Part shown: positions 1 to 64,000 of the stretch, one piece after another | Numbering within the stretch: position 1 is the first letter of the stretch | How the letters are laid out: each line of letters starts with the position of its first letter | Assembly (NCBI GenBank): GCA_011634665.1 | Contig: WAEK01000012.1 | Span: forward strand, 310,001-374,000 | Direction: 5' to 3' | DNA: 64,000 nt | Source: Mortierella sp. BCC40632 | Lineage: Eukaryota > Mortierellomycota > Mortierellomycetes > Mortierellales > Mortierellaceae | Notes under the pieces: generated by a model | Database searches by the model: none | What the model was told of the DNA's origin: nothing | What the model saw: the letters and a program-made list of their open reading frames with translations, nothing else | Position numbers and translations under genes: made by a program

Positions 1-3000
1 CATTTTGAGTCCAAGTTTAACTCCTGCCGAGCCGATCGAAGATTCGTCCACAGGAGCACCAATTTCTAGTCCTTCCAGATCCACTCGAACTAGATGACTG
101 AACGATGCGATAGCGACCGGCAATCCTTCCTGGTTTAGTTCATGCTCCTCTTCGCCAATCTCAGCCTTACTCCCAAACCCGTTTAGGACTGGAGGCGTAG
201 TTGTGGCCTCAGCTCTCAAAGCATCATCCTCCAATGTGCCCGTGGCCATGGTCGATTCGCCATGTCGCTGGCCAAGAATGTAGAGCAAATTCTCTTCACG
301 GTCCAACACCGAGTAGTTCCAGCTGCCTTGGTTTAAATTCTTGGAAAGCTCCAGTTGGGTCCAATGATGATCGCGGAGATGGTGGTACCAGACTGAGAAC
401 GAGTGTCGTCTCCGTGAAGGTGGAGGGCCCTGTGGATGAGGTGGATGCCTCGAATCAAACACTTGCTCAGCCTGAGTGGGATCCAAAAGATCCTCACTTG
501 ATGCTCCTGTCAAGACAAAATTCTCGTTGACGATATGAGCGGTCGGAAAGTACATGGTTGGCGGCAGGGCCTCATCACAGTCGCCAGGGAGTAGTGTGGC
601 TGCTTGCAGCGCGGTCCACTCTGGTTTGACGGTGTAGGGTGCCTTTCCATCCTCAATGCTGCCCGCTGATCTCTTGGATGCCTGAATCCTATAGAATAAC
701 CGTCGGGATTCTTCGGCCTCATCGACTGAACAGTCATTCGAATACAGATACAAAGTCTGCCCCGCCACAATTGCGTTTCTAGGTTTTGAACCAGTTCCTG
801 AGCTTTCACGAGATCCATTTGCTTGATCGCCCAAGGCTGGCGTCGAGTCCAGAGCGCTGTCAAGAGATCTTCGGGGATCACCTCCTTTTTCACTTTTGCT
901 ATCCAGTCGCTTCTTGGCCATGGAGGACTCATCCAGACTAGTAAAACTCTGGAAACTGCCCGAATCAGATCCGGTGCTTTGATTACTCCCTCTCCTGCCT
1001 TGAAGACGAGACTCTGGGATAGAAACTGTGCTGTTGGTCGCTTCCCTATTGCTACTGGTCTTTCGCATCGTACGAGGCCTGTGCATGTGGTTGAGTGCAA
1101 TGGTAGTGGCAAGATCATCCAGGTCAAACATGCTTCCACTAGACTTTGCAAAATGCTTTGTGGTAGTGGCGTGGACTACTGTATTTTGCGTATTCACAGA
1201 CTTGGATCGTCCATGAGGTCGGGCGAGTGGAGGTGAATGGGTTGGTGGCGATGGCTGGGATGACTGCGAGCGCTTCCTCAAACTTTCTCCAGATTTGGAT
1301 GATCCAGAAGAACTAGCCGCGCTTGAGATCTTGCCGAGTGAAGTCGAGGACTGGCGAGCCCTTGCCATGGCCTCGTGCGTTGTCATGGGGACTCCAGCCG
1401 AATTGGCCATGGCCTTGGTGATCTCTGGATCCATACCGAGGCCTAAACGACCATGAGCCTTGACAACCTCTGGGTCCACTGGGGGGGCTTTGCCCTGTTG
1501 ACTCTTTGTGTCGCTGTTGTCCGACTCTGCACTTGTGCTGTCGCTCTTTGATCGATGTTCTGTGATCTCTGGTATGGTAAAGGTTTCGAATGGATTGCCT
1601 TCGCCACGATGCCATGAATTCTTTCTTGGATTCAACAGTGGCGACAATAACGAGGAAGCAGGTCTGCTGACCGTAGATGAGGTATCATCATCAGAGGGCG
1701 GATATAGCTGTGACTCTGTAGATACCATGGAATAGGTCCGCTCAGAGACAAGACTCTCTGCGTATCTCCGTCTCCGCCTCTCCATTGGTCGCTCTTCCAA
1801 GCCCGCCAAAGTTGATTGGTACCGAAAACATTCATTTGGAAAGTCGCCTCCAAGCTTCCAGACATGGTTCGTCAAGTCCAACACGCTGATGTTCTTGATG
1901 CTCTCTCCATCACGGTCCTGTCCTCCAATAACGACCATTCGGTCGCCCGAGAGAGACGCAACATGGCTGTGCCTTAGGTCGGGCACGTGGTGCTGAAAGG
2001 GGTAGAACTTTTGTGGCTGTTGAGATGATTGTTCCTATCGATTTAGACACGCCAAAGTGTCGAATTAAGCACATAGCCAGATACAGCCATCATGTAAGGT
2101 AGAACGTTAGTTAGATGACATGCCAGGGACCGTGAGATATCCCACTGAAGGAAAACAAGGTTATTTTTTTCCCTCACACAAGGCCTCCTTAACCTTGGCC
2201 CGTGCCACTCCTTCGTAGTGCACAACCCCTATTTTTTACGAACGAACCTCATCGTATATAGTCTTACTGGTAGACGTCGTCGCGTCATTCAATATTGGGC
2301 TCTCGCTATTGCTGGGTGGCGTATTAATTGTCTTTTCATCTGACAGTTCTCCGGACAATGCTGGGGAATGAGTAATGATCTGCGGACTGTTGGCAAGGGA
2401 CGGATCCTGTGAGTCCTGTGGGGGTTCTGGGGCGTCGTTTAGGCCAGTTGGTAGCCATTGGAGTGACTCCAAGTCGAGAATATGCGTGTCATTCAAACAC
2501 ACCTCAGACCCATCTGCATCAATACTCCTGCCTCCAAAAATAATAAGGTGTGCACAACTTTCGTCCCCCCATCCATGGAGTGTTCCTTTGGCGTCGACCA
2601 AAGGCGGTGCTGTCACTAACACCGCAGAATGATTGTATCGTGCGCGTGGCTTGCTGGTGGTGGGCACCGATGGCTCTACTCAAGCAAGAGTACTCATTAG
2701 TTTATCTGAAGATGAAAAAGAAGAGAAAAGAAAAATAAAGAGTACATGCATTTCCATACATGTTCACCCAGTTTTGCTCTGTAAAGTGCCTTTTGCATAC
2801 ACATACTTTTGGAAGCGGCTGTGCCCGATGGATTAGGCCAAGCCTTGACAGGCGAAAGAGGATGAAGCCGATCGTCCAAATGTGGATCATACCGAAAAGC
2901 GGGAGGAACACTGCTGCTCGTGTTCTGTGGGCCCTGGCCACCTGCCAAGGTAAGCTGGTCGAATAGGGTCCATTCTAGGCTGGCTAGGTCGAGGATGTAG

Positions 3001-3632
3001 AGGCTGTTCGAAGGAAGCTGCTGGGGTGGACGACCTCCAAAGAGGTACATCTTTCCCTTGTAGATCGTGCATGTGGATCCTGTCATGGAAGGCGGGATCT
3101 GGCCAGTGGTCCTGATTATGGTCGAAGTGAGGTCTGAGAGGGTATAGGGTTCTTTCTCCGGGGTCGCTGATGCTGTCGCCACTGCGCCCAACGCTGGTGT
3201 CGACGGTACGGATGCACTGCGAGCGGTTGGGCTGTGTGGGCCAGCATTCATAGAGGCTGTGGAGCTGATGTCAGCATGCTTGGAAGACGAGGAAGGAGGT
3301 GGCATTGCTGGGGGTATGGTGATCCTTGGGAAGCTGACATGACCGTAGCTGTGGTTGCGGCGATGGACGGCAGCAATGGGACTTTGTCCACGTTGTGGGA
3401 TTGAATCGTTGGGGGCTGGGGAGGTGCCGTGTTGGGCAGGGTTCGACCTGGGCACCTCCGAGGTAGAATAAGGAGCATCGAGTCTGGTTGGAGAACTGTC
3501 AGCGCCTGTAGGAGAACTCAAGTCGAGAGCGAGCACTGGGGATGAGTGTCCACGGGTCTGAGGTTCGAAGGTTAGTGAGGCGGTTGGCCGGTCATGATAG
3601 GGTGAATAGAGGCCTGCGGGAACGGGGATCAT
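1..3632 (-). CDS. Kelch-repeat protein, 3' end beyond the left edge
   Basis: Three exons on the minus strand: 3632-2807, 2675-2248 and 2034 to the window edge. Donor and acceptor phases agree (phase 1, then 0), giving at least 1096 residues still open at base 1. The first ~165 residues are Ser/Pro-rich and likely disordered. Kelch blades follow: GKMYLFGGRPPQ with ILDLASLEW (residues ~190-225), then LIIFGGRS with ILDLESLQW in exon 2, then RMVVIGGQDRDG with SVLDLTNHVWKLG at the start of exon 3. A long Ser-rich region and a further blade-like stretch (LLYILGQR) lie near the edge. Fungal Kelch proteins of this shape (Tea1/Kel1, Ral2) act as scaffolds in polarity, cell fusion or Ras signalling. 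Which of these applies cannot be decided because the C-terminus, where a BTB or coiled coil would be, is missing. The start is the ATG at 3632; no ATG precedes it in frame. Confidence 0.8.
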
Positions 3633-3961
3633 GGATGCAGAGGCGAGTGAAGTGGAGTGGGTTGAGGTGAAGATGGAGAGAATGAGTTGGATGGGTGGCA
3701 ATGAAGGTTAGACGACGATCAAGGGCTCAGCATGGACGGAATGGAGAGAGCGAATGGGCAAGGGGGGTGAAAGGAATGAACAGAAGGATGATCAAAAACG
3801 GTCTCCGGGGAGAGAGAAAGAGAGAAGAATAGAAAGGCAGGGAGAGAGGAGAGAGAGTAAGAGAGTGAGAGTGAAAGAGAGTGAAAGAGAGTGAAAGAGA
3901 GTGAAAGAGAGTGAAAGAGTGAGGAGAGAGTAAGAGAGAGGTGTGAGAGAGAGAGAGGTGT

Positions 3962-3995
<34 letters not shown>

Positions 3996-4041
3996 CTTGA
4001 GAGAAAGGACAGCGACGACGGTCGGAAAAAAAAAAAAAAAA

Positions 4042-4080
<39 letters not shown>

Positions 4081-5423
4081 GCGAGTGAGCGAGTGAGGGC
4101 GAGTGAGAAGAAAGAAAGAAGAGGGCGAGGGCTCGTTCTATCCACTAAAAGGCCCGTCTACACCGAAGTATGACATGGACATGCATACTCATCTCACGCC
4201 ACGAGTGAGAGCCGCATTTAAAACATGTTGTCGAGAAGGACCCTTCTTGCCAAACATGCCCATGTGTGGATGTGGGAGTACCATCGACATTAATACTTTG
4301 TCGATGCATGCTGCTTTGATTGCCTTTGTATTTTTTTTACTTTTCTTCTCTTTCTTTCTTTCTCCCTTCGTTTTTTTTTGTAGTAATAGTAGTCCTGACA
4401 GATTGACCTAGACGTTGCACCCAGGCTGGACCCCAGAGATTGCCACTGTCTACTGCGCTAGAGTACCAACGGCAGAATTGTTCTCTGTCTGTTTGCATGT
4501 CGTGTCTCGCCATGCTATGCAGTCGATCCATGCGTGGCACGGGCATGAATTGTCCCCCCTGCAGACGCGCTTACAATTCCATGCATCCATGCCAATGCCC
4601 AATACCTAGTCCTGTATTGCCTTTCGTCAACGCCGCCCAACTCCCCAAGCCATCCTTTCTCTCACTCCCAATCCCACTCTCATCTACCCCGTCTCCGCGC
4701 TCCAAGGTGGGGCTCACATGAGATGCTGGCGATGGATATTAATAGGGTCCTTTTGGCAACCCTCTTTTTCTCTTTTCTTCCCCCCTCCCCTCTTTCTCTT
4801 CGCGTCGCCGAAGCAAGGGCCGGGCTAGTTTGTTAGATAGCCTTTTTCTTTTTTTTTTTTTTTTTATTATCCTCCCAGGAGCATTCCTGTCCTTCCGCCT
4901 TCGCTTCCTTGGCTCGTCCCCCTCATCCCCGCCGCTCTTCGCCTCGCCCCGCCTTGCCCGCCGGCGTTGTTTGCTTTGCTTCTCCGACTCGGCTGCCCTT
5001 GTTCAGCTCAGCTTACGCTTATTTTACCCCGCACTGGAGGTTGGGTGGCCATCGGCCATCTAGAGCGAAAGATGCAAGCTCCAGACTTACAGTGGGTCTG
5101 TCGGATAGCGGTCGACCTCGAATTCGTTCGTTTATCTTCTTTCTGGCTCTCATACATTTGGCAGCCGAGGGTCGCGAGATGAAAGAGGTACTACTCTTGA
5201 TGTATCAGATAGTATGTTCTTTGGTAGTCTAATGGGAATCCTGAGCGTGATGAGTTTCCCACAATCCTCGCCTGTTTCTCTGAATGACCAGGCTCTTTCG
5301 AGTCTTCCAGGGAAGGGCTTTGGGTGGACACTTGGGGGGAACACCAGTAGACGAGCTAGATCGGGCGAGAGAGTGGTTCGGTGCCCGATCTCGCTCGTGT
5401 CGCTCGTCCTCTTGTCTAGCCCC
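3633..5423. other. Intergenic: Kelch gene promoter/leader and simple repeats
   Basis: No convincing gene was found on either strand. The part next to the Kelch start is a purine-rich GA/GTGAAA leader on the plus strand (CT-rich in the gene's sense), followed by a TG repeat, an A run and a GA repeat. From 4150 on there is mixed CT-rich sequence with T runs near 4850. Open frames here are low-complexity. Confidence 0.5.
3962..4077. repeat. Compound microsatellite (TG)n - A25 - (GA)n
   Basis: A (TG)n tract at 3962-3993, a run of 25 A at 4026-4050 and a (GA)n tract at 4051-4077 lie in the leader/promoter region of the Kelch gene. Such tracts are common throughout this window and are prone to length change. 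Confidence 0.95.
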
Positions 5424-6479
5424 TCAGATTAGGTCCATGTATTCGCCGTCAGAAATTCGAACGGTCTTGGTTCGTCCAAGGGCATCGGCGAGTCGAGCAG
5501 CCAGCAGGTGCTCACACTGGCCCAAGAGAGGAAAAGAGGAGCGCCGAGTTAGTTTTTAGGAGAGGAGGAGGGGGCACTGTGTCGGGCCATCAAACAAGAC
5601 AAGGCTCTGGAATGGAACCGGTCAGCCACCGTTGCTTACCAAGATTCTGTCTCTAGTCAAAACTAGTTCGCACAAACACACACGAACGCACATAGGCACC
5701 AGAAACAGGTGTCAGTTTTCCCCACCTACGTATACTACAGCCTAACACTACAAACATTTCTCGTCTCCCAACATTCATCTTCTCCTTTCCAGCCCACGTA
5801 CCTTGAAGGAAGTGGTCGCAGGTACAGTGACGAAAGTTTGGTCGGCAGAAAACGTTGGCTAAAGGGCCGATGGCCTTCACCTGGCAAGACAATGACGAAC
5901 AACGGTTTGGTCAATTGTTTCTGTGCTGCTCCTTGGTAACTGATCAGAGCCGAAGAACTATGTTGCTCCTGATACTGCTGCTTCTGTTGTTCCCACGCTT
6001 ACGCTTACTTTGTAAACTACTCTCAGAGACTTGTCGGCAACGATCTTTTCCACTATAAGGTGCTCAATCTGTACGTCAGGGACATATTGACGATCTGCTG
6101 GGTACATGCCGCCAACGGATCTCAAGATATCAGACAAATCATAGTATCCATATTAAAAAAAAAAAAAAAAAAACGGTACCAGAGTCAGGGATGTCCAGTA
6201 ATCGGAGAGCACTCAACACAACTGATGAGGCCTCTTCTCCGTGCTGACCATTCAGATGCATCAAGGCCATCATGCTGTCATCAGATACTAAATGAAGGTC
6301 AAATGTCCATGGTGAGAAGGGACGGTGGCCAATCGGCAGCATCAGCATCGGCTTTGGCTGGGCGAAGGATACTCTTTGTTACATGTGCCCTCAGCAGCAA
6401 TGTCCTCAAGAAAGGAATGCAGGGTGTCAATTGGTCCTGTCCGAGCATGGTGATTCATATTGGACTGATCATGGATCAT
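5424..6479 (-). CDS. SWIM zinc-finger protein, Sws1/ZSWIM7-like recombination factor
   Basis: Six exons on the minus strand: 6479-6383, 6287-6180, 6097-6009, 5880-5802, 5650-5640 and 5516-5424. All phases agree and give 158 residues, close to the ~140 of human ZSWIM7. The diagnostic SWIM signature CxC...CxH is seen as HCTCDHFLQ followed by RILCEHLLA, which aligns with the ZSWIM7 end (SILCKHLLAVYLS). The C-terminus ISDGEYMDLI matches ISDxxLTDIL in that family. In animals and fission yeast Sws1 acts in the nucleus with Rad51 paralogues in a Shu-type complex that promotes Rad51 filament formation in homologous recombination. The fifth exon is only 11 nt and supplies the residues just before the second Cys; without it the frame is broken. 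The acceptor of exon 3 is a tandem CAGCAG, so exon 3 may start at 6097 or 6094. The start ATG at 6479 is the first in frame, but upstream exons cannot be excluded. Confidence 0.75.
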
Positions 6480-6698
6480 TGCAGAGTCGATCGAATTATG
6501 AGGAAATAAAGAGGAAAGGAACAAGTTTTGGTGGCAACTCTTTTGTATTCGCTGGACAACAGTCCTCTATTCGCCCCACCCCCACCACTTGGCTTTGGTC
6601 GATCAATGATATGACCCACTGCACCAAAGAAAAAGAAAAAAAAACACCTCTGCATGGGGCAGATACGTAGAATTTTTATTCAATATGCCGACAAGAAT

Positions 6699-8319
6699 TT
6701 AGCGGGAGGTGTTGGCAATGGCAACCTTGGCACCCTTGGCACCCTGCTTGGAGACCTTGGGCTGGCCACGAGCAGCGCTGTTGGCGCTCTATAAACAGAT
6801 GACCGCAAATTGCAACAAGGGGTTAGAATTGATCTACTTGATACCAAAAAAAATTGACGCACTTTCTTTCATCATTCTCATATCATAAAGCAAAGTCTTA
6901 CCTTGGCCTTCTCGGACTTCTTCTTGGCCTCGTCAGCCTTCTTCTTCTCCTTGCCATCGCGGACAGCGGCAGCACGAGCGGCAGCACGGACCTCGGGCTT
7001 CTGGTTGCGCTTGGCGCGGATGGCCTCCCAAGAGGCACCGACGACAGCACGCTGGTGCTTGACAGTGCGGCGAGTGCGCTTCTTGGCAACCTCCTCAGAG
7101 ATACCCTTCTTGTGCATGCGACGGAAGAGAACAGTCCAGTGGATCTTGCGGGGGTTCTTGCGCTGGAGGAAGAGGGACTCGGCCTTGCCGTTGACGAAAC
7201 GGAAGGACTATTGATGACAATGGTGATAAGGAGGAATAGCGCAGGAGTTTTCTGTCAGCCAATATGTTTGATTCAAATAGCGTAGAGAACCATGGGTTGC
7301 TGTGGTAGCTCCTGTTGGGTAATGATGCTGCCTGTTCCAAATTGCCAACTGGTCACGTATCCAGTAAAAAAAAAAAAAAAAAAAAAAAGGAACACGAAGG
7401 CGGGAAGGTGGGCAAGCGAGCCGACGGGAGGTACCCTGGTTTTCCTCGCATGTTATCCAAGAAGCCATTGTGCATTTTTTTGTCTCTATCGGCTGGCCCT
7501 GCTAAGGAAGGAGTCGGGTATCCATTGTATAACGTCCACGTATATGTGCTCAAGTGCTTCAAAGGGGGTTTCTTTTCTATGATTGAGCCAAGGATGGAAG
7601 GGGGAAAATAGCCATGACACGTACTCTGTTGTCGACACGGACAAAGATCTTGCCCTTGCCGGGGTAGATCTTGGCTCCAGAGAAGGCGCAAATCTCGATC
7701 CTGTAGAAAAAGGAATTAGGAAAAGGTACAAATCATCAGTTGGCCAAGTTCATTCACACGATCAAAATGGGGATGTTGAAAGGGACGTTTTGGGATTGTG
7801 CCCTGAGGTCGCTGTCGATGCACACGAGTAGAAAAAAAAAAAAAGCTGGATTGTCAAGTGTTTTGTGATCGATTCAGGCGTGGTGAATTCCATGGGATCT
7901 CAAAAGGGCCTTTCCAAGAATGGTCCAAGAGGGATCAGATGTCCATCCTGAGTGAAGGGGTGCTTTTACTGATGACCTAGTGCGCTGCTGATTCTCAAAC
8001 GACTCCCAAGTTAAGCAGCTCCTAGCATCCTATTGCCACGGTAGTTTTCACTCTGAGGTAGCATCTAGGATGGTTGGGAGCTGCTTCTTCCATGGTTCTT
8101 GTAATGAGCGTTACTGAATTGTAACTTCCAACATGAATGTGACGATGGCAGAATCCAGTGATGAGGATGGCGAGCGCTGCTGGTCCAAGCATTCCCAGTT
8201 TCCACAAGGCGCTATAGCGATGAAGGTACAGATCGATGTGTTCGTCGATGGATGGATGGTTGTATCTGCAGCTACGATGTGTCTCTTTAAACGATGGATA
8301 GCCCCTGCCCATACTTCAT
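6699..8319 (-). CDS. RPL24: 60S ribosomal protein eL24
   Basis: Four exons on the minus strand: 8319-8315, 7700-7625, 7207-6902 and 6788-6699, giving 158 residues (family usual ~155-157). Recognised from the N-terminus [16 protein letters not shown], the core [20 protein letters not shown] and the lysine-rich C-terminal half. It is a component of the large cytoplasmic ribosomal subunit. The first coding exon is only ATGAA (five bases); the remaining G of codon 2 comes from exon 2. The ATG has a good context (caccaaaATGAA) and is followed by a gtatgg donor. Intron 1 is 614 nt, far longer than most in this window, as is common for ribosomal-protein genes with a 5' intron. The alternative is a different first exon further upstream, but nothing else supplies an ATG plus donor in phase 2. 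The AKR gene ends only 115 bp upstream on the same strand. Confidence 0.92.
7701..8314 (-). other. Long first intron of RPL24
   Basis: A 614-nt intron between the 5-nt first coding exon and the second exon. I looked for box C/D or H/ACA small nucleolar RNA features because ribosomal-protein introns often host them. Isolated TGATGA-like strings occur, but none is paired with a box D at a proper distance. It otherwise holds nothing I recognise. Confidence 0.6.
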
Positions 8320-8434
8320 TTTGGTGTTTGATTTGACAAGAAAAAGGAAGAGCAATCAAGCCCAGCCAATTGAAGAATATATGGGAGCAATGTCCAAAGT
8401 CCTAAACTAAGCAGTCACTCTGGTCTTCTAGTCT

Positions 8435-10193
8435 CTAGATCTTGCTTGTTCGAAGCTGTTGCAGGGCATGGAACTGGCGAGGCATCTGGATGTCGATACC
8501 GACACCAGTAAACCTTTCAAGGTTCCTGGCAACATCCTGAGGGAATGGCCATGTGTTGGGATTACTCACTGCATCCAATCGAGCCATGTGTTCTTCTGTC
8601 AAGGTAAATTCTAGTGCTCCTAGGTTATCCTCCAGCTGTTCGAGGGTTCTCGCACCAAGGAGAGGAGAAGTGATGCCCGGCTTCTGCATGGTCCAGTTGG
8701 TGGCCACCTGAGCAGGTGTGCGCCCACACTCCTTGGCAATTGTACACACCTCTTCCAGGATCCTCCAGTTATTTTCCACCTTGGTGTGGGTGTTGACATG
8801 GGACTTTCGCTTGCTAGCCGAGTCTATCTGATTACGACTATGCTTTCCCGATAGGAATCCTTCGGCAAGAACAGACCACGGAACGATACCAATACCCATA
8901 TCTGCACACATGGGTTGGATGTCAGATTCGAGTGAACGATTGAGCAAATTGTACCGGGTTTGAAAACCGATGAAAGGGCTGAGACCCCTGAGATCCGCCA
9001 TAGTATTAGCAGCTAAGTTTTTTTTTTTTTTTTAAAAAAAAAAAAACAACCAAAGATCAACTAGGGTGTGAGTTTTGCGTAGAAATGAAATTGACTTGGA
9101 GTGCTGTCATAAACCTGTACATCCAACGCTGCTTACATGAAACAACCCAACTTGGCGTGTCACTGACGGCTACATAGAGCGCCTTTCCTGCACGCACAAC
9201 ATCATCAAGGGCCCGCATCACTTCTTGGATAGGGGTGCGGTACTCCCAGAGATGCACGTAAAGGATGTCAACGTATCCTGTTCCCAGGCGCTTCAAACTC
9301 AAGTCCAACGACTCGACCAAGTTCTTGCGGTGATTGCCACCTAGTGAACCGTTACAAGGAGTTTGAAATTTTAACGGATGGGCCAGGCCATGTGTAAAGG
9401 CTCTGCGTTTTCTCAAGGCCCTCTTCATCATGCGTACCTGCATTAGGATTGGGGCGCGAAAATCGTCCAGCCAGTGCCTCGGTTGATGATGGATTGACTA
9501 GAGCGGATTCAACGGAAAAATGAGATATAGAGCAGAGGCAGGAAAAAAAAAAAAAAAAGTGCCACCACGATTATTTTCTCGAAAGAGAACTTACTGGTGT
9601 ATTTTGTAGCAATTACACACTGGCTACGCTTGTCGGACATGTACTCTCCGAGGAATCGTTCCGAGTCTCCGTTAGTGTAGATGTTGGCTTGAAGAGGAGA
9701 ATGTCACATACATTGCCATTGTCAGCCTTACGTTTCATGAACTTGTCACTCTATCATAACAGACGCAGTCTAAATATACTGACCAGTGTCGAAAAAGTTG
9801 CCGCCGTTTTCATAGTATTTGTCAAAAATGCCCTTGCTGATCTCCTTGTTGCTACCGAACCCCTGATTACCCAAATCATTAATGAAAGTTAATTCTCTAG
9901 CCCTTTGTGGCAAAAAGTGGAAAGGAATGATGATAACAGTGTTGTTTGCATTACCCAGTCTTCACCAAATGTCTACAGCCAGAAGAGGCGGTAAAGAAAA
10001 AAGAAAGAGAGAGTTAGTGAGGAATGAGAGAAATGCAACGAGCCGGGTTTGCTACATTTTGATAAACCTGAATGGATACCATTGTCCCAAGGCACATAGG
10101 GCTGACCCGAAGGCCTGACTTTCCCAGGAGCACATAGTCATCCAAAGCAGTGAGGCACTGGTTGATAGAGGAGCTATCCGATGTATCCTTCAT
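8435..10193 (-). CDS. Aldo/keto reductase (AKR, aryl-alcohol dehydrogenase-like)
   Basis: Seven exons on the minus strand: 10193-10080, 9972-9955, 9862-9784, 9687-9595, 9497-9438, 9340-9137 and 9012-8435; 381 residues, close to the ~375 of yeast AAD proteins. The family is clear from LGTMTFGEDWGFGSNKE, then the catalytic tetrad in order: Asp69 and Tyr74 in DTANIY, Lys99 in ATKY and His151 in ILYVHLWEY. The NAD(P)-binding end has the pattern LLGARTLEQLEDNLGALE. It is expected to be a cytosolic NADPH-dependent (alpha/beta)8 barrel oxidoreductase acting on aldehydes or aryl alcohols; the substrate cannot be told from sequence. Exon 2 is an 18-nt exon encoding TFGEDW and is required to complete the barrel's first strand. 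It is divergent from ADE1 with 578 bp between the start codons. Confidence 0.9.
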
Positions 10194-10771
10194 ATCGAAT
10201 CAGAAAGTAGAAAGGGGAAAAGCTTGTAAAAGTGGTCGGTGATAGTGATGGCAAAAAGCAAAAAAGAGAAGGAGATGGGGCAATCAGAGTGATGGAGCGA
10301 AGGGAAGGGAGACAAAGAGAAAAAGTGGCCCAAGTGAACGTATTTCCCAATTGGTAGAAGAGCAAAGCGAGCCGAAGTCGAATGGCATCCGATCAAGTGA
10401 ACGAATGTTGCAGATGGCTTTAAACCTAGTTTGATCCGATCCTAGCATTCCTTTTAACTTGTCCAAATTGACTGAGAGATGAAGAAAAGAGCGCGTTCAG
10501 GGATTTCCTCCTAGAGGACCTGAGGTTACAGACCATTCCATTGCCCTTTGCAGCAACTGCGATCAAACTAAGAAAAAGAGAGAATAAAAAAAAAAAAAGT
10601 CTCAACCACGAAGAGATAGAGAGAGTGAAAGAGGCCCTTGCCCGCTTTTACCCCGCACTCTTTCCTTTTTCTCTCTTTCTCTCTTCTCTCCAAACTTCTC
10701 CCAACAATCTCAGCTCCCGTTCTCTCCGCTCCCCCCGTCCTCCTTGCCTGCCCTGCCCTCCCCCTCTCGAA

Positions 10772-12144
10772 ATGGCTGCCGTCGTCGAAACCAACTGCCC
10801 TGATCTCGAGCTGATCGGCCGAGGAAAAGTGCGTGATCTCTACCGAGTCGATGCCAACACTCTCCTCTTCGTTGCCACGGACAGGATCAGTGCATTCGAT
10901 GTGATCATGAACAATGTAAGCATCCTTACCTAAAAGGAGTTGATCTGCATGTCTAAGGTGGAGACTCATTCCTCTGATGCCAGTAGCAACGCCCCCAAAA
11001 GATGACTTTACTGACAAACCCTCTTCTTCTCCAGGGTATTACCAACAAGGGCAAGCTCCTCACCGAGATCAGCATCTTCTGGTTCACGCTCCTCAAGGAT
11101 GTCATCCCCAATCATTTGATTACCACAGACTTTGCCCAGATGCCTCCTAAGGTCCAGCAATACCGTGATCAGCTTGAGGGCCGCTCCATGCTCGTCAAGA
11201 GCCTCCGTGTACTTCCAGTCGAGTCAATTGTCCGTGGATACATCACTGGTAAGCCTTCAGTCGAAGACCAACAGATCAGCTCTGTACGAGTGACTCGACC
11301 TGACACCTTGCTTTTATCTCTCTCTCTCTCTCGGGGCAATAGGATCGGCTTGGTCAGAGTATCAGGCAAAGGGATCTGTCTGCGATATCCCATTGCCCGC
11401 AGGTATGCAAGAAAGCGAGGCGTTCCCAGAGCCTCTTTGGACCCCAAGCACAAAGGCAGAGATTGGCGACCATGACGAGAACATTCATCCCAGCAAGGTG
11501 GCCGGTATCATTGGCGAGAAGCACGCAGCTGAGATGGCCAAGATCTCGGTTGAGCTGTACACAAAGGCCCGCAACTATGCTCGGGAACATGGAATCATTA
11601 TTGCGGATACCAAGTTTGAATTTGGTGTGGATGAGAACGATAACCTTTACCTAATCGATGAGGTCCTGACCCCAGGTGAGACCATTGAGTTATTTCCTAT
11701 TTCTTCTCAGCTCAAGTAGCTATAACCGACCTTCGGAGGACAGTGGTCTAACACCTTTTGATCTATCCCTCTTTCAGATTCTTCTCGCTTCTGGCCTGCC
11801 TCTAGCTACAAGGTTGGAGCCGGTCAAGACAGGTAAGAAAACTGGCCGTGTCTGCCCAATGAGTCACGGTGATGCTTCTCCGAGTAGGAGAAGTTCGGCA
11901 ATGTCCAGCTCTTTTTTTTTTTTTTTTTTTTTTTTTTCTTAAATTTTTTTTTATTGACCGCCTTATCGTTGTTGATACGTTATCCACTTCTAGCTTTGAC
12001 AAGCAGTATCTCCGCAACTACCTCCTTTCTGTGGGCTTCGACAAGAAGAACGGAATCACATTGCCAGACGATGTTGTTGTTAATACCATGGCAAAGTATC
12101 GTGAGGCATACAAACTCCTCACAGGCAAAGATGCCAGCGTCTAA
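10772..12144 (+). CDS. ADE1: Phosphoribosylaminoimidazole-succinocarboxamide synthase (SAICAR synthetase)
   Basis: Five exons: 10772-10915, 11035-11248, 11343-11675, 11778-11832 and 11994-12144; 298 residues, the usual length for the monofunctional fungal enzyme. It catalyses ATP-dependent ligation of aspartate to CAIR in de novo purine synthesis in the cytosol. Signatures are GRGKVRDLY (residues 16-24), [10 protein letters not shown], the SAICAR signature stretch [19 protein letters not shown], and [10 protein letters not shown] followed by [15 protein letters not shown]. The start ATG (10772) sits in ccctctcgaaATGG and begins at the conserved N-terminus. Intron 4 carries a T23 run, so length variation there is likely. 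It lies divergently from the AKR gene, so the two may share a promoter region, although no common function is implied. Confidence 0.96.
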
Positions 12145-12436
12145 AATCCACCCCGCACTAGCATAATCCAGCATTGTTTTTATAAAAACCTATTCGAAAA
12201 TCTTCCTAAAATGCTAAGAATTGATGGCAATGTAATGAGGCCACCACTCACTTATGCGATTACCTCGCCTAATCCACAGCACCCTATCCATTGTCTCGTA
12301 CTGTACAGTATGCACGCTGATGCGACCATCGACAACAGGTCCGATCGAACATATTTTGTCGATGTTAAGGGGCACTCTATATTAGTAAAGTAACTTAACT
12401 TAAAGTGAGTGGGCAAGAGAAGAAAAAAAAAAAAAA

Positions 12437-12488
<52 letters not shown>

Positions 12489-12715
12489 GATTACTTCAAT
12501 TCGATCGTCTAGCTCCTCCTACTGTGTCGTGGATCCATTGGACTGCAGATTACAGCGCTCATTCTTCTAAGGACAATAGATCAACCAATCCCCAGGAAGA
12601 GGCCCTAATTCTCTGCTACCAACTTTCTTGATTGCCAGACCTCAAGGGCTCGTTTAGTAAACGCATCCCCGCTGGATTCGACACACACACACATACATTC
12701 ATACACAAAAGGAGG
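12145..12715. other. Intergenic: ADE1 3' side and GLE1 promoter, with AG microsatellite
   Basis: No gene seen. It contains an A run and an (AG)25 tract at 12438-12487. The GLE1 leader just before 12716 has a short AC repeat (cacacacac). Confidence 0.5.
12438..12487. repeat. (AG)n microsatellite
   Basis: Fifty bases of uninterrupted AG dinucleotide preceded by a 14-base A run, in the GLE1 upstream region. Confidence 0.95.
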
Positions 12716-14870
12716 ATGGCTAATATTCTTGCTCGGTCGCTTTCAGAACTGAGCAGCAGAGGACACGTCGCAGAAGAAGGCCATGAAGACTCACTGACAC
12801 CACGGCCACCTCGCCCCTTAGTCGTCCACGGTGATCTTCTCGGCAATCCAGATAAAGCCCAGCTCTCGAGTCACTCTACACATCAACCACTTTCACGCGA
12901 TGCCTCTATCTACTTTCAGAAAATTGGACTCAAGTCTACCGTTCAATCGAGGTCAGAATCTCAACCCAAATCAACCCAGTCATCTAAACCAACCGAGCGC
13001 CAAACTTTGAACATGATCAACAGCAAGCGACACCAGAGCAACGGAAAAGAGAGGGTGGTTGTTTCTGGATATGGCCTTGCCGACTTTTCCTCCTCAGATG
13101 AGTCCGAAGCAGAGCCTCAGAGTAACATCAGAGATTTCCGAGAGCCAGGACGTGGATACGGCCTCTTTGACAGTGATAGTGACATTTCTAGTGACAGTGA
13201 TACAGACGAAAATTCTCCTGTTGACAGGAGTAGCATCTCAGCGGAGACAGCTCGAAGGAACACTGCATCCACGGGTCATGCTCACTATGTGGCTCATATC
13301 ACTGGCCGAATGGATCCCTGGGAGAAAAAGATGCAAAAAGTCAGGGAGGAGAGTAAAGTAGGTTGCATCAAGCAAGGACGTAACAGCCGATTCACGCTCT
13401 GGCGAAACTTTTGTCACAGTAGCCAGCATCAATACTTATTCTGAGCTGATTTTATTCTTCTTCTTTCTATTCCTTGTACATTAATCTTGCAGGATCTAGC
13501 ACCACTCGTTGCTGAAAAGATCACTCAGGATTTCGATTTGATTAAACAACGAGCCAAACCCTCCGTGATTTCATGGGCACGAGAGAATGAAGACATTGTG
13601 CAGCGAGTCAAGTCCATGGCGCTTGAGACAGAAGCCGTCAAGGAAAGGCGCAGGAAGGAGACAGAAATCAAGAACAACGCAATGAAGAAGGTATTTTTTT
13701 TTTTTTTTTTTTAAGGCCCATAATTTGCCTGCTATTAGCCCAACATGAGCAGTCCCACTCATCCAAGTCTGCTATTACATACTAACCCTCTCCCTATTAC
13801 TTTCTCTTTTAAACTAAAGGAAATCGAGGATTGTTTGGCCAAGGTTAAGGAAGAGCGTGAAACCGCTATCCGTATCAAAGAGGAAGCAGCCAAGGCAGCA
13901 CAAATGGAGAAGGAACGACTCGAAAAAGAGGTCGAGGACAAGAAGAAGGCCGATGAAGCCGCAAAAGCAGCACGGGATGAAAAAGCAAAGGCAGATGCAG
14001 CGGCAGCAGCGACAGTAGCGGCCGCCAAGGCCCAGCAACAGGCAGCAGCAGCAGCGCAACATGTGGCGTCTACGACAAGTGCTGTTTTTGCAAGTGACTC
14101 GGCCAACAAAGAGTACGGCCATTATATCAATGTGTTGAATCATCTTAAACAATCAGTCGACCCTGCTGTTTCCAATGACCCTGCCTTGAAGAAGTTTTGT
14201 TTTTCACAGAGACGTGAGATTCGAACTATCATTGGACAGTTGGTGAACATCAGGAAAGAAATCTTCCGAGTGGTGAGTAAATTGCAGAGTGATCTTGATC
14301 TTTTTTTTTTTTTTTTTCATCGATTTACACGCTGGCGGAGTAAATTGTTGTTGATGACTAATGGTGGTATCGTTGTTTCAATACACTATAGGCTTCAGAG
14401 CTGGATGGCATGTTTAAAGAGACGATGAGAACCAGGGGTGAAATCGCATATTACTGGGTTATGAACACAACAGCCAAGAAATTGGTGGTATGTCATGGAC
14501 TAAAGTGGAGTATCTTGTTTCTTGAGCCAGCTGAGCGCCGTGACAAACACTGACTATTGTCATTTTTTCTCACAATATTTTGACTTTATGGAATATCGTC
14601 TACTAGAAACAAGCCGAGACGGAAGCATTGGTGACAGCATCTCATACATTTCCACTTGCACATGTAGCTGTTTTACTCTTTACGAACCACGAAAAGTTCA
14701 AGGATGTGTTGATGGCTCGTTTTTCCAAGAAATGTCCATATGTGATTCCAAAGTATTTTGCCAAGGAGCCAGTAAGTCATGCCCTTTATCTTGTAACACA
14801 TCTGTCACAATGTGGTCACAATTCTAGATATTTCTAACGAAGGAGGGCTACCTAAATTGCCTTTTCTATT

Positions 14871-14906
<36 letters not shown>

Positions 14907-15577
14907 GACTGAAACTCCGGATCAGTTTTTGAAGAAGCTAGGCTATGTTATGAAGGAAAAGGGTTGGGAGAGCGAGGCTCAATACGATGCTCGACAGTGT
15001 GGCATGTTCTCGCTTTACTGTGCTATTATGCAAACAACACCACAAGGTAATACATCAAACCTCGCCTCCATTCTCCCCGGTTTTGTAACCTTATTGAAAA
15101 ATTGAAAAAAAAAAAAAAAAGGCTCAACCTAACTTTGTCTCCGGTCTATCTCTTTTTTAGTCGGACAAAATCTGTATCCATTATCCTATGGCTGGACATG
15201 GATGGCTCGCATTATCAACATGCCGCCCCATCCTATTACACCTGCCCTCATCACAGTGTTCCTAGAGGTAAGTAGAATCAACAGAACGGCAGCACAGCTT
15301 CCCCCCCCCTTTATTTTATTTGTATAACCAAAAGGACAGTTTAATCACAACAAGCTTCTTGCCTGAAACATCCCATGTTGTCTAGGTCTGTGGACACGCT
15401 TACATGAGAACGTATCGCCAACAGGCCAACAAAGTCCTTCAATTATTGATGAGTGACTTTATACCCTTGATCCCGAAAGAGGGAGTTGCTGGAACTACGC
15501 GACTCAAGACTTTGCTGGAGAATCTCTTAAAGACTGGTCAAATCCCTGTCCCAGAAGGACGCGAGTTTGATGGTTAA
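12716..15577 (+). CDS. GLE1: mRNA export factor / nucleoporin GLE1
   Basis: Eight exons: 12716-13357, 13493-13690, 13820-14272, 14392-14487, 14607-14771, 14908-15046, 15161-15267 and 15386-15577; 663 residues, frame closed throughout. Residues ~1-210 are Ser-rich and disordered. Residues ~280-370 are a long Lys/Glu/Ala coiled coil (KEERETAIRIKEEAAKAAQ). Residues ~390-663 match the Gle1 HEAT-like domain, for example ARQCGMFSLYCAIMQT and YPLSYGWTWMARIIN. Gle1 sits at the cytoplasmic face of the nuclear pore and, with inositol hexakisphosphate, activates the DEAD-box ATPase Dbp5 to release exported mRNPs. The ATG at 12716 is the first in frame. Several introns hold long T runs. The gene converges on the Spc19-like gene. 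Confidence 0.9.
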
Positions 15578-16232
15578 TTTCAAATTGATTGCAATCTACT
15601 CCCCTCCTCTCTTCCCCATTCTCCTCCTTTCAGACTCGTATAGTTTGGTGTTTATGGATGAAGCCAAAGTTTGACCATCACGGCTAATTGTATCTTTGAC
15701 TATTTGCCGCTGACGGGAAGAGAGAGAGAGAGAGAAATAAAAAGATCAAGATAAAGTGCTACACTGGTCTAGGATTACAGGATGACATGTTGATCTCGAT
15801 TGAGGTTAAAGTTAGGCAGGACAACCTTGAGAGGTTCGGCATTCACCAATTATTATTATTATTATTATTATTATTTTTTTTTTTTTTGGAGCGATAAGAA
15901 TACTCAAGCATAGTCTAAATACCATATGCCAGGGATTCAAGGGATTCATTTTTGTCATTCTTTATCATATATTGCACACATTAACAGCAAATAGCCGACT
16001 ATAAACTCTAAAAAAAAAAGTGGAAGGATGGATGGGAGAGAAGAACGAGGAAAGGGAGGAATCGATCAATCCAAGGAGTCGACCTTTTTGGTGGCTGGTT
16101 AAAACGGAAGATACCTCGGTCCATGCGTTTGCACTGTCAATGAAAGGCTTGGATAGCAAAAAGTCAAAAAAAAAAAAAAAAAAAAAACGGGGTCACCTGA
16201 GAGGGGAGAGAGAAAAAAAAAAAAAAAAAGGA
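15578..16232. other. Convergent intergenic region between GLE1 and the Spc19-like gene
   Basis: Contains both 3' ends, an (ATT)n tract at about 15848-15873 running into a T run, and A runs at about 16167-16186 and 16213-16229. No gene seen. Confidence 0.5.
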
Positions 16233-18374
16233 CTATTGAGAATTGCCGCCAATATGTTCCTCGGTAGTTTCCCCGTCTGGTTGGTCCTCAAGGGTGTTGT
16301 CCTCGAATTTTATCCGAAGCACCAATTCTTCTTTTGGTCCTTGATTCTCTTCACCCTCTGAAACTTCTACTGACTCCAGTTCGGCTTCGATAACCCCAAA
16401 TTGCTTCAGCACTGTCATCACTCGACCCAAGTTATGTCTTCGTTCCTCTTCGGGAGGGAATTCACTCTTCATGGAGTTAAATGATCGAGAGAAAGAGTAA
16501 ACGAGAGTCAAAAATACATGTTAGTTAAGCTTACAAGTCGACCAAACACACATCATTGAAGCTATTCTTTTTTTTTTTTTTTTTTTTTTTACCTGAACAA
16601 GATCTCGATGGTAGACTTCATGCTGAGAATTTTCAATAAGCAGTTCAAGTAAGCGCACCATGGACTGGCCAATGCACTCGTCTGGGAAGAGTTGTCTGCA
16701 TAGGTTGCGCAATTGGGCCATTTTCCGAGATTTGTCCTTCATAAGCTCTCCCATCTCCTTGTCCGTCTTCAATAGCAAGTGGTTGTTGTGTTTGTATGAT
16801 AGAGAGTGTGTGTATGTGGGGGGAGACCTTCAGGTTAGTCGCCTGATGATCGATCAAAGACCTTTCAATTTCTTATAGTCACAATTGGTCGTGGTCGTAC
16901 CTTGATTTGCTTTGGATCAAGTTCGGCCATGTAGAGCTTGAACAGGCGCTCAAAAGCTTCGTCATATGTTTTCTTATCTCTGGTATCGACTTGGAGCTCT
17001 GTCTGCATAGCTTTTTCTAAAAAGTTATAGTGAGAAGAATACATGTTCCAAGGACCACCTACAATTGGAAAAGATATGGTAGAGGCATTAGGGTTTAGAG
17101 GATGGCATAACATACAGAGCATCATGGTTTTGTAGATGACCGATAAAAAAAAAGGCTACACACTTGGATCGAAGCTCTTGTGGGTAGGAGGATTGTTGCT
17201 TTGGGGCTCAGCAGCACGTCGCAGGTTGATGAGCGACCGACGTTTCTCATCAATTTTCTTTCGGATTGATTCAAGCTCGAGTTGACGCCTGTTAATTTCT
17301 CTCTTCTTTTCTTCCTCTTTTTTGTCCAATTCCCGCGATTCCTAGGTTCGATTTCGTGGTTGATATAGATAACTCGGTGAGAAGAGACCGTCATGACTAA
17401 TTAGATACACAACGAAACAGTAGCTATACATACCCTTTCTATAGTCAGCTTGAGTCGCTTGGCAGGATTTGAAGGACCTCTTGCTTCTTCTTTCCTGAGC
17501 AGCTCTTGGAATTCTTGACGCTTCTGCTCGATAACAGTATCCAGTTCTGTCACGGTCCGGCTCAGCTCTTCTTTCCGTTTTGTAAGAGATTGAAGTCTCT
17601 TGATGCTCGAAAGTCCTGACCGGGCAGCCTTTTGTTGCTGAGCATGTTGTTCGGCCTTCTCTTTAGCGGACTTAACACCATCCATGAGATGAAACTCCTT
17701 TTGTTCAAGTTGGTAAACAATGTGGGTTGCCTTCTCAGTGAGTGCGATTAATTGGGGCTCCACGTCCTTAAACGCCTCAGTCTGGGCATTGGTAATATCC
17801 TGCTCAGAGACTAATTCGTATTGCTGGTTGAGGAATAAGAGGTTCGGGAGATTCTTTGTAAGCTTTGACGCGCCATTGACCGGGTGTATCGGCAATTAGT
17901 GATAGGGATTTTGAGGGCTCCATATCCATTTACCTTTTTGTGAGAGGTAATGGACTTGAGCCTTGGATATCCAGCAGTTGCTTCATCCAAAATGGCTACT
18001 GTTGACTTGAGCTATTGTCCGCGACATTCGATAAAAATATAGCGAAGGAGCAAGAGACAATCACGAGTTAGTCTTGTCCAGAGATTGATTGATTCACCCC
18101 ACGCATTCGTAACGGCGATGAAGAAAATAAGATGGGGAGGCATGCTCCGCGATGATTCTGTTGTTGTTACCCGCTGAGTAGATGCTTCCAAAGTAGCCAC
18201 ACATCGTTGTAATGAAGGCAGATACGATAATCCCGCTCCGTATGTTGAAGGCCCAATGGTTCGGCGCGGGTTATTACTTTGACTATATCGGCGGCTACTA
18301 TTGTTGCTGGAGCCTAGCCCATATCCTGCATGAGGGTATCCGTATCCACCATGTCCAATTCCCTGCCGGTCCAT
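16233..18374 (-). CDS. DASH complex subunit Spc19-like protein with long C-terminal extension
   Basis: Seven exons on the minus strand: 18374-18171, 18011-17934, 17823-17434, 17341-17164, 17058-16901, 16766-16593 and 16466-16233; phases agree and give 471 residues. Residues ~48-150 resemble Spc19: SLQRCVATLEAS, then STVAILDEATAGYPRLKSI, QYELVSEQDI and QLEQKEFHLMDG, in the family order. Spc19 is part of the outer-kinetochore DASH/Dam1 ring that couples chromosomes to microtubules in the nucleus. Residues ~160-290 are coiled coil. Residues ~295-471 form a helical region (GPWNMYSSHYNFLEKAM ... RRHNLGRVMTVLKQFGVIE) I do not recognise. Yeast Spc19 is ~165 residues, so this protein is nearly three times longer. 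The acceptor of exon 3 was chosen because it restores the family alignment. It is divergent from VTI1, with 304 bp between start codons. Confidence 0.6.
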
Positions 18375-18678
18375 GGTGAAGAAAGCTGATCCTAGAGCCA
18401 GGGCTTTGCTGGTTCAGAAACGTCAAAAAACACGTGGAAGCGACAAAAAAGGTATCACGTTACTTTGCTGGGCTAGCAGGGCGGCGGCTGGCTGACCTTT
18501 GGCCTGAACTCGAACGTCTCTTGGGTTTTTCTCTTTCCTAAACCCATCCACAGCAATCCTCTGAACCATCCACCAAGACCCTAATCCCTCCGTCTGCTTT
18601 TTCGCCATTGCCATTATTTACAGCACCCTAGTCTGCTCATTTCCAAAAAAAAAATCCATTTCATCTCTCTACACAATT

Positions 18679-20247
18679 ATGGACGCACCAGGTGGCTCTG
18701 AACTCTTTGAGAGTTACGAACAGGACTTTGAGGCGATCAAGGTCTCCATTGGTGAACGTCTAAATGCCTCTGGGGGTCAAAGCGGAGGTACTTCATTACC
18801 TCCTCTCTTCTCTTCATCCATTTCCATCGAGTCCCCCCCCCCATTGAATGCCTTATGATGAGAGCAAAGACAAGGCAATCGCCATGTAGCCATGAGCCTT
18901 CTCGGACTGACCGTTTTAGACACGCCCGTGACTGATCATACTGTCTTTCTCCGCCCCCCGCCCCACCTTCTTCTCACTCTTTACCTCATCGCTTCACGCA
19001 TGTCCACTCCATGTAGAGGTCAAGAAGCAGACACTCCGTGCTGCTGAGCGAGAAATTGACGAGGCAAACGAAATCGTAAGTGCATGCTCCGTCTACTCGT
19101 ATCATCGACTCTGTCTCGAGTGAGTTAGAGGGAAAGCCACCTCAAAACGGACGGGTCAGAATCCACATGCTCATGCAGCATGTGGTTCTATCTCAGTTAC
19201 TCAAGTTTGTTCCTGTCCTCCCCTTCCTCTTCTCTATTGTGGTTTAGGTGCAACAAATGGAAATGGAGTTGCTTAATCTCCCTCAGGCCTCGAGGACTCG
19301 TCTGCAGGCGAGAATGCGCTCATACAAGGCTGATCTGGACCGGCTCAAGCAGACTCTTGTAAGCGTCCTCTCTCCTTTTTACTGTCTTCTCCCCCTTTCT
19401 GCCACGTTTGCAATTGAAATGATTTGCGATGCTCACAATCATGCCCTTCTTTTTTGTGTTTGCAACAGAAGCGCGCACAGTCAACGTCAAGGACAACATC
19501 TGACAGGGACGAGCTCCTGGGAGGTATCAACGGAGGCGTAGATCTGGATGCAGCCTCGATGGACCAGCGGACTCGGCTCTTGAATGGAACGGATCGCCTG
19601 GCAGAGAGTAGCCGACGTCTTCAAGACAGCCACAAGATTGCACTTGAGACTGGTGCGTAGAACAGGATGGTTTTTGAGAAAGAGAAGTCTTTTTTTTTTT
19701 TTTTTTTTTTACAAATAATCAAAAAGGATGCTAACGAACCGCCATACGGGCCTGCCGTTTTTATATTGCCTCTTCTTGCAACAGAGGCTTTGGGTGCAGG
19801 GATTTTGACTGATCTCAGGGTACAACGCGAGCAGATCATTCATACACGGAATACAGTAAGGATCGAATTTAATGCGAATGATTGGGAGCGGTTGATTTAT
19901 TGGAAATACTGCATGCGATAATACAAGCCTGTAAAACAGTATCCTAATGATGGATTACCTCTTGGATAATAATAGTTGCTAGAAGCCGATTCGAATATCG
20001 ACAAGGCGTCTCGTACACTAAAGGGCATGGCACGCCGGTAAATGACACAGCTTTTATCCATTATGACAGGACTATCTTCCTCGCAAGAGTACAGAACGAT
20101 AACGAAAACTAACAACGACTTTCTTGAATTGTGTGTTTATGTTTGTAAAACAATAGTATGGCTACCAATAAGATGATCACCGCAGCGATTATCATTGTCC
20201 TCGTAGTGTTGATTCTTTTTGTCCTCTACCGTAAGCTCTTTGGATGA
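18679..20247 (+). CDS. VTI1: Qb-SNARE Vti1 (vesicle transport v-SNARE)
   Basis: Seven exons: 18679-18787, 19017-19075, 19248-19358, 19469-19652, 19785-19855, 19976-20037 and 20157-20247; 228 residues, usual for the family. It has an N-terminal Habc-like three-helix region (LFESYEQDFEAIK ... QMEMELLNLP), a SNARE motif (GAGILTDLRVQREQIIHTRNTLLEAD ... ASRTLKGMARRM) and a C-terminal tail anchor (ITAAIIIVLVVLILFVLYR) ending in KLFG. Vti1 functions in fusion at the Golgi, endosomes and vacuole. Intron 4 holds a T23 run. Start ATG 18679 is the first in frame and follows acacaattATGG. Confidence 0.95.
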
Positions 20248-20538
20248 GAGTCATAAAAAAGCCGAAGATAGCAGAATTCCCAACCAACTCTCAGGGCACA
20301 ACAGCGCCAATAAAAGAGTGCGAAGTAGTTTGTGTGGTGTATGTAGTCAAATGAAAGTGTACGTAAACCCTGGAGAGAGAACAAGGAACGCACGTACAAA
20401 CCCCAGCCAACTGGATAAAAAGGCCTATTTCAGATCGGTCATTTTGGACATCGAACGATTTATTTTCCCCCCCTCTTTCATCCGGCTTCTCTTACATTCC
20501 ATTTCCTGCCAAACCCAAGAAAAAACTCTACACACATC

Positions 20539-22594
20539 ATGTCTGAAGTCAAGGTTTTCACGCTCGCCGATTTGGCTGACCACAGCTCTCGGGAGGATCT
20601 CTACCTCGTCATTGACGGAAAGGTCTACGACTGCACAAAGTTCCTTGACGAGGTAAAAAAAAAAAAAAAGCTCATGAACACATTGTATTCAGGAACCGCC
20701 TCCTCATCTCGGACATGAGCTCTATTGGCATTGTGTTCGAACACAGACCTAATGGCCATCCTGTACCTGTCTTCGTCCTTGCCCTGACTAACTCTGTCCT
20801 CTTCATTCCTCTGCATGAATTAGCATCCGGGTGGTGAGGAGGTCTTGATCGATGAGGCCGGCAAGGATGCCACCGAGTCCTTTGATGATGTCGGACACTC
20901 GGAGGAGGCCCGGGAAATGTTGGTGGATATGTTCGTCGGTAACTTCCAGACTGAGGTAAGCAGCAACAGTGTTCAACTAACCCTGGACCCCAGTTGCCAT
21001 CGATAGGACTTTGAGCTTCCCTTGATCACTGCCCCTCTCCCCAGGTTTGCCCTGATCCGCACAGACAGGGTAGTGGCTCTGACACACAGATGCGAGGTGC
21101 AGTGGGTCATCACAGCTCTTTCCTTTCCCCCTCTCCTCCCTTCCCCGATTGCAGTGTGGTGGATCTGATAAGGGACACAACATTCCATTACGCCCTTTCT
21201 TCCCACCTACCCTGCTCATGCCCATACCCATGCCCTACGCGCACTTTTCGCAAACAGCATGTCCTAACCTTGCCTCTATCGTTTTCTTTACTCCTAGGCT
21301 GGTGTCAATACTGCCAAGACTGCAACTTCGACAACACCCAAGCCCATCCCTGCTACCGAGAGCCAGGACTCTGGAAGGTTGGTCTCATGGATTAAGAATT
21401 TCTTCTAAGGGCGTATCGTCATTCCGGCTCGTCGATCGGCCTCTCCTGGTGGATTGGAGACTGCAACACATTCAGAGATGGGGAACTCGAGCGAGGAAGA
21501 GAGAGAGGAGGGGGAAGCAAAGAGAGCGTGGTAGAAAAGTGGACTGGGCTCGAAAGAGCGTAAATGGGACTTGAGCCAAGTTGAACCGAGCAAACGCCGA
21601 GCCGAACAAGGCAGAGCTGGAGCAATGGACTCTTGATCAAGGCCACAAGTATATTCCGCAAGGAGCGGCACGGCACGGCAAGGTTCAGCTCTCGCTGTTG
21701 TTGCTGGCGTGAGGGGGAGCTGAATAGGAGCAAAGGCACCTCTTGGGGATTGTTTTGCATGAAATGACATTTTCCTGCCACTGCCCCCAACCCATTTGCT
21801 CTATGCCTCGCTGCTGGAGCAAGGTCATTCCTATCCCTCACTCTTTGTCACCCCCATCGCTATCCTCTCCCCTCTCCCCCAGCTATCACCATTATTACTA
21901 TAACTTTCACCATCGCCACCACAATCAGCCGAGTGCGACCGAGCAAATTACCTACTGCCCCTAATCGATAATAGAATACTGCGGACAAAGCACCAATGCC
22001 TTTCACCTTCAATAACACAACGGCCCATCTAACACTCATGGTCTGGCCCCGATCCTTGGGATAGCTGCGCACTGGCCAAAATAGTGATGACGGAGAGGAA
22101 CGGAAGCTGGTGAAAGGGAAAAGGGGAAAGGGTAGTGTGCAAAGAGAGGAACTATTGGTTGGTCATGGAGAGTCATGTTGCCGATATACCCCGAAGAAGT
22201 AGAGATACCAGGGAATAATGACGAGTCCTCTCTTGGGACTATGTATCTACAAAGGGAATGGGCCTGTGTCGCTAGACAAAGGGATACATGTTATCCTTGA
22301 GGAAGATGCTCGGTGCGTGGGTGGATGTATCAGTTCAGCCCGATTTTCCAGAGATGGGACTGTTGTCCGGGTACCTCCGAATGGATACTCACTGTTCGGA
22401 GGTAGGAGAGGTTGAAGGAGAAAGGGGGCCGAGGCCGAAACTGAGGCATAGTGGGGAGGGATGGAGCAGGCTAATTGTGGAAAAACTATTGGTCATTTGT
22501 ACCGCAGTTTACGCGACCTCGTCCAATTGCCTACACAACATGACCCTTTTTTTTTTTTTTTTTTTTTTTTGGTTGTGGCTTCTAACCATTTTCC

Positions 22595-22631
<37 letters not shown>

Positions 22632-22733
22632 AATACCTACTTTTCCTTTACCTCTTCTCCTGTTTACAGCCGCATGTACATCGCTGCATTGGTTGTTGTC
22701 GTTGGAGGACTCGCGGCCAAGTTCCTTTTCTAA
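20539..22733 (+). CDS. Cytochrome b5, tail-anchored form
   Basis: Exons 20539-20652, 20824-20955, 21298-21377 and 22670-22733 give 129 residues. The heme-binding domain is canonical: the axial ligands are His39 in HPGG and His63 in DDVGHS, the same spacing as in animal cytochrome b5. Exon 4 encodes a C-terminal hydrophobic anchor ([18 protein letters not shown]), so the protein would sit in the ER membrane and pass electrons to desaturases and sterol enzymes. The last intron is ~1.29 kb, much longer than others in the window, and its donor (GGAAG/gttggt) is weak. If it is not removed, translation continues through [10 protein letters not shown] and stops at 21408 (118 residues), losing the anchor. 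Both forms are possible, so I give the anchored model with the short form as an alternative. Confidence 0.82.
21378..22669 (+). other. Long last intron of cytochrome b5 (or 3' UTR of a short form)
   Basis: The stretch holds no additional exon I can support. It contains a T22 run at about 22549-22570, a (TC)n tract at about 22595-22628 and a good pyrimidine-rich acceptor (tcctgtttacag) before 22670. In-frame reading from exon 3 ends at 21408. Confidence 0.55.
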
Positions 22734-23278
22734 AAAAGCGTATATTAGACCCAGCATCTCTCTCTAGCTATATCTTTGATTATATCTCCGTAGATTACTT
22801 GCAATCGACTATCTATTCCCATGTCATGTTTCCTCTTCTTTCTTTCTTTCACTCTCTTGCAAAGAGTAAAGACGCATCATACAATATTGAAGTAAAAAAA
22901 AAAAAAGCCTTGTCCTTTTGTTCTCCAGTTTTCCTTTCCGGTTATTTGCCACCTTCTCCTCCCTGTCACTCCTACTTTACCGCTCCTACTCTGATCAAGT
23001 CACTTTTCACTATGCCGAAAAAAATATTCTTTCTTCATTTTCCTATATACTCCTTCCTTCCCTTTTATTTTTCCTGTGAGACCATCCGGGGACGTTCGGA
23101 CTGACCGTGCATCTTGTCAAGTTCCCATCGCGCAAATGTTTCGTATTATTGATTTGTGTGTATATCGATTTTTTTTTTAATACATATTTTTTGGGGGTAA
23201 ACATGATCGACTCTACTTCTAATGGGAATTCGCTCCGTCATAATTTCATCCAGGAAAGTGCTTTCTTCATCATCTTTT
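22734..23278. other. Convergent intergenic region, cytochrome b5 / NADPH oxidase
   Basis: AT-rich with T runs; it holds the 3' ends of both neighbours. No gene seen. Confidence 0.5.
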
Positions 23279-24943
23279 CTAAAAGTGTTCTTTCCGGAAC
23301 GAGAACTTCACACCATTCTTGCTCTGTCGTCTTGATTCGCTTCTCAGGGACTTGGCCATCACTCCAGGTCCACAGAAAAAGACGGCAACGTTGACGATCA
23401 ACTCCTGGTTGGCGCCGGGCATATACGTTCCGTTGGTGATACCTTCTCTCAATTCGGTAAAGATTGCACCAAAGTTGGGCCGGCCAAAGTTGGTCAATGC
23501 TTGGAGACCTGTGATCGTGTCTCCACCCGAATAGTCGTCATGTAGGTGCAGAGCAATGTTGTGATGTTGATCGGGCTTCATGACCGCTGTGCAGTAGATA
23601 TGGATTCCGAGCTTCACATTCAACATGGAGCGTTCGACCGTTGCCAACAACGACTGGAACCACTTGAAGGATTCCAAGTCACGACTGACCCAGTAGAACT
23701 CGACACGCTTTGTCTTGAGAGGCATGTTGTTGTTGGCTCGGTACCAAATATCACGCAAGATCGAGGCAAAGGGCGTCACACCGATACCACTTCCTACCAA
23801 CACTACAATCTCGTGATCAAATACGTCCTCAGTAGGTGCTCCAAAGGGTCCATCGATCTTGATCTCAGGCATCGAGAATCCAGGCTTCATTCGGATTTCC
23901 TCGCCACGGTCGTCCACCAATTCAATGTTCTTTTCAGGTCGACGACCCTGTCCTTGTTGTCCTTTGTTGCCACCACGGCCACGGTCTTCCTTTTCAACGC
24001 CCATTCGAGTGCCGAGCGCGCGTGTAAAGTCTCCAACCTGTCGAATATGGACCGAGACATAGTCCTCAAAGGGCGAGGAGGTGATTGTGAATGGATGCCA
24101 CTGATACTTGCTCACATCGGGAACGTTGATGAACATGTATTGACCCGGTTTGTAGTTGAAGGAGGGCTTCTGAATCTGCAACTCGATGACACCTGCAGGA
24201 TGCTGAATGGCCTTGACAAGTCGAGTGTCGAGACGGCTGCGATAGATACGGATGAAGCGCTCAATGATATAGAGACCGTAGCCGATGGAGAGGTAAATAT
24301 AACTGTTGTAACCACGGCAAACACCCTTTTGATCACGAACAATGCACCCAATACCGTGGAATAGAAGGGCTCCGATCATGACAAAGGCCAGGTGGTGCAT
24401 GTACCAGAAGGCCTCAAAGGACTTGTGGCGCTGGGATTGCTTGGCGGTTGTGTACATGAGGACCATGCAGAGGAGCATGATATGGCCAGTGACACCTGCA
24501 GGCGACTTGTAAAGCAACTCGGCAGCGGACATGGTAAAGCCAGGGTGGCCCTGGAGACGGAGCTTGTCCATCTTGTAAATGTTGACGTAATGGCCGATTG
24601 AGTGGAGAACGGTACAGACGAGGATCGAGTAAGCGGTGATCTTGTGGAACCAGATATTTTCATCGATGGGGATGAGCTTGTTCAGGAACGAGACACGAAG
24701 GATTCGGAGAATGTTACGGCACACAGGCAACAGGATTATCGAACAGTCCCAGATCAGACACATACCGCCGCCACGCGCAATCCAGAGCGAGTAGTTGAGC
24801 GGGACATTGAGATTGACCAGGTCGGGTGCGTTCTTGACGCGGAAGAAACCAAAGATGAACAGGATGACGTGCAGCACGAACCAGATGATGAAAAAGGCGT
24901 ACCGACGGCCTGTCCAGTTTTCCATGGCCTTGAACAGCGCCAT
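23279..24943 (-). CDS. Fungal NADPH oxidase, catalytic gp91phox-like subunit (NoxA/B type)
   Basis: A single uninterrupted frame of 554 residues. The six-helix ferric-reductase-like membrane domain has the four heme-binding histidines with gp91phox spacing: His100/His114 and His183/His196. The FAD site is HPFTITSSP (283-291). The NADPH site follows GPFGAP as VVLVGSGIGVTPFASIL (~376-392). The C-terminus FCGPGVMAKSLR ... FSFRKEHF is typical of the family. It produces superoxide from NADPH at plasma or internal membranes and in filamentous fungi acts with NoxR and Rac in polarity, fusion and differentiation. Between the FAD and NADPH lobes there is a ~40-residue Gly/Gln/Arg-rich insert (~313-352), placed as in fungal Nox proteins. 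No N-terminal EF hand is present, so it is not NoxC. The absence of introns is unusual here. The ATG at 24943 is the first in frame, although a short upstream 5' UTR exon is possible (cgcacag precedes it). Confidence 0.92.
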   Translation of the reverse strand: MALFKAMENWTGRRYAFFIIWFVLHVILFIFGFFRVKNAPDLVNLNVPLNYSLWIARGGGMCLIWDCSIILLPVCRNILRILRVSFLNKLIPIDENIWFHKITAYSILVCTVLHSIGHYVNIYKMDKLRLQGHPGFTMSAAELLYKSPAGVTGHIMLLCMVLMYTTAKQSQRHKSFEAFWYMHHLAFVMIGALLFHGIGCIVRDQKGVCRGYNSYIYLSIGYGLYIIERFIRIYRSRLDTRLVKAIQHPAGVIELQIQKPSFNYKPGQYMFINVPDVSKYQWHPFTITSSPFEDYVSVHIRQVGDFTRALGTRMGVEKEDRGRGGNKGQQGQGRRPEKNIELVDDRGEEIRMKPGFSMPEIKIDGPFGAPTEDVFDHEIVVLVGSGIGVTPFASILRDIWYRANNNMPLKTKRVEFYWVSRDLESFKWFQSLLATVERSMLNVKLGIHIYCTAVMKPDQHHNIALHLHDDYSGGDTITGLQALTNFGRPNFGAIFTELREGITNGTYMPGANQELIVNVAVFFCGPGVMAKSLRSESRRQSKNGVKFSFRKEHF

Positions 24944-26135
24944 GATGATGGATGTGTCTGTGCGGAGAAGAGTAGAGGCGGGGTTATGTCAGCTGGGCGC
25001 TCTGAGAGAGGCTAGCGAGAGTAAAGAGGAACGGTGACAAGGGGCGGATGGGGCGAAGTATGTGAGGGTGGTTGGGTATCCTTGGAGTTTGTGTGTATGG
25101 AGGCTGGACTATATACAGGAAGTGAAGGGAGATGGAATGAGCAAGGTCAGGACGAGGGTTACAGAGGGGGTGTGCAGGAACCAGCGACAGAGATGAGATC
25201 GTTAAGCTGAGGGGAGATGTCAGCAATGAGAGAAGGAGGAAGGGGGGAAGGGAGGAGAGATGATGAATGAAAGATGAAAGGGGTGATGGAGAAAGAGAGA
25301 AAAAGAGAAGAGAAAAAAAGATGGATGAGATGGCCAAGGACAAGCCAACCAGCCTGTATAGTGCCCCGCAGAGCCGCCCACAACCAATCAGAACCATCTG
25401 GCTGCAAGCTCCAGCGGACCATTGATCGAGCGCCGATGCTGACGAGAGACACTGCATTGTCGGGAGGCGATAGGACGATAGTGCTCCGCCCAGCCGTTGA
25501 GCCATGTCTCTCTTACTCGCTCCCGGCGCCTGGAGTGTCCATTGTCGCTTGCGTCTCCTTCAGCATCCATTGTCTATCATCCATGGCCATACCTGTCTTC
25601 ATTCGTACACTCAATCCTTCATCCCATCGGCCCGCACACCCGTTTGTTTATCGCACCAACCTTCCCGCCTGTACAGCATTTTACTTTCTTCGAGACTGTC
25701 GGCGTCCGTCGTCCTCCACCGGGGGGCCAACCTTCGGAGAAAATGGACAATGTCAATTGTAATTTTAGAAGCAATGGATAGCGGACTGCTCTCGCAGAAT
25801 GGGGGTCTCACCTTATCCAGCATTGCCTCAACCCGAACGAGGCCTACTTCCCACCCTCATCCGCTCCTCTGGTCCAGGCCCAATAGCTCCACGGCCACGT
25901 CTTGGTCTGTGACAACGTCCCCAAGGCTAGACCTGATGCCTTTTCGGTAGTGATTTGTGGACAGTGTAATCCTTGATTCCAACATTACGCCTTCGGCTAC
26001 CCTGCTGGCTGTTAAAACCTCAATTGCTCCCACACTCTCACACACTCTCATACACTCTCATTCCCATTGTCGAATCTATCCTGCAGACTGATCTCTCAAA
26101 CAGAAAATTTATCAACAATGAAGTGGAGCCCTGGG

Positions 26136-26179
<44 letters not shown>

Positions 26180-27084
26180 CTATTTCTTTCTCTCTCCTCT
26201 TCCTGCTCCGCTATTCATCCATCCATCAGCAATCGTGCGCTGCTGTCAGACAATTGGAATGCGTCCAATCGTCCATGGTTCGAGGCTCTCAACCACCCTA
26301 TGTGCTATACGTGCTATCCTCCAGGACGGCTCTTCCCTTCACCACCCTGTTTTTTTCTTCTTGAACTGACAGGCATGCATGGATGACATCTATTGAAATG
26401 GTCTTCCCACTCTCATCATCCCCTGACGGGTACTCCCCCCCCCCTTTTCTCCTTTCCTATCTCTCTGCCTTCCTCTCTCCTTCTCCTACTCTCTCCCGCT
26501 CTTTGTTCTCTTGACTATCATTCATTGGATCTCTACTCCACTCTCCTCCTTAAGCCTTGCTTACTTTTAAATAGTCTATATTCATTGTGCAAACATTCCA
26601 CTGGGCCGCATATCTTTCTTTGCTTTAACGGCAAGCCTGTTTTTGAGCTATTACGCCATCAAAAAAGTGAACGAGTGTGCTGCCGAGGGAGGAAAAAAAA
26701 AAAAAAAAAAAAAGCAGGCAAGAAAAAAAGGGGGTGTGAGAAAAAATGGGCAAACGTAGGAGACAGGTGGGATCATGCAACGTAATGTGCGGTAACTGGA
26801 TGAAAAAAAAAAAACAAGGAAAAAAAAAAAAAAGTTTCTTAGCCCTTTTCTTCACCTTTTCTCTCTTTCTCTCTCTCTTTCTTTCTCGTTCTTGTGTCGG
26901 GAATGATGTGATTACGAGCATACATGCGATCGCCCATTGTGCCTTCCCCCTTGTTTCTGTATCTTTACCATTCTCAATCATTTTTTTTTTTTTTTTTCCC
27001 TGAGAACCCTCATTTTTTTTTACATTTTTTTTTTTTTTTTTTTTTTTTTAATTTGTGCGGTGGTCAATATACTACTGTTGTCTC
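24944..27084. other. Intergenic: NADPH oxidase promoter and simple repeats
   Basis: About 2.1 kb with no supported gene. It holds GA/CT-rich stretches near 25200-25330, a (TC)n tract at 26139-26175, A runs near 26692-26713 and 26822-26834, and T runs near 26981-26998 and 27016-27050. Open frames here are low-complexity. Confidence 0.5.
26139..26175. repeat. (TC)n microsatellite
   Basis: About 37 bases of TC dinucleotide repeat between the NADPH oxidase and the Ser/Pro-rich gene at 27085-29778. Confidence 0.9.
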
Positions 27085-29778
27085 TCACTCATTGTTCTTG
27101 TCCGACAAGGGTCTAATTGACACACAGTTTACAATGGCCCTTGAGGTTCGCTTCAGAAACTGCCATCCTCGGCGACAATGTTTCTGGACAAACCTCTTAC
27201 CACTTGGCCTATGCCCCCGCTCCTGTGCCTGAATCTGATTTTGTCCCTGACACCGACCCTGGCCTTGCCCCTGTCCTTGTCCTGACGGGATGGTGTTCTC
27301 GGATGGAATAGTAGGGTTGGACCATGCACGCTCTGTACGCATCCTCATCGCTGCTCGGAAACCAGACGTACACGACGGTCGAATGGGGCGTGTCTCTGCT
27401 AAGCGGTCTGCATCATAGGGAATGGGCCATGGACTTGCATCCACCCCATCCTCCCTGTTCTCCCGTTCCCTTTGTTCATCCTCGACACTCCATGGCCCGA
27501 AACAGCCTCTGCCCGTCCGCTGCCTGACTGTGGTAGACCAAGCTGGAGGCGTCCTCATTCCATAGGGCCACATCTGTCGCAACCTTTGTTCCTCTTGGCA
27601 GTGTGAATAGATCAATCGCCCTGTACCACACCAATGTCCGTCATGCAAGACCCCGGAGCTAGCCCAATTATTGTCGCCACAACCCAGATTGGTAAGACCC
27701 TCGCGACCATTCCTACTGATTCCGACCCCTAGTCCGGGCATGGACGGAGTCAAAGATCGAGACAATCGCAGCGATGGTGATGGTGGTCGGCACTCTGACA
27801 ATCCAACATGCGGTTGCCATAGAGCCCTCCATGGATGAGCCAAAGGCATGAATGGGTTTCCACCAACTTGCACTCGATGAGCTGCGAGCGCAGCAGCCAG
27901 TCGAGCAATATCCAATCCCTCAGGATTTGTCCTAGTCGTGGCTCTATCCTGTTCCTGAAGCGACTGGCGATCTCTTTGCTCGGATAAGGGAGTGGGACTA
28001 TTGACAATGTCGCCAACAATCTGTAGGCTTTCCGGGTCAACAAAGACATAGGCGCCGCCAGCATTCTCTTCCAAAGTCCTGTCCGGTAAATCGGCCAGAA
28101 GCCATGACAATGGGTGGCCACCTTTGCTTCCAAAATGACTATTACCCATGTTTTCCTCGTTTCCTGCTCTAGGTTCGGAGCGTGTAGATCGAGGTGGTGG
28201 GTAAATGCTTTGACTCGACCCGCGCGTGACTGATTCAGTAGAGCTTGAGATCTTTGCCGTGTCCATGTTCAGGAGAGATGGTTCCAGAGCGTAGGTTCCT
28301 TCGGGATCTTTTTGGAGGTTGTTGCCAAGGCTACCACTTGTCTTTTGATCCGCATCTCCTATGCCTAGCCGAGTCTCCATTTCTGTGGGTCCATGTTCAT
28401 CTTCAGCATCAGGTAGTGAGTCGTCTAGAGAGTACTGTGAGACTACAGGGATGCGAATTAATTGTCTTCTATCCTGTTGCTGTTGCGGCGCTTGTAAGTG
28501 TCTCCGCTGGCGAGGATGGTACCGTGTATGGATCCCTTCAGGGGGTGGTAAGAATGGCATATGTGGTCCAATGATATCCTCTTCTACTTTTTCTTCATCC
28601 TTCACACCAGGCTCATGGCCTTCCTCGACAAAGCTTGTGGTAGCCGTGTTGTCGTCCCGGGGACTGCAAGGTGGTGGGTCTATCCCTGCGCGACCGCTCG
28701 GTCCCCCAAGGCTACTGGGACTGACAATGGAGGGAGCAAAGACTGCTCCTTGAGGGAGCCAAGAATCTTCCCTTAGTGCCCGCGCCTCGAGGCGCTCGAC
28801 AGCGAAAGCAATGGCGGTGGCCGAGGCCGTACGTACTGCTAATGGTTCACGAAGAGGTGGCAAAGGAGACTTGATCTTCTCCAGACAATTGTTACCCCTT
28901 GGAGTGCTCAGTAATAAACTCGTTCCTGTGTGATGTGACGATAACGATCTCGGCGCCTGATGGCCAAGGGTACTCTCAGTCCTTTGTATGTGATGCGGCG
29001 TTGAGCAGCCACTGGTCCGTGACACAGATCGCACGGGACCTGGGGCAGTGGCTGATGGATGGTCAATGTGCGTCTGCAGGATCCTCGCGACGACACATTC
29101 AGCCAAGCCATCGATCCCCGCGCCGATCGAGTAGCTGTCGACAAAGTGCTCGGGCAGGCCTAGTTGAGCAACAAGTCTCCATGGCGAGACTCGCCGCCCT
29201 GGTATCAGTCCTAGTGATGCTGGGTCATCTGTCGTATCGAGAATGCCCACAGCTGTTGGCCCGGTAAGAGACAGTGAGGGGCTGGTACGGGTCAGGAGGA
29301 TCGATGACGTTGTGGGCAGTGTGGGGGTAAGTGAGGACGATGAGGCGAAGGAGGCTGGGCAGGCCATGGTGGATGAAGACATGACTGAGACAGAGGCTGT
29401 GCCTGGGCCAGGTGTCGTAGAGCAATGAGTTAAGTGAGGCAATGCTCTCGAGTCATTGTCGCCGTCACCAGTAAGTAAGGTATGGTTGAAGACATCGCTG
29501 GCGCTGGTGTCTAGTGCATTTCTAGTGCTAGTGTAATTCTCCTGGCAGTTTTCTTCGGCCCTATTGTTTCTGGCCATGGTTAACGAGTTTGCGCAGTCCC
29601 TACTTTGACTTGGTAGTGAGAGTGAAACCAGAGGCGACGGTGTTCTTGAGTGAACGGGTGGGGTGCCGAGGTGAGGAGTGCGACGGATCTGAGTGGCGTC
29701 AAAGCTACTGTCTGCAGTGATGGGTAGAGTGTGTGGAGCAAAGGGGAAACACTCATGGAGTACTGGATCTTGAGGCAT
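27085..29778 (-). CDS. Unrecognised Ser/Pro-rich, largely disordered protein
   Basis: A single exon of 897 residues from ATG 29778 (MPQDPVLHECFPFAPH). The frame runs further upstream, but that part is the (TC)n leader translated as LSLSLS, so I start at the first Met after it. I do not recognise a family. Most of the protein is Ser, Pro, Thr and Gln-rich. One more ordered-looking segment is SPWRLVAQLGLPEHFVDSYS followed by IGAGIDGLAECVVARIL (~residues 200-240). A second is WLLADLPDRTLEENAGGAYV (~565-585). Near the C-terminus there is a (GQ)n run followed by a basic tail (KRFVQKHCRRGWQFLKR). The long uninterrupted frame with normal codon use supports a real gene; its function is unknown. Its promoter/leader holds a GA microsatellite. 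Confidence 0.65.
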   Translation of the reverse strand: MPQDPVLHECFPFAPHTLPITADSSFDATQIRRTPHLGTPPVHSRTPSPLVSLSLPSQSRDCANSLTMARNNRAEENCQENYTSTRNALDTSASDVFNHTLLTGDGDNDSRALPHLTHCSTTPGPGTASVSVMSSSTMACPASFASSSSLTPTLPTTSSILLTRTSPSLSLTGPTAVGILDTTDDPASLGLIPGRRVSPWRLVAQLGLPEHFVDSYSIGAGIDGLAECVVARILQTHIDHPSATAPGPVRSVSRTSGCSTPHHIQRTESTLGHQAPRSLSSHHTGTSLLLSTPRGNNCLEKIKSPLPPLREPLAVRTASATAIAFAVERLEARALREDSWLPQGAVFAPSIVSPSSLGGPSGRAGIDPPPCSPRDDNTATTSFVEEGHEPGVKDEEKVEEDIIGPHMPFLPPPEGIHTRYHPRQRRHLQAPQQQQDRRQLIRIPVVSQYSLDDSLPDAEDEHGPTEMETRLGIGDADQKTSGSLGNNLQKDPEGTYALEPSLLNMDTAKISSSTESVTRGSSQSIYPPPRSTRSEPRAGNEENMGNSHFGSKGGHPLSWLLADLPDRTLEENAGGAYVFVDPESLQIVGDIVNSPTPLSEQRDRQSLQEQDRATTRTNPEGLDIARLAAALAAHRVQVGGNPFMPLAHPWRALWQPHVGLSECRPPSPSLRLSRSLTPSMPGLGVGISRNGREGLTNLGCGDNNWASSGVLHDGHWCGTGRLIYSHCQEEQRLRQMWPYGMRTPPAWSTTVRQRTGRGCFGPWSVEDEQRERENREDGVDASPWPIPYDADRLAETRPIRPSCTSGFRAAMRMRTERAWSNPTIPSENTIPSGQGQGQGQGRCQGQNQIQAQERGHRPSGKRFVQKHCRRGWQFLKRTSRAIVNCVSIRPLSDKNNE

Positions 29779-29874
29779 ATGTGGGGTGATGGGGAGAGGA
29801 GGAGGGGGAGGAAAAGGAAGGAAGGAAAGAAAGAGGAGACGAGAAATAGGTGATGGGAGAAGAGACTGACAGAC

Positions 29875-29879
<5 letters not shown>

Positions 29880-29923
<44 letters not shown>

Positions 29924-29930
29924 TATATAT
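29880..29930. repeat. (AG)n followed by (AT)n microsatellite
   Basis: About 41 bases of AG then 10 of AT, in the 5' leader of the gene at 27085-29778. Confidence 0.93.
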
Positions 29931-31097
29931 AGAAAGAGAGGATCACGTGGAAAAAAATCTGGGGAAACAAGTCGAGCCGCAGTCTCTGTTCTTCGAGGGA
30001 CCTGGTCCGGAGGAGGAGGAGATGCGAGACAGATTGCCGGGGAGGAAGAGAGAGGGAGAAGGGAAAGAAAGAGAAAGAGAGAGTGAGCGTATGTGTGTGA
30101 ATGTGCGTGTGGAGAGCGAGAGAGTAAATGAGAATAAACGAGAGAGGTCAGAAAAAATAACAAAAAAAAAAAAAAAGATCGGACATGGATTGGCCCACGG
30201 AGAGGTGGTTTTGGTTTGTCGAGAAGAGAAGAGGGCGAGAGAGAAAGAGAAAGAAAGAAAGAGAAAAAGAGATAGAGGAGGGAGAGGGAGGGAGAAGGTA
30301 GAGTGGGGTGAGATGGAGGAAGGAGTGCCAACCCAGGGCTAAATAACACAATGGGAACAAGCAAACGTGCGCGTCTGCCCTTCTGTCCGGCTGCAGCAGA
30401 CGTTGGACAGATCGAAATGCAATCAAATGAATTACCACAGCTCTCTCGTCCCCCTCTCGTCGTCGCTGTCCTCCTCCTCCTCCTCCTCCTCCTGCTCCTG
30501 CGATCGACAGCGGTCCTCGTTCGAGCCTTGCCCCTCTCTTCTGTCTTTTTCTCATTCACTTTGTACAATTTCTCCCACCCCCTTGTCCCGGATTCAGGTA
30601 CTCCTGGGAGCCGCCCTTGCGCATTCTGCGCGGCAGAGCCATTTACGTAATCGACCTAGTTCATGAGCACGCCATCACCATCTCGGCAACCCATGGCGCT
30701 GGATGAGACAAATCAAAAAAGTTAAAAAGAGTCGAAGGGTCCTTAAGCAGGGACCACCTCCAAGGCCACGCACGCGTGCAAAATAGTTAATTGAGAAGGC
30801 GCCGTGCCGTGACACGAATTCTGTTTGGAAAGCGGGAAATGTTCCTGTGACCACCGTGCCTGAACACAAGTTGGTGCCTTACTGGGTCAGAATCACTGCG
30901 AAAATATGCCTTGCTCATACACAACCATCAATTCTCATTCGAAATGCAAGGACGTACATTTGGCCCTGATATTATTCTTGAAGACGTTTGATCTGGATCC
31001 GTCGTCGTCGTTGTCGTCTCTCTCTCTCCCACTTTTTTTTTTTTTTTTTTTTTTTTCTTTCTCTCCCATTTTCTATCTCGTGCTTTTACATTTTTCA

Positions 31098-31101
<4 letters not shown>

Positions 31102-31160
<59 letters not shown>
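31102..31160. repeat. (TC)n microsatellite
   Basis: About 59 bases of uninterrupted TC, in a region without genes. Confidence 0.95.
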
Positions 31161-31167
<7 letters not shown>

Positions 31168-32036
31168 TTCTTTCCTTCTAGCCAATTGATAACTAAACAT
31201 GCGCACACTAGACATATTCTTGAGCAAGGTTGGGTTCGTTTATTTTTGTATGTGCAATGTGGAGAAAGGGAGGATGGGCGTGGGACTGTGTTATATACTC
31301 TGGTCAAATTGGCGGCAATACGAAATCGGTCGCATGCAGGTCTCTTTCAATGGTATTACAAGATAAAGGAGTTCAATAGCACACAGGCGAAAGACATGAC
31401 TGGGAAGAAAGAAAAAAAACACGGAGAGTGGTAGAAAGGGGGGGGGGGAGGGAACAAGAGCTGTTCTGGTCAGAGGTGGAAGGGTCGCTGCATCTTTGTC
31501 TCGGAGACTGCGATGAGCAAAGCACGGAAAAAGAGAAAAGGAGAGATGCAAACCCGTCAACCCAAGAAAGGAACGTGGGTTTTGGATTGCAAGGGGTGGA
31601 GACAGGAAGAGAGAAAAAGAAAGAGAAAAAGTGACAGAGGCAAGAGACCAGTCTGGTTGGGAAAAACTATGGGTATATGGTACAAATAAACGGAGAGCAG
31701 GAGAGGGTCGAGTGGGGTACAAGGCCGTGCAGTGGTGTGTTATGTGGATGTGCTTTGCTTCCCGGACCTGGAGGGAAAGAGTGTAAGCAAGCGCAGGCAC
31801 ACAAGGAGCCGAGGCCAACATCGCATACACAAGGGCATGTATAAAAAAAAAAAAAAGGCACACAGACATGGCTCGCCTGGAGTAATGTCTAGTCGATGGC
31901 CATGCCTGTCAAAGGCATGGAGCAGACAAAGAAAAAAGCAACAACAGCGAGTAAAAGAGGAGAGACCATTCATAGAAGAAGAAAAAATAGTTCTCCAAGC
32001 TCATGCTCTGCCGTCATCTGTCGCTCCGACTCGTGC

Positions 32037-33113
32037 TCAGTGCGCAATGAGCTGTTGTCGGCCATGCACTGCACCCGAAATAGACTCGAGCATCCCGGCT
32101 GTCGCTGCGTTGGCTGCAGCCCTGCCACCGCTCTGCTCCTGTCCCAAGGTCTCCTCGAGATCATTGTTGCCCAAGGATCCTACCAGAGTCGAGTCTACTG
32201 CCGCAAAGCCTTTGCTGTGAATGCCTCCCGTGGTCTTTGGGCTTTTGGGCTTGGAGGTGTGCAAGGCAGAAGGGATCTGATGGTCAAAAGTCTCTGTGCT
32301 GTGGTAGTTGGGCGACCGTGTCGTGGGCGTGAGTGGCTCCCATAGTGTCGAGACCGTGGAGGACAGAGAAGTAAGAGTGGGCGCCTCCGAGAGTGACGAA
32401 CGGATCGATGAGGTAGAGGCCCTCGAGAGCGTTGACGAGGCCGAGTCGGTGCTGTCCTGGCGTGTCCCGCATCTGTTCCGAGGCTGCTTCTGTGCCTTGA
32501 TCGATCCCGCTGCAGTTGTTCCGCTTCTGGAGGGCGAGCGAGGTGATGAGGACACGGACGAGCCCGTGCTGGGTCCTTGTGTGGTCATCCTCGAGCAGGT
32601 GCATGAACAGCCTTTAGTGTGGACTGTCGCATTGGCATGCGCCTGGGCGTACTGTGCAGACGACCCGGGTCCAAAGAAATCCATGCTGCTGGCGCGGCCA
32701 AGGTCGCCGAGTCCGTCAAGAGAAGGATAGGTTGCGCGGTAGGCGGCATTGTCAAGCGAGAGACGCTTTGGGCGAGTGGCCCGGGGGTTGGTTGAGGCCC
32801 CTGCAGTAGTTTGCTGCTGGTTCTGGTCAAGCAAAGCAGGGGCAGAGTGGTGTCGAGTCGAGCCTGCGCTGTAGTGACGACGAGCTTTGACAGAAAGTCG
32901 CTGGTGAATCTGGTCTTGTGTCTGGTCATAGCCATCATTAAAGGTTGCTACGTTGTTCGTATCGAGGTAGTGGTAGCTGTGACGATGGCGGTTGCGGCTG
33001 TCGAGGAGAGCTTCGTTGGCAAGGCTGTCACTGTCAAGTGGAGCATCTGTGGGCGAGCTGGAGCTGGCTCGCGGGAACAGCATTGAAAAGAGAAGAGGAG
33101 TCAACGCTTGCAT
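32037..33113 (-). CDS. Unrecognised Ser/Thr-rich protein
   Basis: A single exon of 358 residues from ATG 33113 (MQALTPLLFSMLFPRAS). The frame is open upstream only through TC- and CA-repeat leader sequence (LSLSLS, HTHTHT), so the first Met after it is taken as the start. I do not recognise a family. The protein is rich in Ser, Thr, His and Arg (RHHSAPALLDQNQQQ; RPKRLSLDNAAYRATYPSLDG), with many potential phosphorylation sites and one Cys pair (GCSCTC). It is probably intrinsically disordered. It resembles the neighbouring 897-residue gene in composition and in having a repeat-rich leader, but I see no clear sequence homology. Confidence 0.6.
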   Translation of the reverse strand: MQALTPLLFSMLFPRASSSSPTDAPLDSDSLANEALLDSRNRHRHSYHYLDTNNVATFNDGYDQTQDQIHQRLSVKARRHYSAGSTRHHSAPALLDQNQQQTTAGASTNPRATRPKRLSLDNAAYRATYPSLDGLGDLGRASSMDFFGPGSSAQYAQAHANATVHTKGCSCTCSRMTTQGPSTGSSVSSSPRSPSRSGTTAAGSIKAQKQPRNRCGTRQDSTDSASSTLSRASTSSIRSSLSEAPTLTSLSSTVSTLWEPLTPTTRSPNYHSTETFDHQIPSALHTSKPKSPKTTGGIHSKGFAAVDSTLVGSLGNNDLEETLGQEQSGGRAAANAATAGMLESISGAVHGRQQLIAH

Positions 33114-33265
33114 TGGTGAATGCGTGTGTGTGGGTATGTGTGTGTGGGTATGTGTGTGTGGGTGTGTGGGTGTGTGTATGTGTATGTGTTGAAAAGTAAG
33201 AAAAGAAAGGGAAGCGAGCGAGAGAACGACGACGAAGAAACAAGCGACGACGGAGACAGAAAGGC

Positions 33266-33298
<33 letters not shown>

Positions 33299-34982
33299 GA
33301 GAAAGAGAGAAAGAGAGAGAGATGATGAACAAAGTGGGCATGTGTGTGCTCCGCTCCTTTTATGAACAGAGAGCAAAGGCGGGGCGAATCCTGTCACGGC
33401 GCATAAACGCTTCTTCCTCCCCTCCCGGCACTCAGAGACTCAGTGAGCATGCCGCGAGAGCTGTTTGAGGATGCGGCTCCGCCTGCGGCCCCCCCCTTGG
33501 CTTGCCCGCATTGTCTGCCATGGCGCCCGCCAGGCTCCTGTCCCACCACGCCAAGGAAACGCCGAACAAGTCTTGGCCGTCGTGCCACCATGATCCTTCC
33601 GTGGGGCCGTGCTGGCACGATCTCTGAATGCATCTCTGTCCACTTCCCACCTCAGTCACTTCTGACTCCTCCCTTCTCTTTCCTCTTCCTCTTCCTCTTC
33701 CTGTTCCTCTTCTTCCTCCCCCTCCTCTTCCTCTTCCTCCTCCCTCTCCTTCTTTTTGCGGCCGCTTCTACCTCCACCCTCGCCTTCTTCCTTTTCTTCA
33801 TCCTCTTCCCCACCTCCTTCGACGGTTACTCTCTTCCATGCTGCTCCCTTGCGGGGACTGCCCCGACGGGACGGGAGCTCTTTCATTTTCCTGCGCAGCT
33901 GTCCCGCGTGGATTTGTCAGGTTACCGCTTTGTAAGACCGCCTCCCCGAAGAAGAGAGCGGCCGTCCGTTCATTCGCACAGGGAATCGTCCGTCGCCTGG
34001 TGCTGACGGATGTTGTCCGAGTAACGGATAACGTTCCATTCGGCCCTAACTCGCTGTTACCCGTTGTTTGTAATGGTTTTTTTTCTCCTCCTCTCTTGCT
34101 GCTTTCTGTCATTGTGTTCAGAGCCCCTCAACCCTCCACCCTTCCGTCGCACACACTAAATGCGAGCAATTGAGAATTGAATGGCGGAGCGATAATAGGG
34201 CTCCGTGCCAAGGAAATCGGTTGCAATGCCAAGGTGCCAAGCTGAAGCACTAATTGATTCTTTTCTGGGCATCCAAGCTTATTCTCAGGAAACCCTATGG
34301 TATGCGCCCATTTCCCAGGATAGTACGGGGGGCTGATGCCCAGCTTAAAGGAGCCCGTAGCGCTGCAACACATAATTAATCCGGGTGTTCTAGCCAAGCC
34401 AGTTTGTCCCACTGTTCAGTCTTCTTTACCCGCTTGTCTTCCATGTGCTGGAAAAATGCAGCTCGTGCTCACTTAATCCCTCCTGGCCTGACTGCATGCG
34501 CGTTTTTTTTTTTTTTGTCCTGATCCATGTTCAGGTACCACTGTTGTCCTATGTTTATCCTCTTTCTGTCCCCCACTTTCCTACCATAGATTGGCCTTGC
34601 CCAACGGTGGTACAGACACTGCTGTTACGCGACAGACCTCTGTGTGGAATGTGCAGAGGTAGGTGTCCCTCAGAAACGGGCCGTGCCAGGCGCCTGTGTT
34701 TCTGGTATTGATTTGACCGGCATCTCGGCTGTTTTGTGCCCCGTCGGATGGATGGCCAGTGGGCGAGTCGGACTCGTAAAAAATAAAAGGCAAAAAAAAA
34801 AAAACGTGCTTGCCCGGGATGGGGTGGTAGTAACTGCCTTACTAGATACTGCAATTGCAAGTGAACCCAATATCCATCCACTGCGTCATTTTTTAGTGTT
34901 CCCTACTATTTACAAGGCCTCTCCTGGATAAACATAGCTTCCTCATTACTTTATTGTCCTTTCTTTAACTCCTCGGTTACTG
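33114..34982. other. Intergenic: GTGTGTGGGTAT minisatellite and TCCTCT-rich stretch
   Basis: Just upstream of the 358-residue gene there is a GT-rich minisatellite (33122-33190) and GA repeats (33267-33320). A TTCCTCT-rich block lies at about 33690-33760. The remainder to 34982 is mixed sequence with T/A runs near 34504 and 34793. No gene supported. Confidence 0.5.
33122..33190. repeat. GT-rich minisatellite (unit about GTGTGTGGGTAT)
   Basis: Several imperfect copies of a 12-14 bp GT-rich unit in tandem, in the 5' leader of the gene at 32037-33113; transcribed as CA-rich in the gene's sense. Confidence 0.85.
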
Positions 34983-36133
34983 TCATTTCTCTTCTTCAAC
35001 TGTTGTTGCAACCGCTGGTGAGTTGGTAGTCGTTGCAGTGCTGACAGTAGACGCTCGTTGGACAATCGTCGGGAGCCACTTTTCCTCAGGAATGGCCTGC
35101 GCCCATTCTGGCACGGGGAGCGAGAATGAGCTCATCACTTGAACGATTGTCTGTAGGTCCTCATCCGAAATCTGTGCCGCTGCCTCGCCATCCTCGGGCC
35201 CTAGCTCGATCTGTACAGGAGCAGGAAGGGTAGGTACGGGCAGAGACCCATTTCTTGACCGTTCATGGAGATAGCCGTCGTAGCCTTGTTCGTCGTTCTC
35301 GTTGTCGTCTGTATGGTGTTGTTGGTTGGAGCTACTGCTGTCCTCGTCTTCGTCATCGCTTTGCATGAGGCTGTAGTTTCCGCCATAGCCATCTCCTTGA
35401 TCAAGGGGGATATACCCAAACGGCTCCATGTCGCCTTCATCGTCGTCTTCTTCTTCCTCTATTCCATCGCCTTCTTCTGACGACATAAAGCCTCTATGGC
35501 CATTCATGTCGTTGGCAACGCTATTGACTGAGCTCTGTTCAATACCGTTTTCGTGACCAGGGTCGAAGCTAGTAGGTGTTGCCAGTTGACCTACAACTTG
35601 CTGTTGTCCATCAATGCCAAAGTCTCTCACGATGTTGAAGGCTGATGGGACTAATAAGTGCCTAGGAGAAAAGTGACTAAGGGGTCAGGTCTCGGCCAGG
35701 CAATTCGAGGCTAGGCCGTGAACAATGGATCATAGATGATGACGATGTAGCTGACTTCATACCTCGGTCGAGTTGCTCGTCCATGTCCAATTCATCTAGC
35801 ATTCGGTCCACGGCATCCAGCTGCTCCTGGCTTACATCGTAGTCTGTTTCGGAATCGTGTGCGTCTGATTGCATCCTTTGCATGTTCATGTCATGGACGA
35901 AGAGCCCTTGTTGATCATTCCATCTTGGAGAGAGCTCAGATGGAAAAATTTCCGGCACGTGCTTGCTGAATTTTTGTGTGGTAACATGGTCCAATGTTGC
36001 GCATACTGCAGATGGAACTTTGGCCCAACAATGGATTAAACAACCCACCCGTCTTCAAACAGGTTGTGGATGTTCGAGTACCTACGACCGTATTCATGAT
36101 TGTAGTATCTTTCGGGCGCAGGTCTCGACTCAT
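34983..36133 (-). CDS. MEA1-like protein (male-enhanced antigen 1 family)
   Basis: Three exons on the minus strand: 36133-36086, 35961-35763 and 35641-34983; phases agree and give 301 residues. The C-terminus matches the MEA1 family: ISDEDLQTIVQVMSSFSLPV, then PEWAQAIPEEKWLPTIVQ, compared with the human pattern (VELVKRTMAGVSLP..VPAWA..ISDAQWEDVVQ). Upstream there is an acidic stretch, then GYIPLDQ and YSLMQSDDEDED, also MEA1-like. Residues ~15-80 are a fungal extension rich in Asp/Glu (QLDAVDRMLDELDMDEQLDR). The molecular role of MEA1 is not established. The first exon model (MSRDLRPKDTTIMNTV) uses a gtaggt donor; an alternative with a longer, ATG-less upstream exon to ~36400 cannot be fully excluded. 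It is divergent from the first gene of the GTPase array. Confidence 0.65.
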
Positions 36134-36752
36134 CGCATTCGCTAATGCAAAAAACTGAAAACAGGCTGCCGGATTCTCCTATCTCCTTGGACTCCCCCTC
36201 AATTTTTTGAAGCGATCGACACATGTTGACTGTCTGGAGCTGGCCAAAATGAAGTGTAGCTTGAGCTAACATGGTACAAGCGAGCAAGTCTAACGTTGCA
36301 TGCAAAGGAGTGTGGTGGCGATACGCGTCACCACATACTTCTCGTATGCTCTGCTCAATGTAACGCACAGTGTTAGTGAAAACACTCGACCGTTTCGTAG
36401 GTTCTCGCTATTTCAGTTCAATTGTAGTCGAGCCTATTTGAGTTGTACGATACCTGTTTGGCCTACTACAAAGCTGATCTGGATAGCTTTTGAGATCTTC
36501 CGCAATATGAAGGCTACAACAGAGGCTACAACAGAGGCTGGCCAAATCCTGACGAATGGAATTACAGCGACGGGGGTCTCCTGGCGATGTCAGGTAAGGT
36601 TTTTGAACCAACATCAAGCCATCCTTCATGGATTTGGTGATTGAAGCGGGCGTGAGAACGCTCAGAGAGATGGTCTTCGCTATCATGTGCGCCTTTCCCG
36701 TATGCATCGCGGTATATGAGTGCAATGATCCAGTTGTGACTTGCACTATACC

Positions 36753-36791
36753 TTCGCCCTCTCCCCTTGCCCCCATCCCTAACTTCGCCCT
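36753..36791 (+). promoter_or_regulatory. TTCGCCCT boxes upstream of GTPase 1
   Basis: Two copies of TTCGCCCT at 36753-36760 and 36784-36791, followed at ~36874 by ATTTTAAAA. The same box precedes every other member of the array, so it is likely a shared promoter element. Confidence 0.5.
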
Positions 36792-37090
36792 CACCTTCAC
36801 CACCACCATCACTTTCGTTTTCATCCTCCCGCAGCCAAGGCTCTTAGCCACCAAGACGAACAGTTAGCCCCATGATTTTAAAACTAGCATTCCTCTACGC
36901 CTTCTTCCTTCCTTTTCTTCTTATTCACTCCGATACCTTCAGCTCACCACCGCATCTAAAAAAAAAAGTAAGTTGAAGATGATTAACTTATATGCCTCTT
37001 AGATGCGTGTCGTTTGTACCTTGGATTCTGAAGTATCAACCCCTTCTTATTGCATAAAAAAGCAAGGAGATCCACCAAGGAACAATAGCT

Positions 37091-38887
37091 ATGGCCGAAA
37101 CTTCTCATGAAACATCGTCAGGGTATGTTGAGTTCCATTGACCAGCGACAAATCCCACCCCAGGTCACTCGACTAAATCAAGAGACACCAAACTCACTCA
37201 TCGCGGTCCTGTTCCTCTGAATTTACGGTGGACCGTTGGTTCGCCTAGGAGCCAAGATGTGGAAAACACTTTCAACATCCTTATTCTTGGTCCTTCACAA
37301 TCTGGAAAGTCTACTTTGATTGCGGCTATTGGTCAATACTTCCTCCCGGGCAGCAAGATTGATACCACTCACATCGGCGATGGAAATCTGTCGTGTACCA
37401 AGAATGTCCGAGTGGTGGAGTACATATCCGACTTTCCCGAATTCGAATTAATCGATACTGACCCTTCACAACAGAGATTTCACAGGCACCAGGATCCTAT
37501 CACCCAGGAGCAAACAATTCTAGACGAAGCCAAAATTGATATGTTTACGATCCTCGACGAGAGTTTCCAAAAGTACAGGAGAAATCTCAATTATTCTAAT
37601 GACCTAGAGGTCCGTCAAACTCATCCGACGTCTGAGAAAAAGTATCGATTTCGCATTTTGGACACCCCTGGACTGGATGATACTGATGGCCAGGACGTAA
37701 GAAACGTCGCCAATGTCCTTCAAGCCGTTTCCAAAGTAGAGGAGATTCACCTGGTTCTCATAGTGGTTTCGATCGATCTTCCTCTGACGCAAGGTCTCCA
37801 AAACGCTCTGGAGGACTATCGCAACATCTTTTCAGACATGAGGGGTCTTATTGCTTTTGTCCATACAAAAGTAGACTACCAGAGAATCCATCCAGAGAAA
37901 CCGCAATTCAGCAAATCTCTTGACAAGAGGAAAGAAGAGCTGAACAGGATCATGGGCAGAGAGATTCCCTTTTTCCTTATTAACTCGGATTTGGATGAGG
38001 ATCTGCCGGTTCACATCTATCTGAGGCAAGTTATGATCCAGTATGTCCTAGGGCTAGTCTGGTTGAATATCTCTGTTTCAGTAAATCGGATGCGATTATT
38101 CAAGACAAATCAGATGCGTACGGTCGATGCGTGCGTGATCAGCAACTGTAAAGCGGATCTCGCAGAGATCAAACGAGCAGCAACAGACTTTCAAGCCAAA
38201 GTCGACGCCAACAAGGCCAAGAGCACTGCAGAGAGGGCAAAGAAAATAGCCAGTCTTCGCCTCGATGTTACCGAGTACCAGAGTGACATTCAGGAGACAG
38301 AAGCAAATCTCTGTTACCTGGACACTGACGACCTTGTGTTCCTTGATGAAAGAGCGACCAGACAGGATTGGGGCTTTTCCGACGTTTTTGGAAAGTCTTC
38401 TACGGAGCTTGAGGTATCAGGGCTAGCATGTACAATCGATCTAGTTCGTGAGGAACGGTCTGGCTTTGAGATTGAGGCTTGTAAGGGTGGGAAAGGCCAC
38501 CGTTTCTGGGCTGCGAAGGTCAAGCGGAACTCATGGGTCCCTGGATCCTATCATGTAAAGCTGTTTGCTAAGTGTCGAACATGGTACCGTGAAAGAATCA
38601 GTCGACTAGAATATCATCTGAAGACTCAGAGAGAAGCACTCCAAGATCTTCTCGATGAGATTGCCAGACTTGAAGTATCGGACCAGACAGAAGAGGATGA
38701 GGAGACAAGGAGAGAGAGGCTGCAGATTCAGGATGACCAGATCAGGTGTCACAAGGTCGATGCATTTGCCAAGCGAGTTGCGCTCCAGATGAGCCTCTTC
38801 AAAGCGGTTGCGGAGGCTGGTGTGTATGAGGCTGGCCCAGCGGAAAGTGCACTTAAAGTAGCCGACTTTTATGCCAAATATGAATAG
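37091..38887 (+). CDS. GTPase 1: AIG1/GIMAP-like P-loop GTPase with coiled-coil tail
   Basis: Exons 37091-37122 and 37249-38887, joined in phase 2; 556 residues. G1 is GPSQSGKS (25-32), G3 DTPGLDDTDG (from 149) and G4 TKVD (217-220), so all nucleotide-binding motifs are canonical. The closest familiar class is the AIG1/GIMAP and septin-like branch of TRAFAC GTPases, judged from DTPGxxDT and the large helical C-terminus; that placement is an inference. Residues ~290-360 are coiled coil, then a conserved module (KGGKGHRFWAAKVKR ... GSYHVKLFAK), a second coiled coil and the C-terminal FKAVAEAGVYE ... ADFYAKY. The protein stops at YAKYE, about 15-17 residues before its paralogues, which continue with IPAxGEE. 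It is the leftmost copy of the array; only a 10-codon exon precedes the G domain. Its cellular role is unknown. Confidence 0.85.
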
Positions 38888-39747
38888 TTCCTGCTGACTT
38901 CCATATGCTCAAACAAGTATCCATGTGTGAACCATCCTAACTAGTTACGAGGAATGAGTAAGCTAATAAAAAAATATGCAAATATACAGCAGTCGAAGCA
39001 CTTAGAAAGAAAGAAAGAAAAAAGTCGAAGTACTGGTCGGGAACGTCGGCGATTCCCAGCCACCTACCTGGAGAATACTCTTGTTCATCTTTGTCCCTCG
39101 ATCTTTTTTTTTTTTTTTTTTTTTTTCGAGTAAGGAAATCACTTGCTTGCAAGTGACGACAGGTCGTGGTATCTCTCTTTTAATGACTACAACCTCCAGT
39201 TCCGACTTGGCTACTTCTTTTCATGCTCAACCATTGAAAAGACATTCCCCAGGCCGGATGGAAATGAAGTGCTAGGGCCTCCCAGTGGACGCCGGCAACA
39301 TGGAATGGTTTACCCAAGCAATGGCTCATGTCGACCCGTTGATCGAAGTATACTTTCCCGCATCACTTGTGCGCCCACTGTCATTCCACTGGATGCAGCT
39401 TTGCCCAAGGGGTAAAGGGCACGGACCTTCACCATACTTGTTTTACTGCAGCCTGCAGTGTTTGCATGATTTGTGTTGTGGTCTTCGCTCCGCCCTCATC
39501 GTGTCGTCTTCGCCCTCGCTCTCAACGCTGTGCCAGTCCTCTCCGCCCACCTTTGTACTCCGTCATCAGAACCTCTCTGCTTGCTGAGGACTCGTCAGCG
39601 GTGCCGGACCATCTGATCAAGTTCTTAAAAGAGTCCCTCGCCTTGCTCTTATCCTTTAACCCACTTCATCTCACTTCAACCAGCCTTAACTAACCCCAAA
39701 CTACTTTTTATTTCACACCTTCGCCACGTCTTACACCTCTGAGTGAT
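38888..39747. other. Intergenic between GTPase 1 and 2
   Basis: No gene seen. Holds the GTPase 1 3' side, a T24 run near 39103-39126 and the GTPase 2 promoter with a TTCGCCCT box. Confidence 0.5.
39509..39516 (+). promoter_or_regulatory. TTCGCCCT box upstream of GTPase 2
   Basis: TTCGCCCT about 240 bp before the coding start, with a CGCCCT variant just upstream and TTAAAA at 39624. Shared with the rest of the array. Confidence 0.5.
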
Positions 39748-39763
39748 ATGTAGGTGCATCACT

Positions 39764-39826
<63 letters not shown>

Positions 39827-41548
39827 GCCTCCTGTGCTCTTCATCCAGTCAACTAAGTTGTTCATAATACCCCTAAATCCATTAATAGGGAAGTGGCTAC
39901 TTCTTCCAACATGGAGACTACTGTAGAGCATGACTCCATTGTTGCCAGCGGCGCGAAAAAAACGTTCAATATCGTCATTATTGGTCCAACACAGTCTGGA
40001 AAATCCTCTCTGATCGAGGCCATTGGTCACTACTTCTTCCCTGATCACGAGGCGGATCACACTAATATTGGTGACGGCAACATGTCTTGCACAAAGGATG
40101 TCCGAATCGTCGAGTACGAATCTCACCTGCCAGAATACGATTTGGTAGAAGTTACCCCCGCACGCAGTCGTCCGACTCGAGTTGAGGCCCAGAGAAAGAT
40201 TGTCGATGTGCCTCAGCTCTTTACCAATGAAAATTACAAGCTATACAAGCAGATGTTTGATCGGACGAGTGGTCTAGAGATCTGTCCAAGTGCACCAGCA
40301 TCTTCAATCAAGTATAAATTCCGTCTCTTTGACACGCCCGGATTGGATGATACGGGTGGCAATGATGTGAAGAGTGTTGCCAAGATCTTGGAAGCCCTCT
40401 CCAGAGAAGGAGAGGTCCACATGGTTCTTGTCACTCTTGCGCTCAGTGTGCATCTATCTCAGGGAATTCAAGCAGCTCTGGAGGACTACCGCAACATATT
40501 TTCTGAGATGAGAGGTCTATTTGCGTTTGTGCATACCAAGTCGGACTACAAGAAGCTACACCCAAGTTCTGTGAAAGGCTGTCAGTCCCTTAAAGCTAGG
40601 AAGGAGATGCTAAACAGGATCATGGGCTTGAAAGTTCAACACCTCGTTATCGACTCAAACCTTGAAGATCTGTCTAGCCAACAATTTGGAACCTATCTCA
40701 TGTTTGACGCTATCCGAGAAGCTCTTTCATCGGCAAGCCTGAATGTGCCAGTATCGATGGATCGAATTCGAGTGAGCAAGACCAGCCGAATGCGAGAAGT
40801 GGACGCACTCGTAGTTAAAAGACAAAGGGGACTCATCGAGAAATTACAGAGAGGCACACACGATATTCAATCTGACGTCAACGAAGAGGCAATCAAAAAC
40901 CTTGGACTCAGGATTACAGAGATCATGTATAGGATGCGAGAAGATATGAAAAATCTATCCCACCTTGATACTGACGATCTCGAACTCATCTCTGAGGCAG
41001 AGATGAATGAGATGTGGGGAATTCTCGACCTCTTTCGGAGTGAAGAGTCTTCCAAAAAAATACTTGAGGTCATAAACCTGGAGAACACAATTGACGTTAT
41101 CCGCGAGGTGTCGTCGGGCGTCTCAATCAGAAAAGTGCAGGGGGGTCAAGGGCACAATTACTGGAGGGCAGAAATCGAACGATCGAGCTTTTCGAGGGGA
41201 CTATATCGAGCCAAGTTTTACTCTATACGTCGAAAGATGCATAAGACAGAGGTTCAAAGACTCAGAGAGGGCATTGAAAAGGGAAGGGAGACTCTCTTCG
41301 AGACCCATAACCGAATGGAGTCACTTATCACATCAGCCACGAGGGAAGAGCAGGCCAAGATTTACGAGACTCTCATGCGCGCCGAGCGACAGTCACTTCA
41401 CCTGGATCTGTTCAAGGCCATCGCGGAAGCTGGTGTGTACGAAGGCGAGATATCTAGCTGTGCTGAACGAGTTGCCGAATTCTACACAGAGTATATCCCA
41501 GCAAGGGGTGAGGAGATTTCCATGGAGCTCGTTCCAATCCCGAGTTGA
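39748..41548 (+). CDS. GTPase 2: AIG1/GIMAP-like P-loop GTPase, split start codon
   Basis: The second exon (39889-41548) opens with G GAA GTG GCT ACT. The preceding donor-like site ends in AT (39748-39749/gtaggt), so the initiator ATG is created by splicing; 553 residues. If the intron is not used, translation could start at the internal ATG 39911 with little loss. G1 is GPTQSGKS (33-40), G3 DTPGLDDTGG (from 149) and G4 TKSD (217-220), all canonical. Downstream are a coiled coil, the conserved module (QGGQGHNYWRAEIERS ... GLYRAKFYSIRR), a second coiled coil and the C-terminal FKAIAEAGVYEGEISS ... IPARGEE. The 139-nt intron contains a 58-base T run. Function unknown; nearest class as for GTPase 1. 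Confidence 0.85.
39768..39825 (+). repeat. 58-base T homopolymer inside GTPase 2 intron 1
   Basis: Uninterrupted run of 58 T between the AT/gtaggt donor and the attaatag acceptor. It makes up over 40% of the intron and could affect splicing or be an assembly length error. Confidence 0.95.
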
Positions 41549-41582
41549 AAAGTTAGTTTGAGTTGATTAAAGTCCTGTTGCC

Positions 41583-41617
<35 letters not shown>
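41583..41617. repeat. (CAT)n trinucleotide repeat
   Basis: About eleven CAT units just downstream of the GTPase 2 stop codon. Confidence 0.93.
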
Positions 41618-41932
41618 CTCTTCTTTTTTTTTTTGTAGTACACACGTTCCCATCCAACCTCGCATGATGGAATAAAAGGAGGAGACTAGACCTCATAATG
41701 CAGCTGAAGCTTCGCCCTTCGCTCTATTCTCCAAGTACTGACTCGAGTCCCGGCCGGGATCATTTCTGAAGCTCTCACTCCTTGACCCAAATTAACCATT
41801 GCAGCTTGTCTTGTTCAACTCGACGCTTTGTCCTCTAGCATCCTGTAAAAAAAAAAAAAAAGACTGCCAATCATATCGAGCTTGTGCTCTTCCCGAGCTG
41901 AATTTTGGACCCTGTCGCTGTTTTAACACGAC

Positions 41933-42022
41933 TTCGCCCTATTCCGTATGCACACCTTGCCCTCGGTCCCTTGCCCTCGTCCTCCGCCCACTGGACACAG
42001 AACTCCTAGCCTATGTATTTAA
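41933..42022 (+). promoter_or_regulatory. TTCGCCCT box and TATTTAA box of GTPase 3
   Basis: TTCGCCCT at 41933-41940, TTGCCCTCG variants downstream, and TATTTAA at 42016-42022, 103 bp before the start codon. GTPase 5 has its TATTTAA box at almost the same distance (102 bp). Confidence 0.55.
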
Positions 42023-42118
42023 GGCTGACATCCCGTTCTACTTTTTCTTTACCACTACTTTCTTGCTTTTCTTCTCACTCGTTCTTTCACATTTGATTGC
42101 CACCACCCTTCAAAGACC

Positions 42119-44392
42119 ATGTAAGCCGAGCCCACCGGTCCTGTTCTTCTTGGCCATCAAGTGTATACTCCTCAGTTTATTGACATAGTATACATTCTTT
42201 ATTGCACTGAAGGACTAAAGACGATCCTTTTAACAAAGAGACTACCGATGGGCAAGAGCCTTTGGATGGCACTTCACACGAAGTCTCAGAGTACGTTTAG
42301 CTCTATTGACCTGGCCTTCTCTCCAAGTCGCACAGCCAAAGGAGACATCAAGAAACTTCAAGATCACTGACTTTGAAATCACTTCTCTAAACCTGTGGGA
42401 AAACTACTTCCTTAGGATTCGATCATATCAATCGGATAGAGAGAAAACTGCTGGCAAAGAGAAATCTCTAGAGTCAACGCAGAATACTCATATCAAGCAG
42501 ACAAATGGCTTTGGCAGTTCTTCAATTGCGAATGCAAACAATAAGTCAAATAGGTAAACTCAAACTTTTCAGGTCATCAGCCCCATTGAGCTCCTGACTC
42601 TTCTATCTTACGTGGGACCATCAAGACTAACTGCATGGATATGAATAACGTTTTCAGCTTTTCCAGTCATTCCGGGAGTCAGTCGAATGTGACCCGAGCT
42701 GGGAACCAAGAAGAGGAAAGCACCTACAATATCCTCGTCATTGGCCCTTCGCAATCCGGAAAGTCCACTTTGATTGCGGCCATCGGTCAATACTTCTTCC
42801 CAGGCAGTGAGGTTGATTTTAACTATATCGGCGATGGCAATCTATCTTGTACTAAGGATGTCCGAGTGGTGGAATATGAATCCCACTTTCCTGAGTTCGA
42901 GTTGATCAATTCAAACCCTTCTGGGTGGGGCATGTCAGGCAAATCTCTTGTCAGTCTGGATCAAGAAAAACCTGAGGAAACCAAGATTAATATTTCTACC
43001 ATCATTGGTGAAAAAGATTTCCGAAAGTACAGGCAAAAGCTAAACCAATTTGATGACCTAGAGGTGCGCCAAGTTCCCCCAGGTCCTCAGAAAAAGTACC
43101 GATTTCGCATCTTTGACACGCCTGGACTCGAGGATACTGATGGCCAGGATGTAAAAAATGTTGCCAATATCCTTGAGGCTGTTTCCAATGCGGACAAGAT
43201 CCATCTCGTTCTCGTGGTGGTTTCTCTCGGTCTTCCCCTGTCTCTAGGTCTTCAAACCGCACTTGCGGACTATCGCAATATCTTTGCAGATATGAAGGGT
43301 CTTATTGCATTTGTCCATACAAAGGTAGATTACGCGGTCATGCACCCAGAAAACAAAAAGTTTGTCGAGTCTCTTGCTACAAGGAGAGGAAGACTGGACG
43401 GTATCATGGGTCGGGAGATCCCCCACTTTGTGATCAACTCGGATCTCGAAGAGGATCGACCAGTCTGCATCTATCTGAGGCAAGACGCAATCAAGAAAAT
43501 CCTATCCATGGGTCGACTGAATGCCCCTGTCTCAGTGGATCGAATGCAACTAGTCAAGACGAAACAAATGGAGATGGTGGACAGCCGCGCTAAAATCAAC
43601 TGCGAGTGGATGATCCAAAATGTCCAGAGAAGGATGTATGATCTCCAGGCCAGCCTTGACGCAAGTCAAGTCAAAGCTGATGCAGAAAGGGCAAAGGAGA
43701 TATCCAACCTCCATCTCAAGGCAACCGAATATCGATACAACATTCGGGAAACAGAGTCAGAGATCAGCCGCAAGGATAGCGACGAGCTTGAATTCCTTGA
43801 AGAAAGAGAAACTAGTCAGGGCTGGGGCTTTTTTGACTTATTCAGCTTTACACGGTCCTCTACTACTTTAAGTGTGTCAAATCTGCCCTTCATAATTGAC
43901 CAGATCCGCGAAGAGGAGTGTGGCCTCGAGCACAAGTCTGTAGAAGGAGGATATGGCCACAATTATTGGACTGCAAAGGTCGTGCGGCAGGCCTATAATT
44001 CTGCATCTTACCGCGCAAAGTTATACACCAGGCGTCGAAGAAAATATGAAAAGGATCTCGTTTCGCTTCGGCAGACCTTTGATACGCAGAAGGAAGAACT
44101 TCAAGTCCTCCTCGATAAGATAACTGAGATTGAGGCTTTGGGTCCGATAGAAGAAGATGCTGAAACGACCAAGCAAAGATTGCTGATTCAGGCCGACCAG
44201 AGCAAGTATCTTGAGGTTGTCGCGCGCATTAGGCGGCAAACACTGCACCTAAATCTCTTTAAAGCAGTTGCGAACGCTGGTGTGTATGAAGGCGACCCGG
44301 AGGAAAGTGCAAAGAAGGTAGCTGACTTTTATGCAAGATATATCCCAGCTGAGGGAGAAGAAACCCCATTCGAAATAGTCCCAGTTGTGTAG
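42119..44392 (+). CDS. GTPase 3: AIG1/GIMAP-like P-loop GTPase, split start codon, four-exon model
   Basis: Exons: AT at 42119-42120, 42213-42290, 42416-42553 and 42658-44392. All three introns are phase 2, and the first splits the ATG as AT|G; 650 residues. The N-terminal ~95 residues are encoded by small exons and look disordered (MTKDDPFNKETTDGQEP). G1 is GPSQSGKS (102-109), G3 DTPGLEDTDG (from 226) and G4 TKVD (294-297), canonical. It is the closest relative of GTPase 1 by eye: LIAAIGQYF, GDGNLSCTK and RQ.P...KKYRFRI are shared. The tail contains the coiled coils, the YW module (EGGYGHNYWTAKVVR ... SYRAKLYTRR) and FKAVANAGVYEGDPEE ... IPAEGEE. If the 5' exons are not used, an ATG at 42635 gives a shorter N-terminus. 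Confidence 0.83.
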
Positions 44393-44665
44393 GAGAAGCC
44401 ACCTCTATCTTCTCAAACTACTATGGTTCAACGAGATAGTAAAAAAATAAAAAGAGTATGTTGGAAGTTGAGCATGTGCACCGCCAAATATGATACTCTT
44501 GAGCCCAACACTGCTTCGTCCTGTCCACTCATCTTCGCCCTCCCCTTCGCCTTCCCCTTTATTATTTCGGACTTGTAATGGATGGGCTAGTCGAGTCTTA
44601 CGAAGACTAGCCTATACATTATTCTTCAGTGGCAGAAGGACACCATCTGTGGCTCCAGAGGACCG
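44393..44665. other. 3' side of GTPase 3 and relic promoter of GTPase 4
   Basis: A stretch containing the 3' side of GTPase 3, then GAGCCCAACACTGCTTCG and TTCGCCCT at 44534-44541. This matches the promoter region of GTPase 5 (GAGCCCAATATTGTCC, then CTGCTTCGCCCTG) and shows where a former GTPase 4 promoter was. Confidence 0.5.
44534..44541 (+). promoter_or_regulatory. TTCGCCCT box of the GTPase 4 relic
   Basis: Same octamer as at the intact genes, with homologous flanking sequence to the GTPase 5 promoter. It now faces the tyrosine-recombinase relic rather than a first exon. Confidence 0.4.
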
Positions 44666-45098
44666 CTAAGATAAAATCATGCTCGTAGTGTTCGTCGCTG
44701 TCGCTCGCGTGAGGCGATAGAACTGGTCGACGATCGCCGAGGAGGACCAATTACTTCGATTCATTTTGTCCTCCAAGGGGACGCCAGTTTTGACCGCTAC
44801 CGATGCTCCCACTGCTCGGGCCTTGTGGGGGGCGTTGGTGTGGGCCGAGATGAAGACGGGACATGATCGATTTGATATGTCTGGTGATAGTGTCTGTCGA
44901 CACTGGGAGGTGGGGCTTGGACTTGCGCCTGATCAAAGACACAAATGTTTCGACTGGATCCTTTGGGTGTTGCCTATGTCACTCAGGTATGTCCTTGTCG
45001 AAAAGAGCTGCTCTTTCACGATGGCTCCTTTAAGCCGTCACTGGGCACAACGCAGAGTCGTTGTGTGCGTAGATGTGGATCGGTTTTACGCTCCGCAT
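44666..45098 (-). pseudogene. Decayed tyrosine recombinase (Crypton/DIRS-like), C-terminal part
   Basis: Read on the minus strand from 45098 to 44666. The fragments HIYAHNDSALCPV, STDTITRHIKSIM, HKARAVGASVAVKTGVPLED and NWSSSAIVDQFYRLTRATAT appear in the order found at the C-terminus of Crypton- or DIRS-type tyrosine recombinases. The HxxR motif and the terminal catalytic Tyr can be seen. The frame is broken by stops at about 45030 and 44979 and by a shift in the C6 run (G6 on the plus strand) near 44827-44832, so it is inactive. The N-terminal part is missing. It lies exactly where the 5' exons of GTPase 4 would be, so insertion or rearrangement by this element may have damaged that copy. 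The assignment rests on motif pattern only. Confidence 0.55.
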
Positions 45099-45127
45099 AG
45101 AGTTTCGCTTCTCTTTGGGGAAGACAA

Positions 45128-45552
45128 CAACTTATGCCAATGAGGGGATTTCCTCGCAATCCCCTAGCACCTTGGATCGCGGTATCTCTTCAAAGTAGGT
45201 CACCATGCGATCAATCGTCATCTAACAGATTAAGGGATCGTATTGATCTGCTTAAGAAAGATATGGAAAAGCAGAAACTAGTCATCCAGCGACTCCAAGA
45301 ACAGCTAGGAGCTCAAAATGCATCAGGGAAAAGTGAGAGTCCCGAGGAAGTGGAATTAGTGAGGGGTCGTGAATCCATCACGCGTGCTAGCCGAGAGACA
45401 CATAACCTCAATCTTTCCTTGGCTGTAGGGGAGGCCGGCGCGTATGAAAGAGATCCAGCCGATTGCGCTAGAAAGGTTGCTAGTTTTTATGCAAACTATG
45501 TTCCTGAAAAGGGCGAAGAGGCTGCATCGGAGGTGATAAGGATAGCTAGAAT
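45128..45552 (+). pseudogene. GTPase 4 relic: N-terminal exon fused to C-terminal coiled coil, G domain deleted
   Basis: Bases ~45128-45194 match exon 3 of GTPase 5 (46575-46644) with few changes, including the donor AA/gtaggt and the first ~27 intron bases. The sequence then jumps to CTAACAGAT, matching GTPase 5 coding sequence at ~48058. It follows the coiled coil (DLLKKDMEKQK, IQRLQEQLGAQ) and tail (NLNLSLAVGEAGAYERDPAD, YVPEKGEEA) to ~45552. The whole G domain and the YW module, about 1.4 kb in GTPase 5, are deleted. A frame remains open across the junction, and the CTAACAG at the join could act as an acceptor in the right phase, but the resulting intron would be only 34 nt. No first exon is left. 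Probably non-functional, although a G-domain-less protein is conceivable. Confidence 0.75.
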
Positions 45553-46198
45553 AAAAAAAACTTTTTTTTTTTTTTTTTTTTTTTACTCTATCAAGCTCAG
45601 TTGGGTCCTGATAGTCGATGTAACACCCAGCCACGCTTGACGACTGAAGCGATTGGACTGGGGCATGTTATTTTTTTTTTTTTGTTTGGGTGGGGAGGGG
45701 GGATAGAGATGGCCACCACACAGCCATACCCAATCTACACTTTTTTCAAGCTTAGTCATGGATCCCATGTGGTCATTTGATCAAGACTCGCTCTTTGGTT
45801 GAGTCATTTCAGCTTTTCCCGTCTACCATGTCGCCATATTTTTCGACAGAGTGCTCTTCTCCCACAGTTGACATATTCGTGAGAACACTGGTAGCCATGG
45901 GACACCCACCAACGCATCAACTCCGTAGTGGATAACCTTGTGTATTGCCCCCGAGTAACACACAAGAGCCCAATATTGTCCAGTCCTGCTTCGCCCTGCC
46001 TGAGTACCCTTGACCTCGCCCTCGCCCTCGCCCTCCTCCTCGCCCCCTCCTCTTCAACCTAGGAAACTGGTCGCTTCTGTTCAGAAAATCTCAGAGTATT
46101 TAATGACTTTCCTACTTACCTCTCTTTTTGCTCCATATCTTGTTCCAACTATCCCTTCGATTGATCTCTCACTTTATCTTGCTCTTCGCTTTCTCAAC
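45553..46198. other. Intergenic with duplicated 3' flank and GTPase 5 promoter
   Basis: From ~45553 to ~46050 this region is homologous to the 3' flank of GTPase 5 (~48380-48890), for example GGGTCCTGATAGTCGATGTA and GGTAGCCATGGGACAC in both. It ends in the GTPase 5 promoter. No gene seen. Confidence 0.65.
45990..46102 (+). promoter_or_regulatory. TTCGCCCT box and TATTTAA box of GTPase 5
   Basis: TTCGCCCT at 45990-45997 with CTCGCCCTCGCCCT repeats following, and TATTTAA at about 46097-46103, ~102 bp before the ATG. Confidence 0.55.
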
Positions 46199-48390
46199 AT
46201 GACACGTCCGGATCCTAAGTAAGTGGAATTTCGATAGTTGGTGCTTAACTTGAGTGAATAGTCTTTATCTCACAGGCAACTGAACTTCAAACTACATCTT
46301 TGATTTTAAAACAGTAAAGGGAGCTCGTCTTTCAATAAGACCACTGGAAACTCACGTTCCCCTGAACGTGCTCCACATGAGGCCATAGGAGAGTAAGTCA
46401 GTCACGCCCTTTCGCCTTGACACGAGTCTCGCTCAAAAGCCAGTTGGATACTTTAGATAAACGTCGCTCAAGAATACTAACAGTGACTGCATATCTGACC
46501 CCTTTATAGTATCTTCGCCAATTTTGGAATCACCTCTCGCCGTGAAGGGAGGCCACCAAGAGCTCCTCAGGGATTAAGAACTTATGCCGATGAGGAGACT
46601 TCCTCGCAATCCCCTAGCACCTTGGATCGCGGTACCTCTCCAAAGTAGGCCACCATGCGATCAAAAGTCATTCCTTCTCTTTTCGGATGATGTAGATAAG
46701 CTAATAGCCATTCACTTACGTGCTTTTAATGTATAGTGACCAAAGTAGCCATGCAAGCTCGATGGCAGCCGAGAACCGCCAAGAGAAAAGGGATATAAAT
46801 ATCCTTGTCATTGGGCCTTCTCAATCCGGAAAGTCTACGCTGATTGAAGCCATTCTCCAGTACTTGGATCCAAGGAGAGAAGTCGATCGCTCCAAAATCG
46901 GAGATGGGAATGACTCATGCACCGACGAAGTCTTTGTCAGCGAGTTAAGGTCTCACATTCCTGAATATGAGCTGGTTTATGCCAGGAATAAGGCGGGAGA
47001 TTCAGGCAGTGCCTTATGGACACTAGAAGGTACAGCCGATGCTGAGGGACTTCTTGGTGCTGTGAAGTTTGAGACATACAAGAAGAATATCAATCGTGAG
47101 GACATGAATGTCGTCATGCTCGAACAAGATCACCCGATCGAGTACAACTTCCGTATCATTGACACCCCGGGGCTGGACGATACAAATGGGAGGAATGTGA
47201 GGAACGTTGTCAAGATCTTGGAGTCTCTATCCAAGGGACAAGACATCGATCTAGTCATTTTTACCTTCGAGATGGGTAGATCGATTTCGCAAAGTGTGCA
47301 AGAGGCCTTAACGGACTACCACAACATCTTTTCAGAGATGCGAGGTCTTTTCGTGTTTGTCCACACGAAAGTGAATTACGAAAAGCTACATCCACACAGC
47401 AAGTATTTCGACGATATCTCCAAGAGGAAGAGCATATTTGACCGAATCATTGGTCGAGGGGTTCGTCATTTAGCTATTGACTCGGATTTTGAAGAGGACA
47501 GACCAGTCCGAATCTACAAGAGACAGTCCGATATCCGAGAGCTCCTTTCTCTTGCGGATATGAATGTCCCGGTGTCGACCAGCCGAATGCGACTATCTAA
47601 GACTCAGTGGATGCGTCAAGTGGATGAGATCGTTATCAATAACTGCAAGCTATCTCAGAAATTGATTCAACAAAAGATTCTCAGTACTCCACAGCATAGG
47701 GGAAGTGCTGCTGAGCAAAGGGTAGAAAGCACCAGGATCGAGCTCAACAAGAACCTTTACGACTTCCGCGAGAAAACAGCCGATCTCAAATACTACGAGA
47801 CTGATGCTATCGACATCCTTGGTGAGATTACTAGCGACGAAAACTGGGGAATTCTCGACTTAATACCTTCATCCAGACAACGTAAAACACTCGAGATCAG
47901 AGATTTGGAATGTGCGATTGACGCGATTCGTGAGACAAGTAATAATTACAAGGTCAAGCATTTGGGAGGAGGGATCAACGACAATTACTGGAAAGTAGAG
48001 ATTAAGAGAGTTGCACTCAGGAACGGATGCTTCTCTGCAAAGCTGTATGCCAAGCGCTCTAACAGATGTAGGGATCTTGTTGATCTTCTTAAGAAGGATA
48101 TGGAAAAGCAGAAACAAGCCATCCAGAGTCTCCAAGAACAACTAGAAGCTCAAGATACGCCTGGAAAAAGTGAAAATCCTAAGGAGGAAGAGGAGTTACT
48201 GAGAAATCTTGAAACCATCACGCGTGCTAGCCGAGAGACACTTAATCTCAATCTCTTCTTGGCTGTAGCAAAGGCCGGTGTGTATGAAGGAGATCCAGTC
48301 GATTGCGCTAGAAAGGTTGCTAGCTTTTACGCAAACTATGTTCCTAAAAAAGGGCGAAGAGGCTGCATCAGAGGCCATTCTAGTGTTTAG
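46199..48390 (+). CDS. GTPase 5: AIG1/GIMAP-like P-loop protein, G4 Asp replaced by Asn
   Basis: Exons 46199-46218, 46315-46392, 46510-46644 and 46737-48390, all introns phase 2; 628 residues. The first ~95 residues are a disordered N-terminus from three small exons (MTRPDPNKGSSSF; RAPQGLRTYADEE). G1 is GPSQSGKS (104-111), G3 DTPGLDDTNG (from 220) and G4 TKVN (288-291). The Asp that reads the guanine base is Asn here. Downstream are coiled coils, the YW module (GGGINDNYWKVEIKR ... GCFSAKLYAKR) and FLAVAKAGVYEGDPVD. The very C-terminus is frameshifted relative to paralogues: in CCTAAAAAAGGGCGAAGAGG one extra A turns the expected GEEA tail into GRRGCIRGHSSV and a stop. It is the intact sister of the GTPase 4 relic. 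Confidence 0.83.
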
Positions 48391-48975
48391 GATAGCTAGA
48401 ATAAAAAAAAAAAAAACAGTCTTTTTTTTCATTCTTAACTAGCTCAGTTGGGTCCTGATAGTCGATGTAACAGCCAGCCAAACCAAATGACTGAAGAGAG
48501 AAAAGTGATCGGACTGGCGCATGCAATTTTTTTTTGGGGGAGGGGGAGATGGGAGACAGACGGCCATCACACAGTTGTGTCCAAGCTACAACTCTTTTAG
48601 GCTTAGTCACGGATCCCATATGGTCATTTGATCAAGACTTGCTCTTTGGTTGAGTCATTTCAACTTTTCCTGTCTGCCATGTCACCACCTTTTCAACAAT
48701 GATATTTTCCCACAATCTACATTTTTGTGAGAAAACTGGTAGCCATGGGACACTCACCAACGAATCAATTTTGAAGGAGAGCCTTGTGCACTAACACAAG
48801 TAGTACAAGGGAGCCCGGTATTGTTCGCCCTGCTTCGCCCTGCTCTGAATACCTTGACCTCGCCCTTCGCCCCCATCCTTGTCCTTAATTTTGCCCTCTT
48901 GGTTGCTCCACTCTCAGTGATTGTATTTAAGACTGTCCCCACCATTCTCACTTCGCCTCATTACCTTTCCCAGTC
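48391..48975. other. 3' flank of GTPase 5 and promoter of GTPase 6
   Basis: Homologous to 45553-46050 (see the segmental duplication finding). Holds a T8G6 stretch near 48529-48544 and the GTPase 6 promoter. No gene seen. Confidence 0.6.
48824..48930 (+). promoter_or_regulatory. TTCGCCCT boxes and TATTTAA box of GTPase 6
   Basis: TTCGCCCT at 48824-48831 and 48834-48841, more CGCCCT variants to ~48870, and TATTTAA at 48924-48930, about 50 bp before the ATG. Confidence 0.55.
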
Positions 48976-51294
48976 ATGACACATTCAACCTCCAAGTAAG
49001 CAAGGCTTTGATGATAAACACTCAAACCAGATGATCTATTATGTCGCTAATTGACAAACTCCTTGCTTGAAACAGCAGGGTTAATGGTGTTTTTTGCAAT
49101 GATGGGGCAATCAATGAGCAAGACTCTATCAATGTGATAGTCAGCGGGTAAATTACGTTCTCATAGCCTGCCTCAAGTTTTGATTCAAATTGAGGAGCAT
49201 CTAGAGCGATATAAAGTCTGACCATGATAATGTCTTTACCTTTTGTAGGACTGTTAGCTCTCTTAGAGGCCGTTTTATTGACGCTGACGCTAAGAAACAA
49301 GCAATCGGTCATAAGAGAGTCAATAGTGTCAGCTCTGGAACAATCTCACCGCCTCCCAAGTGCTCGGACGAAGGCCCGAAACAGTGGAGAAATCAAGGAT
49401 ATCAGGTCGATCAGGAGAATAAACCTTGGTCAATTGAGCAAGGATCCTATGTCTCGAGGCCAAGTCCTCCAGACTTCATGCCCAAGCCGAGCCCATTCAG
49501 GTATGGCATGTTCAGTCAGAATGGCTGCTATACCTCCTATTCGATCTAAAGTCAACTTATATCATGGTTTAGTGATAAATACTAACTGTCCGTTCGCCTG
49601 GTATATCATTAATTTGTAGCGGAAAAAATAACGGGGCAAGCGTGGGCTTTACTAATGACTATAAAGCGAAAAAGGATATCAACATACTTCTTATTGGGCC
49701 ATCTCAATCCGGCAAGTCCACGTTGATTGAGGCCTTCCGCAAGTATCTCGATCCGAAGAGAGAAATCGATCACAGCAAAATCGGGGATGGCAACAAATCG
49801 CACACCAACGATGTCATTGTCAGCGAGTTTACGTCTGTCATTCCTGAATATGATCTGGTATATTCCAACAACCAATACCACGCCACACCAGGATATCCTA
49901 AGAACACATCATCAACAAAAGACGGCTTAGTCGATTTCGAGGGACTCCTAGGTGTTGCGAATCTGAAAATGTATCAGAAGAATATCAATCGCGAAGATGT
50001 GCAAATCATCACACGAAGTCCAGAGCACTTGATTGAGTACAACTTCCGTATCATCGATACCCCAGGTCTCGACGACACCGAAGGCAGAGATGTGAAGAAT
50101 GTCGCCAAGATCTTGGAGTCCCTATCCAAAGTGCAAGACATCGATCTGGTTCTTTTTACCTTTGCGATGGGTATAGCTCTAACACCAAGCGTGCGAAGAG
50201 CCTTAGAGGATTACCGCAGTATCTTCTCAGAGATGAGAGGACTCGTTGCAGTTGTTCACACGAAGGTGAATTACGAGAAACTTCATCCAGGTTCTAAGGA
50301 CCACAGTGGCCTCATTAGTAGAATGAAAGATCTGGACAGTACCATGGGCCGAAAGATCCGTCATTTTGCTATCGACTCAGATTTCGAGGAGTACAGACCA
50401 GTCCGAATCTACAAGAGACAGACCGACATTCGAGAGCTCCTTTCTCTTGCGAATTTAAATGTCTCAGTGTCGACCAGCCTAATGCAACTTTCCAAGACTC
50501 AGTGGATGCGTCAAGTGGATGATCTGGTCGTGGGTTTCTGCATATCCCAGGAATCGATTCAAAAGCAGAATTTCACCTCATCTCTAGCCAGAAAGAACAC
50601 TGTTAGACGGAAGGCAGGGAAAAACAAGCTCGAGCTTAACGAGGTCCTCTACGATTACCGCGAGAAACGATCCAAGCTCAAAAGTCTCGACTCTAATTTC
50701 CTCGAGTTCCTTGTTGAAGTTTCCAGTGACGAAAGTTGGAAGGTCCTTGACTTGTTCTTAACGACCAGGCCTCTTAAGACACTTGAGGCTACAAACTTGG
50801 AATGTAAAATTGATGCGATTCGTGAAATGAGTAACGGTTACAAGGTCACATCTTCGGAGGGAGGACTTGCCTTCGATCACTGGAGAGTAGAGATCAGGAG
50901 AATGGCGTACAAGAACGGGACCTACAATGCAAAGTTGTATGCCAAACGTTCTAATATGTTCAAAGCTGATATCGATAAGCTCAGGGAAGAGGTGAAAGAG
51001 CTGGAGATAACTATCCGGGATCTTCGCAGGCAATTAGGAGCTCACGGTTCACCGGTCGAAAGCGAGAGTCTGGAGGAAGAGGCGAAACTTTTGAAGGGTC
51101 TCGAGACCATCACGCGCGCTAGACGTACCACACTCCACCTCAATCTCTTCCTGGCTATAGCAAAGGCTGGCGTGTACGAAGGGGATCCAAACGACTGCAT
51201 TAAGAAGGTTGCCGACTTTTATGCAAACTATGTCCCAGAAGAGGGCGAGGAAGCTTCATTGGAAACCATCCCTAGTGTCCAGGATCAATATTAA
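48976..51294 (+). CDS. GTPase 6: AIG1/GIMAP-like P-loop protein, G4 Asp replaced by Asn
   Basis: Exons 48976-48995, 49076-49147, 49249-49500 and 49620-51294, all introns phase 2; 672 residues. Exon 2 could start at 49076 or 49079 (tandem CAGCAG). The ~130-residue N-terminus is disordered and unlike those of GTPase 7 and 9 (SSGTISPPPKCSDEGPKQW). G1 is GPSQSGKS (141-148), G3 DTPGLDDTEG (from 261) and G4 TKVN (329-332); as in GTPase 5, the base-reading Asp is Asn. Tail: coiled coils, YW-type module in which Y is H (EGGLAFDHWRVEIRR ... GTYNAKLYAKR), then FLAIAKAGVYEGDPND ... YVPEEGEEASLE. By eye it is closest to GTPase 5 (YKKNINRED / YQKNINRED, EYNFRIIDTPGLDDT). Confidence 0.83.
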
Positions 51295-51369
51295 TAGGAT
51301 TATCACTCGCAGTCAGATGATCGAATAAAGTCTAACAGACCAGAGTCGAGCTTTATGGTACTTTGATTT

Positions 51370-51816
51370 TTAGATAGTTGTCGCGTCCACCATGATACTC
51401 CCAACATGGAAAGCTGTTTTCTTATCTGGAGACAGCATGTCAGTAGAGATAGCGTGGGGCAAATTAGCAGGAGTCTGAGAGGTCGGTGAGAAAAAGACAA
51501 GTCTGGACACTTGGCCCAAGGACGTTCTGCTCCCTGTGGGACAGGAAGCAAGGCCCAACATAAATGCTGTAAGGTGCACGAGCCACGTGCACTGCTCCTC
51601 TACTGAAAGTCCCCGGCCATCAAGATGGTGGAGCAGGGGACTGCTATTTGGGATCTCTGCAGCAAGAAAGAGCTTAGGAAATGGCAAGTCCCAGCTATTT
51701 AGGTCTCGGTGCTTCTGTTTTCTCACTGGCCAATGCAGAGACTGATGCGTGCGAGTATGGAGAACACGACCTTTTGTGAACAATAGGAGGATGAGAAGGG
51801 CTAGTCTAGTAGTCAT
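51370..51816 (-). CDS. Possible small secreted protein (weak ORF)
   Basis: An uninterrupted frame of 148 residues from ATG 51816. The N-terminus MTTRLALLILLLFTKG looks like a signal peptide (Arg then a leucine-rich core). No family recognised; there are three Cys. It sits inside the GTPase array, antisense to it and divergent from GTPase 7. It could equally be a chance frame in a pseudogene or in non-coding DNA. Confidence 0.25.
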   Translation of the reverse strand: MTTRLALLILLLFTKGRVLHTRTHQSLHWPVRKQKHRDLNSWDLPFPKLFLAAEIPNSSPLLHHLDGRGLSVEEQCTWLVHLTAFMLGLASCPTGSRTSLGQVSRLVFFSPTSQTPANLPHAISTDMLSPDKKTAFHVGSIMVDATTI

Positions 51817-52039
51817 GAGAGGCACGAAAAAACAATTTGGGCACGTCCAACCAGACTGAGATGGTTAGCGGTTCCCTCAATATTTTTTTTTGTGGTTGCT
51901 CCTTATCGCACCAGTAATTCTGCATGTCATTTCCACCGGACTGCTTCCACTAGATTTTTATGCAGCGCTTTGCATGTGTTGTGCACATTGGAGCACGGAT
52001 CTGTCCACTCTGCCATGCCCTTCGGGCCATTACAGACCC

Positions 52040-52086
52040 CGCCCTTGTCCTACTCAGGTGACACCTTTAAATTTTGGTGCATAAAA
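52040..52086 (+). promoter_or_regulatory. CGCCCTTGTCCTAC box and ATAAAA box of GTPase 7
   Basis: CGCCCTTGTCCTACT at 52040-52054, the same extended form as in GTPase 8 and 9, followed by ATAAAA at 52081, 71 bp before the ATG. Confidence 0.55.
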
Positions 52087-52151
52087 ACAATCAACAGCCT
52101 CCCCACCCTTGTCTGCCTCTTTCTTCCTTTCCTTGCTCCGCTCGCCCAACC

Positions 52152-54586
52152 ATGACTCTCCCAATTCCTGTGTAAGTAGAAATTCAATAATCCTTACTGG
52201 CCCCGAGTATATCTGTCACTCGCTCATTCATGTTGAAGCAGCCCACACTCCGAACACTTCAACAATGAGACATTCAAGTAACAGGACTCCCTCTGGGCTA
52301 ACCATGGGAGTCTAGTGCCTCCTATGGTCATGGATGTTACTCTCAAGGTGGCTTTGGCATAGGGAGATGGGAAAAAAGGCCACTAACAATGATCGCTCTC
52401 TATATTTTTTACAGCGCGGTTGGCCCTTCTGAGGACAGCTACCTCCAACCAAGCAGTGACCAGCTAGGGAACGATCAAGGAATGGAAGGAATAGGTCCCA
52501 GTGCCAAAATAGAAGCTTCCTCACATACCCCTGACCAGTCGATCAAAAGTACAGCTTTCATGGGAAAATGTGAGATGCAAACAACAGGTCAAGTGGATAC
52601 TCTACAATTAGCTACTCAGGACCCTCACGACACCAAAACAGCACCCTCCAACATCACGCGAGATCCAGATGCGATCGACGAGGCAGAAGTTATCAGTCAG
52701 AGCTACCACAGTGCCGTTTCAAGGTAAGCGGTCTTGTGCGATCATAAGCCTTTAGTCAACTAGCGCGACAGTCTCATGGACCGAAACCAAGAGCATCTCT
52801 TCAAGACCATCTGATAGCCTAGGGTCCAGAGTAACTACTAACCGCAAGCTCAATCCTCAATTCTGATGACGTCAACACATACAGCCACAACCTTGGTCAG
52901 GAGAGCGCAAACCCTGTAGAGACCAAGGACCTCAATATCCTTGTCATTGGACCATCTCAATCCGGAAAGTCCACGCTAATTGAGGCGATTCGCAACTACC
53001 TCAATCCTGAGAGAGAAATCGACTACAGTAAAATCGGGAATGGCAGTGAGTCGTGCACTAAAGAAGTATTTCTTAACGAGTTTACATCCCACATCCCAAA
53101 ATACGAGCTAATTCATCCCAGCGCGACAAACCAAACGATGGAGGGGAATCCTCAGGGTATTCTGGGGACAACAGGAACTTTAGTCGATATTGAGGGACTC
53201 CAAGGCGTCGCAAACTGGCCACTTTACCGGAGCACCGTTAATCGAAGCGATCTGAAGATCCGTTTGTGCGAACAAGACCCTCCAGTAGAATACAGATTTC
53301 GTATCCTCGACACTCCAGGACTCGAAGACACAGATGGCCACGATGTGAGGAACGTTGCCGAGATCCTGAAAAATCTGTCCACAGTGGAAGAAATACACTT
53401 GATTCTTATCACCATCGCGGAAGGCACACCCTTGACGCAAGGTTTACAGAATGCACTCAAGGATTATTGTGGCATTTTCTCCGAGATGAATGGCCTGTTT
53501 ACATTTGTCCACACAAAGGTGTCGTACGACAAGCTGCATCCAGGATCCCAGAGATATTACGCCGATCTTACTACGAGGATGGAAAAGCTGGACGAGATCA
53601 TGAATCAGTCTGTTAGACATGTCACCATCGACTCGGATTTTGATGAGGACAGGAAGTTTTGTATCTATATGAGATGGAATGCTATCCGCGATCTATTTTC
53701 TCAAGTGAACCTGAACCTCCCAGTGTCTACAAGTCAAATGAAGCTAATGAAAACAAAATGGATGCGTGTAGTGGACTCGATTGTAATCAAGGAGCAGGAG
53801 ACAAATTCGAGAGATATTCGGCGGCAGCTCCTCGATGTCCAGTCCAAGAGGAATATTTTCCGAACCCAAATTGAGGCAGCCAGAACGAGAGAAATTGCCG
53901 CACTCAAGATCAAGATCGGCGAAGCACGATTTGAGTACCGTGAAAAGCAGGTAGAACTCAATGGGGTTGACTCGGACGTTCTCGAGTTCCTCTTTGAGAG
54001 GTCTAGCCAAGAGCCACGGACAATACTCGATTTTTTCCCATCCAAGAGGCCTCAAATAACACTCGAGGTGCCAAAGCTGGAGTTCAAAATTGCTGATATT
54101 CGGGAAGAGAGGAATGGCTACGATATCGTAAGCTCTAAAGGAGGGATAGATGAAGATCACTGGAAGGTCGTGATTGAGCGTAAGGTGTTCCGACAAGGAG
54201 ATTATCGAGCCAAGTTTTACGCCAAGCGCTGCAGTATACACCAAAACAAGGTGAACGAACTCAAGCTTGAGGCACAGCAAAGGAAGGAGACAGTCTCGAA
54301 GCTCTACAAAAATGTTGAGGCCTTGGAAGGATCTATTGAGAACCATGATGACGCTGAGATAGTGAAAGAGAAAAAACAGCTCGAAGAAGAGCTGAGATTA
54401 TGTCAAGAGGCTCTTACACGTGCCAAGCGAGAGTCGCTTCATCTCAACCTCTTCAAGGCTGTTGCGGAAGCCCGCGTGTATGAGGGAGAAGCGGCAAAGT
54501 GCGCAGAAAAAGTCGCAGACTTTTACAAAAACTACATACCAGCTGATGGTGAAGAGGTCTCGTTGGATGCAATTCTTAGTGCTTAG
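52152..54586 (+). CDS. GTPase 7: AIG1/GIMAP-like P-loop protein, G4 Asp replaced by Ser
   Basis: Exons 52152-52171, 52239-52277, 52415-52723 and 52885-54586, all introns phase 2; 689 residues, the longest of the array. The ~100-residue exon-3 module is homologous to exon 3 of GTPase 9: HTPDQSIKSTAFMGKCEMQT compared with HTPGHSAESTAFMGMCEIRT. G1 is GPSQSGKS (145-152), G3 DTPGLEDTDG (from 265) and G4 TKVS (333-336). The motif before the switch region reads IGNG instead of the IGDG of all other copies. Tail: coiled coils, a YW-type module with D-H in place of N-Y (KGGIDEDHWKVVIERK ... GDYRAKFYAKR), then FKAVAEARVYEGEAAK ... IPADGEEVSLD. Confidence 0.83.
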
Positions 54587-55085
54587 ATAGAGAGAGGACA
54601 AGTGATTTTTGGTCAATGTAATTTTGGCAATGTATTCGGCTCTTTGTAGAGGATTAGAAATGGCCACCATCCTTCAATCTTGTGCCTTGAATTGCATGAT
54701 TTGGTAATTTTTTTCGACTTTCTCTGGTCCGAGTAACTATCGCAATCTATCCCTTTCAGCACAGACGCCATCTTTCCTTAAGAAAATCGAACGCAGCAGC
54801 GCCCACAGTTGTAGGCAGCCTCCAACAAATGTGAAATAGGACCCAGTTTTTTGCTGCAGGAAAGAGAGACACGCTATCAGTAGAGTGTTCATCAGAGCCC
54901 AGATTTGTTCCGCCATATATTAACTTCGCCCTTGTCCTACTTTTTACCCCAGGAGCCCAGCAAAAAACGGTTTGCACTCGCACTTAAAAGTCTGCTCACG
55001 CCCTTCCCGCTTTTACTCTGCTTGGAAACTTTCTCCATGCCCTCAGCTACCAACATCGTGCGTTCCACCCTCAAAGATACATCCA
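54587..55085. other. Intergenic between GTPase 7 and 8
   Basis: Holds the GTPase 8 promoter. The segment ~54730-54940 resembles the region upstream of GTPase 9 (~59370-59610). No gene seen. Confidence 0.55.
54920..54940 (+). promoter_or_regulatory. Extended TTCGCCCTTGTCCTAC box of GTPase 8
   Basis: TTAACTTCGCCCTTGTCCTA plus C at 54920-54940, identical over 21 bases to the box before GTPase 9. CAGAGCCCAGxxTTGxTCCGC precedes both copies. Confidence 0.6.
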
Positions 55086-57237
55086 ATGTCCAGGTAAGCA
55101 GAGTCTCCTTTTTTTACACACAAACTTGGTTCCATCTGCCATCTCAGAGGCGGTGGCCATTTCTTTATTTTTATTTTAGTCTCGTGTTCTTCTATTTGCG
55201 CTTCAGACAGCCGATTTGTTTGTTTTTCGGCCAGAGTCGGATGATCCTGCTTCAAGCTAGCTAAAGTCTAAAGACTTGGGATCTCACGACCACTGATGGT
55301 GACCACGTAAATGTATTCTCTATAGTGCAACTGCCTCATTTGAAAGTAGCACCTCCCATCTCTGTGATGAGCGATCTAGGAGGGAGCACAGTGTTGGTTC
55401 ATCTACTAAGGTGAGAACCGCCCCATATACCCTTGGCCAGGTCATAATTGCTCCATCTTTGGGAGAGTGTAAGAAAAAACAACTGACCAAAATATGAATC
55501 CCTCCAGTCAACTAAAGAAAGTCTCTATCTTTCGAGGGGATCTTCTAATGGGTCGGATTTGCAAACTATCAGCAGTCAGAACAACCTCGATTTTCTGTCA
55601 AGGTAAGGCGTAATGAGTGATTGCTGGATACATTCCACACGCTGAGTGGCGTAGACTAATCGCGTTCATTCACGCGCGATGTCTCTTAAACATAAAGCCG
55701 TCATCGGTACCTGAGGCTAATGAGTTCAATTAGACGTCCAAAAGACATCAATATTCTTGTTATTGGGCTCTCCCAGTCCGGAAAATCCAGGCTAATTGAA
55801 ACCATCTGCGGGTTTCTCGATCCTGGGAGGGCAATTAATCTCAGTAACATTGGCGATGGCAATGAGTCGTTTACCAAGGATGTTTCAATATACGAGGTCA
55901 CATCCCGCATTCCAGTGCTCGAGCCATATCCCGACATCGCTCAAAACGACGATCGCCTCGGAGGCCTTGAAGAAAGGGTCAGTTTTGCCAGCAACTCAGA
56001 AGCTACACCATCTGAGCCAGATTCTAGGACCAAATACAAATTTCGTATCATCGACACCCCAGGATTAGAGGACACCGAAGGTCACGATGTCAAGAACGTT
56101 TCCAAGATCCTCGAGGCACTATCCATAGTAAAAGAAATCCACCTGATTGTCCTCACTATTGCACAAGAAACACTTCCAACAGAAGGGGAACAGAAAGCGC
56201 TCAGTGACTATCGCAACATCTTTTCGGGTCCAGGGATGAGAAGTCTATTTGTATTTGTTCATACAAAGACAAAATACGAAAAGCTACACCAAGGAGATTT
56301 CATCTTAAAACACAAATCGAAGGTGACAATTCTTAACAAACTCGTAGGCTGGAAAGCTGAACACCTCATCATCGACTCAGACCCTCCCGAGGATCGCCCA
56401 AGATTTGTCCATGAGAGCCGGAAAACTCTGCGAGCTATTCTTTCTAAGGCGCTGACGAATGCTCCTGTCCCCACAAGTCGAATACGACGGTTCAAGACTT
56501 ATCAAATGCGTGAAGTGGATAAACTTGTACTCAGGAGTTGTTCGATGACCCTCAAATCGCTCGAAGGCTACCGTACTTCTCTTTCCAAAAAAATTGTTGA
56601 TCTTGAGTCCAAGTACAAAAAAGTCGAGTCCAAGTGCAGTGCCAGACAGGAGGACATCAATTTTTTCGAGTCAGATGTTCTCGAACTTCTTGGTGCAAGA
56701 TCCAGCTTTGAAAAATGGAGTATACACAAAAAACCCGGGAAGAAACGAGTTAAAAAAATGCTTAGGATATCGGAGCTGGATTGCGCAATTGATCGTGTTG
56801 AGATAAAGGAGTGCACTGGCTACAATGTCCTAAGTACCGAGGGAGGGGAAGGCTATAATTATTGGGCAGTTGTCATCGAGCGGGACCCATTTGAGGATGG
56901 AAGCTACTTAGTAGAGTTTTCTGCAAAACGTAGCAACAGGTACCGAAAAGAAATTGACGATCTGAAGGAGAAGCAGTTACGTGGAGAAAAGGAAAAAGAA
57001 ACTCTTAGATTAGAAAAAGAAAAAAAGGAGTCGAGACTTCGGGATATCGAGGAGAAATGTCGTATAGCTGAAGGGCATGCCAAGAGAGAGTCACTTAACC
57101 TCGATCTCTACAAGGCCCTTGCAGTTGCTGGTGCTTATGAAGGCAGTCCAGCAAAATGTGCAGAGAAAGCGGAAGAAGTTTACGGGAATTTCTGGACCCC
57201 TGATAGCAAGGAGTCGTCAACGCACATGAATACGTAG
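55086..57237 (+). CDS. GTPase 8: divergent AIG1/GIMAP-like P-loop protein, G4 Asp replaced by Lys
   Basis: Exons 55086-55093 (ATGTCCAG), 55326-55410, 55508-55602 and 55698-57237; 575 residues. Introns 1 and 3 are phase 2; intron 2 is phase 0, the only exception in the array. The 8-nt first coding exon is chosen because its phase fits exon 2; an upstream ATG at 55037 is out of frame. G1 is GLSQSGKS followed by Arg (86-93), where all other copies have Pro at position 2 and Thr or Ser after the Ser. G3 is DTPGLEDTEG (from 182). G4 is TKTK (252-255), so nucleotide binding or specificity is doubtful. The tail keeps the YW module (EGGEGYNYWAVVIERD ... GSYLVEFSAKR), a highly charged coiled coil and YKALAVAGAYEGSPAK. 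The last residues differ from the IPAxGEE end of the others. It is the most divergent intact copy. Confidence 0.75.
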
Positions 57238-58613
57238 TTTAGATAAAGTAAGAGGTAGTTAGACGACCTTCAGTCAATGTATTACTGATTTTGATTTTGG
57301 CTCTTTGTAGAGAACTAGAGGCAGAATAACTGGCTTGTAGCGGCCAAGAGTTCATAGCGGCGTTACTTTTTGATCCTTCGATATCGGATGTTCCTATCAT
57401 ACTGAAGCAAAATTTAGCTTGTTCACCCACTAATAGGGAACGTGAGCAGGGCTTAGACCGTCGTGAGGCAGGCTTATTTTGCTCTACTGATGAACTGCTG
57501 TTGCAATAGTAATCTTGTGATTGACTATAGTCGACATATTCACAGGAAGAGGGGCTTGATAGCTCAATTGAAACTAATGGGGAGGCGGTAGTAAAGGAAT
57601 AGACTATCATAAAGGGGGTCTTGAGGTTATAATTCGGTGCGGACCAAACTGAGATGGGTCCACGGCGTCCATGTATCGTGACCAGGGGAAAATAGTCCAA
57701 ATAGTAGTCTTAAAATCATCGCTTGGGAACCTTTCTTGAATGCTGTCGCCCCCCCAATCGAGCCTCATATATATCGCTGCTGTCGTTACTACAGGATCCA
57801 CCAGCGGTTCAAGGCGCCGAGATTTTACGACGATGGCCTCCCGATGTCACCACAATTTTGGGACCAAGTCTTGCTGGTTTATGTGCCGAGGCGTCCATAG
57901 TGCTCTTGAACAGTCCATGCTACCATCTCCTGTGAGAGAAAAAAGATGGAACGTAAAGGCTTACACGTCGTTTCTGTCGTCTTTTGTGGCAAGAACTTGT
58001 AAGACGCAAGTCTAATATCTATGCCGCCTTGCTTTATTTGCCACTTTTAGACCACTAAATGCTGAAAGTAGTCCACTGGATCATATCAGCCGAGATGTAT
58101 GCACACGAAATAGAACGTGTTCGGCAGACCCTCCAAACTAAGGGGATGGGGTCGACTTGATCATTGACATAGACCTAAAAGAATTGACTAAAAAAATGCA
58201 CAAAAAAAACCAAGAGAGACATTGCACCCCCACCTCCAAAGTGCTAAGCTGAGTTCTTGTGTCTCTACCTAGCATAATACGACAACGTCGCATCCTTCTT
58301 GCCTGTGACGAAGGATTTGCGAGGATGTTAGGACGCAAGCTATGCATTCCTGTAACAGTAGCCTTCTCGATGCAGTCATCTACTCTTTCGCAAGCGGGAT
58401 CACCTGCTCGAGCCGAGAGAGCACCCCAGTGAAAATAGCAAAGCAACTCCAAGACACACAATTAACAAAGCAGCAAAGGCACTTCCTTTTGCAACGCAAC
58501 ACAAGCAAACGGCAGAAACAATTGGGAACAGCTGGTGGTGCGTGGGTCACGGTGAAAAAAAAAAAGGGGGATGGTACAGAGGGAGGGGAAAGCAAGCGGT
58601 GCCGAATTGATTG

Positions 58614-58648
<35 letters not shown>

Positions 58649-58868
58649 AGAACACACTGAGGCAGTAGATAGAGAAAGCGAGGGATGATTGAGGGTAGTG
58701 AATGTGAGAAAGGTTGATGGAAAGAACAAATGTTTTGGTCGCTAACGTGGACATGCCAAGGAATGAAGAATCAGGGTGAAAATGAAGAGAAGGGTAAAAC
58801 AGAGATGAGACACGCAAGCATCCGATCAGCGCACCGGCTTCAGGTCCAGAGATTGAGAATGGGGTCAA

Positions 58869-59321
58869 TTAGCCTAGGGAAAAGGTCGTCAGCATCTTTG
58901 GGCAGAAGGTAAAGAGGGATCCCCGCCCATGAAGGCCCCTGCACAAATTTCCTGTCCTTTTAGCCCTGTAAATGCAGTTTTTGCACTTTGGACAGTTCAG
59001 CCGACCGATGTCGGTTTGGCCTACGAACTCCGCCACAATGTACCCAGGCGCTCGGTTAACTGAAGCTAAAGAGAAGTAGAAAAGAAGCTGCTGTTGCCAA
59101 CTTGCTTTTTGTACAAGGCAGGATTGAGATGAGCTATGCAGGGAAGCCAATCTCATTCTTGAGGAAAACTGCCCTAGACCAGCCCCGATAGCAACCTTGT
59201 TGTTGTCGTTCCTCTTGGCCCCTGTCAACATGGTGGGACCAGATATTTGCTCCGTAGGAGATATTCCACACTTAATGAGTAGTTTTGCCTTGAGTACCTT
59301 CATCTCTGCACTTGAGCTCAT
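58869..59321 (-). CDS. Weak hypothetical ORF
   Basis: 150 codons from ATG 59321 with no family match. It has a short Cys-containing stretch (LNCPKCKNCIYRAKR). No splice or promoter evidence. Likely spurious or a gene fragment. Confidence 0.15.
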   Translation of the reverse strand: MSSSAEMKVLKAKLLIKCGISPTEQISGPTMLTGAKRNDNNKVAIGAGLGQFSSRMRLASLHSSSQSCLVQKASWQQQLLFYFSLASVNRAPGYIVAEFVGQTDIGRLNCPKCKNCIYRAKRTGNLCRGLHGRGSLFTFCPKMLTTFSLG

Positions 59322-59587
59322 TGATAGATTTGCATTGCATGGTGCGGTAATTTGATTGACTGACTCTGTTCTTAGTTGTCGCTACAGGCCATCTCTTTCA
59401 GCCCATACGCTATTCCATCGATTAATCAGGTATGCATGTACCACCTTTACATGGCAAGACCAACACTGCTACGCCGACAGCTGTAGACGGTCTCCTCTAG
59501 GGGTTAAATGAGTCTGATGGTAACCATTGAGACGAGAAATGCAAGGTCCTAGGATGGCAAGTCAGAGCCCAGGCTTGCTCCGCTTTA

Positions 59588-59640
59588 TTAACTTCGCCCT
59601 TGTCCTACTGTATGGAGACTGTCTTCATTTGTGTATAAAA
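59588..59640 (+). promoter_or_regulatory. Extended TTCGCCCTTGTCCTAC box and TATAAAA box of GTPase 9
   Basis: The 21-base box at 59588-59608 is identical to that of GTPase 8. A clear TATAAAA lies at 59634-59640, 93 bp before the split start codon. Confidence 0.6.
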
Positions 59641-59726
59641 GCTCGTCCCTTTGCGACGGCCCAGCCCAAATCAGCTCCTTTCTTTCTAGCCAACTCATTC
59701 ATTTCATTACAGCCTCCGAAGCGTCC

Positions 59727-61960
59727 ATGTAAGCTGAAAAATTGTCTTTGCCTGAGACGGGTTCAATAGTTGTATCTTCCTCTTTAACTGAATGCTCATT
59801 ACTATCTTCTGGATTGCAACAGGACCACAAATTACTATCTCAGAAATGAGATTACGGAAATGGAAGGAGAACCTACCCGATCCCCACAAAGGTATTTTTT
59901 AGAGTGACCAGAGCCCTTGGAAACGCTACGAGATCCCACGACCACTGACAGTAGTGGCGTACCCGAAACCCCTTTTTAGTATTCCTGGTCCTTCTCGAGA
60001 TGGATATTTCCGACCTAACGGTGAGCAATCAAATGGCGATCACGGGGCCGGCCCAAGTACCAACTCGATGACCTACCTACATACTCCTGGTCACTCTGCC
60101 GAGAGCACAGCTTTCATGGGAATGTGCGAAATAAGAACAGCCGAACACGATGATTCTATCCGGTCATCCGAGTGTGTTAGTTTAGCAATTTCGGGAGAAT
60201 CAGACTTGAATACGATCTACCACCCAAACGACCTTGGAGCCTCCTCAAGGTATGGTTCTTTCAATGAGTATGAGTAGCTTGTTTCACAAGTAGTAGTGAA
60301 GAATTTACCAAGATCATTTACATATAACCCTTGTTTATACAGTCGTAATGTAAGCCAAAGGTCTGCGACTTCAGCCATGAGCTCAGTAGAGAACAGGGAC
60401 CTCAATATCCTTGTTATTGGGCCATCTCAGTCAGGAAAGACCACATTGGTCGAAGGCATTCGCAGCTACTTCGATCCAAAGAGAAAAGTCGACTATAGCA
60501 GGATCGGAGATGGTACTAGGTCGTGCACCATGGAAGTCGTTGTCAACGAGCTAGTCTCCCTCATCCCAGAATATGAATTAATTAACGATGACCCCCTCCT
60601 TCGGGGTCAAGTCGACAATACCGGAGGAAACTCGGGAGAAAATACTAAAAAGATCGACTTGGTCAAACTTCAAAACTCCTGGAGTTTGTACGATTATCAG
60701 GCATGCCTCAATCGAACCGAGAACCTGGTAATTCGCTCATGCGGGACAACAACTCCACCAACCATGTACAATATCCGAGTCATCGACACCCCAGGACTAG
60801 AGGATACTGACGGTCGCGACACACTGAACATTACCAAGATCCTCGAAGCACTATCCACACCAAAAGATATTCATCTGGTTATCATTACCTTTGACGTGGA
60901 CTCGTCACTCTCTAAAAGGCGCAAAATAGTCCTACGGGACTATCTCAACATCTTTTCGGAGATGAGGGGCTTATTTGTATTTGTCCATACGAAAGTAGAG
61001 GCCGATAACCAACACTTTGAAGCCCACTCTTATACCGAAAAGCTTGACGCAAGGAAGAGAATCCTGAACGATATTATGGGGTCACCTATCGAACACTTCT
61101 TCATTGATACAAACCTAGGGGAGCGAAGACCAGTTCGTGTTTTTATGAGGCAAGCTGGTATTGGAGCCCTCCTTACTCGGGCGAAGGAAAGCCGTCCAAT
61201 ATCTACGAACAAGATGAGACTGGTCAAGACCAATTTTATGCGTGAGGTCGATGAGCTCGTAATTAGAGACTGTAATCAACAAATTGAAATGATTAAGGAG
61301 CGAACTGGACTACTAGAAAATCGCGAGGCAAACCTAAGAATTCAAGAACTCATGGCAATCTCAGAGCGCGATAAAAAACAGAAGGAACTCAAAGAGCTGG
61401 ATACTGATGATCTCGATCACCTTGGAGAAAGGTCGAGTAAGGAAGGCTGGCAGATGTTCGACATGCTCCCCTCCGCAAGACCTAAGAAATTACTAGAGAT
61501 ATCGGGACTGGTTTGTGGCATTGACGATATTCAAGAGGAGAGGAATGGCTATCGAGTTAGAAGCTCGGAAGGAGGGAAAGGTCGCAATCACTGGAAAGTA
61601 GTCATTGAGCGCAAAGTGTTCAGAAAGGGAGTTTACCGAGTCAGGTTTTTTGCTAAGCGCCGCAACATTCACCAAGAAAAGATAGCCAGACTGAAGGTCG
61701 ATGTTGAAAGTCTGGTGAAAACTGTTGATTGTCTCTCCCAAGAGATAAAACAGTGTGAGGAAAGGGGTGCCAGGACAGAGGACAAAGCACGTGTCAAGCT
61801 AGAGGAAAACATGGCAAAGTTACTTATGATTAGAACAGGTGCCGAACAGGAAACTCTTCCATTCCATCTCTTCAAGGCTGCTGTGAACACGGGCATGTAT
61901 CAAGGCACTCCATGCGAATGCATGGAGAAAGCAATCAAATTTTATAGTGAGAACAATTAA
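59727..61960 (+). CDS. GTPase 9: AIG1/GIMAP-like P-loop protein, split start codon, G4 Asp replaced by Glu
   Basis: Exons: AT at 59727-59728, 59823-59891, 59980-60249 and 60343-61960, all introns phase 2 and the first splitting the ATG; 652 residues. Exon 2 then reads TG-less: G ACC ACA AAT TAC, giving MTTNYYLRNE. The exon-3 module is homologous to that of GTPase 7. G1 is GPSQSGKT (140-147), G3 DTPGLEDTDG (from 262) and G4 TKVE (330-333). Tail: coiled coils, a YW-type module with Y to H (EGGKGRNHWKVVIERK ... GVYRVRFFAKR), then FKAAVNTGMYQGTPCE. It ends at KFYSENN, without the IPAxGEE tail. It is the rightmost copy of the array. Confidence 0.83.
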
Positions 61961-62432
61961 TTAAAGTCATCGGTCTCCGACTAGGATTGAGTAGGTGAAC
62001 CCCTGGCTGGCGTGTGTCGGAGTAGAGCAGTGCAGTGCACAAGGGGTTCTGTGCAAGGGTGGGAGATGGGTTTGGCAGCCCTCCTGGCGTGGGGACCCTT
62101 GGCCTCTGACCTTCTGCGAGGCATGTCAATGTTGTGGAAATCAAAGGAGAAAAGCCGTTCTATCGCCCAAATACGCTTCTTTCTTTTTCTTTGTTTTTTT
62201 TTTTTGCTCCATCATATCTCTCTCTCCACTCTTTGTTCATCCATCTCCATCCTGTCCCTTCATCCCTCTCTTCATCTATTCATCTCTCATCCGTCTCTAT
62301 TCATTCAGCCATCGCCCCTCCTCTCTATACCGCTGCTTTTGTTTTATCCTTCCCTCTCTCTCACTCTCTCCGTTTCTCCTTTCGATATTTCTCTACTCGC
62401 CTGCTCTCCGACCCAACCACCTTCCACTCGAG
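61961..62432. other. Intergenic between GTPase 9 and the UPF0658 gene
   Basis: CT-rich leader of the next gene, no TTCGCCCT box and no gene seen. Confidence 0.5.
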
Positions 62433-64000
62433 ATGTCCGCACCTGTCCATGGTCAGGGACCCAGTCCCAGTCCTTTGGGCGGGTATTTGGCCCATCCTCT
62501 TCAGCCTACTAACGATTTCATCCCCGGAGTCCCCTCCTCACCCACACTGCACCACTCGTCCTCGTCGAGCCTGCCTTCATACCCACAAACCTCCCCACAC
62601 GCTTCCCCATACTCCTCCCCGTATGCCCAACCATCGCCCAGCCATATGGACCACCACCGTGCTGCTCGGCCCGGCCCAACGGCCGCCGCTGCCGCCTTCC
62701 ACGACCACAGGATAGGCAACGACCACAAACCAGGCTCGGTCCATAAACATTCTTACGCCTACCCACTCTCATCTCTCGATGGCTCTTCCGATCCCAAGCT
62801 CCATCAAAGCGGCAGCGATGTTGAATCCAATAATGACAATCCACATTGGCGCGCGCGGCTGACGAAGCTAGTGCGATTCCCATGCTCGGTCTATGGCAAA
62901 TCGCTGATGCTCACGATTGCGATAGAAGCACTACTAGTCATCATCATGCAGACAGTGATTGTCGTCAAATACTTTGATGGTCTGATTGATGATCCCATCG
63001 TCCCTGGCTCGTACCCGCCCTACCTTGACCCTTTGAATCAGTCTCGCTCTATTCCGGCTTACCTGATCGTCTTTGTATTTGCCCAACTCTTTCAGCTTGT
63101 TTTGGCATGGGACGCTGTAAGTGCTGGGAGAACTCTGTCTCCTCTGTCAATATCTCTTCCCCTTTATTTCATTTGGCCCGTTCGGGCCCTGCCTCTTTTT
63201 TTTTTTTTTTTTTTTCGCATATCGAGCGACACAACGACATATTTCAGGGACCATCTTGGACAGAGAGGACCACAGACAAAGGGACGCGGACAGACAGGAC
63301 CTTGGGATTAATATTTGTGGTCTCACTAACCAGAGACCCACTTAGAGTGGTGGTTGCAGATGGACCTCTGCAGAGGCAATCTGTTAGCAGCTTCGCACCC
63401 ATTGGGCCATGCCCTCTTCCTTTGTGACAGTGTGGTCTTGAGGACCAGACGGAAGGAGAGATGGGAGCCGGAACACAATGAGGCGAGTAGACCAAAAGCA
63501 GCGAACTCGTGTAATGCACACAGGCAGAAGGCTCACAAAAACGAGCCTATATTTATTTGGTACCTTCTCTCTCTCTCTCTCTCTCTGGGCTTTCTCTGGA
63601 TGTTTTTGACGGTCCTCCTGTGCTCGCCGGCTCTCACTACTATGGCCCGAGAGACCAGGAAGCCAGGATCAAGACTAGGAACCAGCTTACTCAGGATACC
63701 CAGTCTTTAACAGGAGACAGTGTGCACGGAGCCCGTATTCGTTTTGAGCTAACGAGAACTGTTCTTTTCTAATCATGCTTTTTTCCGTTCCTATCGTAGG
63801 TCCGTGCACAAAACACGATTGAGATGATTGCGATCGTAATCTTCAACCTGTGCTGTTTTGCCTACTCGACCTTTGAAATATCACAAATCCGGACCTCTCT
63901 CTTAGACAGCAGCCAGTTCGGATTCTTTGGACCTGACGGGATGGCGGATCAGCTCCAGGAGTCTGTAAAACCATTCTTGATCGTCGTTATTGTTGTTATT
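62433..64000 (+). CDS. UPF0658-type Golgi membrane protein, 3' end beyond the right edge
   Basis: Exon 1 is 62433-63116 (228 codons, phase 0); exon 2 starts at 63800 and is open to the window end. The first ~140 residues are Ser/Pro/His-rich and cytosolic-looking. Membrane helices follow: SLMLTIAIEALLVIIMQTVI (~152-172), IPAYLIVFVFAQLFQLVLAW (~206-226), then NTIEMIAIVIFNLCCFAYS in exon 2, and a fourth beginning at the edge (PFLIVVIVVI). The order and the AWDAVRAQNTIEMI junction match the fungal UPF0658 Golgi membrane family, whose biochemical role is unknown. The 683-nt intron carries a T22 run near 63195-63216 and a (TC)n tract near 63569-63586. Start ATG 62433 follows a CT-rich leader. Confidence 0.8.

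Follow-up and report, generated by a model that had tools for sequence, protein, structure and literature searches.

Organisation of the GTPase gene array

The stretch of DNA analysed here (the window, 64,000 nucleotides), from the soil fungus Mortierella sp. BCC40632, carries eight stop-free frames of 513-600 aa, W1 to W8, and one internally deleted copy, Wg, which lie head to tail on the + strand between positions 37,142 and 61,960 (Table 1). A sequence-only reading had described a tandem array of eight GTPases plus a gutted copy on one strand, and this was fully confirmed, although the range it gave (37,091 to 61,960) holds merely one among several clusters of the family. W2 to W8 align with W1 across nearly the whole length at 34-53% identity, far beyond chance. 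Pfam scanning of 14 other frames in the window found no defence-type domain, and none of the Rfam or tRNA results for the window belongs to the GTPase family.

Table 1. Members of the array and their positions in the window.
Feature	Position	Strand	Description
W1	37142..38887	+	GTPase copy, 581 aa open frame; G4 is TKVD
W2	39857..41548	+	GTPase copy, 563 aa; G4 is TKSD
W3	42590..44392	+	GTPase copy, 600 aa; related to B cluster (C12:399,652-414,490)
Wg	45126..45640	+	Gutted copy; W4-like 5′ block (45126-45221) and C-terminal tail
W4	46199..48390	+	GTPase copy, inferred 4-exon model; stop-free frame 46708-48390
W5	49579..51294	+	GTPase copy, 571 aa; copy modelled; related to C and D clusters
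W5 beta module	50701..50946	+	Model residues 375-456, six predicted strands; core GG....W and G.Y.AKLYAKR
W6	52835..54586	+	GTPase copy, 583 aa; pairs with L. selenospora BGW38_004539
W7	55696..57237	+	GTPase copy, 513 aa; pairs with first half of BGW38_004538
W8	60278..61960	+	GTPase copy, 560 aa; pairs with second half of BGW38_004538

The 5′ block of Wg matches the 5′ region of W4 (46576-46671) at 87 of 96 nt (91%) and joins directly to a W4-like C-terminal tail (83-86%), so that the G domain, the helical hairpin and the beta module are missing. For W4 itself, GT-AG introns in the sequence suggest exons at 46199-46218, 46315-46392, 46510-46644 and 46737-48390, with the frame open to the terminal stop. 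The predicted N-terminus, MTRPDP, matches that of Lunasporangiospora selenospora P0012; P0002 has MTRPEP. In the window and 11 loci of clusters B, C and D, which extend just ∼1.5 kb past the matches, an MTRP start-exon pattern was found only before W4. In W1, W5 and W6 no in-frame Met precedes the P-loop, so that an additional exon further upstream is probably required.

Swapped N-terminal exons and shared promoters, both claimed earlier, were not borne out when the 1000 nt before each frame were compared. No exon swap was found, and upstream homology joins just W4 and W5 (313 nt, 79%, ∼670-980 nt before the frame), Wg and W4, and, in short patches of 44-50 nt, W6 and W8 as well as W7 and W8. 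The segment shared by W4 and W5 may be part of the 3′ side of the copy before it.

Predicted architecture and nearest folds

In the models, the N-terminal G domain is followed by a long hairpin of helices; a small beta module of six strands comes next, and another pair of long helices leads into a short helical end of the protein. The W5 model places helices at residues 308-337, 341-370, 462-488 and 498-514. Alignment and models together support the helical (coiled-coil) middle and the C-terminal helical tail that had been proposed, and the conserved YW/GxYxAK module was recovered as GG....W and G.Y.AK.

By Z score, the structures closest to the G domain are Toc34, the best fold match, Toc33, GIMAP7 and GIMAP2. 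The G1 and G3 motifs are kept in all eight window copies, but G4 (TKxD) is intact only in W1 to W3, the D being replaced by N, N, S, K and E in W4 to W8, respectively; the claim of shared G1, G3 and G4 motifs thus stands for the first two. The AIG1 profile (PF04548) passes its Pfam cut-off in W7 only (28.5 bits versus 27), the other seven copies scoring 13.5-25.9, and GIMAP/AIG1 membership is therefore not established, for all that the nearest fold is Toc34/GIMAP. Dynamin_N (PF00350) exceeds its 27-bit cut-off in W1, W4 and W8, W2 lies at a printed 27 and four copies fall below, and a LeoBC profile matches the P-loop stretch of W1 (E 2.5e-8). Sequence searches of the PDB gave nothing significant (best E 0.046 and 0.56), and one of them found no GIMAP. 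NACHT, NB-ARC and repeat families are absent from the Pfam matches of the eight window copies up to E 1; nSTAND_NTPase5 was matched by 2 of 17 members (best E 0.056). G-domain matches are also seen in giant-virus proteins in BFVD.

Profile and structure searches with the C-terminal half returned no Pfam family over the cut-off and no significant Foldseek match. Structural matches of the beta module are weak: the likeness to H-type lectins and other small beta sandwiches falls below the level that would mean more than a common arrangement, sequence searches gave it no support, and no lectin family is among the best 25 of 79 Pfam families in the profile search. No transmembrane-like segment was detected: in all 24 copies of the family the hydropathy peak falls inside the G domain or at its end.

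GIMAP/IAN (AIG1) proteins of animals and plants, in which a catalytic arginine lies at the dimer interface and a conserved box between G3 and G4, share the nearest G-domain fold and the long helices that follow it. Some members of that group have a C-terminal membrane anchor. The window copies differ in the beta module between the helices, in the variable G4 and in the lack of an anchor-like segment. This lack, together with the long helical C-terminal half and its beta module, also separates the family from the chloroplast import GTPases Toc34 and Toc33, and the fungus has no plastid. Dynamin-like GTPases (bacterial BDLP, LeoABC) likewise have a G domain followed by long helices, and BDLP and a bacterial dynamin pair are in the Foldseek list, but Toc and GIMAP chains rank first by structure and the helices of the family are interrupted by the beta module. 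IRG proteins are not among the best 50 structural matches listed, which excludes nothing.

Family clusters, recombination and selection

The family numbers 24 copies and two tail remnants; besides the array it comprises three further clusters within 180 kb on the same contig and one on contig C4. Degenerate copies are included, and B3 has a split frame. Just the 7999 candidates with most shared words were scored in the first two homologue searches, so the counts of relatives are lower bounds; the named full-length relatives belong to Mortierellaceae, apart from one in an ascomycete, and few copies were found in other Mortierellaceae. A search with the C-terminal half of W3 scored 1633 candidates and gave three proteins, two of them new. 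W6, W7 and W8 form one-to-one pairs with L. selenospora and look like old orthologues. Conservation of this kind is part of what had been named beforehand as speaking against an immune-type family. The other copy types expanded separately in this fungus and in Lunasporangiospora, where related types pair among themselves (10961/10963 and 4540/4541). The cluster expansions were not seen in the nearest sampled relative, of which the sample is incomplete.

Judged from its sequence as assembled, C1 is a recombinant (mosaic) of C2 and C3. Among the 28 window pairs, W4/W5 alone exceeded every permutation (0 of 500 reached) in a simplified GENECONV-like run-length test; in the smaller set W4 to W6, its run was reached in 31 of 2000 permutations.

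Omega is below 1 in all 25 fits, with purifying selection on the G domain and the C-terminal helices. The highest values, still below 1, occur in the beta module in sets with B copies, and a faster beta module could reflect relaxed constraint. In the set comprising C, D, W4 and W5 the beta module (0.48) has no higher omega than the G domain (0.50). An omega of 1 for the beta module is clearly rejected in 3 of 5 sets, being worse by 20.4 log units in C/D/W4/W5, 6.4 in W1/W3 plus B and 6.4 in E1-E4; these differences are not strictly nested because the fixed-omega runs used a kappa of 2.0 and not the estimated kappa. Several copies outside the window have lost P-loop or DxPG residues and look enzymatically dead from their motifs, and their frames remain open, free of stops versus 5.2-9.0 on average under simulated neutral decay. 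The C-terminal half of C2 and C3 is still constrained.

Possible function of the family

We tentatively read the family as soluble Toc34/AIG1-like ('paraseptin') GTPases whose genes have multiplied in clusters in a fungus of the Mortierellaceae. By analogy with Toc34 and GIMAP, the G domains would dimerise in a nucleotide-dependent manner, and the helices would link dimerisation to the beta module, which may bind a target, though this last step is a guess. Target binding would have become more diverse as copies duplicated and recombined with one another and as the beta module of the B cluster came under loose constraint, and copies without the P-loop Lys or DxPG would be retained as partners or decoys that do not hydrolyse GTP. 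The likeliest use would be cell-autonomous recognition of something variable, such as a mycovirus, an endobacterium or a non-self hypha. That these are dimerising GTPase switches with beta-module target recognition and pseudo-GTPase partners, with a plausible role in defence or self/non-self recognition, is possible, if short of probable. The pattern resembles that of immune-recognition genes in the expanded Toc34/GIMAP-fold family, recombination, open-frame pseudo-GTPases and beta-module omega in the B sets; omega below 1 throughout, the rejection of an omega of 1 for the beta module in three sets, its lack of a raised omega in C/D/W4/W5, one-to-one conservation of W6 to W8 and permutation support for just one of the 28 window pairs count against it.

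Non-adaptive birth and death, by unequal crossing-over, conversion, relaxed constraint and decay, would need no recognition role, and conversion alone explains the C1 mosaic and the runs in the B cluster. The absence of any omega above 1, the degenerate copies, the two tail remnants and the split frame of B3 also fit. However, the stop-free frames with broken G motifs, the constraint on C2 and C3 and the separate pairs of related types in L. selenospora argue against it, and we consider it somewhat unlikely. A conserved cell-biological GTPase, serving as a scaffold of membranes or organelles in the manner of septins, Toc proteins or dynamins and amplified by chance, with W6 to W8 as its old core, would account for the one-to-one pairs, the purifying selection, the Toc34 fold and the weak Dynamin_N and LeoBC matches. 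It sits poorly with the pseudo-GTPases and mosaic copy of the B, C and D clusters, the lack of a membrane anchor and the few copies found (lower bounds) in other Mortierellaceae, and is less likely still. That a filamentous fungus has clustered genes which recombine could also point to allorecognition (hyphal-fusion incompatibility) specifically, not antiviral or antibacterial defence, but no HET-type or cell-death domain appears in the Pfam results (up to E 1) for the window copies. We consider this reading very unlikely.

The Mortierellaceae lineage hosts viruses and endobacteria, and a clustered, recombining family with pseudo-GTPases would be an experimental handle on non-self recognition there. 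Among the titles and abstracts listed in open-licence literature, on GTPase/NLR immunity in fungi as well as on families of this kind, none described such a GTPase family. It is conceivable, though on balance doubtful, that early-diverging fungi own a GIMAP-like recognition system, with a diversifying beta-module reader shuffled by recombination and pseudo-GTPase partners or decoys. The family adds a protein half without a named family, and even if its role is ordinary the clusters make a good test case for telling diversifying recognition apart from neutral birth and death.

Beyond fungi, one Kineosporia locus was found in prokaryote genomes (29% identity over 83 G-domain residues), and none of 22 pattern matches in viral contigs is related to the family. 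The same genome contains, on contig C19, another tandem cluster of P-loop GTPases, which are short and AIG1-like. In a profile comparison with the family, the alignment covers just 47 columns, around the P-loop, at a probability of 33%; and, unlike the copies described here, 8 of the 11 frames have a hydrophobic segment at their end.

Family copies in the genome

The GTPases of the window belong to an expanded Toc/AIG1-like family with its own distinctive C-half, the part beyond the G domain. The eight copies, W1-W8, can be aligned over almost their full length and share 34-53% identity with the first copy. Searching the 49.9 Mb assembly (62 contigs; window at G000:C12:310001-374000) with W5 gave 28 matches, which represent 24 copies and two tail remnants. 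Copies outside the window form clusters B to E (see table). B3 consists of two frames that overlap, and the core of the six-stranded beta module seems to have been lost from E1-E4 and is retained in E5.

Locations of family copies and other features
Feature	Location	Strand	Remarks
W1-W8	window 37,142-61,960	+	eight long open frames
Wg	between W3 and W4		internally deleted copy, tail remnant; 96-nt block resembling W4 5' region (87/96 nt), then directly C-terminal tail
B1-B5	C12:399,652-414,490	-
C1-C3	C12:457,437-468,156	one +, two -
Tail remnant	C12:515,349-515,537
D1-D3	C12:517,188-526,177
E1-E5	C4:2,532,388-2,547,603	four -, one +
Second GTPase cluster	G000:C19:593,997-625,752		11 open frames
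Kelch-type gene	window 2697-3707	-
GLE1-like exon	window 13739-14428	+
DASH Spc19	window 17401-17895	-
Ferric reductase	window 23279-24988	-
Open frame, 1020 aa	window 27085-30147	-
28S rRNA fragment	window 57326-57474	+	between W7 and W8
28S-related segment	window 57323-57513
Repeat-like segment 1	window 58877-59030
Repeat-like segment 2	window 59048-59228	+

An inferred four-exon model of W4 begins MTRPDP, and similar starts are found in the Lunasporangiospora selenospora proteins P0012 (MTRPDP) and P0002 (MTRPEP). No Met is present upstream of the P-loop in W1, W5 and W6. The sequence-only reading had proposed swapped N-terminal exons; this is unsupported because, among the copies searched, the MTRP pattern precedes W4 only.

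G-domain motifs, selection and possible role

All eight window copies contain G1 (GxxQSGKS/T) and G3 (DTPGL). The full G4 motif, TKxD, is present in W1-W3 and all five B copies, and the Asp position is N, N, S, K and E in W4 to W8, respectively. Motifs are broken in several copies elsewhere. G1 is GPLRSGNS in C1 and C3, and GSSQSKKS in C2, and DTPG is missing from all three. D1 has GPPASGRS as G1, D2 has ETPG as G3, E2 lacks both motifs and E3 carries GDSISGKG and ETPD. Neutral decay simulated at the observed distances introduced a mean of 5.2 to 9.0 stops per frame, and stop-free runs per 1000 numbered 4 (C2/C3), 0 (D1/D2), 1 (E2/E1) and 1 (C3/D3). Because a stop-free outcome is so rare under this model, the broken-motif frames appear to be maintained as proteins. 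In C2/C3, dN was below dS in 997 of 1000 bootstraps for the C-half, which is constrained, and in 938 of 1000 for the G domain, where constraint is less clear. The last ∼20 residues of C2 differ from those of C1 and C3, which looks like a frameshift.

Omega by region from codon-model fits to five sequence sets
Set	G domain	Hairpin	Beta	C-helices
B1-B5	0.49	0.73	0.865	0.43
B2/B4/B5	0.545	0.69	0.76	0.42
W1/W3+B (six sequences)	0.34	0.525	0.65	0.41
C2/C3/D/W4/W5 (seven sequences)	0.50	0.69	0.48	0.58
E1-E4	0.37	0.40	0.53 (columns largely eroded)	0.39

The beta module is the fastest region in the sets with B copies, but not in the C/D set. Fixing its omega at 1 (kappa fixed at 2.0 in these null fits) cost 1.2 log units in B1-B5, 0.9 in B2/B4/B5, 6.4 in W1/W3+B, 20.4 in the C/D set and 6.4 in E1-E4; for the B1-B5 G domain the loss was 38.4. 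Pairwise beta ratios reach 1.34 (B4/B5) and 1.37 (B3/B4); for both pairs the bootstrap interval of dN-dS includes zero. The four remaining pairs among B2-B5 give 0.59-0.79. Omega exceeded 1 in none of the 25 fits, whole-length fits included, and positive selection on the beta module is shown by neither the codon fits nor the pairwise counts.

The protein anatomy fits a switch, in which the G domain would dimerise, as suggested by Toc34 and GIMAP, the helices would act as a lever, and a target would be bound by the beta module as the likeliest site. Pseudo-GTPase copies, open frames lacking P-loop or DxPG residues, with a constrained C-half fit as partners or decoys. The pattern of evolution would be consistent with a role in defence or self/non-self recognition; neutral birth and death of copies is the strongest alternative to such a role. 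Among the open-licence papers listed as matches for such a family or for GTPase/NLR immunity in fungi, none concerns this family.

Recombination and family history

C1-C3 differ at 402 polymorphic sites, where C1 matches C2 at 46%, C1 matches C3 at 53% and C2 matches C3 at 1%. The longest agreeing runs, of 92 and 99 sites, were equalled in none of 2000 permutations. C1 is C3-like over residues 1-180 (96-100% nucleotide identity) and at its end (95-97%), and C2-like over residues 211-270 (98-100%) and 331-510 (99-100%); residues 271-330 are assignable to neither (87-89% to each). C1 can thus be read as a putative recombinant of C2 and C3, and an assembly error is a possible source of the same mosaic. 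Among the 10 B pairs, B2/B4 and B4/B5 lay beyond all 2000 permutations, and the B4/B5 synonymous distance is uneven (G domain 0.22, hairpin 0.86, beta 0.37, C-terminal helices 1.12). W4/W5 was the sole one of 28 pairs in W1-W8 beyond all 500 permutations; in the smaller W4-W6 set its run was matched in 31 of 2000. In D1-D3 and E1-E4 every pair was reached in some permutations, the fewest being 125 and 27 of 2000, respectively.

Homologue searches found at least 17 proteins, mainly from the Mortierellaceae genera Lunasporangiospora, Mortierella, Entomortierella, Gryganskiella, Modicella, Benniella, Podila and Linnemannia (the last short, 316 aa). One ascomycete homologue, from Bombardia, was among the matches listed (profile E 4.4e-42, 22% identity). 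Two further matches are P0014 (295 aa), which covers 46% of the query, and P0015 (E 1.2e-5), which covers 10%. The nearest among the matches listed are L. selenospora BGW38_004538-004541, which have consecutive tags and lie on contigs of equal length, and BGW38_010961/010963. These relatives point to a Mortierellaceae fungus as the source of the window.

In a tree of 42 rows, W6 groups with BGW38_004539 (100/100), and the first and second halves of BGW38_004538 pair with W7 and W8, respectively (each 100/100). Together with the tag order, these pairings suggest a collinear arrangement of the W4/W5 to W8 segment in L. selenospora. B1-B5 form a single clade (100/98) near W3 and BGW38_010961/010963, and a joint clade of C and D (100/98) adjoins BGW38_004540/004541, inside the W5 type. 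The groupings with L. selenospora point to an old core with separate later expansions; with a protein database clustered at 90% and searches that give lower bounds, that species may also have copies of the B, C or D kind. Bombardia, E5 and the short Linnemannia protein have long branches and are poorly placed, and the position of W2 is weak. Two family units per chain occur in L. selenospora BGW38_004538, Entomortierella BGZ46_002275 and Podila BG000_008243, which are either real fusions or joined gene models.

Other features of the window and genome

Positions 1-36000 of the window contain ordinary genes (see table). The 1020-aa frame has no match in either Pfam (to E 0.01) or NCBIfam (to E 0.1). 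Two small minus-strand frames at 58877-59228 have no Pfam match; this region is probably an old repeat, segment 1 having one relative at 71% and segment 2 five dispersed relatives at 72-76% (C16, C12, C6, C11 and C4). The 28S-related segment has at least 39 more copies (83-85%) on many contigs, two of which, when examined, sit inside truncated 3' ends of 28S (619 and 530 nt), and is perhaps a dispersed 28S-derived repeat.

The second tandem GTPase cluster represents another family. Its frames are 236-711 aa long, 7 of the 11 being 316-386 aa, and 8 of the 11 have a hydrophobic C-terminal segment. Three frames compared with Pfam gave MMR_HSR1 over the cut-off and AIG1 near it. One frame has two G domains, another a long N-terminal repeat, and two are near-identical up to the point where the shorter diverges and stops.
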